DNA from: Pleurocapsales cyanobacterium LEGE 10410
Lineage (GTDB): Bacteria; Cyanobacteriota; Cyanobacteriia; Cyanobacteriales; Xenococcaceae
DNA length: 36,839 nt
NCBI GenBank assembly: GCA_015207195.1
Contig: JADEXJ010000054.1
Span: 1-36,839 of the forward strand
Direction: 5' to 3'
Of the stretch, positions 1 through 36,839 are shown in pieces. The stretch's first letter is position 1, and each line of letters begins with the position of its first letter. Under the pieces are notes generated by a model, which was not told the origin of the DNA, ran no database searches, and was given only the letters and a program-made list of their open reading frames with translations. Both the position numbers and the translations under genes were made by a program.

Positions 1-194
1 TAATTATACGTTCAGTCGGGCAAAACTCGACGTACAAGTTCACTTATATACACAGTTAAATCTCAAACAACTTAAGTTAAATAATATTAATTATACGTCC
101 AGCGTTGTTTTCTGTTCCGTTACTATCGGATCGCCAAATAGTTTATTGACTACCGATTTGGTTTTTCTGTTTTTGACTTTTTTCATCAAAAAAT

Positions 195-1364
195 TTATTC
201 AAGATCGGGTGGTGTATTTGTTCTGCCATTTCCAGGTGGAGGTGGAGCAGGGCGATCTCGTATCGCTGTAGCATCGCACAGTTGTCCGTCTCCATCGCCC
301 TCAAACTTACAACCAGATTCACCTTTGAAACAGTCGATAAAAGAATTGCTTCCAGCTTCTGCCACGCGATAATGATAACCCCGTACTTCGTCGTACACAC
401 CTCGGCACTGGTCTAGATTAGTTGCCTCATTACCTTCTGTGTCCAGGTTCGCATATAGGGGCAATCCATCAAGGGCATAACCAATCATCGGTGCATAGTT
501 GTCAGGCTGTTCGACTTCAGTGGGGCAACCTGTATGAGCGTGGTAGTGATATCCACCATGTAGGTTGATGTGTCCGCCACAGTCATCAAAAGGGGCAAGA
601 GTGTGTGCGCTTAAGATAGCTTCGGTGGGTGCTGGAGGGTCGAAAGTAACACCATTCAAGGCTACGCCCACTGCACTCATACGATTGGTTTCACTAAGAG
701 TAGTTTTAGTAACGGGAGTGACTGGAATGACAAAGGTTTGCATCCCTGCATCCTCATCTACATATTCAGGCAAACATTGAACGCAGTAATTATTGTATTC
801 CTCATCAACGTCGGGGCGGGCTGCTGCTGCACACTCTTCTTTCGATCGCGTGACTCTAACCGTACCATCGTCTCGGTATAGTTTCCACTCGTCATCGTTG
901 TAGAATTCGTCTAGGTTTGCGATAAAATTGCCGTCAACATCGTATACTTTACCGTCTTCAATCCAAATTCCTCCCTCTTCGGGTGTGGCGGTAATATTGC
1001 TCGGACACCAGGGTCCTGCTTGATGATCGCTGGGTCTTGCAGTAACGGTAGTAATACGATAACAAGTTGTTTCAGTTCCCCCAGATAGGGTACAAGGTTC
1101 TTTGGTAATGTCCTTGACTAATCCTTCTTTGACAAACAGTGAAGGATCTACGTCGATCGATGTTTCTAGATTAGAATCTTCCGTAGGCATAGGATCTTGA
1201 GCAACAGTGTCTCTTTGACAAGCAGAGACGAGTAAAACGATGCCTACGGCTAGCTTCGCAATCGCAACTAAGCCTAAAAAGGATAGATTAACCTTGCGTT
1301 TGTTTGAATATTTCATATCTAAAAATTTTACCCTTTGCTCTTCGAGAATTTGTTTGTTGCTCAT
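195..1364 (-). CDS. YHYH-domain lipoprotein, exported
   Basis: The 389-residue protein has an N-terminal hydrophobic segment ending in VSAC (about residues 46-49), a lipobox, so it is probably a membrane-anchored lipoprotein. The signature HGGYHYHAHTGCP near residue 270, followed by GYALDGLPLY, marks the YHYH domain, a family of unknown biochemical role found in secreted proteins. Many cysteines (about a dozen in the mature part) suggest disulfides outside the cytoplasm. The C-terminus is Pro-rich. Two starts are possible: position 1364, or an internal ATG at 1316 giving MKYSNKRKVNLSFLG, which is a more typical signal-peptide start. The gene reads away from the rest of the island, but its upstream region carries a perfect copy of the island promoter element (1443-1475), so it probably belongs to the same regulon. 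Confidence 0.85.
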   Translation of the reverse strand: MSNKQILEEQRVKFLDMKYSNKRKVNLSFLGLVAIAKLAVGIVLLVSACQRDTVAQDPMPTEDSNLETSIDVDPSLFVKEGLVKDITKEPCTLSGGTETTCYRITTVTARPSDHQAGPWCPSNITATPEEGGIWIEDGKVYDVDGNFIANLDEFYNDDEWKLYRDDGTVRVTRSKEECAAAARPDVDEEYNNYCVQCLPEYVDEDAGMQTFVIPVTPVTKTTLSETNRMSAVGVALNGVTFDPPAPTEAILSAHTLAPFDDCGGHINLHGGYHYHAHTGCPTEVEQPDNYAPMIGYALDGLPLYANLDTEGNEATNLDQCRGVYDEVRGYHYRVAEAGSNSFIDCFKGESGCKFEGDGDGQLCDATAIRDRPAPPPPGNGRTNTPPDLE

Positions 1365-1442
1365 TGACTCAAATGCTTACTAACGAAACTACTTTAGTTA
1401 GCTTTAAATTAGGGATTGCTTGACTATATTATTGTTGTGTTG

Positions 1443-1475
1443 AGATTAAAAAAAAACTTTGAAGAACTTATGAGG
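1443..1475 (-). promoter_or_regulatory. Island promoter, copy 1 (YHYH lipoprotein)
   Basis: On the minus strand CCTCATAAGTTCTTCAAA (1475 to 1458), 9 nt, then TAATCT (1448-1443) as a -10-like hexamer. A start near 1436 would give a leader of about 70 nt to the ATG at 1364. Confidence 0.7.
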
Positions 1476-1647
1476 AAAAATTAAACCGAGTGAAATAAAG
1501 CTTTTTTCCTAGATTTTGATTCCTGCTTCTATCGATTTTCATTTTAGTATCTGCGACAATCGCCCCATGAGTAACATTATTTTTGTAGAGCGTTTAGTTT
1601 AGTGTGATAAGGCGGTTGATGTAATTATTCAATCAGTTAGATGTTTA

Positions 1648-1806
1648 GAAACTGTTTGTAAAGCAAATATCAAGGCTAAAGAAGTGGGGAAGTAGAGGAG
1701 GTAGAGGAGATAGGGAAGTCCCCCAATACCTCAATACCCCAATACCCCAATACCCCAATTGCCCTATCACTCTTTCAATTTAATATGAGTGTTTACAAAC
1801 AATCTC
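1648..1806. mobile_element. MITE-like element, 159 bp
   Basis: The ends are inverted: GAAACTGTTTGTAAA (1648-1662) and TTTACAAACAATCTC (1792-1806), 13 of 15 positions complementary. The element is flanked by TTA on both sides (1645-1647 and 1807-1809), a candidate 3-bp target duplication of the TNA type used by some IS5-family groups. It has no coding capacity. The interior contains purine-rich AGAGGAGGTAGAGGAG and the octamer repeat at 1722-1761. It lies 22 bp upstream of promoter copy 2. Confidence 0.45.
1722..1761. repeat. Octamer tandem repeat CCCAATAC x5
   Basis: Five units of 8 bp: CCCAATAC, CTCAATAC, CCCAATAC, CCCAATAC, CCCAATTG. This resembles the short tandemly repeated repetitive sequences of cyanobacterial intergenic DNA, although those are usually heptamers. 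It lies inside the MITE-like element. Confidence 0.8.
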
Positions 1807-1828
1807 TTAATCTCTTTTCCTATAACTT

Positions 1829-1861
1829 GCTCATAAGTTCTTCAAACTGTTGTTTTAGTTT
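1829..1861 (+). promoter_or_regulatory. Island promoter, copy 2 (hsp20-dnaK unit)
   Basis: GCTCATAAGTTCTTCAAA (1829-1846), 9 nt, TAGTTT (1856-1861). It is unusually far, about 300 bp, from the Hsp20 start codon at 2148, implying a leader of about 280 nt. Confidence 0.65.
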
Positions 1862-1867
1862 TTATAA

Positions 1868-2147
1868 AGAGATGTTCGCCAAACCCGATACTAGTTATTG
1901 CACGAACATCAAATAAGAATTTGTGGAGAATGAAGTCTATGACTGCAACTCGCGCACCGCCAAATTTAATAACCATAGTTTTGCTGAATTACTCCACAAA
2001 AGAGAGATATCTCAATTGGTAGAAGTAATGAATTGGCTTTAACCAGAATTCAGCAAATAATTCAATATTCATAAGTTGATTTGTTTTTCAACTTGCTCTC
2101 GACTTGAAGTTAAAAAAATTAATTACTCAATTTAGGAGACAAAGATC
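1868..2147 (+). other. Long structured leader upstream of first hsp20
   Basis: Between promoter copy 2 and the GTG start there is no convincing gene. Two perfect inverted repeats are visible: GATGTTCG (1871-1878) with CGAACATC (1903-1910), almost at the predicted 5' end of the transcript, and TTTGTGGAG (1920-1928) with CTCCACAAA (1992-2000). A 30-codon ORF (ATG 1930, stop 2020-2022) lies inside the second repeat, but its AGG-like sequence is too close to its ATG to be persuasive. The stretch could be a regulatory 5' UTR, an RNA thermometer, or a separate small RNA. The Shine-Dalgarno for Hsp20 is TAGGAG at about 2133. Confidence 0.35.
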
Positions 2148-2585
2148 GTGGCTCTAATACGTTGGCAACCTTTACCAGAAATCGACAGCTTACAAAGAGA
2201 AATGAACCGTATGTTTGATAGTCTTGCCCCAAAACAAACCGACAGACTAACTTCTGACTTTATGCCTGCTGCCGAAATAGAGGAAACCCCCGAAGCAATC
2301 AACCTCAAATTAGAAGTACCAGGCATGGATGCCAAAGACATCGATATTCAAGTTTCGGCTGAAGCTGTCTCCATCTCTGGAGAACGCAAAGAAGAAAATA
2401 AAACTGAAGAAAAGGGTATGACCAGAAGCGAATTTCGCTATGGTAGTTTCCGTCGCGTAATTCCTCTACCTGCACGGGTGCAAAATACTGATGTTAACGC
2501 CGAATATAAAAACGGAATGCTCAATCTAACTCTGCCCAAAGCTGAAGAAGAGAAGAATAAAGTCGTCAAGGTTAATGTCGGTTAA
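2148..2585 (+). CDS. Small heat-shock protein Hsp20 (first copy)
   Basis: The 145-residue protein starts with GTG after a TAGGAGAC ribosome-binding site. It has a short N-terminal arm (IRWQPLPEIDSLQREMNRMFD) and an alpha-crystallin domain (about residues 42-140), with the conserved LKLEVPGMDAKDIDIQV and the closing NGMLNLTLPKAEE strand. The arm and domain match the class A-like bacterial small heat-shock proteins (cyanobacterial HspA/Hsp17 type). These ATP-independent holdases form large oligomers, bind unfolding proteins and hand them to DnaK. The dnaK-dnaJ-cbpM genes follow directly. It is close to the second Hsp20 of the window (11356-11823), so the two are paralogues. Confidence 0.95.
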   Translation: MALIRWQPLPEIDSLQREMNRMFDSLAPKQTDRLTSDFMPAAEIEETPEAINLKLEVPGMDAKDIDIQVSAEAVSISGERKEENKTEEKGMTRSEFRYGSFRRVIPLPARVQNTDVNAEYKNGMLNLTLPKAEEEKNKVVKVNVG

Positions 2586-2597
2586 TTCTCTCCTCTC

Positions 2598-2625
2598 ACG
2601 CGATCTGTAGCCTAACGGATCGCGT
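2598..2625 (+). other. Hairpin between hsp20 and dnaK
   Basis: Perfect 8-bp stem ACGCGATC / GATCGCGT with a 12-nt loop. No T-run follows, so it is more likely an mRNA-stabilising or processing hairpin than an intrinsic terminator. Confidence 0.4.
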
Positions 2626-2767
2626 AATCGACCTGTTGTTAGGTAGATTGAGGTCTTAATCGTAATAACTCGAAGCGCAACCATCGGGTTTCTAAAATTA
2701 TATTTTTCCTTTAGCCAGAGTAGAAACTCGATAATTTTAAATTACAAATATCAAGGAGATAAATCTA

Positions 2768-4663
2768 ATGGCAAAAGTAGTTGGTATAGATTTGGGAACT
2801 ACCAATTCCTGCGTCGCCGTCATGGAAGGAGGTAAGCCTACAGTTATCGCTAACTCAGAGGGTCAAAGAACTACACCCTCTGTGGTAGCTTACACTAAAA
2901 ATAAAGAAAAGTTGGTCGGACAAATTGCCAAACGTCAGGGGGTAATGAACCCCCAAAATACTTTTTATTCCGTAAAACGCTTTACTGGGCGAAAATACGA
3001 CGAAGTTGCCACAGAACTTACCGAAGTTTCTTATAATGTGATGCGGGATGGCAATGGTAATATCAAGCTTAATTGTCCTATCTTAGACAAGCAGTTTGCT
3101 CCCGAAGAAGTTTCTGCCGAAGTGTTACGTAAACTCGCCGATGATGCTGGCTCGTATTTAGGAGAAAAAGTTACTCAAGCCGTAATTACTGTTCCTGCTT
3201 ACTTCAACGACTCTCAACGTCAAGCTACCAAGGATGCAGGTAAAATTGCTGGTTTAGAGGTGCTACGTATTATCAACGAACCCACAGCAGCAGCCTTAGC
3301 ATACGGACTGGATAAGAAAGCTAATGAAACCATCCTCGTATTTGACTTGGGTGGCGGTACATTTGATGTGTCCGTCTTAGAAGTAGGAGATGGGATATTT
3401 GAAGTTAAAGCAACCAGTGGTGATACTAACTTGGGTGGTGACGACTTTGATAAAAAAATCGTCGATCATCTTGCTGAGGAATTCAAGAAAAATGAAGGAA
3501 TCGATCTTAGAAAAGATAACCAAGCCTTACAACGTCTGACAGAGGTAGCCGAAAAAGCCAAAATCGAATTATCTAATGCCACACAAACCAATATTAATCT
3601 GCCCTTTATCACTGCTAGCCAAGATGGACCGAAACATCTGGATATGACATTAACCAGGGCAAAATTTGAAGAGATGTGTGCGGATTTATTAGATCGTTGT
3701 CGCATCCCCATAGAACAAGCTCTCAAAGATGCTAAACTCAGCAATTCGGATATTGATGAAGTAGTCCTCGTGGGTGGTTCGAGTCGGATACCTGCGGTAC
3801 AGGATTTAGTACAACGCATCATTAACAAAAAACCCTGTCAGGGAGTTAACCCCGATGAAGTAGTTGCTGTTGGTGCGACAATTCAGGCTGGAGTGCTGGC
3901 AGGAGAAGTCAAAGACATACTGCTACTCGATGTTACTCCTCTATCTCTAGGGGTAGAAACCCTCGGTGGCGTAATGACCAAACTCGTTCCCCGCAACACT
4001 ACAATTCCCGTACAGAAATCGGAAGTTTTCTCTACTGCTGCGGACGGACAAACTAATGTCGAAATCCACGTTCTGCAAGGGGAACGGGAAATGGCGAATG
4101 ATAACAAGAGTTTGGGTACATTTCGTCTTGACGGTATTCCTCCCGCACCGCGAGGTATGCCCCAAATAGAAGTAACCTTCGATCTTGACGCTAACGGTAT
4201 GCTTTCGGTTTCGGCAAAAGACAAAGCAAGTGGTAAACAACAGTCTATTACTATCACTGGTGCTTCTACTTTGGATGACAAAGAAGTCGATCGCATGGTT
4301 AAAGATGCTGAATCCCATGCCGAAGAAGACCATAAACGTCGAGAACAAATCGATACTAAGAATATGGCAGAGTCTTCTGCTTATCAAGCTGAAAAACAAC
4401 TCAAGGATTTGGGGGATAAAGTTCCTGAAGCCGATAAAACTCGCGTTGAAGGCTTAATTAAAGACCTGCGCGAAGCAGTAAACCAAGAAAATAGCGATCG
4501 TATGAAATCTCTTACCGAAGAGCTACAGAAAGCTTTAATGGAAGTAGGCAGCGCAGTCTACTCTCAAGCTGCTGCTAGTGCAGGCGGTAGTAATAGTGAT
4601 AATGGTTCTAGCGGTGGTAGCTCAGAGGACGTGATTGATGCCGATTTCGTAGAGAGTAAATAG
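2768..4663 (+). CDS. dnaK: Molecular chaperone DnaK (Hsp70)
   Basis: The 631 residues are full length for bacterial DnaK. The nucleotide-binding domain starts with [19 protein letters not shown] and contains the second Hsp70 signature [15 protein letters not shown]-like ([20 protein letters not shown]) near residue 195 and [14 protein letters not shown] near 335. The interdomain linker [13 protein letters not shown] is at about 385-400, followed by the substrate-binding domain and helical lid; the C-terminus ends [11 protein letters not shown]. Among the several cyanobacterial Hsp70s it looks like the DnaK2 type. It lies 182 bp after Hsp20 and 73 bp before dnaJ. The ribosome-binding site is AAGGAG about 10 nt before the ATG. 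No copy of the island promoter lies directly in front, so it may be read from the Hsp20 promoter. Confidence 0.97.
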
Positions 4664-4681
4664 ATATTAGGGAGATATTAA

Positions 4682-4704
4682 GGGGCAATCAATTTGATTG
4701 CCCC
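4682..4704 (+). other. Strong hairpin between dnaK and dnaJ
   Basis: The 10-bp stem GGGGCAATCA / TGATTGCCCC has a 3-nt loop and flanking AAG/CTT extension. The following bases are CCTTACCC rather than a T-run. It could attenuate transcription or define the dnaK mRNA end; the dnaJ ribosome-binding site AAGGAGGTG follows about 15 nt later. Confidence 0.5.
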
Positions 4705-4736
4705 CTTACCCATAATTAAGGAGGTGAAAGCAAACA

Positions 4737-5741
4737 ATGCCAGCAACCGATTTTAAAGATTACTACAAGATCTTGGGAGTGGACAAAACAGCCACCTCCG
4801 AAGAAATCAAAAAAGCCTACCGCAAACTAGCCAGAAAATATCACCCCGATCTCAATCCTGGAGATAAAGGAGCAGAACAGAAATTCAAGGAAATTAACGA
4901 AGCTCAAGAGGTGCTATCCGATCCCGAAAAACGGTCTAAATACGACCAGTTTGGTCAATATTGGCAACAAGCTGCTGCGGGAAGCCCACCACCAGGGGCT
5001 GGAGTCAATAGTGGGTCTGATTATAGTCAGTATGGTAGTTTTGATGACTTTATTAACGAACTTCTCGGGCGCTTTGGCGGTCAGGCTAGAAAAGGCTCTA
5101 GCGGGCAAAGGGTCTACAGTTATCGTACTTCTAGCCCTAAAACTGGAGGTTTCGGTGGTTTTGAAGATGCATTTGGGGCTGGAGGTTTTCAACCAGAAGT
5201 TCCCGCAGCCGATACTGAGGCTGCTATTACCCTGACTTTTGCTGAAGCCTTTCAAGGAACGCAAAAACGCTTTCAACTAGACGGGGAAACCATTAATGTG
5301 CGGATTCCTCCAGGAGCAAAACCAGGTAGTCGCATTCGTATCAAAGGTAAAGGTCGCACCAGTCCTTTTAATCAACAACGGGGAGATTTATATTTAACTA
5401 TCGATTTACAGCCTCATCCTTTATTTAAGTTTGAAGAAGAAAATATTGTTTGTGAAATTCCTATTACTCCAGAAGAAGCTGCTTTGGGCGCAGAGATTAA
5501 AATTCCCACTCCTGAAGGCAGCGTCTCTATGAAAATCCCTCGCGGGGTAGATTCAGGACAATCTTTACGCCTGCGAGGTAAAGGATGGCGCGGATCTAAA
5601 GGCAAACGCAGCGACCAAATTGTCAAGTTAAAAATTGTTACTCCCAAAGAATTGACTCCCCAAGAACGGGAGTGTTACGAAAAACTCCGTCAAGCCAGTA
5701 GTTTTAATCCACGTCGCAGCATCGAGGAGGTGCGTTTATGA
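4737..5741 (+). CDS. DnaJ-family co-chaperone, zinc-finger-less (CbpA type)
   Basis: The 334-residue Hsp40 has an N-terminal J domain (about residues 6-73: [21 protein letters not shown]) with the catalytic HPD tripeptide at about 36-38. A Gly/Ser-rich region follows (about 80-150), then two C-terminal beta domains (about 160-320). The CXXCXGXG zinc repeats of classical DnaJ are absent, making it a type II / CbpA-like protein. It stimulates DnaK ATPase and delivers clients. The start is supported by a strong AAGGAGGTG site. Its stop codon overlaps the next start (ATGA at 5738-5741), so it is translationally coupled to the CbpM-like gene, the same arrangement as cbpA-cbpM of enterobacteria. 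Confidence 0.93.
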
Positions 5742-6043
5742 AGTCAATGAGTTTATCGCGGATAGTAGTTTCTTCAAAAGGCGATCGCCTGATTACTTTC
5801 CAACAAGCTGCTTACCTCACCCAAACTTCAGTAACTATCTTAGAACGCTTTACCGATTTAGGTTTGATTGAACCCGTAGAATCGATGCTGCGATTGTCAG
5901 ATTTAACTCGCGTTATGCAGGTTATGCGACTGCGAAGGGATTTGGGGCTAAATCTAGTTGGTGCAACGATCGTCTTGGATATGGGAAACGAAATTGCCCA
6001 ACTCAAAGCACAAATAAAAGCTTTACAACAACAGAGATTGTAG
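5738..6043 (+). CDS. CbpM-like chaperone modulator
   Basis: The 101-residue protein has a MerR-like helix-turn-helix core ([30 protein letters not shown], about 19-48) and a helical C-terminal region ending [13 protein letters not shown]. This is the layout of the CbpM/MerR_2 family, which binds the J domain of CbpA-type co-chaperones and tunes their activity; DNA binding is not expected. The 4-bp ATGA overlap with the preceding DnaJ-type gene strongly supports a partner role. It ends 6 bp before the stop codon of the convergent gene at 6050-6340. A stand-alone transcriptional regulator is the alternative reading. Confidence 0.8.
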
Positions 6044-6049
6044 TTCATA

Positions 6050-6340
6050 TCACAAAAGAGCAAAAAATAGAGCAATAATTATTCCACTAATAAAAAGAGC
6101 AAACAGCAGCGCATTTTCAACTCTGCGGTTGATTAACCCGACAATAGCAAGAACGCCAGCGAGCAAGATAAAAATAAAAATATATTCTTCGGTTTGCAGT
6201 CTCTTCGGTAGAAGAAGAGAATCTTGAGAGTCTTTTTTAATAACTCTTTGAGAAAATTTCTGATTCGATCTGTTAATTAGTTCTATTTTCTTAGAACTAG
6301 AAGAGCGGAGTGTGCTTCGATCCTTACTGCTTAATGCCAT
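6050..6340 (-). CDS. Small two-helix membrane protein, unknown function
   Basis: The 96 residues comprise a polar, basic, Ser-rich N-terminal half and two hydrophobic segments (about residues 53-69, FIFILLAGVLAIVGLIN, and 75-96, ALLFALFISGIIIALFFALL) separated by a short NRRVEN turn. No family is recognised. A good ribosome-binding site (AAAAGGAAATCT before the ATG) supports the start. It is the only host gene on the minus strand between 2 and 35.5 kb. Promoter copy 3, degenerate but correctly spaced, lies immediately upstream, which supports it being a real gene that shares the island's regulation. Confidence 0.65.
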   Translation of the reverse strand: MALSSKDRSTLRSSSSKKIELINRSNQKFSQRVIKKDSQDSLLLPKRLQTEEYIFIFILLAGVLAIVGLINRRVENALLFALFISGIIIALFFALL

Positions 6341-6369
6341 AGATTTCCTTTTAGCCCGTTCAGTTTAGA

Positions 6370-6402
6370 AGTTTAGGGATTCAAGATGAGGACTTTATGA
6401 AG
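6370..6402 (-). promoter_or_regulatory. Island promoter, copy 3 (degenerate)
   Basis: On the minus strand CTTCATAAAGTCCTCATC (6402 to 6385), 9 nt, TAAACT (6375-6370). The 18-mer differs from the consensus at several positions, but the CYTCATAA-N3-CYTCA skeleton and the exact -10 spacing are kept. The start would be near 6363, about 22 nt before the ATG at 6340. Confidence 0.5.
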
Positions 6403-6504
6403 CTTTGATTCAGTTCTCTTTAAATCGATCGATAAACAGTCGATTCACTAAGTTGACCAGCTATTATCTCGATACCAAACATTCAATTATCTTTGGAAAT
6501 ATTT

Positions 6505-6537
6505 CCTCATAAATCCCTCAAATTTCTGTTCTAGTCT
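6505..6537 (+). promoter_or_regulatory. Island promoter, copy 4 (flavoprotein unit)
   Basis: CCTCATAAATCCCTCAAA (6505-6522), 9 nt, TAGTCT (6532-6537). Two centre bases differ from the consensus. The segment 6505-6630 aligns with 11212-11335 in front of the second Hsp20. Confidence 0.65.
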
Positions 6538-6630
6538 TTATTTAGATTGCTCAGGCGAGTCAGAAAACAGATAGATGCAACACCAAATTTTCAATTAGCA
6601 ACTCAGATTGCCAGCATCAGTTTAAATATT
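6505..6630 (+). repeat. Duplicated promoter-leader segment, copy A
   Basis: It shares, at matching offsets, the promoter element, TTAGATTGC (6542-6550), AGGCGAGT, and a 21-bp identical block (6610-6630, GCCAGCATCAGTTTAAATAT plus one T) with 11212-11335. Offsets from the element start are 37 and 37 for the first block and 105 and 103 for the last. The rest of the 6341-6704 gap shows no gene. Confidence 0.75.
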
Positions 6631-6704
6631 AACCACCTATCTTTCTGCCTCGCAGGACTTTGTGTGGGTCGCATCGCTTTTTAAAAATTTCTAAACACAG
6701 AATT

Positions 6705-7682
6705 ATGAAATTGACTAAACAGGATATTCAACAATCTACAGCCAAAGTCTACGATACCATTGTGGTTGGTGGTGGAGCAGGTGGTCTTTCGGCAGGAATT
6801 TATCTACAGCGTTATTTACTCGATACTTTGATTATCGATAAAGGCAAAGCCCGCTCTTTTTGGATGCAAGAATTGCATAACTACTTAGGTTTACCTCCCG
6901 ATACTCCAGGGCGATCGCTCCTCAGACAAGGCAAAGAACATTATCTTTCTCTTGGTGGCGATCTTTTAGATGCTTACGAGGAAGAAATATTTGATGAAGG
7001 AGAAACTTTGACCGTTGGAGTAAAAGTTGGTCGTACCAAAAGTAAATATCATACCTTCCGTACTAAATATCTTATTGCTGCCAGCGGTATTATCGACTAT
7101 CTTCCAGCATTAGACAATATGCGTAATGTTTATGACTATGCGGGTTATAACCTCCACGTATGTTTGATTTGTGACGGTTATGAAATGGCAGATAAAAAGG
7201 TTGGGGTATTCGCTAGCAGTGCAGCAAATGCAGAAGTGATTTTTCCTTTAGGCTGGTTTACCAACGACATCACTTTGTTTACTCAAGGATTGTTTGAGGT
7301 AAATGAGGATCTACGAGGCAAATTAGAAACACGGGGCTACCAAGTTGAATCAACACCCATAAAGCAACTTGTAGGACAAGAGCATCAAATGACGGGAGTG
7401 GAATTAATAGACGAGCGAGTAGTTGAATTGGAAACAGGCTTAATTTCTATGGGTTCGCAATATCATTCCACTTACTTAGACAAGTTTGATTTAGAAAAGC
7501 AGGGAAATAATTTGGTTACAGATAAGATGGCTCGTACTTCCCACAAGCGTATTTTTGCTATTGGAGATTTAAAGGTAGGACTCAATCAGGTAGTAATAGC
7601 AGTAGCTGATGGAGCTTTGGCTGCAACTCAAATCTGGCGTGACGTTCGCCAAAGAATTCCTCACTATACTAAATCCGCTTAA
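6705..7682 (+). CDS. Thioredoxin-reductase-like flavoprotein with atypical NAD(P) site
   Basis: From the ATG at 6705 this is a 325-residue two-domain flavin disulfide reductase. The FAD Rossmann motif is VVGGGAGGLSAGIYLQR (residues 20-36), the active-site pair is C153-L-I-C156-D-G, and the C-terminal FAD motif is IFAIGDLKVGLNQVVIAVADG. The usual thioredoxin-reductase pyridine-nucleotide motif GGGDSA is replaced by GVFASSAANAEV (167-178), and no HRR-type NADPH-phosphate motif is seen, so the electron donor may not be NADPH. Cyanobacterial relatives include the DDOR and ferredoxin-dependent reductases. A TTG-initiated extension from 6660 is open but lacks supporting sequence. It is the first gene after promoter copy 4. 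Confidence 0.8.
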   Translation: MKLTKQDIQQSTAKVYDTIVVGGGAGGLSAGIYLQRYLLDTLIIDKGKARSFWMQELHNYLGLPPDTPGRSLLRQGKEHYLSLGGDLLDAYEEEIFDEGETLTVGVKVGRTKSKYHTFRTKYLIAASGIIDYLPALDNMRNVYDYAGYNLHVCLICDGYEMADKKVGVFASSAANAEVIFPLGWFTNDITLFTQGLFEVNEDLRGKLETRGYQVESTPIKQLVGQEHQMTGVELIDERVVELETGLISMGSQYHSTYLDKFDLEKQGNNLVTDKMARTSHKRIFAIGDLKVGLNQVVIAVADGALAATQIWRDVRQRIPHYTKSA

Positions 7683-7807
7683 CTAACGATCCGAACAAAA
7701 TGCGATCGCAATCAAAACACTAAGATTAACCGAGCAAGTATTGTCTACTGAAAAAGTCATTTTTTCAACATTCAGTTTTTCAACAAATTAATTAAGAGGT
7801 AATAAAA

Positions 7808-8755
7808 ATGCTGAAACTTTTCAAGCTATCATTTAGTTTATTATGCACGTTGCTGTGTGTCGTCTTATTATTCGGAGTCATGGTTCTTCCCAGCTTTGCA
7901 GCTACTGACAGTCTGGGAGAAGGGACGCTAGTTAGTTTGGCTACGGTGAAGCAATCTGAGCTATCGGCTGAAACCTTACAAGAAGAAGTGACCAAAGCCC
8001 AAGAAGAGGCAACAGAAGCAGCACAGAGTTCGATCGACCCCGAAGCGATCGCCGCAGTAGAAGAAACCAAAAAAGCGATCGTGGCGATCGACAAAGGTAA
8101 GTTCCAAGATGCGATTCAAGCCTTGGAACTAGCAACTGGGAAACTAGATATTCTGTTAGCACGCAATCCCAAACTAGCATTTATACCCCTGAGTTCTATG
8201 GTGGAAGTTATTGATGTTGCACCTCAAGATAAGCAATCTCTCAAAATATTCCTCGATCGACTCCAAAGTGCTATCAATATTGAAGACTATCCAGCAGCAC
8301 GGGAAATTCTCGATAATCTGATTAGCGAGGTACGGACTAAAACAGTGAACGTACCTTTAGCTAGTTATACCGAAGCGATGAAAGATGCTGCTCGTTTATT
8401 GGATAACAAACAGCCAGAGGTTGCCAAAGCATTGTTGCAAACAGCTTTATCTACCTTAGTAATTACAGAAACAAATCGTCCCATTCCCATCATTAACGCC
8501 CAAACCGAACTAATAGGTGCAATTGCTCTAGCGCAAACAGATAAAGAGAATGCCATCAAATTAATGGAAAATGCTCGTCAAGATTTGCAGCTAGCCAAAG
8601 ATTTAGGTTACGCCAAAGGCGATCTTAAATATGTAGAACTAGACAAAATCATTGCCAGTATTGAGAAAAAAATCCGAATCAATGCTGATGTTGCTTCTGC
8701 CTTTGGTGAACTACAAGATGAGTTAACTAACTTTCTCGGTCGCGTATCTGCATAA
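7808..8755 (+). CDS. YfdX-family exported protein
   Basis: The 315-residue protein has a clear Sec signal peptide (hydrophobic stretch about residues 9-27, cleavage after PSFA-ATD). The mature part is helical, with repeats of the type KAIVAIDKGKFQDAIQALELATGKL and AARLLDNKQPEVAKALLQTALSTL, the pattern of the YfdX family. In Escherichia coli yfdX belongs to an EvgA-controlled acid-resistance region; its molecular role is unsettled. The ribosome-binding site is AAGAGG. It follows the flavoprotein gene by 125 bp with no island promoter between, so it is probably read through from promoter copy 4. An IS701-type insertion begins 55 bp after its stop. Confidence 0.82.
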   Translation: MLKLFKLSFSLLCTLLCVVLLFGVMVLPSFAATDSLGEGTLVSLATVKQSELSAETLQEEVTKAQEEATEAAQSSIDPEAIAAVEETKKAIVAIDKGKFQDAIQALELATGKLDILLARNPKLAFIPLSSMVEVIDVAPQDKQSLKIFLDRLQSAINIEDYPAAREILDNLISEVRTKTVNVPLASYTEAMKDAARLLDNKQPEVAKALLQTALSTLVITETNRPIPIINAQTELIGAIALAQTDKENAIKLMENARQDLQLAKDLGYAKGDLKYVELDKIIASIEKKIRINADVASAFGELQDELTNFLGRVSA

Positions 8756-8805
8756 AACTAGGAAGTTTTTGTCTATCTAAGAAATTGTAGCAACAATTAT
8801 TTTTC

Positions 8806-8809
8806 TTAG
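8806..8809. repeat. Target-site duplication TTAG (left)
   Basis: It matches TTAG at 10235-10238 on the other side of the insertion sequence. Confidence 0.85.
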
Positions 8810-10234
8810 CTGGACTTTCGGAAAAAAGTAAAAATAATGAGCCACAATCCTGATAGAGTAATAGTTGTACTTGAATAGCAGCTGCGATCGCCAGAATGAA
8901 AGAAACAACCCTGTCGGCGATGCCACCATGCTTTGAAAAATGGTGCGCCAAATTTGACGATTTATGGAAAAACCCAGGTCAAAAAAAGGGATTTCGTTAT
9001 TATTTAACAGGATTGCTGGGAGAAAGTAAACGCAAAAATATTGCTCAAATGACCGATAATATAATCGGTTCTTCGTATCATAATGTTCATCATTTTATTA
9101 GTAAATACAAATGGTCAACATCCTTAGTAAATGAACGTCGTTTGAAACTGATGGATAAGTGCAATCAGACTAGAATCAGAAATGGTTTTGCACTGATAAT
9201 CGATGATTCTGGACACAGAAAAAGTGGTAACTTTACTGATGGAGTGGGACGACAATATATTGGAGAAATAGGCAAAACTGACAACGGAATAGTGATAGTT
9301 ACGACTCATTTATATGATGGAGTCAGAAGTCTTCCTCTAGACGTTGAATTATATCAACATGCTGATTCATTACCCAAAGGAAAAGAAGATAAAAATTTTG
9401 TAAAAAAGCCAGACATAGCTCTAAAATTAATCAATAAAACAATAGAGAGAAAATATCATCCAGGAATTGTTTTAATCGATGGAGGATATGGGAATAATTC
9501 GACTTTCTTGAAGGAATTAGAAAAGCTTAGGCTCAATTATATTGGGGGATTGGCTAAGAATCGGCTGGCTAGTGTAATCAATCTAGAAACAGGAGAAAAA
9601 CCGTCAGAAAAAAGGTTAGATCAAATAATATTATCTTTGCCTAAAGAAAATTTTGAGGCGGTCACTTTAGAAATTGATAAACCAAAAACTGTTTGGGTAG
9701 CTACTATAAAAGCTGAGACTAATGGTCTTAAAGGTCAGAGAACTATCGCAATCGTCATGAATGCTAACTCTGTTGAAGAAGCTACTGAAATAGATTATTT
9801 AATTACGAATGAATCAGAAAATCAAGCAACAGGACAATGGATAGTTAAAACATTTTCAAATAGAAACTATATTGAAAAGTTTTATCGAGAAGCTAAAGGG
9901 TGCTTGGGCTTAAAAGAATATCAAACAAGAAAAAAAGAAGCTCTAATTCGTCATTTTATTTTAGTATTTACTGCTTACACTTTCATTATTTATCAGCAAT
10001 TAATGGGAGGACTAAGAAAACGTTATGCTAAGAAATCTTTAACGACTTTTGCTGAAACATTAGAAGCATTTTTAACAGGTATTTCTGACAATTTCTTGGG
10101 GTGGCTACAAAATAATATGGAACTGTTTGCCGAACATAAAGCCTGCCGAGGATTTGTCTGGGGATGAAATCAGGTTAAAGTTCTGCTCTACTTATCTTTA
10201 AAGAATTATCAGTTACTTTTTTCCGAAAGTCCAG
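8810..10234 (+). mobile_element. Complete IS701-family insertion sequence, 1425 bp
   Basis: Perfect 22-bp terminal inverted repeats (8810-8831 and 10213-10234; outer end CTGGACTTTCGG) bound a single transposase gene. The element is flanked by TTAG on both sides (8806-8809 and 10235-10238), a 4-bp duplication fitting the YTAR target of the IS701 family. Perfect ends and an intact ORF suggest a recent insertion. Confidence 0.93.
8896..10167 (+). CDS. IS701-family DDE transposase
   Basis: The 423-residue transposase catalyses cut-and-paste movement of the element. The likely catalytic acids lie in FALIIDDSGHRKSG (D103), VLIDGGYGN (D195) and NYIEKFYREAKGCLGL (E327 as the IE of the family motif). 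The following YQTRK and hydrophobic FILVFTAYTFIIYQQL segment are typical of the IS701/SRSO17 group. The ORF runs uninterrupted between the inverted repeats and is richer in A+T than the host genes around it. No clear Shine-Dalgarno sequence precedes the ATG. The element is probably functional. Confidence 0.93.
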   Translation: MKETTLSAMPPCFEKWCAKFDDLWKNPGQKKGFRYYLTGLLGESKRKNIAQMTDNIIGSSYHNVHHFISKYKWSTSLVNERRLKLMDKCNQTRIRNGFALIIDDSGHRKSGNFTDGVGRQYIGEIGKTDNGIVIVTTHLYDGVRSLPLDVELYQHADSLPKGKEDKNFVKKPDIALKLINKTIERKYHPGIVLIDGGYGNNSTFLKELEKLRLNYIGGLAKNRLASVINLETGEKPSEKRLDQIILSLPKENFEAVTLEIDKPKTVWVATIKAETNGLKGQRTIAIVMNANSVEEATEIDYLITNESENQATGQWIVKTFSNRNYIEKFYREAKGCLGLKEYQTRKKEALIRHFILVFTAYTFIIYQQLMGGLRKRYAKKSLTTFAETLEAFLTGISDNFLGWLQNNMELFAEHKACRGFVWG

Positions 10235-10238
10235 TTAG
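10235..10238. repeat. Target-site duplication TTAG (right)
   Basis: Right copy of the IS701 target duplication. The pre-insertion sequence reads TTTTTCTTAG joined to TTCTAATGAC. Confidence 0.85.
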
Positions 10239-10307
10239 TTCTAATGACACTAGCTTTACTAAAAAAACTTTATTTATTCGCAGAATCCAGACTATATTAC
10301 ACAACCA

Positions 10308-10350
10308 GATAACTTACCGACGCTTACTCTCAAACCTACGGTAAGTTATC
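10308..10350 (+). promoter_or_regulatory. Perfect inverted repeat in the leader of the PRC-barrel gene
   Basis: GATAACTTACCG (10308-10319) and CGGTAAGTTATC (10339-10350) form a perfect 12-bp stem with a 19-nt loop, ending 22 nt before the ATG. The AAGGAG ribosome-binding site (10356-10361) lies just outside. It may be an operator for a dimeric regulator or an mRNA hairpin controlling translation. Confidence 0.5.
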
Positions 10351-10372
10351 CAATCAAGGAGAACTCAGAACC

Positions 10373-11032
10373 ATGAAAGATATTCCTTTAAATGCTGAGG
10401 TTATTTGTAAAGATGGCAAATGTGGTAAAACCAGTCATGTCATAATTAATCCCCTCAATCGAGACATAACTCACGTTGTGGTGCAAAATGAAGAGTTTGT
10501 TGGCTCTCATAAGCGTTTAGTGCCACTTGCTCAAATTATCGCCAGTAATCACAAATCAATTCATTTGAACTGCACCAAAGATGAACTTGCAGAAATGGAG
10601 AAATTTACTGAAACTCACTACTATATCGATCGCGATGTAGGATATCCGTCTTTAGAATTACCTGCCAAGCAGATGCTGGATGAATTAGATCCATTTTTAG
10701 TAATGTGGCCTTATGTTTATACCGATGACAATCCATATTTAATTCCTGAAGAAGATGAACTTATTCCGACGGGGGAAATGGCGGTGCGTCGGGGAGCAGA
10801 GGTGAAAGCAACCGATGGCTATGTAGGGAAAGTAAATGAGTTTGTTATCGATGCCCAAAACAATTGTATTACTCATTTAGTATTGCGAGAAGGACACCTC
10901 TGGGACAAAAAGGAACTAACTTTACCATTGTCGGCGATCGCCAGTATGGAAGAAGGCATAGTTCATTTAAACTTGGATAAGAAAACTGCCAAATCTTTAC
11001 CTGCTATTCCTATCAGACGTTTCTATTCCTAA
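10373..11032 (+). CDS. Double PRC-barrel-like protein
   Basis: The 219-residue soluble protein has two similar beta-rich halves: residues about 4-70 (IPLNAEVICKDGKCGKTSHV, ITHVVVQ, HKRLVPLAQI) and about 130-200 (GAEVKATDGYVGKVNEFVID, ITHLVLREGHLWDKKELTLP). Both carry the PRC-barrel pattern (xGxVxxxxxD.....HLVVR.....KEL.LP). PRC barrels occur in RimM, in photosynthetic reaction-centre H subunits and in stress proteins, where they usually mediate protein contacts. The start is supported by AAGGAG. With the IS701 element upstream and a long inverted repeat in its leader, this gene may have its own control. The exact role is unknown. Confidence 0.75.
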   Translation: MKDIPLNAEVICKDGKCGKTSHVIINPLNRDITHVVVQNEEFVGSHKRLVPLAQIIASNHKSIHLNCTKDELAEMEKFTETHYYIDRDVGYPSLELPAKQMLDELDPFLVMWPYVYTDDNPYLIPEEDELIPTGEMAVRRGAEVKATDGYVGKVNEFVIDAQNNCITHLVLREGHLWDKKELTLPLSAIASMEEGIVHLNLDKKTAKSLPAIPIRRFYS

Positions 11033-11040
11033 TTCACCAA

Positions 11041-11211
11041 CGTCGATTGAAGAGTGATGAGGTAATTGGGGTGTTTGGGGTAGCCCTAAAGGATTCCTAA
11101 AGGATACACCTGCGGATAACCGCATCGCATAAGAGGTAGTGGGGTAGAGAGGTAATATATAATATACAACCCTATCTTCAATAACTTCAATAACTTCACT
11201 ACTTCATTCCT
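11041..11211. repeat. Repeat-rich intergenic stretch
   Basis: No gene is seen. It contains AATTGGGGTGTTTGGGG, a direct repeat CCTAAAGGAT (11085-11094 and 11096-11105), a short hairpin TGCGG-ATAA-CCGCA (11111-11124) and tandem AACTTCAAT-like 9-mers (about 11174-11205), the last running into promoter copy 5. Confidence 0.45.
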
Positions 11212-11244
11212 CCTCATAAGTTCTTCAAAGTTTTTTTCTAATCT
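11212..11244 (+). promoter_or_regulatory. Island promoter, copy 5 (second hsp20 unit)
   Basis: CCTCATAAGTTCTTCAAA (11212-11229), 9 nt, TAATCT (11239-11244). The 18-mer is identical to copy 1. Confidence 0.72.
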
Positions 11245-11335
11245 CAACTTAGATTGCATAGGCGAGTTAAAAAATACATGGTTGCAATAAAAAAACTTAG
11301 TAACAATTTAAATCGCCAGCATCAGTTTAAATATT
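11212..11335 (+). repeat. Duplicated promoter-leader segment, copy B
   Basis: Partner of 6505-6630: same promoter element, TTAGATTGC (11249-11257), AGGCGAGT, and the 21-bp identical block at 11315-11335. Copy B is probably the original context, because the Hsp20 start follows closely (ATG 11356, GGAGAT site). Confidence 0.72.
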
Positions 11336-11355
11336 GAAATATTGGAGATAAAACT

Positions 11356-11823
11356 ATGGCTATTGTCCGTCATGACCCTTTTCGACAACTTTCTAATTGG
11401 GAACCTTTCCGAGAAATTGGCAGTTTACAACGGGAAATAAACTCCCTGTTCGATAGGCTCGCACCAAACTTCGATCGAGAACTTAGTGAATTTGCCTTTA
11501 CTCCTTCTGCTGAAATCAAGGAAACCGATGATGGAATTTGTCTCAAGTTAGAAGTTCCTGGTATGGAAGCTAAAGATCTAGATATTGAAGTAACCGAAGA
11601 TTCTGTTGCTATTAGTGGCGAACGCCAGGAAGAAACCAAGTCTGAGGAAAAAGGTATAAAACGCTCGGAATTCAGCTACGGTAAATTTGAAAGAATTATT
11701 CCGCTACCAGCTCGAATTCAAAATGACAAGGTAAAAGCTGAATATAAAAATGGTGTTTTGAATCTAACCATGTCTAAGTCAGAAGAAGAAAAGAATAAAG
11801 CTGTCAAAGTAGAAGTGAAATAG
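11356..11823 (+). CDS. Small heat-shock protein Hsp20 (second copy)
   Basis: The 155-residue protein has an N-terminal arm (SNWEPFREIGSLQREINSLFDRLAP) and an alpha-crystallin domain (about 48-150) containing LKLEVPGMEAKDLDIEV, FSYGKFERIIPLPARI and NGVLNLTMSKSEEEKNK. It is a close paralogue of the first Hsp20, with near-identical domain borders and C-terminal charge pattern; the arm is about ten residues longer. The ribosome-binding site TTGGAGAT precedes the ATG. It heads a unit of same-strand genes (membrane Cys protein, SDR, small helical protein, P2 ATPase) under promoter copy 5. Confidence 0.95.
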   Translation: MAIVRHDPFRQLSNWEPFREIGSLQREINSLFDRLAPNFDRELSEFAFTPSAEIKETDDGICLKLEVPGMEAKDLDIEVTEDSVAISGERQEETKSEEKGIKRSEFSYGKFERIIPLPARIQNDKVKAEYKNGVLNLTMSKSEEEKNKAVKVEVK

Positions 11824-11847
11824 TAGATTCTAACTGTTTGTTTTTTG

Positions 11848-11876
11848 GGGGAAGGTAAAATGATTCAACTTTCCCC
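11848..11876 (+). other. Hairpin after second hsp20
   Basis: GGGGAAGGT (11848-11856) pairs with ACTTTCCCC (11868-11876), 9 bp with one G-T pair and an 11-nt loop. No T-run follows on the + strand, so partial attenuation or mRNA 3'-end protection is more likely than full termination. Confidence 0.35.
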
Positions 11877-11912
11877 TCACGTAGCACCAACTCTAAAGAT
11901 GAGGTAAAAGAC

Positions 11913-12284
11913 ATGAGCGATCGCCATCTTTTCGGAAAATCTACTTTAATAAAAAAAACAGATCTGATAACCTTGAGCGAAACTCAGCCGATTGAAGAAA
12001 AATTAGAAGATTCACCTATCAAAGTAAATGATACAAGTATTAATTATTTAGTGGTTATTCTATCACTTTTATTAATAGCATTACGATTTTTTTGGCTTTC
12101 ATCAAAATTTAAGTTATTCGATAACATAAGTTTGGGTATTCGACCCTCACCTCAAATTCCTTGTAAAAACTGTCGATTTTTAGCCAAAAACCAATATTTG
12201 AAGTGTGCCGTACATCCGTCAAAGGTTTTGACAGCGCAAGCCATCAATTGTTCTGACTACTGTTGTAAACATAAGCTTTATTAA
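11913..12284 (+). CDS. Small Cys-rich membrane protein, unknown function
   Basis: The 123-residue protein has a polar N-terminal 45 residues, one hydrophobic segment (about 46-62, LVVILSLLLIALRFFWL) and a C-terminal cysteine module: CKNC (about 86-89), a single C in LKCAVHP, then CSDYCC. The spacing C-x2-C ... KCAVHP ... CSDY resembles a small metal- or disulfide-binding knuckle found in short cyanobacterial proteins of unknown function; no named family is claimed. The gene starts with ATGAGCGATCGCC, so a HIP1-like site overlaps the start. It lies between Hsp20 and the SDR in the same orientation. Confidence 0.6.
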   Translation: MSDRHLFGKSTLIKKTDLITLSETQPIEEKLEDSPIKVNDTSINYLVVILSLLLIALRFFWLSSKFKLFDNISLGIRPSPQIPCKNCRFLAKNQYLKCAVHPSKVLTAQAINCSDYCCKHKLY

Positions 12285-12372
12285 ATCGAATGAAAATAGC
12301 ACTTTTTCAAACATTTTTATACTGCTAATTAATTTTTAAACAATTTAAATATTTTTCAACTAGGAGAAAAAA

Positions 12373-13143
12373 ATGAACAGAGTAAAAGATAAAGTAGCTA
12401 TTGTAACAGGTGGCGCAAATGGAATTGGGCAAGCAACCTGCATACTCTTAGCCCAAGAGGGTGCTAAAGTCGCTATTACTGATATCCTCGACAGCCAAGG
12501 TCAAAAACTGGCAGAGGAAATAGAAAGTAAAGGTAGTGTAGCTCAGTTTTGGCATCTTGATGTTTCTCAAGAAGCAGAAGTAAAGCGAGTATTTGCCGAG
12601 ATTCATGACCAGTTCGGAAAAATTGATGTTCTGGTTAATAATGCAGGAATTTCTGGTGTAGACAAGCCTACCCACGAGATAGCTGAAGATGAGTGGGACA
12701 AAGTGATTAATGTAAATGTTAAAGGGGTATTCCTTTGTACTAAGCACGCGATCGCCTATATGCAACAATCGGGTGGTGGCAGCATTATCAACCTCTCTTC
12801 TATTTACGGTCTTGTTAGTGCAGCCGATATTCCTGCCTATCACGCATCTAAAGGGGCTGCGCGGTTGATGAGTAAAACCGATGCTCTCTTCTACGCTAAA
12901 GATAACATTAGAGTCAACTCCGTGCATCCTGGCTTTATCTGGACTCCTTTAGTTGAAGACTTAGGAAGAAGATCTCCCCAAGGAGTAGAGGCATATAAAC
13001 AGCACCTCGATAGTTTGCATCCCATCGGTCATATGGGTGAACCGCAGGATATCGCTTACGGCATTCTCTATCTTGCTTCGGATGAATCTAAGTTTATTAC
13101 GGGTAGTGAATTAGTTATTGATGGCGGCTATACCGCACAGTAA
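12373..13143 (+). CDS. Short-chain dehydrogenase/reductase (classical SDR)
   Basis: The 256-residue classical SDR has the cofactor motif VTGGANGIGQA (about 11-21), NNAG (about 89-92), the catalytic Ser in INLSSIYG, the YxxxK in YHASK (about 155-159) and the C-terminal IDGGYTAQ. An Asp after the second strand (AITDILD) favours NAD(H) over NADP(H). It would oxidise or reduce an alcohol/ketone; the substrate cannot be read, and similarity is to the glucose dehydrogenase / cyclopentanol dehydrogenase-like group. The AGGAG site precedes the ATG. It lies in the second Hsp20 unit. Confidence 0.93.
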   Translation: MNRVKDKVAIVTGGANGIGQATCILLAQEGAKVAITDILDSQGQKLAEEIESKGSVAQFWHLDVSQEAEVKRVFAEIHDQFGKIDVLVNNAGISGVDKPTHEIAEDEWDKVINVNVKGVFLCTKHAIAYMQQSGGGSIINLSSIYGLVSAADIPAYHASKGAARLMSKTDALFYAKDNIRVNSVHPGFIWTPLVEDLGRRSPQGVEAYKQHLDSLHPIGHMGEPQDIAYGILYLASDESKFITGSELVIDGGYTAQ

Positions 13144-13205
13144 TCGATTTAAAGCCAGAAAAGTCTAATTTTTCTAAACCTTTTCCAACTAAAAAAGATC
13201 GAGCT

Positions 13206-13436
13206 ATGAATATGAGAAAAGTTTTGTCTCAATCTACCGAGATAGAAGAAGCCATACAAAAAGTTGAGAATGCCCTTGATGCAACTGAATTGATAACTGA
13301 ACCAGTTTATTTGAGTTTGATTAATCGACAAGCATCCTCAACAAGCCTTGTTTTACAAGAAGTCGAACAGATTAAAGTCAAACTTAATGAGGCTATTGAA
13401 TCTCTAGTTGAAATTAGCAAGCACCACCGAGATTAA
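13206..13436 (+). CDS. Small helical protein, unknown function
   Basis: This 76-residue, probably all-helical protein (IEEAIQKVENALDATELI ... LVLQEVEQIKVKLNEAIESLVEI) has heptad-like spacing in its second half, suggesting a short coiled coil. No family is recognised. Its stop is 2 nt before the ATG of the P2-type ATPase, so the two are almost certainly cotranscribed and perhaps translationally coupled; it might be an accessory subunit or regulator of the pump. The assigned ATG at 13206 has a weak GATCGAG upstream; an alternative ATG lies two codons later. Confidence 0.55.
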   Translation: MNMRKVLSQSTEIEEAIQKVENALDATELITEPVYLSLINRQASSTSLVLQEVEQIKVKLNEAIESLVEISKHHRD

Positions 13437-13438
13437 AC

Positions 13439-16192
13439 ATGAGTAACTGGTACGAGTTGGACTCAATTGAGGTATTGCAAAAGCTTAAGACTAATAGCAG
13501 AAAAGGCTTGAGCAAATTAGAAGTAACTCGTCGCCTCAAAAAATATGGCTTTAATGAATTAACCGAGCGAACTATTGAGAGTCCCTGGCAAATTTTATGG
13601 CGGCAATTAACCGCCACTATGGTGTTAATTTTGCTGCTTGCTGCTCTAGTTTCAGCTATTTTGGGAGATTTTAAGGATGCCGTTGCCATTCTCGCGATCG
13701 TTGTTTTCAATACCTTATTGGGATTTAAACAAGAATATCAAGCTCAACAGTCTCTTGCCGCGCTCAAGAAGCTAGCAGTACCTACAGTCAGAGTGCGTCG
13801 CAATGAACTCGTGGAGGAAATTTCTGCCCGCGAATTAGTGCCAGGCGACATTGTAATCTTAGAAGCGGGAAATTTAGTTCCTGCTGACTGCCGTGTGCTA
13901 GAGAGTGCCAGCCTGAGAATTCAGGAAGCTTCCCTAACTGGTGAATCCGAACCTATGGATAAAAATTCCTCGGTATTGAATCAAGCCGAGCTATCTCTAG
14001 CAGAACGCCTCAATATGACATACATGGGAACATCTGTTACCTATGGTCGGGGTTTGGCGGTAGTTACTGAAACTGGAATGAAAACGGAATTAGGTCAGAT
14101 TGCGGGAGCAATTCAAACTGTAGGTCGCGAATCAACCCGACTACAGCAACGCTTAGAAGTGTTAGGACGGGTTCTAGGAATTGCGATCTTGATTCTCGTT
14201 ACAGCAATCTTTATATTAGGCTTACTGCGGGGAGAAGGTTTGAAGTTAATGTTTCTGACTGCCGTAAGTCTGGGGGTGGCAGCAATACCCGAAGGTTTAC
14301 CAGCGGTGGTCACAATTGCTTTGGCTTTAGGGGCGCAGCGTATGTTGAAGAGGAAAGCTTTAATCCGCAAACTCCCCGCAGTAGAAACGTTAGGCTCAGT
14401 TACCACCATCTGCTCGGATAAAACGGGGACTTTAACTGAGAACCGCATGACCGTAACCTTTCTAGCTGTAGCTGGTCAGCGAGTGAATTTAACCGAGCTT
14501 TTAGACCATGACACCCCAATACTAAATAATAGTGAAGCAGAATCTACTTTACTTACAAAGCAACCCGCGCTAACTCTACTTTTGACTGGTGCTGCTCTGT
14601 GTAACGATGCTTTGTTGAAATCAGAAGAGGACGACCCACATCACTTTTACGGTATTGGAGATCCGACTGAGAGTGCTTTAGTGGTAGCTGCTGCCCGTCA
14701 GGAACTTTGGAAAGCTAACTTAGAAGATGTCTTTCTGCGTCGTGCCGAGATTCCTTTTGATGCCGAGCGTAAGCGGATGACCACTGTTCACCAACTTCCG
14801 AAGGATAACAATCGAATTCCCCCATCTCTCAAGTCGATTTTGCCTTGGGAGTGGGTGCTAGAGCAGTCGGGAAGCATTGTTTTTACTAAAGGTGCTGTCG
14901 ATAGTCTGCTGAAAGTTGTCAGCCAAGTATGGGTAAACGAATGGGCAGAACCGATCGATGATAACTGGCAGCAAAAAATTTTACAGCTCAGTGAGGGGCT
15001 AGCACGAGATGGTATGCGCGTTCTTGGTGTCGCTTTTAAACCCCTAGAAACTCTTCCTTCTGGGTCAGAGGTTAAAAGTGTAGAGCAAAATCTAATCTTC
15101 TTAGGTATAGTTGGGATGCTTGACCCAGCAAGACCTGAAGTTAAGAATGCAGTGCAAACTTGCCAAGCTGCTGGCATTCGTCCTGTGATGATTACGGGGG
15201 ATCATCCTCTTACGGCTATGAATATTGCTCGCGAATTGGGGATTTCCTCTAGCGAAAGGTTTCTTACGGGTCAAGACTTGAAACATCTCTCAGTTAAAGA
15301 ATTAGCAAACATAGTTGAATCGGTTTCTGTCTATGCGCGAGTGTCCCCACAGCAAAAACTAGAAATTGTTCGTGCTTTGCAAAGTCGTGGTCAGGTTGTG
15401 GCAATGACAGGGGATGGGGTTAATGATGCCCCAGCTTTAAAGAAAGCCGATATTGGCGTAGCGATGGGCATTACTGGTACGGATGTCGCTAAAGAAACAG
15501 CAGATATGGTTTTGCTGGACGATAACTTTACTACTGTTGTTGCTGCGATCGAAGAAGGTCGAGTCATCTACGATAATATTCGTAAGTTCATTAAGTATAC
15601 TTTGACTGGTAACTGTGGCGAACTTTGGGTGATTATACTCGCTCCTGTTTGGGGAATGCCACTACCCCTATTACCGCTACAAATTCTCTGGATTAATCTC
15701 TTAGCCGATGGTCTGTTGGCACTAGCTTTAAGTGTAGAGCCAGGAGAGCGTAAGATTATGCAACGTAGACCCTACAAACCAAATGAGAGTATCTTTGGTC
15801 GCGGGGTAGGTCGCGATATTGTCTGGGTGGGGTTGCTTTTAGGCTTAGTATTACTGTCAGTGGCATACAGCTATTGGTCAGAAGATCAGGCTAGTTGGCA
15901 AACTATGGTGTTTACTACCTTAGCTTTCTCTCGGATAGGACTTGCTCAAACCATGCGCTCTGAACGAGAATCGCTGTTTAGTATTGGCTTACTAGGTAAC
16001 AAGCCTTTATTGGGAGCCGTCTTTCTCACTTTCGGTTTGCAACTGGCAATAGTCTATACACCTTTCTTACAAAATATCTTCCAAACCACGACTCTCTCAA
16101 TGTTCGATCTGACTATTTGCTTGATTTTAAGCAGCATAGTTTTTTCTGCTATGGAGATCGAGAAGTGGCTGATGAGAAAAAAATACCGTTAA
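13439..16192 (+). CDS. P2-type cation-transporting ATPase
   Basis: The 917-residue P-type ATPase has an N-terminal cation-ATPase domain, the actuator motif LTGESEP (about 165), the TM4 signature [18 protein letters not shown], the phosphorylation motif [13 protein letters not shown] with D327, KGA in the nucleotide domain, and [21 protein letters not shown] (about 659). The six-helix C-terminal region includes [10 protein letters not shown] and [18 protein letters not shown]. This is the P2 (SERCA/Na+/Ca2+-like) class. Relative to SERCA TM6 (NLVTDG) it reads NLLADG, so one Thr ligand is Ala and ion specificity is uncertain (Ca2+, Na+ or other). It lies in the inner membrane, 2 nt downstream of the small helical protein. 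Mycobacterial CtpF is a member of this class in the DosR dormancy regulon. Confidence 0.93.
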
Positions 16193-16221
16193 AAATTTCG
16201 ATTTTAGTAAACTATCAGTTT

Positions 16222-16254
16222 CCTCATAAGTTCCTCAAACTGTCTTTGTAATTT
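16222..16254 (+). promoter_or_regulatory. Island promoter, copy 6 (H+-ATPase unit)
   Basis: CCTCATAAGTTCCTCAAA (16222-16239), 9 nt, TAATTT (16249-16254). It starts 30 bp after the P2 ATPase stop and implies a leader of about 70 nt to the ATG at 16330. Confidence 0.72.
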
Positions 16255-16329
16255 TAAAACAAATCGAAATTCGTTTTGGAATTGAAAAATATTTCGATTT
16301 AGAAAATCTCATCATTTGAGGAGAGACAG

Positions 16330-16572
16330 ATGAGTAACACGAAACCCAGAGCGATAGTTGACTGTTCCTATAATGTTAAAGATTACACCAAAGATACTCC
16401 AGTGAAGATTGCTAAAGGTTCTTTGAAAGGTTGTATGGGTAAAATCTCAGGCTGTACTAGCGATGGCGTTTACTTTATTTGGAGAGATAGGAGTAGCCAA
16501 GCTGACTGTATTCACTGTCCAATAGGTCCAATAGGTCCTTTCTTAAGCAATGAATTGGAGCTAATAAATTAG
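16330..16572 (+). CDS. Small KOW-like protein, unknown function
   Basis: This 80-residue protein contains KDTPVKIAKGSLKGCMGKISGCTSDGVYFIW, which resembles the glycine-centred strand-loop-strand of KOW/SH3-like barrels. Four cysteines are present (including DCIHCPIG). The C-terminal sequence PIGPIGP comes from a direct repeat in the DNA (CCAATAGGT twice). A strong ribosome-binding site (GAGGAGAG) and promoter copy 6 argue for a real gene. The stop codon TAG straddles the left end of the MITE-like element (16571-16656), so the present C-terminus may have been created by that insertion. Confidence 0.6.
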   Translation: MSNTKPRAIVDCSYNVKDYTKDTPVKIAKGSLKGCMGKISGCTSDGVYFIWRDRSSQADCIHCPIGPIGPFLSNELELIN

Positions 16573-16656
16573 ACTTCTTGCACTAATTATTACTTAACTG
16601 TTTATCAAGAGGTAATAGGTAATAAAGATTGATTTTACTATTCATGCAAGAGGTCT
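16571..16656. mobile_element. MITE-like inverted-repeat element, 86 bp
   Basis: AGACTTCTTGCA (16571-16582) and TGCAAGAGGTCT (16645-16656) are inverted with 11 of 12 bases complementary, and internal TTATTAC / GTAATAA sequences extend the pairing. Possible target duplication ATT or TA at the edges. There is no coding capacity; as RNA the element would form a long hairpin between the small protein gene and the H+-ATPase gene. Confidence 0.5.
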
Positions 16657-16738
16657 ATTAGCTATAAAGCTCCAAATAAATAAAAATTTTCTGAGAATTC
16701 CCTGCTAATAAAGTGAAAACCTTATTTGAAGAATTAAA

Positions 16739-19303
16739 ATGGCATTTAAACAGCGATCGCGTAACCAGAAAAGAAACCCATCTCAAAGCCAAGATCCCAG
16801 CACCCAGGCTGCAACTGACCCCCCTATCATAATTGACTATCGAGCTAAATTTTTATCCCTCGATCAATTGCAAACTCAGTTAAATACTTCTACTGATGGT
16901 TTGAGTCAGTCTGAAGCGACGGCTCGCTTGTCGAAATACGGTAACAACGAACTAGCAGAATCAAGCACCAGTACTTTACAGCAATTATTAACTCATTTTT
17001 GGAATCCGATCGCCTGGATGATTGAAGTAGCTGCAATCCTTTCGGCACTCGTCAGAGACTGGGCAGATTTGGGTATTATTCTGACTTTGTTAGTGGTTAA
17101 TGCCATTATTGGTTTTTGGGAAGAACATCAGGCAGGAAATGCGATCGCTGCTCTCAAAGCCAAGTTAGCACTCCAGGCACGAGTCAAACGCGATCGCAAG
17201 TGGCAAACCATTTCCGCCCTAGAATTAGTGCCAGGAGATATTATCCGTTTGCGTATCGGAGATATTGTCCCCGCCGATACCCGATTGCTAGAGGGGGATT
17301 CGGTAGAGATCGACCAGTCAGCCCTAACGGGGGAATCATTAACCGTTACTAGAAATTCAGGAGAAACGGTTTATTCAGGTTCGATTCTCAAACGAGGCGA
17401 AATCGATGGTTTAGTCTTTGCTACGGGTGCTAATACTTATTTTGGTAGAACTGCTCATCTGGTGGAAACAGCCCACACTACCAGCCATTTTCAACGGGCA
17501 GTTTTAAAGATTGGTGATTATTTAATTTTAGTTGCTTTATTCTTGGTCACGCTGATTTTGTCAGTAGCCGTGTTTCGCGGTGACGGGATGGTTACAACCT
17601 TACAATTTGCATTGGTTTTAACTGTAGCCTCGATTCCCGTAGCTATGCCTACGGTTTTATCGGTGACAATGGCAGTAGGGGCGCAAAATCTGGCAAAAAA
17701 GCAGGCTATTGTCAGTCGTTTGGCTGCGATTGAGGAACTAGCGGGAATCGATATACTTTGCTCTGATAAGACAGGTACATTGACTCAAAACAAATTAACT
17801 TTGGGTCAACCTTTTAGTATTAAAGAAACAGATAAAGAAGTGATTCTAGGTGCTGCATTAGCTTCCCGCAGTGAAGATCGAGACCCAATTGACTTGGCGG
17901 TGCTTAGTGGTTTACCAGCAAACCAAACCTTAAATAACTACCAAATTATTCACTTTCAGCCTTTCGATCCCGTTAGTAAACGTACAGAAGCCGAAGTCAA
18001 AACTACAAATGGTCGGGTTTTCAAGGTCAGTAAGGGCGCACCCCAGGTAATCTTGGCACTATCAGCCAATGCACCTCGAATCGAAGCTCAGGTAGAGCAA
18101 GCGGTTAATGAATTTGCCAGTCGGGGCTTCCGCTCTCTAGGAGTAGCACGCAGCGATGAGTTAGAGCAATGGCAATTTCTAGGCGTGCTACCGCTTTTCG
18201 ATCCACCACGAGAAGACTCTCAAGCTACGGTTAAGGCTGCCCGTCGCTTAGGAGTTCAGATTAAAATGCTCACTGGAGATCAGCAAGCGATCGCCAAAGA
18301 GACTGCCCATCAGTTAGGCTTAGGGGAAAATATTCTCAATGCTAATCTGTTTGCCGAAACCGATCCTCATCAAATCGGACAGCTTGCTGATGCCATTGAG
18401 GGGTCAGATGGTTTTGCCCAGGTTTTTCCCGAACATAAGTATCACATTGTTGATGTCCTACAGCAGCAAGGTCATATTGTAGGCATGACGGGGGACGGGG
18501 TAAATGATGCCCCAGCATTAAAAAAAGCCGATGCAGGTATCGCGGTTTCTGGTGCTACTGATGCAGCCAGGGCAGCAGCGGATATTGTCCTGTTGACACC
18601 AGGGCTATCGGTGATTGTAGATGCCATTAAAGAGAGTCGCAAAATTTTCCAGCGGATGAACAGCTATGCCATCTACCGCATTGCTGAAACCATCCGCGTG
18701 CTAGTATTTATGACCTTATCTATTTTGGTCTTTAATTTTTATCCAGTAACGGCAATTATGATCGTGTTGCTGGCACTGCTCAACGATGGGGCTATTTTAT
18801 CAATCGCCTATGACCGCACTCACTCTGCCGATCGCCCTGAAGCCTGGAATATGCCTGTGGTAATGGGAGTAGCAACTATATTGGGTCTGGCTGGGGTGCT
18901 ATCTTCCTTTGGTTTATTTTATCTAGCAGAGCGGGTCTTCGCTCTTCCCCAGGATATAATTCAGTCTCTAATTTATCTAAAACTCTCAGTAGCAGGTCAC
19001 TTTACTGTTTTTGTGACTCGGACGCGGGGAGCATTTTGGACAATTAAACCCGCACCAGTTTTATTGGGAGCGGTATTGGTCACTCAAGCGATCGCCACTG
19101 TTATTGCAGTTTATGGATTGTTAATGACTCCAATTGGTTGGAATTGGGCATTGTTAGTTTGGGTCTATGCTCTAGTATGGTTTCTGATTAATGACCGAAT
19201 AAAAATAGCAGCTTATCGCATCTTCGATCGGCATCAACCTGTTTTGTCAGCCAAAGGCATCAAGCGTTGGGCGAGACAAAGATTTCATCACCCTGGACTT
19301 TAA
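16739..19303 (+). CDS. P3A-type plasma-membrane H+-ATPase
   Basis: The 854-residue P-type ATPase is of the proton-pump (P3A) class, as in plants, fungi and some prokaryotes. Class markers: LSALVRDWADLGIIL (TM1-2), LTGESLTV, the TM4 motif [31 protein letters not shown] with D343, [27 protein letters not shown] (about 586), and ALLNDGAILSIAYDR in TM6 with the Asp that binds the proton in plant AHA2. The long C-terminal autoinhibitory domain of plant enzymes is missing; the protein ends soon after TM10. The N-terminus is polar. It would export H+ at the cost of ATP. It is second in the unit of promoter copy 6. AAGAAT is the only weak ribosome-binding site. Confidence 0.93.
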   Translation: MAFKQRSRNQKRNPSQSQDPSTQAATDPPIIIDYRAKFLSLDQLQTQLNTSTDGLSQSEATARLSKYGNNELAESSTSTLQQLLTHFWNPIAWMIEVAAILSALVRDWADLGIILTLLVVNAIIGFWEEHQAGNAIAALKAKLALQARVKRDRKWQTISALELVPGDIIRLRIGDIVPADTRLLEGDSVEIDQSALTGESLTVTRNSGETVYSGSILKRGEIDGLVFATGANTYFGRTAHLVETAHTTSHFQRAVLKIGDYLILVALFLVTLILSVAVFRGDGMVTTLQFALVLTVASIPVAMPTVLSVTMAVGAQNLAKKQAIVSRLAAIEELAGIDILCSDKTGTLTQNKLTLGQPFSIKETDKEVILGAALASRSEDRDPIDLAVLSGLPANQTLNNYQIIHFQPFDPVSKRTEAEVKTTNGRVFKVSKGAPQVILALSANAPRIEAQVEQAVNEFASRGFRSLGVARSDELEQWQFLGVLPLFDPPREDSQATVKAARRLGVQIKMLTGDQQAIAKETAHQLGLGENILNANLFAETDPHQIGQLADAIEGSDGFAQVFPEHKYHIVDVLQQQGHIVGMTGDGVNDAPALKKADAGIAVSGATDAARAAADIVLLTPGLSVIVDAIKESRKIFQRMNSYAIYRIAETIRVLVFMTLSILVFNFYPVTAIMIVLLALLNDGAILSIAYDRTHSADRPEAWNMPVVMGVATILGLAGVLSSFGLFYLAERVFALPQDIIQSLIYLKLSVAGHFTVFVTRTRGAFWTIKPAPVLLGAVLVTQAIATVIAVYGLLMTPIGWNWALLVWVYALVWFLINDRIKIAAYRIFDRHQPVLSAKGIKRWARQRFHHPGL

Positions 19304-19385
19304 ATATTTACAGCGAATTTCAGTTGAATAGAACCTATTACCTAAACCGAGGTTTGGCTGTCCCCCGACAAAATAGGATTGCTAT

Positions 19386-20663
19386 ATGTCATCTCAATTT
19401 TTATCTTGGATTCCACTCGAAGCCTTTAAACTATTGATGGTTCTGTTTCTTTCCTTTTTAATCGGTTTAGAAAGAGAAGAACATAAGATCGGTAAAGGCT
19501 ATGCTTTTGGCGGAGTACGCACCTATCCCTTAATTGGGCTGATCGGCTACAGCATAGCATTTCTATCCCAAAAACAGGTCTTACCTGTAGCTATTGGTTT
19601 AGCTGTAATTGGTGGTTTTATGATGATTTCCTATTGGCATAAAATTACTTCATCAAAACGAGTTGGTCTAACCTCAGAAATGGCAGGTCTAGCTACCTAT
19701 GTCGTTGGGGCTTTAGTTTATCACGAACATTTTTGGGTTGCTTCAGCTTTGGCGATCGCCAGTCTAATTTTATTGGAATTTAAGTCTTTTCTTGAAGGTT
19801 TAGCTCGTCGTTTTTCGGCAGAAGACATCATTACTTTTACCAAGTTTCTGTTTTTAACTATTGTTATTCTGCCAATTCTTGACAATCAAAAATTTGGTAT
19901 CTTTGCCATTAATCCTTTCAAAACCTGGTTAGTGGTAGTTACGGTTAGCACAATTTCTTACAGTAGTTTTTTATTGCAAAGAGTCATCAAAGGTAAAGGA
20001 GGAATCACTCTAGTTGCTTTATTGGGTGGGGCTTGTTCTTCGACAATTACGACAGTAGCCTTAGCTAAAAAATCTAGTCTCGATCGCCAAAATTCCTCCA
20101 GTTATGTCGGTGGAATGATCGTGGCAGCAGGTATGATGTACTTGCGTTTGGCATTATTACTCAAAATCTTTAACCCTGGTTTGGCAAAGCAACTAATTGT
20201 CCCTTTTATTATCTTGGGAATTATTGGTATTGTCGGGGGCTTTTTGCGGTCATTAAAGAAAAAATCTACAGTGAATCCTGATGATGTTCAGCCCACTCCG
20301 CCCAAGGGAAATCCTTTGGAATTAAAAGCTGCTTTTAGTTTTGCCCTCTTATTTATCATCATTACAATGATGACCAAATATATGATTAACTACTTTGGCA
20401 GTAAGGGAGTCTATACTTTAGCAGCGATTATGGGAATTACCGATGTAGATCCTTTTATTCTCAGCTTAACTCAGTCTGCGGGACAATCTGTACCTCTGAC
20501 TGTTGCCAGCATCTCGATTTTAATTGCTGCTGCCAGTAATAATGCAGTTAAAGGTTTATATGCCCTAATTTTTGGCGATCGCCAAACGGGAAGACAAGGT
20601 TTTTATCTGTTATTACTGTTTAGTTTCCTGGGCTTATTTCCTTTATTAAGCCAAATCTTTTGA
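19386..20663 (+). CDS. MgtC/SapB and DUF4010 family membrane protein
   Basis: The 425-residue polytopic membrane protein has about a dozen hydrophobic segments. The N-terminal part (LMVLFLSFLIGLEREEHK ... GVRTYPLIGLIGY) matches the MgtC/SapB fold; the C-terminal half (LVALLGGACSSTITTVALAKKS, ending ASNNAVKGLYALIFGDRQTGR) matches DUF4010. MgtC proteins are linked to Mg2+ limitation and to restraint of ATP synthase in enterobacteria; the function of the DUF4010 form is not established. It lies 82 bp after the H+-ATPase and 41 bp before the acyl-CoA synthetase, all same strand, suggesting one operon and a link to ion or membrane-potential homeostasis. Confidence 0.82.
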   Translation: MSSQFLSWIPLEAFKLLMVLFLSFLIGLEREEHKIGKGYAFGGVRTYPLIGLIGYSIAFLSQKQVLPVAIGLAVIGGFMMISYWHKITSSKRVGLTSEMAGLATYVVGALVYHEHFWVASALAIASLILLEFKSFLEGLARRFSAEDIITFTKFLFLTIVILPILDNQKFGIFAINPFKTWLVVVTVSTISYSSFLLQRVIKGKGGITLVALLGGACSSTITTVALAKKSSLDRQNSSSYVGGMIVAAGMMYLRLALLLKIFNPGLAKQLIVPFIILGIIGIVGGFLRSLKKKSTVNPDDVQPTPPKGNPLELKAAFSFALLFIIITMMTKYMINYFGSKGVYTLAAIMGITDVDPFILSLTQSAGQSVPLTVASISILIAAASNNAVKGLYALIFGDRQTGRQGFYLLLLFSFLGLFPLLSQIF

Positions 20664-20704
20664 GTCGCTCTCTTGATAGATATTAAAGTATAGGTATTAA
20701 AACA

Positions 20705-23398
20705 ATGAGTATTCGCAATCTGGAATATCTATTTCAGCCCCAGTCGGTGGCAGTAATTGGAGCATCCAATCGACCTCGAAGCGTGGGTTCAGTGGTCATG
20801 AGCAACCTGTTACACGGCAACTTCGCAGGTCCAATTATGCCAGTTAATCCCAAGCATACTGCCGTAGCTGGAGTACTCTGCTACCCAGATGTGAAGAGTC
20901 TACCCCTAACCCCTGACTTAGCAGTGGTTTGCACCCCTCCGACTACAGTTCCAGGAATCATTGGCTCACTTGGCGATCGTGGCACCAAAGCAGCAATTGT
21001 ACTCACAGCAGGACTTTCACACTCCCTAGATGCAGGGGGTCATTCACTACAACAAAAAATGCTCGACGTGGCAAAGCAATCTGGGATGCGTATCCTCGGT
21101 CCCAACTCTCTCGGTCTAATTGTCCCAGGAATTGGACTGAACGCCAGCTTCGCCCATACGAGTACCCAAGTAGGAGAAGTAGCTTTCGTATCTCAATCGG
21201 GTGCGCTCTGTACTGCTGTCCTGGACTGGGCAAAATCCCGACAGATTGGTTTTTCTCATTTCATTTCTCTAGGAGATAATGCCGAGATTAACTTTGCTGA
21301 TGTGCTGGATTATCTGGGAAGCGACCCCCAAACCAGAGCAATCCTCCTCTACATCGAGTCAATTCGAGCAGCCAGACAGTTTATGTCAGCAGCGCGGGGA
21401 GCAGCACGTAATAAGCCTGTCCTCGCGATTAAAGCAGGACGGGTAGCAGAGGGGGCGAGGGCAGCAGCCTCTCATACAGGAGCGTTAGCTGGTGTTGACC
21501 TGGTTTACGATGCCGCAATTAGGCGAGCTGGAATGCTGCGGGTGTTTGAGATTGAGGAGCTGTTCGAGGCAGTGGAAACCTTGGCTCGGTTACACTCTTT
21601 TAAAGGAGATCGTTTGGGAATCTTAAGTAACGGTGGGGGTCCTGGGGTTATGGCTACGGACTGTCTGATTGAAGGGGGTGGTAAACTTGCCGAGCTCTCG
21701 GAAAAGACGCTGCAACAGCTAGACGCTATTTTGCCAGCTACCTGGTCTCGCAGCAACCCAGTAGATCTGATTGGAGATGCCGATAGCAGTCGCTATGCTC
21801 AAGCACTGGATATTTTACTACAAGAACCAAATATGGACGCGCTGTTAGTCATGCACGTCCCTACGGCGATCGCTCCTAGCGAGGAAACCGCCAGAGCTGT
21901 AGTGGAAGTATTACGGAATAAAAAACACCATAATGTATTAACCTCTTGGTTGGGAGAAGAATCGGCAGCAGCAGCACGGACTCGCTTTGCTGAGGCAGTA
22001 ATCCCGACTTATGACACTCCAGATCGAGCAGTAGAAGCCTTCCTGCATCTGGTACGCTATCGAAGCAATCAAGAATTGCTGATGGAAATACCACCCTCCA
22101 TTCCCACGGAGTTTACCCCTGCTACAACAACCGTGCGTCTGATGATTCAGCAGGCTCTAACCGAAGAACGTAGTATGCTCAGTGAGCCTGAAGCCAAGGC
22201 AGTGTTGGCAGCCTACGGCATTCCCATTGTCGAGACACGGATTGTCAGGACGGTTGAGGATGCTCTGCGGATAGCAGAGGAGATTGGCTATCCTGTAGCT
22301 CTGAAAATTGTTTCCCCAGATGTTACCCACAAGTCAGATGTGGGGGGAGTGGCTCTAAATTTAGAAAATTCTGAAACTTTACAACTAGCTACCCAAGCAA
22401 TGAAAGCTCGCGTGACAAAACTTTGTCCTTCGGCTCGTATTGCTGGCTTTACGGTTCAGAAGATGGTGCGCCGTCCTGGTTCTCAGGAACTGCTGGTCGG
22501 GGTCAGTACCGATCGCATTTTTGGTCCAATTATTCTATTTGGGCAGGGTGGTAAAGCAGCCGAAACCATTGGCGATCGCGCGATCGCTCTACCACCTCTC
22601 AATTTGACCCTCGCTAGAGAACTAATCTCTCGGACTCGGATCTCCAAACTTCTAGAAGGTTATCGCGACCAACTTAGAGCGGATCTTGATGCTGTTGAAC
22701 TGACATTGATTCAGATTTCTCAGCTAATTATCGATATCCCCGAAATTACCGAACTAGACATTAATCCCTTACTAGCTGATGACAAGGGAGTAGTGGCACT
22801 GGATGCCCGCATTGCCATTGAGCCTACTACCCTCTCAGGAGCAGCGCGCCTAGCCATTCGCCCCTATCCCCAAGAGTTAGAAGAAGCGATCGCCTTGCCT
22901 TCAGGTCGTCAACTCCTGATCCGTCCGATTCGCCCAGAGGATGAACCTGCCCACTACGAACTCTTTAAGCATTTTACACCTGATGACATCCGCTTTCGCT
23001 TCTTCGGTATGGTGCGACAATTTCCTCACTCAGAAATGGCTCGCTTCACTCAAATCGATTACGACCGCGAGATGGCATTTGTAGCTACTGGGAAGAATGA
23101 ACGGGGTCAATTAGAGACTTTGGGAGTAGTTAGAGCGATCGCTGAACCCAACAATCAATCGGCTGAATTTGCCATTATTGTCAGGGCGGAGCTGAAAAGA
23201 CAAGGACTGGGTCGTGTGCTGCTGGAAAAGATAATCCGCTACTGCCGAGCCAAGGGATTACAAGAGCTGGAGGGAGAGGTTCTTGCCGATAACACTGCTA
23301 TGTTAAGCCTTGCCCAAAGCTTGGGTTTCGAGCGCGATCGCACTAGGGACTCTAAGGTGGTTCAAGTTAAATTGCAGCTACAAGAAAATCGAGCATAA
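20705..23398 (+). CDS. ADP-forming acyl-CoA synthetase fused to GNAT acetyltransferase
   Basis: The 897-residue fusion comprises a CoA-binding domain (about 8-130, SVAVIGASNRPRSVG), a succinyl-CoA-ligase-like domain (150-300) with the motif SHTGALAG whose H257 corresponds to the phosphohistidine of ADP-forming acetyl-CoA synthetases, a second ligase domain (305-460), an ATP-grasp domain (about 490-710, EPEAKAVLAAYGIP, HKSDVGGVALN), and a C-terminal GNAT domain (about 735-890, acetyl-CoA site RQGLGRVLLEK). The architecture is that of Pat/PatZ protein acetyltransferases. Since the His is retained, the ligase half may still make ATP from acetyl-CoA, ADP and phosphate. Its placement with xfp and ackA in one regulon fits acetate energy metabolism and its control by lysine acetylation. 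Confidence 0.92.
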   Translation: MSIRNLEYLFQPQSVAVIGASNRPRSVGSVVMSNLLHGNFAGPIMPVNPKHTAVAGVLCYPDVKSLPLTPDLAVVCTPPTTVPGIIGSLGDRGTKAAIVLTAGLSHSLDAGGHSLQQKMLDVAKQSGMRILGPNSLGLIVPGIGLNASFAHTSTQVGEVAFVSQSGALCTAVLDWAKSRQIGFSHFISLGDNAEINFADVLDYLGSDPQTRAILLYIESIRAARQFMSAARGAARNKPVLAIKAGRVAEGARAAASHTGALAGVDLVYDAAIRRAGMLRVFEIEELFEAVETLARLHSFKGDRLGILSNGGGPGVMATDCLIEGGGKLAELSEKTLQQLDAILPATWSRSNPVDLIGDADSSRYAQALDILLQEPNMDALLVMHVPTAIAPSEETARAVVEVLRNKKHHNVLTSWLGEESAAAARTRFAEAVIPTYDTPDRAVEAFLHLVRYRSNQELLMEIPPSIPTEFTPATTTVRLMIQQALTEERSMLSEPEAKAVLAAYGIPIVETRIVRTVEDALRIAEEIGYPVALKIVSPDVTHKSDVGGVALNLENSETLQLATQAMKARVTKLCPSARIAGFTVQKMVRRPGSQELLVGVSTDRIFGPIILFGQGGKAAETIGDRAIALPPLNLTLARELISRTRISKLLEGYRDQLRADLDAVELTLIQISQLIIDIPEITELDINPLLADDKGVVALDARIAIEPTTLSGAARLAIRPYPQELEEAIALPSGRQLLIRPIRPEDEPAHYELFKHFTPDDIRFRFFGMVRQFPHSEMARFTQIDYDREMAFVATGKNERGQLETLGVVRAIAEPNNQSAEFAIIVRAELKRQGLGRVLLEKIIRYCRAKGLQELEGEVLADNTAMLSLAQSLGFERDRTRDSKVVQVKLQLQENRA

Positions 23399-23546
23399 AT
23401 TCAGCAAAACCATTGCGACGTTGATGAATGCTAATGGCTAAACATATATTTTACTTATCAACTGAAAATGTACGACTCTCAAGTGCTTAGAGCTTAAAAC
23501 TACGAATAGTATTTTTTTGTAGGACATTACATAAATCATCAACGCC

Positions 23547-25220
23547 ATGTTTTTAATTGCCAGTAAGTCTCCCTCCGCCAATCAGCGTCAAAAAGAAATT
23601 ATCGAAGTTGTCTTGCGAAATGGTTGGAATTACTTTCACAGTCGTCTGGTAAAAGATGCTCAACCAGCAAATCCTTCGCTTCCTCTGCCAGAAGTTCTGA
23701 AGAAAATTTTAATCGATTTAGGTCCTACCTTTATCAAGCTGGGACAACTCCTCAGTACTCGTCCAGACCTGCTAAATCCCGAATATATAAGCGCCCTAGA
23801 AACTCTTCAAAGCCAAGTTCCAGCCTTGTCCTGGAGTGAAATTGAACCAATCTTAAACGCAACTTTTGCTAGTCCCTGGCAAGAATTATTTGTTGAGATC
23901 GAACCAGTAGCTATCGCAGCAGGATCTTTGGCTCAAGTGCATCGTGGTAAATTGCCCGACGGACAAATAGTAGCAGTTAAAATTCAACGTCCAGGGATTC
24001 GCCAAGTCATCGAGCAAGACTTAGAGGTTTTGGCAGCATTAGCAAAGTGGTTTAGTAAAGATAAAATAGGACAAGCCTACGATTTATTAGGGTTAGTCGA
24101 AGAATTCAAAGTAAGTTTGTTGGGAGAACTAGATTTTTGTCGAGAAGCTCGAAACACCAAAATACTACGGAAAAATCTAACTGACACTTCTCTTTGGCAA
24201 AAAGGTCAAGTTGTTGTCCCACAGGTTTATTCAAATTTAACCACAGAAGTAATCCTGACCCTGGAGTGGATTGAAGGAGTCAAGCTAAACGATGTGGATT
24301 TACCCGAAGCTAGGAAAACAAAGCTAGCAGCTTTAGTTACTCAGGTAATAATGAAGCAAATCTACTTAGATCGAATTTTTCATGCCGATCCCCATCCTGG
24401 TAACTTCTTATATATCGGAGATGAAAAACAAGAGCGATTGGCTCTCCTCGATTGCGGGATGGTAGCCATACTAGATCCCCGTACCCAAACTATTCTCACC
24501 GACTTATTAATCGGTATCGTTTATGAGCAACCTAGAAGAGTAGCTCAAGCAATTCGAGAATTAGGATTTAGCAAACTCGATGTGGATTTGCGTGCCATTG
24601 AATCTTCTATCGATCGACTACTGCGCCAATATTACACTCGACCATTAGAAGAAATTAACCTAGCAGAACTGCTCAACGAAGCTTTACGCATTCCTAGAGA
24701 AAACAACATCCAAATGCCAGGTACGATTGGCTTGTTTGCCAAAGCTGTTACCAATGTTGAAGGAATTACTCGTAGCCTAGACCCACTGTTCCCCTTTATT
24801 GAAGTGGCTCGCCCTATTATCGAACAAGCAATTCGTCAAAGAATTTTGGGACCGCAAATCTTACAAGAAACGACCCAATCTACTCTCTATCTATCCCGTC
24901 TACTGACTCAACTTCCTCAACGCTGGGAAATTTTGCTAGATCGTCTAGAACGTTCTGAATTGGGAGTGAATGTAGGTTGGCAAAATGAACAGGAGTTTCT
25001 TCAATCTTGGGGAGCAGGAATTAATCGTCTTACTCTAGCAGTGGTTGCCGTTGGAGCAGCGATCGCAGGAGTTCTTTTACTTAATGTGGCGACTCAAGAT
25101 ATTGGAGTACTGCCTTTAACGGTAATTTTGGTCTGGAGCCAAGGATTATTAATTGCTGGTACTGCATTGGGAATTTGGTTAGTGTTAAGTTCTGGTTCTG
25201 GTCGTCAAAAAAATGATTAG
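23547..25220 (+). CDS. AarF/ABC1/UbiB-family kinase-like protein
   Basis: The 557-residue protein has the UbiB/ABC1 signature KxGQ (FIKLGQLLSTRPDLL, about 62-76), the ATP-binding region AAGSLAQVHRGKLPDGQIVAVKIQRPG (Ala-rich loop, here AAGS), catalytic-loop DPHPGNFL and the metal-binding DCG of LLDCGMV. Two hydrophobic helices at the C-terminus (about 505-550) anchor it in the membrane, as in the family. Relatives support ubiquinone or plastoquinone and tocopherol metabolism; cyanobacteria have several copies. It follows the acyl-CoA synthetase by 148 bp and ends just before promoter copy 7. No Shine-Dalgarno sequence is obvious before the ATG. Confidence 0.9.
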   Translation: MFLIASKSPSANQRQKEIIEVVLRNGWNYFHSRLVKDAQPANPSLPLPEVLKKILIDLGPTFIKLGQLLSTRPDLLNPEYISALETLQSQVPALSWSEIEPILNATFASPWQELFVEIEPVAIAAGSLAQVHRGKLPDGQIVAVKIQRPGIRQVIEQDLEVLAALAKWFSKDKIGQAYDLLGLVEEFKVSLLGELDFCREARNTKILRKNLTDTSLWQKGQVVVPQVYSNLTTEVILTLEWIEGVKLNDVDLPEARKTKLAALVTQVIMKQIYLDRIFHADPHPGNFLYIGDEKQERLALLDCGMVAILDPRTQTILTDLLIGIVYEQPRRVAQAIRELGFSKLDVDLRAIESSIDRLLRQYYTRPLEEINLAELLNEALRIPRENNIQMPGTIGLFAKAVTNVEGITRSLDPLFPFIEVARPIIEQAIRQRILGPQILQETTQSTLYLSRLLTQLPQRWEILLDRLERSELGVNVGWQNEQEFLQSWGAGINRLTLAVVAVGAAIAGVLLLNVATQDIGVLPLTVILVWSQGLLIAGTALGIWLVLSSGSGRQKND

Positions 25221-25239
25221 TTATTGAAGTATTCGCCAT

Positions 25240-25272
25240 CTTCATAAGTTCCTCAAATTCATTTTCTATAAC
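25240..25272 (+). promoter_or_regulatory. Island promoter, copy 7 (ppsA-xfp-ackA unit)
   Basis: CTTCATAAGTTCCTCAAA (25240-25257), 9 nt, TATAAC (25267-25272). It starts 20 bp after the AarF stop, with a leader of about 65 nt to the ATG at 25344. Confidence 0.72.
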
Positions 25273-25343
25273 TAGATTAACAACCTCGAAGCATTACCAA
25301 TACAGCGTATGTCAAGAGGTGAAGTTTAGAGAGAGTAAAACTT

Positions 25344-27845
25344 ATGGTCGTAACCGCAAATCGTCACAGCCAAACTCATCAGGATAAAGAACAAGCTTTA
25401 GTTCTCTGGTTTGAAGATGTAGTCATGAATGACGTTTCCCTTGTTGGAGGTAAAAATGCTTCACTAGGAGAAATGATTCAACAGCTAACACCCCAAGGAA
25501 TCAATGTGCCAGGAGGTTTTGCTACTACAGCTTATGCCTATCGCTATTTTATTCAACAGGCGGGATTAGAAACAAAGCTGCGCCAGCTATTTGCCGATTT
25601 AGATGTCGAAGATCTGAGTAATCTGCGATCGCGGGGCAGACAAGCCAGGGCATTAATCCTCAACACTCCTTTCCCTGAGGAATTAAATACGGCTATTACC
25701 GAAGCTTATAGTCAACTTTGCCAACAGCATAGTATAGACTTTTCCTATTGCGAACAGTTTGAAGGAGAAGAAAAAGAAGTCTGCAAAAAATATACTTACA
25801 ACGTCGATGTAGCGGTGCGTTCCTCGGCTACAGCCGAAGATTTGCCCGACGCTAGTTTCGCAGGACAACAGGAAACCTATCTCAACGTCCACGATATCCA
25901 GTGTGTGTTAGAAGCTTGTCATAAGTGCTTTGCCTCTCTGTTTACAGATCGGGCAATTTCTTATCGTACTATCAAAGGTTTCGATCATTTCGATGTGGCT
26001 CTTTCAGTTGGCGTTCAAAAAATGGTGCGATCGGATCTGGCAACTTCTGGGGTCATGTTCTCCATCGATACCGAAACGGGTTTTAAAGATGCAGCTTTAA
26101 TTACTTATGGTTTGGGGGAAAACGTAGTTCAGGGGGCGGTCAATCCCGATGAGTATATTGTCTTTAAACCAACTCTAAAAGAAGGATATAAGCCAATATT
26201 AGATAAACGTCTTGGCAGTAAAGAAATCAAGATGGTGTATGACGTTGGTGGTAGTAAATTAACAAAAAACGTACCTACTAGCCACCTAGAAAGAGTCGAA
26301 TATGCCATAAATGATGATGAAATCTTACAGCTAGCAAAATGGGCTTGTCAGATTGAAGATCATTATTCAAAAGTGCGTAATACCTATACGCCAATGGATA
26401 TTGAATGGGCAAAAGACGGTTTAACAGGAGAACTATACATTGTTCAAGCTCGTCCCGAAACCGTCCAGTCTCAAAAAAACGCCAATGTATTACAAACATA
26501 TAAATTAGATACTGCGGGAGATAATATCCTAACTACAGGTAGATCTGTAGGTGAAAAAATTGGCGCGGGTGTTGCCAGAGTCATCTTGGAAGTAACTGAC
26601 ATCGATAAGTTTCAATCTGGGGAAGTTCTAGTTACCAACAAAACTGACCCCGACTGGGAACCAATCATGAAACAAGCCAGTGCGATCGTTACTAATCAGG
26701 GGGGTAGAACCTGCCATGCTGCAATTATTGCCCGTGAAATGGGTATTCCTGCGATCGTCGGCTGTAATGATGCCACCAGTAATATTCAAACAGGACAAGA
26801 TGTCACCGTGTCCTGTGCTGAAGGGGAACAGGGCAAGGTTTATGCAGGTTCAATTCCCTTTACCGTAGAATCAATCGAGCTAGATAACTTACCTGAAACT
26901 AAAACTCAGATCTTGATGAACGTAGGCGATCCCGAATCGGCATTTGGATTGTCAGCTTTGCCCTGTGATGGCGTAGGTTTAGCAAGATTAGAATTTGTTA
27001 TCGCCAACCATATCAAGGTTCATCCTTTAGCTTTACTCAAGTTCGACGAACTACATGATAATAAAGAAAAAATGGCTGTTGCCCGTCAAACAGTTCACTA
27101 TCCCCATAAACCCGATTTCTTTGTAGATAAGTTATCGCGGGGTATCGCCACCATTGCAGCAGCATTCTATCCTAAGCCTGTAATCGTCAGGATGTCGGAC
27201 TTTAAGAGTAATGAATATGCGAATCTCTTAGGTGGAAAACAGTTTGAACCAAAAGAAGAAAACCCGATGCTGGGCTGGCGGGGTGCGAGTCGCTATTACG
27301 ATCCCAAATACCGCGAAGCCTTTGCCCTAGAATGTCAGGCATTTAAACGAGTCCGCGATGATATGGGTTTGACTAACGTTATTCCGATGATTCCCTTCTG
27401 TCGTACTCCCGATGAAGGACGTAAGGTATTGGCAGAAATGGCAAAACACGGACTGGTAAAAGGCGAAAACGGTTTGCAAGTATATGTCATGTGCGAACTT
27501 CCTAGCAACGTAATGCTGGCAGCCGAATTTAGCGAAGTATTTGATGGTTTCTCTATCGGTTCAAATGACTTGACTCAGCTAACTTTGGGACTCGATCGCG
27601 ATTCTGCTTTAGTCTCTCATCTATTTGACGAACGTAACCCAGCGGTAGAAGCCATGCTAACTATGGCGATCGCGGTAGCCAAACTTAAACACCGAAAAAT
27701 CGGTATCTGCGGTCAAGCACCCAGCGATTATCCAGAGTTTGCCGAATTCTTAGTCAAGGAAGGAATTAACTCAATCAGTCTCAATCCCGATTCTGTGCTT
27801 AAAACCAGACTGAAAATAGCTGAAGTAGAACAAAATATCGATTGA
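25344..27845 (+). CDS. ppsA: Phosphoenolpyruvate synthase
   Basis: The 833-residue enzyme converts pyruvate and ATP to PEP, AMP and phosphate. Domains in order: N-terminal PEP/pyruvate-binding ATP-grasp domain (VGGKNASLGEM, AVRSSATAEDLPDASFAGQQET), the swivelling phosphohistidine domain with GGRTCHAAIIAREMGIPAIVG (catalytic H458), and the C-terminal TIM barrel (GWRGASRYYDPKY, CELPSNVMLAAEF, GSNDLTQLTLGLDRDS, GICGQAPSDYPE with the catalytic Cys). It is about 40 residues longer than the E. coli enzyme, partly through an acidic Cys-containing insert (SYCEQFEGEEKEVCKKY) before the ATP-grasp core. It heads the fourth large unit under promoter copy 7. Confidence 0.96.
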   Translation: MVVTANRHSQTHQDKEQALVLWFEDVVMNDVSLVGGKNASLGEMIQQLTPQGINVPGGFATTAYAYRYFIQQAGLETKLRQLFADLDVEDLSNLRSRGRQARALILNTPFPEELNTAITEAYSQLCQQHSIDFSYCEQFEGEEKEVCKKYTYNVDVAVRSSATAEDLPDASFAGQQETYLNVHDIQCVLEACHKCFASLFTDRAISYRTIKGFDHFDVALSVGVQKMVRSDLATSGVMFSIDTETGFKDAALITYGLGENVVQGAVNPDEYIVFKPTLKEGYKPILDKRLGSKEIKMVYDVGGSKLTKNVPTSHLERVEYAINDDEILQLAKWACQIEDHYSKVRNTYTPMDIEWAKDGLTGELYIVQARPETVQSQKNANVLQTYKLDTAGDNILTTGRSVGEKIGAGVARVILEVTDIDKFQSGEVLVTNKTDPDWEPIMKQASAIVTNQGGRTCHAAIIAREMGIPAIVGCNDATSNIQTGQDVTVSCAEGEQGKVYAGSIPFTVESIELDNLPETKTQILMNVGDPESAFGLSALPCDGVGLARLEFVIANHIKVHPLALLKFDELHDNKEKMAVARQTVHYPHKPDFFVDKLSRGIATIAAAFYPKPVIVRMSDFKSNEYANLLGGKQFEPKEENPMLGWRGASRYYDPKYREAFALECQAFKRVRDDMGLTNVIPMIPFCRTPDEGRKVLAEMAKHGLVKGENGLQVYVMCELPSNVMLAAEFSEVFDGFSIGSNDLTQLTLGLDRDSALVSHLFDERNPAVEAMLTMAIAVAKLKHRKIGICGQAPSDYPEFAEFLVKEGINSISLNPDSVLKTRLKIAEVEQNID

Positions 27846-27864
27846 CTGTAATAAGGAAATAAGA

Positions 27865-28305
27865 ATGTTAGACATTGACATAATGAGTTTAAAAGAGAGC
27901 CAAAGTCTCTTACAGCAAGTTGGATATGGTCACTTAGGCTGTGCCTTGGAAGGACAACCCTATGTTGTGCCAATTCAATATTATTTAGAAGACTCAACTA
28001 TTTACATTTTTACAACGGAAGGTCAAAAGACTCAGTATATGGATGCTAATCCGTGGGTGTGCTTACAGGTCGAAGACGTTCGAGATCTCCAAAGCTGGCG
28101 CAGTGTTGTAGTTACGGGTCGAGCCGAACGTCTCACCCAACAATCAGACATCGATCGCATTATGAAATTGGTCAAAGAACGCAATCCAACAACCCTTTCA
28201 CCTGCGATTAGTAGAACCTGGATCGATGCCATAGGGCGTGACAACTTAGTCGCAATTTATCGCCTTCAGCCTAGTGAGATAACTGGAAATCAGACATCAG
28301 AGTAA
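27865..28305 (+). CDS. Pyridoxamine 5'-phosphate oxidase-like split-barrel protein
   Basis: The 146-residue protein has the FMN-binding split-barrel fold of the Pyridox_ox_2/NimA-like group: LLQQVGYGHLGCALEGQPYVVPIQYYLEDSTIYIFTT, then QKTQYMDANPWVCLQVEDV and WRSVVVTGRAERL. Such proteins bind FMN, heme or F420 and act as small redox enzymes; the substrate is unknown. Comparable proteins occur in mycobacterial stress regulons. It starts 19 bp after ppsA with an AAGGA site, so it is in the same operon. It precedes the two universal stress genes. Confidence 0.85.
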   Translation: MLDIDIMSLKESQSLLQQVGYGHLGCALEGQPYVVPIQYYLEDSTIYIFTTEGQKTQYMDANPWVCLQVEDVRDLQSWRSVVVTGRAERLTQQSDIDRIMKLVKERNPTTLSPAISRTWIDAIGRDNLVAIYRLQPSEITGNQTSE

Positions 28306-28328
28306 CTTTATTACCAAATAAGAGATCG

Positions 28329-28497
28329 ATGTTTGAAAACGGCAAATCAATTTTCACTTCAGCACTATCTTTAGCTCAAACTACTGGTGCATCATTAATG
28401 CTGCTCCATGTTATTTCTAGTAGTGAATCAGATTCAACGCTTCCTCCAGAAGTAAATACTCAGCGGGAATCGATAGTTAATCAGAAGGAACTAAAAA
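28329..28497 (+). pseudogene. Remnant of a universal stress protein gene
   Basis: Reading from the ATG at 28329 gives MFENGKSIFTSALSLAQTTG and then ASLMLLHVIS, clearly matching residues about 18-40 of the intact universal stress protein just downstream (KQVFESALSLAKSTQSNLILLHVL). The N-terminal nucleotide-binding strand and the whole C-terminal ATP site are missing. A one-base frame change near 28440 separates this piece from a second one (LPPEVNTQRESIVNQKELK) that is in frame with the intact gene. This looks like the decayed copy of a tandem duplication. As it stands the first frame encodes only 50 residues. Confidence 0.6.
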
Positions 28498-29046
28498 ATG
28501 TTTAAAAACATATTAGTAGCAATCGATCGCTCTGTTACAAGCAAGCAGGTATTTGAGTCCGCTCTATCTTTAGCTAAAAGTACACAATCAAACCTGATTC
28601 TACTTCATGTATTATGGGCTGAAGAATTTGCAGCTCCGCAAATGTCTCCTTATTTTGTATGTCATAAAAATCGGTGTGTTCATGTCGATCCTAAAATCAT
28701 GCGTCGAGCTAACGAAGAATTCGATCGCGAATGGGAGCAGTTTAAGCAGGAAGGTCTAAAATTACTACGTTTTTATACAAAAAGGGCAAACGCAGCAAGA
28801 GTTCAAACCCAACTTGCTCAAATTACGGGACATCCAAGTACGACTATCTGCGACTTTGCTCAATCCTGTCATGCCGACATTATAGTCATTGGTAGACGGG
28901 GACACTTGGGTTTTAAAGAATTGTTCCTCGGCAGCGTTAGCAACTATGCGGTGCATCATTCTCCCTGCTCGGTTTTGGTAGTTCAGACTCCTGAGTTGAA
29001 GGAATTAGCTTCTATCGAAGATCTGGAAACTACTGTATGTGCCTAA
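28498..29046 (+). CDS. Universal stress protein (UspA family)
   Basis: The 182-residue single-domain universal stress protein begins FKNILVAIDRSVTSKQVFESAL and has the ATP-binding motif G-2x-G-9x-G-S as GRRGHLGFKELFLGS (about 140-154), followed by a hydrophobic strand SVLVVQTP. It is longer than the usual 140-160 residues because of an internal stretch with His and Cys (FVCHKNRCVHVDPK, about 58-71), which might bind a metal. Such proteins accumulate in starvation and hypoxia. It is in the ppsA unit directly after the USP remnant; the ATG lies inside the reading frame of the remnant's tail. Confidence 0.92.
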   Translation: MFKNILVAIDRSVTSKQVFESALSLAKSTQSNLILLHVLWAEEFAAPQMSPYFVCHKNRCVHVDPKIMRRANEEFDREWEQFKQEGLKLLRFYTKRANAARVQTQLAQITGHPSTTICDFAQSCHADIIVIGRRGHLGFKELFLGSVSNYAVHHSPCSVLVVQTPELKELASIEDLETTVCA

Positions 29047-29078
29047 AGTTTGATTTGAAATAACTAGGAGAATTAATT

Positions 29079-29441
29079 ATGACCGTTCATTTTATACCCT
29101 ATAAACCAGATAATATTATTGGCTTGGATATTGACGGTAGAATCGATGCCGAAGATATCGATCGCATAGTTAAAGCTGTGGACAAAAAATTGAAAACAGA
29201 AGATAAATTAAGAATTTATGCTGAAGTCAATAGTTGGTCTGGTATGTCTTTGAGAGCTTTTATAAACGATCTGAAATTTAGTTTGCAGCATCTCCAAAAT
29301 TTTGAGAAAGAAGCGATCGTTAGTGACCGAAAATGGCTAGAAACTCTAGCAGCATTGGGCAACACTTTATTTCCCAGTATCGAAGTTAAATACTTTACTT
29401 TTGATGAAAGAGATAAAGCCTTAGAGTGGGTTTTTAATTAA
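29079..29441 (+). CDS. SpoIIAA-like STAS-fold protein
   Basis: The 120-residue protein shows the SpoIIAA-like (STAS/Sec14-related) pattern: NIIGLDIDGRIDAEDIDRIVKAVDKKL, LRIYAEVNSWSGMSLRAFINDLKFSL, then IVSDRKWLETLAALGNTLFPSIEVKYFTFDERDKALEWV. This family is common in cyanobacteria and stress clusters; proposed roles are lipid or small-ligand binding, but no reaction is known. An AGGAG site is well placed. It sits 32 bp after the universal stress gene and 63 bp before xfp, in the same operon. Confidence 0.85.
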   Translation: MTVHFIPYKPDNIIGLDIDGRIDAEDIDRIVKAVDKKLKTEDKLRIYAEVNSWSGMSLRAFINDLKFSLQHLQNFEKEAIVSDRKWLETLAALGNTLFPSIEVKYFTFDERDKALEWVFN

Positions 29442-29504
29442 TTCTGCGATCGCGCTTTTCAAAGCTCAAACAAACTAGTTTTTACCTTCATTAAAAGAAA
29501 AATC

Positions 29505-31907
29505 ATGGTATCCATTTCCTCTACAGATTCAAAAACTGCCTTGACTATAGAAGAAGCTCGTAAAATAGATGCTTACTGGCGTGCCTGTAACTATCTAGCA
29601 GTAGGAATGATTTATCTACGAGATAATCCTTTACTTAAAGAACCGCTTCAGGCAAAACACATCAAGCAAAGACTATTAGGACATTGGGGATCGTCTCCCG
29701 CTCTCAGCTTTACCTATATTCATCTCAATCGTCTGATTAAGAAGTACGACCTCAATTCCATCTTTATCGCTGGACCTGGACATGGTGCGCCTGGAGTACT
29801 TGGACCTGTATATTTGGAAGGAACTTACTCCGAAGTCTATCCCGACAAAAGCGAAGACGAAGCGGGAATGCAGAAGTTCTTCAAACAATTCTCTTTTCCT
29901 GGCTATATCGGCAGTCATTGCACCCCCGAAACCCCTGGTTCTATTCACGAAGGGGGAGAACTAGGCTACAGTGTATCTCATGCCTTTGGTGCAGCTTACG
30001 ATAATCCCGATCTAATTGTTGCTTGTGTGGTGGGAGACGGAGAGGCAGAAACAGGTCCTTTAGCAACTGCCTGGCACTCAAATAAATTCCTTAATCCTAT
30101 CCGTGATGGGGCGGTACTGCCGATCCTTAACCTCAATGGTTACAAGATTGCTAACCCGACAATTCTGGCTCGCATTAGCTCCGAAGAATTAGAAAGTTTA
30201 TTTGAAGGCTATGGCTATACTCCCTATGTAGTTGAAGGTTCAGACCCCGAAACCATGCACCAAATAATGGCAGGAGTAATGGAAGAATGTGTTGTCAAGA
30301 TTCGAGAGTATCAGCAAGAAGCCCGTAGCCAAAATAAAGCCTTTCGCCCCAAGTGGCCCATGATAATTCTCCGCACTCCTAAAGGCTGGACGGGTCCTAC
30401 TGAAGTAGACGGACACAAGGTAGAAGGATTCTGGCGATCGCATCAAGTACCGATGGGAGGAATGCACTCCAACCCAGAACACGTAAAGCTTCTCGAACAG
30501 TGGATGAAAGGCTATAAGCCAGAAGAACTATTTGACGAGCATGGCAAGTTAATTTCTGAGTTAAAGGAATTAGCACCAGTAGGAATTAAACGCATGAGTG
30601 CTAATCCTGTGGCTAATGGTGGCTTACTGAGGAAAGATCTCAAACTGCCTGACTTCAAGGAGTACGAGATAAAAATGGAAGCGCCAGGAACACTAGAAGT
30701 GGAAAACACTAGAGTATTAGGTAAGTTTTTGCGGGATGTGATGAAGCACAATATGACTAACTTCCGCGTCTTTGGACCCGATGAAACTGCTTCTAACCGC
30801 CTACAGGATATCTACGAAGTTACTAAAAAAGCGTGGATGGCAGACTACTTACCAGAGGATGAAGATGGCAGTCAACTATCACCCGATGGTCGAGTTATGG
30901 AAATGTTGAGCGAGCATACCCTCGAAGGCTGGCTGGAGACTTATCTACTTACTGGCAGACACGGCTTTATCCACAGTTATGAAGCTTTTATCCACGTCAT
31001 CGACTCCATGTTTAACCAGCACGCCAAATGGTTAGAAATCTGCAAAAAGCACGTTCCCTGGCGCGCCCCCGTATCTTCTCTAAATCTGCTCCTATCTTCT
31101 TTGGTTTGGCGACAGGATCACAATGGTTTTTCCCATCAAGACCCAGGCTTTATTGATGTGGTAACAAATAAAAGTGCCGACGTAACGCGGATTTATTTTC
31201 CTCCCGATGCTAACTGTTTGCTGTCTGTCGCCGATCATTGCTTAAAAAGTAAAGACTATATCAACGTTATCATTGCCGATAAGCAAAATCACCTGCAATA
31301 CCTGACAATGGATGAAGCGGTAAAACATTGTACCAAGGGTATCGGCATCTGGGATTGGGCGAGTAATGATGACTGTGGCAAGGCAGCGGATGAACCCGAC
31401 GTAATTATGGCTTGCTGTGGTGATATTCCGACAATGGAATCTTTAGCTGCCACAGCGATATTACGCGAAGAGTTTCCCGAACTGAAAGTTAGGTTTATTA
31501 ACGTGGTCGATCTGTATCGTTTGCAGTCAGATCGCGAACATCCCCACGGCTTATCCAACAAAGAGTTTGATATCCTTTTCACCCCCGATAAGCCAATAAT
31601 TTTTAACTTTCACGGCTATCCCTGGTTGATTCATAAATTAGCCTACCGTCGCACTAATCAAGAGCGAATTCACGTCAGAGGCTATAAAGAGCAAGGTAAT
31701 ATCAACACTCCTTTAGAGCTGGCGATGCTCAACCAAATAGACCGCTTTAACCTAGTCATCGATGTCATAGATCGCGTGGAAAAACTTGGTTCGAGGGCGG
31801 TTTATGTTAGAGAGCGCATGAGAAACGATATTATCGACAATTTGGCTTATGCTCACGAACAGGGGATGGATAAGCCAGAGATTACCAACTGGAAGTGGTC
31901 TGAATAG
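29505..31907 (+). CDS. xfp: Phosphoketolase (xylulose-5-P / fructose-6-P)
   Basis: The 800-residue thiamine-diphosphate enzyme splits xylulose-5-phosphate (and often fructose-6-phosphate) with phosphate into acetyl-phosphate plus glyceraldehyde-3-phosphate or erythrose-4-phosphate. Visible motifs: AGPGHGAPG (about 90), [22 protein letters not shown], the ThDP/Mg motif [20 protein letters not shown] (about 175) through [20 protein letters not shown], and the C-terminal [19 protein letters not shown]. Length is normal. The acetyl-phosphate feeds acetate kinase two genes downstream. No good Shine-Dalgarno sequence is seen, only AAAAGAAAAA. Confidence 0.97.
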
Positions 31908-31914
31908 TTTTATA

Positions 31915-32613
31915 GTGGCTAGACTAATTTTAATTCGTCATGGACAAAGCCTTTGGAACGCCCAAAATAGGTTTACGGGTTGGGTCGATGTTCCTCTAAG
32001 CAAGAAAGGGCGTGCTGAAGCGATTACCGCTTCTTGTAAATTATGTAAAAACGACGAGCGAATAGACGTTTGTTTTACCAGCTTATTAATCAGAGCGATT
32101 GAAACAGCCATTATTTGCTTGACTGAATGCGACGAAATTTGCGGAGGCAAAACCCCTGTTATTAAACATTTTACTGACGATCCTCATTGGCATGGTTGGG
32201 ATAAATATGAAGGCGATCGCACTCAAGAATTGCCGATTTTTACCACGTCAAACTTAGATGAACGGTATTATGGGCAATTGCAGGGTTTAAACAAAACTGA
32301 AACAGCAGCCAAATATGGAGCAGAGCAGGTCAATCTTTGGCGACGCTCCTATAATACTCGACCTCCAGGGGGTGAAAGCTTAGAGGATACTAGAGCTAGG
32401 GTTTTGCCATTCTTTGGCGAGCGCATTTTTACTCACTTGAAAAATGGCGAAACGGTTTTAGTCGTGGCTCACGGTAATTCATTACGCTCCATAATTATGG
32501 ACTTAGACAAATTATCGGTTGAAGAAGTACCAAAGCTAGAACTAGCTACAGGAGTTCCCATTGTTTACGAATTTGATTCCGCAGTGAAAGTTATCAATAA
32601 AATTCCCCTGTAA
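31915..32613 (+). CDS. gpmA: Phosphoglycerate mutase, 2,3-bisphosphoglycerate-dependent type
   Basis: From the GTG at 31915 the protein is 232 residues and starts MARLILIRHGQSLWN, the catalytic His motif of the dPGM family; a longer ATG start at 31849 would overlap xfp and lacks family sequence. Other motifs: NRFTGWVDVPLS, LDERYYGQLQGLNKTETAAKYG, WRRSYNTRPPGGES, and VLVVAHGNSLRSIIM with the second His. It interconverts 3- and 2-phosphoglycerate, linking the phosphoketolase product to PEP and pyruvate. A segment of about 20 residues (CDEICGGKTPVIKHFTDDP through EGDRTQELPIF) before LDERYYG is longer than in E. coli GpmA. It lies 7 bp after xfp. Confidence 0.9.
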   Translation: MARLILIRHGQSLWNAQNRFTGWVDVPLSKKGRAEAITASCKLCKNDERIDVCFTSLLIRAIETAIICLTECDEICGGKTPVIKHFTDDPHWHGWDKYEGDRTQELPIFTTSNLDERYYGQLQGLNKTETAAKYGAEQVNLWRRSYNTRPPGGESLEDTRARVLPFFGERIFTHLKNGETVLVVAHGNSLRSIIMDLDKLSVEEVPKLELATGVPIVYEFDSAVKVINKIPL

Positions 32614-32670
32614 TTTAATTATGCTTTGTCTCTCATAATACTGCTTATGCCTAATAGAAAAGACCGAGTA

Positions 32671-33891
32671 ATGAATATATTAGTTCTAAACGCAGGCTCT
32701 AGCAGCCAAAAAAGCTGTCTTTATAGTCTTGAAGAACCTTTACCCACTGCTTCAAGACCATTATGGTCGGCTCACCTCGATTGGACGGTAGCGCGGTCGG
32801 GAGGTATTTTGACTGTTGAAAGTAACGGTATTAAACAGAAAATTGAAGTTCAAGAGCATGATACTGCTTTAACAGTTCTATTGAATACTCTAGTTCGGGG
32901 AGAAACTAAAGTTTTAGAGAGTCTTGAGGAAATCGATTTAGTTGGTCATCGAGTGGTACATGGTGGAGCAAAATATAGTCAGGCTACTTTGATTACCAAG
33001 GAAGTCAAAAAGGCGATCGCATATTTTATTCCTCTTGCCCCAAATCATAATTCAGCCCATCTCGAAGGTATAAATGCGATCGAAGAAATACTGCCCGAAG
33101 TACCTCAAGTAGCGGTGTTTGATACGGCATTTCACACAACACTTCCTGAAGCAGCAAAAGTTTATCCTTTACCTTACGACTATTACGAGAAGGGCATTCA
33201 GCGTTATGGCTTTCACGGTATTTCCCATGAGTATTGCGCTAACCGCGCTGCTCAAATTCTTCAGAAACCATTAGAATCTCTGAAAATTGTTACCTGCCAT
33301 TTAGGCAATGGCTGTTCTTTGGCTGCAATTAAAGATGGTCTTTGTATCGATACCACGATGGGCTTTTCTCCCTTGGAAGGCTTAATGATGGGTACTCGCT
33401 GCGGTTCAATCGATCCTCAGATTCCTATCTATTTGATGCAGGAATATGGCTTAGATGCCCAGGAAGTAAGTCATATATTAAATAAAGAATCTGGTTTGAA
33501 AGGGGTTTCTGGAATATCTGGAGACGTGAGAGCTATTTTAGAAGCAATCGCTCAAGGAAATGAACGAGCATCATTAGCCTTTGATATTTATCTACATCGC
33601 TTAAAAAGTTTTATAGGCGCAATGATCGCCACTCTAAATGGTTTAGATGTTTTAGTTTTTACTGCGGGAGTGGGTGAAAATTCAGCTATAGTTCGCGAAC
33701 AAACTTGTACGGGATTAAGCTATTTGGGTTTGAAGTTGAATTTAGATAAAAATAATACTAATCCTACCGATCTAAATATTGCTGCTGTTGACTCAACTGT
33801 AAAAGTGTTGGTAATTCATACTCAAGAAGATTGGGCAATTGCACAACAAGCTTACGCTATGAAAAATTACGATCGACTAATTTCATCATAA
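32671..33891 (+). CDS. ackA: Acetate kinase
   Basis: From the ATG at 32671 (MNILVLNAGSSSQK) this is a 406-residue acetate kinase; upstream in-frame TTG (32626) and ATG (32647) starts add non-conserved residues. ASKHA-fold motifs: NAGSSSQK, VGHRVVHGGAKYS, FDTAFHTTLPEAAKVYPLPYDYYEK, RYGFHGISHEY, TCHLGNGCSLAAIKDG, GLMMGTRCGSIDP and FTAGVGENS. It makes acetate and ATP from acetyl-phosphate and ADP, completing the phosphoketolase shunt; no phosphotransacetylase gene is in the window. Promoter copy 8 overlaps the end of this gene: the stop TAA (33889-33891) lies inside the CATCATAAGTTCCTCAAG element. Confidence 0.95.
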   Translation: MNILVLNAGSSSQKSCLYSLEEPLPTASRPLWSAHLDWTVARSGGILTVESNGIKQKIEVQEHDTALTVLLNTLVRGETKVLESLEEIDLVGHRVVHGGAKYSQATLITKEVKKAIAYFIPLAPNHNSAHLEGINAIEEILPEVPQVAVFDTAFHTTLPEAAKVYPLPYDYYEKGIQRYGFHGISHEYCANRAAQILQKPLESLKIVTCHLGNGCSLAAIKDGLCIDTTMGFSPLEGLMMGTRCGSIDPQIPIYLMQEYGLDAQEVSHILNKESGLKGVSGISGDVRAILEAIAQGNERASLAFDIYLHRLKSFIGAMIATLNGLDVLVFTAGVGENSAIVREQTCTGLSYLGLKLNLDKNNTNPTDLNIAAVDSTVKVLVIHTQEDWAIAQQAYAMKNYDRLISS

Positions 33892-33916
33892 GTTCCTCAA
33901 GTCATTCAATTAATCT
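33884..33916 (+). promoter_or_regulatory. Island promoter, copy 8 (overlaps ackA stop)
   Basis: CATCATAAGTTCCTCAAG (33884-33901), 9 nt, TAATCT (33911-33916). The start would be near 33923, about 21 nt before the ATG at 33944. Confidence 0.65.
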
Positions 33917-33943
33917 CAGAATATAGACAAGTATTGGAGATTA

Positions 33944-34426
33944 ATGATGAATATAGAGGAAAAAAGAGTAGTAAAAATGAGCTTCCCCTTTGGTCAATAC
34001 TTCGAGCAACTATTTGCTGCTGATACTTACGTTAGATTTATCAACCCGTTTGGCTTTTGGCGTAGATATAAAATCGAGCATTTGGAAACCTGTCGGGAGC
34101 TAGATACGGTGAAACATTTTGAAAATTGCCATCAGCTTGACTTGCAATCTGCCAGATCTATGAATCTTGGATCGAATGGATCGAATGAAGACTATACAGG
34201 CATTTTAAATAACATTCTAACCGAACAATCGGAGTCAAATAGAATTTATATTTCTCAGCCTAATATAAAACTGAAATATCGTGGCGTTAGTTATTACGCT
34301 AAAGATGTCCTCAGCATGAACATTACCGTCGTGCAAATCGATCCTGCCTCAGTTCAGACAAATAACTTCAAGCAACCAAACAACTCTCATAATACGAGTA
34401 GTCCAGAAACATTAAGCAACAATTGA
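33944..34426 (+). CDS. DUF4278-containing protein, unknown function
   Basis: The 160-residue protein ends with IKLKYRGVSYYAKD (about 107-120), the short signature of DUF4278, a small cyanobacterial domain of unknown role. The N-terminal part (FGQYFEQLFAADTYVRFINPFGFWRRYKIEHLE) is aromatic and basic and not otherwise recognised; the C-terminus is Asn/Ser-rich and probably disordered. A TTGGAGAT site precedes the ATG at 33944 (a second ATG follows at once). The short leader after promoter copy 8 and the next promoter right behind it make it a monocistronic member of the regulon. Confidence 0.7.
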   Translation: MMNIEEKRVVKMSFPFGQYFEQLFAADTYVRFINPFGFWRRYKIEHLETCRELDTVKHFENCHQLDLQSARSMNLGSNGSNEDYTGILNNILTEQSESNRIYISQPNIKLKYRGVSYYAKDVLSMNITVVQIDPASVQTNNFKQPNNSHNTSSPETLSNN

Positions 34427-34455
34427 TTATCATTTATAACTGCTAATCAAATAAT

Positions 34456-34488
34456 CCTCATAAGTTCTTCAACATCGATCGCTATTCT
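34456..34488 (+). promoter_or_regulatory. Island promoter, copy 9 (third hsp20 unit)
   Basis: CCTCATAAGTTCTTCAAC (34456-34473), 9 nt containing ATCGATCGC, TATTCT (34483-34488). Leader of about 57 nt to the ATG at 34552. Confidence 0.7.
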
Positions 34489-34551
34489 TAAATCATAGAG
34501 AAAAAGATAGTTTTTACAAATTACTAACTCGCAGATCGGGAGAAGAGGAAA

Positions 34552-34884
34552 ATGAAACAAGAAGATAAAACTTGGTGTCCAGCAATTGAATTCAATGAAA
34601 CCGACCGAGATTTAGTTCTCAAAGCGGAACTTCCTGGAGTTGAAATTAAAGATCTGAATATCAGTGCCGAACCAGAATCAGTGGCAATTTCTGGAATACA
34701 CGACCATCATACGTTATCAACCGAAAAAGAATTGATTCCTTCTCAGCTTCATTATGGACAGCTTGAGTGTAACGTTGACCTACCCGCAAAAATACAGGTG
34801 AACCATGTTAGAGCCGAACTAGTTCAGGGAGTATTAACTATAACTATGCCCAAGGTGAATATAGCTAGTACCGCTGGTATCTAA
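34552..34884 (+). CDS. Minimal Hsp20-family protein (third copy)
   Basis: The 110-residue protein consists of an alpha-crystallin domain almost alone: IEFNETDRDLVLKAELPGVEIKDLNISAEPESVAIS ... LHYGQLECNVDLPAKIQVNHVRAELVQGVLTITMPK. The N-terminal oligomerisation arm is nearly absent, and the C-terminal tail is short and ends ASTAGI; an I-x-I anchoring motif is not evident. It is more divergent than the other two Hsp20 proteins. It may form dimers or small oligomers or co-assemble with the larger copies. An AGAGG site precedes the ATG. It is cotranscribed with the GerMN gene 30 bp downstream. Confidence 0.88.
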   Translation: MKQEDKTWCPAIEFNETDRDLVLKAELPGVEIKDLNISAEPESVAISGIHDHHTLSTEKELIPSQLHYGQLECNVDLPAKIQVNHVRAELVQGVLTITMPKVNIASTAGI

Positions 34885-34913
34885 AGTTTTGGCAGAAAGC
34901 GAGCGAAGATGAG

Positions 34914-35534
34914 ATGACAATGAAAACACATAACAAATTACATGATAAGTCACCGACCATAACACCAATACTAATAGGACTCTCATTCTTATTAATTGGA
35001 GCTGCTGAACTCGCTGGCATTTGGTCGTTGAGCAGAATAATACTGCCCACAGTTACAAAATCGGGGTCTTCTTCAGTTGAAGAAGTACAGCCAGCCAAGT
35101 TTGCGCCTCAAATGTATCAGCTAGAAATAGTCGATCGCCTTATCCGTCTAACACCCAAAACTATTTATACTTCTGCGACTTCGCCCAAAGTTGCTCTAAC
35201 TGAGGCTCTAGGTAAACTATTTGCCCAAGCGATCGCTTTCGATCCAACCACTACAATTCCCCAGGGAACACGTTTACTAGATCTACAGAATAGCGAAGAT
35301 GGGATACACATTGATTTATCCCAGGAGTTTACCCAAGGAGGTGGCAGCAGTTCGATGATTTATCGGGTGGCTCAAGTGCTTTATACCGCGACGAGTATAG
35401 ATCCCCAAGCACGAGTGTTTTTGTCTGTTGAAGGACAGCCTTTGAATGAGGACTATCCCCTTGGGGGCGAGGGATTGGCTCTGGATTATCCCCTTACAAG
35501 AAAAGTATTCGATCGAGAGTTTTTAGCCGACTAA
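34914..35534 (+). CDS. Membrane-anchored GerMN-domain protein
   Basis: The 206-residue protein has a short cytoplasmic N-terminus, one membrane helix (about 18-45, PILIGLSFLLIGAAELAGIWSLSRIILP) and an extracytoplasmic GerMN domain (about 95-195): ALGKLFAQAI, TTIPQGTRLLDLQNSEDGIHIDLSQEFTQGGGSSSMIYRVAQVLYTATSIDPQARVFLSVEGQPL. GerMN domains occur in germination protein GerM and lipoprotein LpqB and in many cyanobacterial envelope proteins; they are thought to bind peptidoglycan or partner proteins. It lies in one unit with the minimal Hsp20. Confidence 0.85.
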   Translation: MTMKTHNKLHDKSPTITPILIGLSFLLIGAAELAGIWSLSRIILPTVTKSGSSSVEEVQPAKFAPQMYQLEIVDRLIRLTPKTIYTSATSPKVALTEALGKLFAQAIAFDPTTTIPQGTRLLDLQNSEDGIHIDLSQEFTQGGGSSSMIYRVAQVLYTATSIDPQARVFLSVEGQPLNEDYPLGGEGLALDYPLTRKVFDREFLAD

Positions 35535-35563
35535 TTGTTAACTTAACCAATGAGGTAAGAGAC

Positions 35564-35719
35564 ATGAAAATTTTTACGTGGATGCAAAACACAGCTCAAT
35601 ACACAACTTGGAAACCTTCCAAGTTGTGTTTACTACCTTGCGGAACAAGCCGAAGGCTCAAGCATCATCGCCTGAATTTCTTCTTCAGCATCGCGATCGC
35701 CCTTCTGGGAAAAGGATAA
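35564..35719 (+). CDS. Possible small ORF or gene remnant (51 aa)
   Basis: A GAGGTAAGAG ribosome-binding site stands 4 nt before an ATG, opening MKIFTWMQNTAQYTTWKPSK and ending at TAA 35717-35719. The start region looks gene-like, but the body contains a perfect 13-bp hairpin (35601-35629) and HIP1 sequence, and the C-terminal half has no recognisable pattern. It could be the 5' remnant of a gene cut off by the hairpin-bearing sequence. No function can be assigned. Confidence 0.25.
   Translation: MKIFTWMQNTAQYTTWKPSKLCLLPCGTSRRLKHHRLNFFFSIAIALLGKG
35601..35629. terminator. Perfect 13-bp hairpin between convergent genes
   Basis: ACACAACTTGGAA (35601-35613), loop ACC, TTCCAAGTTGTGT (35617-35629), followed by TTACTACC. 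It sits between the + strand GerMN gene and the convergent DUF2808 gene, the usual place for a terminator, but the T-run is short. Confidence 0.45.
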
Positions 35720-35776
35720 ACGCCCCGCGTAAAGGCATCGCGATCGCCAAGATAAAAAGACAACTATCTCAACCGA

Positions 35777-36358
35777 CTACATACCAAAGTCAAAATCGCC
35801 GTCACTAGAGTCAAACTGCAAACGCCCTGCACCTAAATAGATTCCCTGAGATTTTTCTCCCGCAGGAAAAGCAGTAATGCCAAATAAATAAGTACCGCCA
35901 TAATCGGGATTGCGTTTGGGTTTTAAGCCAACAGTAAAAGTAGTTCCAGGAGCTACAGGCTCGGCTAAAGTTACCGTTACGGTTTCGGTTTCCTCATCAA
36001 ATGTAGTATCGGCGATCGCTATTTCTTCAGTTCTGTTTCTGGCTGTTCCCACTGCTGCGATCGTTTTATCGAGTCGATAGTCGATTTTATCTGCTCCCTG
36101 ACGCAGATTAATAGTTATCTTTTGCAATGGTTCGTCTGCTGTGTCGGGTAAAGATAAAGTGAAATAGTATTTTGCAGCCCTGGCTCTAGTCGCCCTAAAA
36201 GTAGTTATGGCATCGAGCAACGTAGGAGGGTTAGCAAAAGCAACCGTACCGTCAGCTAGCTGAACTGCTTTAGCAGTGAGAATACTAGATCCCCATAGGC
36301 TCGTTCCTAATGCCAAAGTAATTCCCAGTCGTTGAAGAGTTAATCTTGATTTTTTCAT
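35777..36358 (-). CDS. DUF2808-family secreted protein
   Basis: The 193-residue protein has a signal peptide (basic MKKSRLTLQR, hydrophobic LGITLALGTSLWGSSI, cleavage near TAKA-VQ) and the DUF2808 pattern: VQLADGTVAFANPPTLLDAITTFRATRARAAKYYFTLSLPDTADEPLQKITINLRQGADKIDY and GTTFTVGLKPKRNPDYGGTYLFGITAFPAGEKSQGIYLGAGRLQF. The family is a cyanobacterial exported protein of unknown function. The start and the upstream gene end 31 bp apart on the same strand, so it is the second gene of a minus-strand operon. No copy of the island promoter is seen here. Confidence 0.88.
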   Translation of the reverse strand: MKKSRLTLQRLGITLALGTSLWGSSILTAKAVQLADGTVAFANPPTLLDAITTFRATRARAAKYYFTLSLPDTADEPLQKITINLRQGADKIDYRLDKTIAAVGTARNRTEEIAIADTTFDEETETVTVTLAEPVAPGTTFTVGLKPKRNPDYGGTYLFGITAFPAGEKSQGIYLGAGRLQFDSSDGDFDFGM

Positions 36359-36389
36359 TGGTCTATCCGTCTTTTCTAATTTTTACAAT

Positions 36390-36833
36390 TTAGTTAGATT
36401 GCTGCTGTCTGCGACTCCACAGGGGTATACCATTGGTATCTCGTAGTGTCAGAACCCGATCGGCTTGTTTGACTTCTGCTGCCACAATCGCTGGCATACC
36501 TGAAAAGGTAATTCTAGAACCCTTGATTTCTACGCGATCGCCTGGTTCAACGCTAAAATCTTGCTCTTCGAGATACCATTCGGGTCCGAGATGAACCTCA
36601 ACTGTTTCTTCGGCAGTTTTGAGCAGCAGATGCATACCGTATCCTCCACCGCGCCTGGAGTTAATTTTGTTGACGGAGAGGACTTCTCCATCAATCTCTT
36701 CTAAGCTAGCGCGATCGTAAATTCTCGAACCTCGCCCATAAGTCTCTACAGGTTGCTGCATCTGTACTTGTGCCAAGGATTTAGTTGCAGTAAAAGAGCT
36801 AATTAGCAAAAAAGTTGCTATCAATGCAATCAT
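36390..36833 (-). CDS. Exported OB-fold protein (5' end possibly cut by window)
   Basis: The visible 147 residues contain a hydrophobic segment (IALIATFLLISSFTATKSLAQ) like a signal peptide and a beta-rich domain (IDGEVLSVNKINSRRGGGYGMHLLLKTAEETVEVHLGPEWYLEEQDFSVEPGDRVEIKGSRITFSGMPAIVAAEV) with the GPxWYLxxQ..x.x.GDxVxVxGS pattern of small exported OB-fold proteins. The reading frame stays open to the window edge (two more codons, Lys-Arg), and the visible signal peptide lacks a basic start, so the true start may lie outside. It is probably cotranscribed with the DUF2808 gene. Function unknown. Confidence 0.75.
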   Translation of the reverse strand: MIALIATFLLISSFTATKSLAQVQMQQPVETYGRGSRIYDRASLEEIDGEVLSVNKINSRRGGGYGMHLLLKTAEETVEVHLGPEWYLEEQDFSVEPGDRVEIKGSRITFSGMPAIVAAEVKQADRVLTLRDTNGIPLWSRRQQQSN

Positions 36834-36839
36834 CCGTTT

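Follow-up and report, generated by a model that had tools for sequence, protein, structure and literature searches.

The window, by which I mean the whole 36,839-nt stretch of DNA analyzed here, carries annotated ORFs for stress and fermentation functions, and at nine places an 18-mer box is followed at a fixed distance by a short hexamer:

1443..1475, minus strand: site 1, box CCTCATAAGTTCTTCAAA, 9 nt, TAATCT; heads the YHYH-domain ORF 195-1364 (minus strand).
1829..1861, plus strand: site 2, box GCTCATAAGTTCTTCAAA, 9 nt, TAGTTT; heads hsp20 2148-2585, with dnaK 2768-4663, dnaJ 4737-5741 and a MerR-like ORF 5738-6043 downstream.
6370..6402, minus strand: site 3 (degenerate), box CTTCATAAAGTCCTCATC, 9 nt, TAAACT; heads a 96-aa ORF 6050-6340 (minus strand).
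6505..6537, plus strand: site 4, box CCTCATAAATCCCTCAAA, 9 nt, TAGTCT; heads a pyridine-nucleotide oxidoreductase 6660-7682, then YfdX 7808-8755.
11212..11244, plus strand: site 5, box CCTCATAAGTTCTTCAAA, 9 nt, TAATCT; heads hsp20 11356-11823, with an SDR 12373-13143 and a cation P-type ATPase 13439-16192 downstream.
16222..16254, plus strand: site 6, box CCTCATAAGTTCCTCAAA, 9 nt, TAATTT; heads an 80-aa ORF, with a P-type ATPase 16739-19303, MgtC/DUF4010 19386-20663, an acyl-CoA synthetase-GNAT 20705-23398 and an ABC1 kinase 23547-25220 downstream.
25240..25272, plus strand: site 7, box CTTCATAAGTTCCTCAAA, 9 nt, TATAAC; heads ppsA 25344-27845, with PNPOx-like, Usp and SpoIIAA-like ORFs, xfp 29505-31907, a phosphatase and ackA 32626-33891 downstream.
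33884..33916, plus strand: site 8, box CATCATAAGTTCCTCAAG, 9 nt, TAATCT; heads a 160-aa ORF 33944-34426.
34456..34488, plus strand: site 9, box CCTCATAAGTTCTTCAAC, 9 nt, TATTCT; heads hsp20 34552-34884, then a Germane-domain ORF 34914-35534.

The earlier note had counted nine promoter copies, eight of which are good and one, at 6402-6385 on the minus strand, weak; from site 1 to site 9 the mismatches to the 18-mer are 0, 1, 4, 2, 0, 0, 0, 2 and 1. With up to three mismatches allowed, the window gives 9 matches where 0.30 are expected (0 of 100 shuffles reach 9), namely the eight good sites, the weak one exceeding this limit, and a match at 29868..29885 (+) that I regard as chance and reject as a regulon site, with its 3 mismatches, its position inside xfp and no -10 box. 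The proposed 9-nt spacing to TANNNT holds at all nine sites for the TA and at eight for the full hexamer, the exception being TATAAC at 25240. Every copy does stand at the head of genes, since an ORF on its own strand follows in all nine cases, both minus-strand sites included, with 28-287 nt from the hexamer to the start codon of the longest ORF; site 8 overlaps the final 8 nt of the ackA ORF. Scans of the window for sigma-70 promoters and for terminators stayed within two standard deviations of shuffles and the transcription units are defined by neither, and xfp, ackA and the P-type ATPases are putative members of the sited units by read-through of co-directional genes. Two pairs of window copies (repeat families D5 and D17) are alike over longer stretches beyond the box.

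Exact copies of TCATAAGTTCYTCAA number 15 in the whole genome, all on four contigs, and although they were collected without requiring a -10, all 15 have TA at one and the same offset and 11 of the 15 have TANNNT. The element is an 11-bp direct repeat, with a self-match at lag 11 of 8/11 that was reached by 38 of 5000 shuffled consensus sequences, and such a repeat placed 9 nt before a TANNNT -10 is the layout of an OmpR/PhoB-type activator site. What had been called a bipartite promoter is best read as an activator box joined to an ordinary -10 and not as a promoter of a new kind. A sister form with TCACAA marks no fewer than 33 additional sites and turns up again throughout the order. Both forms lie between genes: in the stretches fetched from the window's own genome, exact copies are intergenic in 19/19 cases for TCAT and 28/28 for TCAC (ORFs of at least 100 aa), and with ORFs of at least 70 aa the TCAC-class sites of that genome are intergenic in 34 of 35 cases, one lying inside a small ORF. 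Reversed-pattern controls in the same genome gave 25 matches versus 0 reversed at one mismatch and 97 versus 35 at three, and together with the shuffles and the intergenic placement they lead me to reject chance or a repeat artefact. The candidate regulon built on this common, position-fixed element is well supported, intergenic, far above chance and recurring beside a dedicated regulator in relatives, but it is not restricted to the island as had been suggested, since sites also lie on contigs C44, C132 and C282. Across the phylum the pattern occurs in 55 of 386 genomes. The order to which the window belongs accounts for 34 of these, and 9 genomes there match the reversed pattern; outside that order 21 genomes match versus 16 reversed, which is chance level and makes this survey weaker than it appears.

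The C44 copy at 26267 adjoins the gene C44:26395-28266, which encodes an RcaC/RfpB-type response regulator in the order receiver, winged helix, Hpt, receiver (Response_reg in two stretches, Trans_reg_C, Hpt). Receiver and winged-helix Trans_reg_C domain place it in the OmpR/PhoB family, whose direct-repeat type of target is matched here by the 11-bp repeat and the fixed 9-nt gap, and a DNA-binding domain (DBD) set between two receivers places it in the RcaC/RfpB subfamily. The DBD matches DrrD, CovR, BaeR and PhoB chains (for PhoB, 1gxp, 1qqi and 3t72 are listed), and the N-terminus shares 55.8% identity with the regulator in the far-red light photoacclimation (FaRLiP) cluster of Fischerella NIES-4106. 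On the same contig, at 57632-62371, a CBS/GAF/PAS histidine kinase is followed by a single receiver, with relatives close to TCAT sites in genomes G395, G396, G399 and G402. The C44 protein is most likely the reader of the box, as its best candidate, with binding predicted.

The distribution among relatives points the same way. Five of 27 family genomes have at least five TCAT-type sites (14, 10, 8, 7 and 5), the other 22 having 0-4, and an orthologue of the C44 regulator was found in precisely these five: on C44 itself, within the clusters of G395, G396 and G399 (at least 80% identity), and in G402 as a partial copy whose C-terminal 512 aa begin a contig, beside a site. TCAT-type sites also occur in nine genomes without the orthologue, with four in G390 (76% complete), two in each of two others and one in each of six. 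In Stanieria PCC 7437 both the TCAT-type sites and the orthologue (WP_015212034.1) are on a plasmid typed as conjugative. When five regulators were run against the genome contigs, the matches listed (80 loci) were mostly unrelated OmpR proteins, and L129-L139 were used. From the RcaC-type regulators, four loci with duplicate DBD sequences were dropped and three genes whose upstream sequence did not exceed 300 bp were left out. Among the 108 counted, a box lies within 760 bp of the gene for 11 of 35 regulators with a VRTH helix versus 4 of 73 others (p=0.0006).

The recognition helix itself varies together with the box, regulators with HIKTLR going with TCATAA and their sisters with HIKGLR going with TCACAA, and on the tree the T-for-G replacement accompanies TCAT-for-TCAC in two separate clades, the second of which has two boxes only; the Acaryochloris stretch also holds two weak TCAT-like matches. 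Among the best 30 relatives of the Chroococcidiopsis regulator (4 seen before), boxes were present in 10, all 11 of these boxes were TCAC, and the T residue was found in 0 of 29 readable helices. The C46 regulator of the window's own genome, an expected TCACAA reader, lies on a 19.6-kb contig where no box occurs. For a residue-base code, two changes are a small number, and such a code is not universal, because RfpB-type proteins have G at the key residue yet adjoin TCATTAG-like boxes. Small changes in box and regulator seem to have evolved together.

Taken together, I consider it likely that an OmpR-family response regulator, most likely the C44 RcaC/RfpB-type protein, activates the sited genes from 18-mer class-II sites, with binding, activation, kinase pairing and inducing condition all deduced from sequence. 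Each site would combine a class-II activator site with a core promoter, where the 18-mer, read as an 11-bp-spaced direct repeat of CYTCATAAGTT then CYTCAAA, would be bound head-to-tail by a regulator dimer and cover the -35 region. Between the 18-mer and the TANNNT -10, which an ordinary sigma factor of group 1 or 2 would recognize, there are 9 nt. A phosphorelay would drive the regulator, with the C44 kinase and single receiver as likely upstream parts, and once phosphorylated the regulator may turn on chaperones, cation ATPases, glycogen and pyruvate/acetate fermentation enzymes, Usp proteins and alternative psbA/petC-type genes. Judged from gene content, the targets suggest a low-oxygen or dark stress response, and the inducing condition is probably low oxygen, darkness or energy stress.

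It would also be conceivable that another, unlinked DNA-binding protein reads the box and the C44 regulator is only carried along with the island, as linkage alone could produce co-occurrence within the island and a box immediately upstream is missing from 24 of the 35 VRTH-type regulator genes; yet boxes of the same family adjoin RcaC-type regulators in several lineages and also FaRLiP clusters, for which the activator is known genetically, and in two clades the helix residue changes along with the base, which leaves this reading rather improbable. I find it unlikely, too, that the 18-mer is the extended -35 of an alternative sigma factor reading the whole 33-bp promoter without an activator: the spacing to the -10 is rigid and a TCACAA-type site stands before a sigma-70-family gene on C282, but the element has considerable length and the form of an 11-bp direct repeat, its variants track a winged-helix regulator, and TANNNT is the usual -10. 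Reading the copies as a dispersed repeat or mobile element that regulates nothing is very hard to credit, despite the longer similarity of two window pairs, as only box and -10 are well conserved over many sites, relatives' copies are intergenic (43/44 TCAT, 6/6 TCAC), and orthologous hsp20 genes have a TCAC box in G404 and a TCAT box in the window.

With activation by the RcaC/RfpB-type regulator as the preferred reading, the TCATAA system would be a diverged sister of the wider cyanobacterial TCACAA-box system. More tentatively, and with somewhat more doubt than conviction, one may picture RcaC/RfpB-type regulators throughout the cyanobacteria sharing the 11-bp repeat, 9-nt gap and TANNNT. 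Through HIKGLR to HIKTLR in the recognition helix and a matching C to T at box position 4, an ancestral low-oxygen regulon would have divided into two regulons insulated from each other, and the derived regulon would form a survival island that moves by plasmid, regulates itself and brings along its kinase, its regulator and its targets. The box and its candidate regulator tie a widespread group of genes for survival and fermentation to a single type of two-component system, offer a natural, apparently twice-repeated test of regulator and DNA site changing together, and allow regulons in the window's cyanobacterial order to be predicted with a simple pattern search.

Among known systems, the DosR dormancy regulons of actinobacteria carry Usp, Hsp20, P-type ATPase, nitroreductase and CBS proteins, a likeness in cargo and a functional analogy only, since DosR is a NarL/LuxR-type regulator with another binding site. 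PhoB of E. coli has a winged-helix DBD related by sequence to that of the C44 regulator, and in the Pho box an 11-bp direct repeat lies about 10 bp upstream of the -10, but box letters, regulon and signal differ. RcaC is likewise an OmpR-type multi-domain regulator with the corresponding domain order; its L box, TTGCACA-N4-TTGCACA, differs by inspection from the box here, CYTCATAAGTTCYTCAAA, as do its light control (chromatic acclimation) and its genes. In the available part of one account, RcaC binds promoter boxes and activates or represses by box position (PMC8256508), and the RppA motif, given as AAMAWCTCYYWCCCC in the accessible portion of PMC13421787, also differs from the box by inspection. 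The claim that no described motif has this sequence agrees with literature searches of open-licence papers, which turned up work on the regulator family and on control by low oxygen and no description of the box. No RfpB site was found in the available text of PMC4658448 and PMC6424891, the words motif, binding site and direct repeat being absent from that of the former, and motif and direct repeat from the latter. RfpB, of the RfpA/RfpB/RfpC system of FaRLiP, is a close parallel in regulator family, having receivers around a winged-helix DBD and, as partners, a histidine kinase and a single-receiver protein, and rfpB mutants lack FaRLiP transcripts, so RfpB is an activator (available part of PMC4658448). 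It differs in half-site letters, in its phytochrome kinase and in its photosynthesis genes, no far-red photosynthesis cluster being among the window's annotated ORFs. In the 4 FaRLiP clusters covered, TTCATNAGTTNTTCA-N11-TANNNT, with a repeat and spacing identical to those of the window's box, occurs at 10 promoter sites, with 0 reversed-pattern matches; the pattern was written after three Fischerella sites were known, so that the other seven are the test, G305 and Richelia being near-identical there. The box offers a predicted binding site for a large class of cyanobacterial multi-domain regulators, the FaRLiP activator RfpB included.

Scanning the window (contig C277) with CYTCATAAGTTCYTCAAA at up to three mismatches returned 9 matches against 0.30 expected, eight of them genuine sites and one, at 29868 inside xfp and lacking a -10 hexamer, a match by chance. 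Nine copies had been claimed in the earlier note (1475-1458 and 6402-6385 on the minus strand; 1829, 6505, 11212, 16222, 25240, 33884 and 34456 on the plus strand), and at these places the element is present in varying quality, with 0, 1, 4, 2, 0, 0, 0, 2 and 1 mismatches. The fixed 9-nt gap holds, with TA at exactly that distance downstream in all nine, and 9/9 lie upstream of a same-strand ORF; the claim of TANNNT at every copy is right for eight and fails at 25240, where the hexamer is TATAAC. The box is built as an 11-bp direct repeat. A tandem 8-bp repeat resembling CCCCAATA (1721-1767) separates divergent sites 1 and 2, and an ORF for a DDE transposase (8896-10167) lies between island units.

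Across the genome (6.64 Mb, 392 contigs), exact copies of TCATAAGTTCYTCAA, collected without any -10 requirement, number 15 and fall on only four contigs (the window with 7, C44 with 5, C132 with 2 and C282 with 1), and at a single fixed spacing TA is found in 15/15 and TANNNT in 11/15. The full pattern yields 25 matches with one mismatch and 97 with three, versus 0 and 35, respectively, for the reversed pattern. The own-genome copies are intergenic throughout (19/19 for TCATAANTTCYTCAA and 28/28 for TCACAANNTYYTCAA) in fetched stretches of which 80% is coding, taking ORFs of at least 100 aa; on the same threshold 43/44 and 6/6 copies, respectively, are intergenic in relatives, and at an ORF threshold of 70 aa the same is true of 34/35 TCAC-class sites. 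The spacing counts in this test are not independent of the full pattern, because the stretches were picked through it.

Beside this TCATAA form (T-class) there is a sister class, TCACAA (C-class), spread across many contigs of the genome, and the aligned sites of both (n=22 and n=33, respectively) have in common CYTCA-N6-CYTCAA plus the -10, with T at position 18, outside the search pattern, in 91% and 94%. Among 386 genomes of the phylum, 55 match a TCAT-based pattern with at most one mismatch; 34 of these belong to the window's order, versus 9 with the reversed pattern, and their matches are mainly TCACAA forms, frequently several per genome. Outside the order, 21 genomes match versus 16 reversed, which is chance level in this survey; boxes do exist there near relatives of the regulator described below.

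The genes putatively served by T-class boxes are those for three Hsp20 proteins, DnaK, DnaJ, two P-type ATPases, the acyl-CoA synthetase-GNAT, ppsA, Usp, xfp and ackA in the window; glycogen phosphorylase, an isoamylase-like protein, a third P-type ATPase with a Na/H exchanger, Usp proteins, an HlyD/ABC operon, an HtrA-like protease, a kinase and receivers on C44; and petC-like Rieske and psbA-type genes on C132. Those of the C-class are for Lon, Hsp20, CBS proteins, a radical-SAM activase-like protein, hydrogenase large subunit, HypC, ppsA, pyruvate kinase, Usp, a nitroreductase-like protein and a sigma-70-family gene. Fermentation and hydrogenase genes, together with those for glycogen use and protein protection, suggest a response to dark or low-oxygen conditions. 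The sigma-70-family gene (L038:694-1760 on C282, probably group-2-like by its domains) lies behind a TCACAA-type site and is possibly a second tier of control. Near the end of C44, a phage-type integrase gene (L277:12948-14638) adjoins a RES-domain gene.

The candidate reader of TCATAA boxes is an RcaC/RfpB-type response regulator (C44:26395-28266; receiver-winged helix-Hpt-receiver), whose gene is divergent from the site at C44:26267. Among 27 family genomes, TCAT-type sites (at most one mismatch) number 14 in the window's own genome, 10 in G395, 8 in G402, 7 in G396 and 5 in G399, while the remaining 22 hold four (one genome), two (two), one (six) or none (thirteen). Orthologues of at least 80% identity were found only in the own genome, G395, G396 and G399, on cluster-bearing contigs, although absences are uncertain because some of the assemblies are incomplete; in G402, the C-terminal 512 residues of an orthologue begin a contig next to a site. 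G390, 76% complete, has four TCAT-type sites and no detected orthologue. The regulator's position on contig C4 of G396 is that on pSTA7437.01, a Stanieria cyanosphaera PCC 7437 plasmid typed as conjugative, whose TCAT island (L348) includes psbA, a petC-type gene, ftsH, dps, L-lactate dehydrogenase and ppsA.

All five orthologues carry the recognition helix AVRTHIKTLR, and the nearest sister proteins VRTHIKGLR or VRTHVKGLR. The same G-to-T difference occurs in the plasmid pA regulator of Chroococcidiopsis sp. CCNUC1, which belongs to another clade of the tree (support 99/95 for its clade of 15, 100/99 for the own-regulator clade of 17), and both exact boxes there are TCATAAC. Stretches surrounding the Acaryochloris and Kovacikia plasmid regulators, which have G, hold TCACAA-type boxes, the Acaryochloris stretch with two weak TCAT-like matches in addition. 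On plasmid pMB02 of Acaryochloris 'Moss Beach' (L349), an RcaC-type regulator with TCACAA-type boxes occurs together with ppsA, Usp and genes for hydrogenase, its hyp functions and ATP synthase. Among the best 30 relatives of the Chroococcidiopsis regulator, 4 of them shared with the earlier set, the T residue is absent from all 29 readable helices, and ten carry boxes in the 1450 bp upstream, 11 in total and every one TCAC. RfpB-type proteins have G but adjoin TCATTAG-like boxes, and the residue code is therefore context-dependent. The hsp20 of G404 (L345:1415-1844), 85% identical to the window's third (34552-34884), has a TCAC box, not TCAT, in an assembly (82% complete) where the search for the regulator gave no orthologue.

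A phosphorylated dimer of the regulator would sit on the direct repeat and recruit RNA polymerase to promoters without a good -35, and PhoB recruits RNA polymerase in like manner. Boxes upstream of VRTH-type regulator genes are enriched, not general (11/35 versus 4/73 for others, p=0.0006), and two of the four box-bearing non-VRTH regulators are RfpB-type. The own genome's presumed reader of TCACAA boxes is encoded on a contig that contains none.

In the far-red-light (FaRLiP) clusters of Fischerella NIES-4106, the genomes G305 and G174 and a Richelia MAG, TTCATNAGTTNTTCA-N11-TANNNT occurs at 10 sites (8 exact, 2 with one mismatch) and the reversed pattern at none in the four clusters, the independent part being smaller than ten sites since the pattern was composed once three Fischerella sites had been seen and the Richelia cluster hardly differs from that of G305 in this region. 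These sites precede psbA/chlF-type, receiver and psbA-4/psaB-type units (L351, L355-L358, L131). FaRLiP transcripts were undetectable in rfpB mutants (PMC4658448), so the box layout recurs where the activator is a known member of the regulator family; the FaRLiP box, related to that of the window, is likely the binding site of RfpB.
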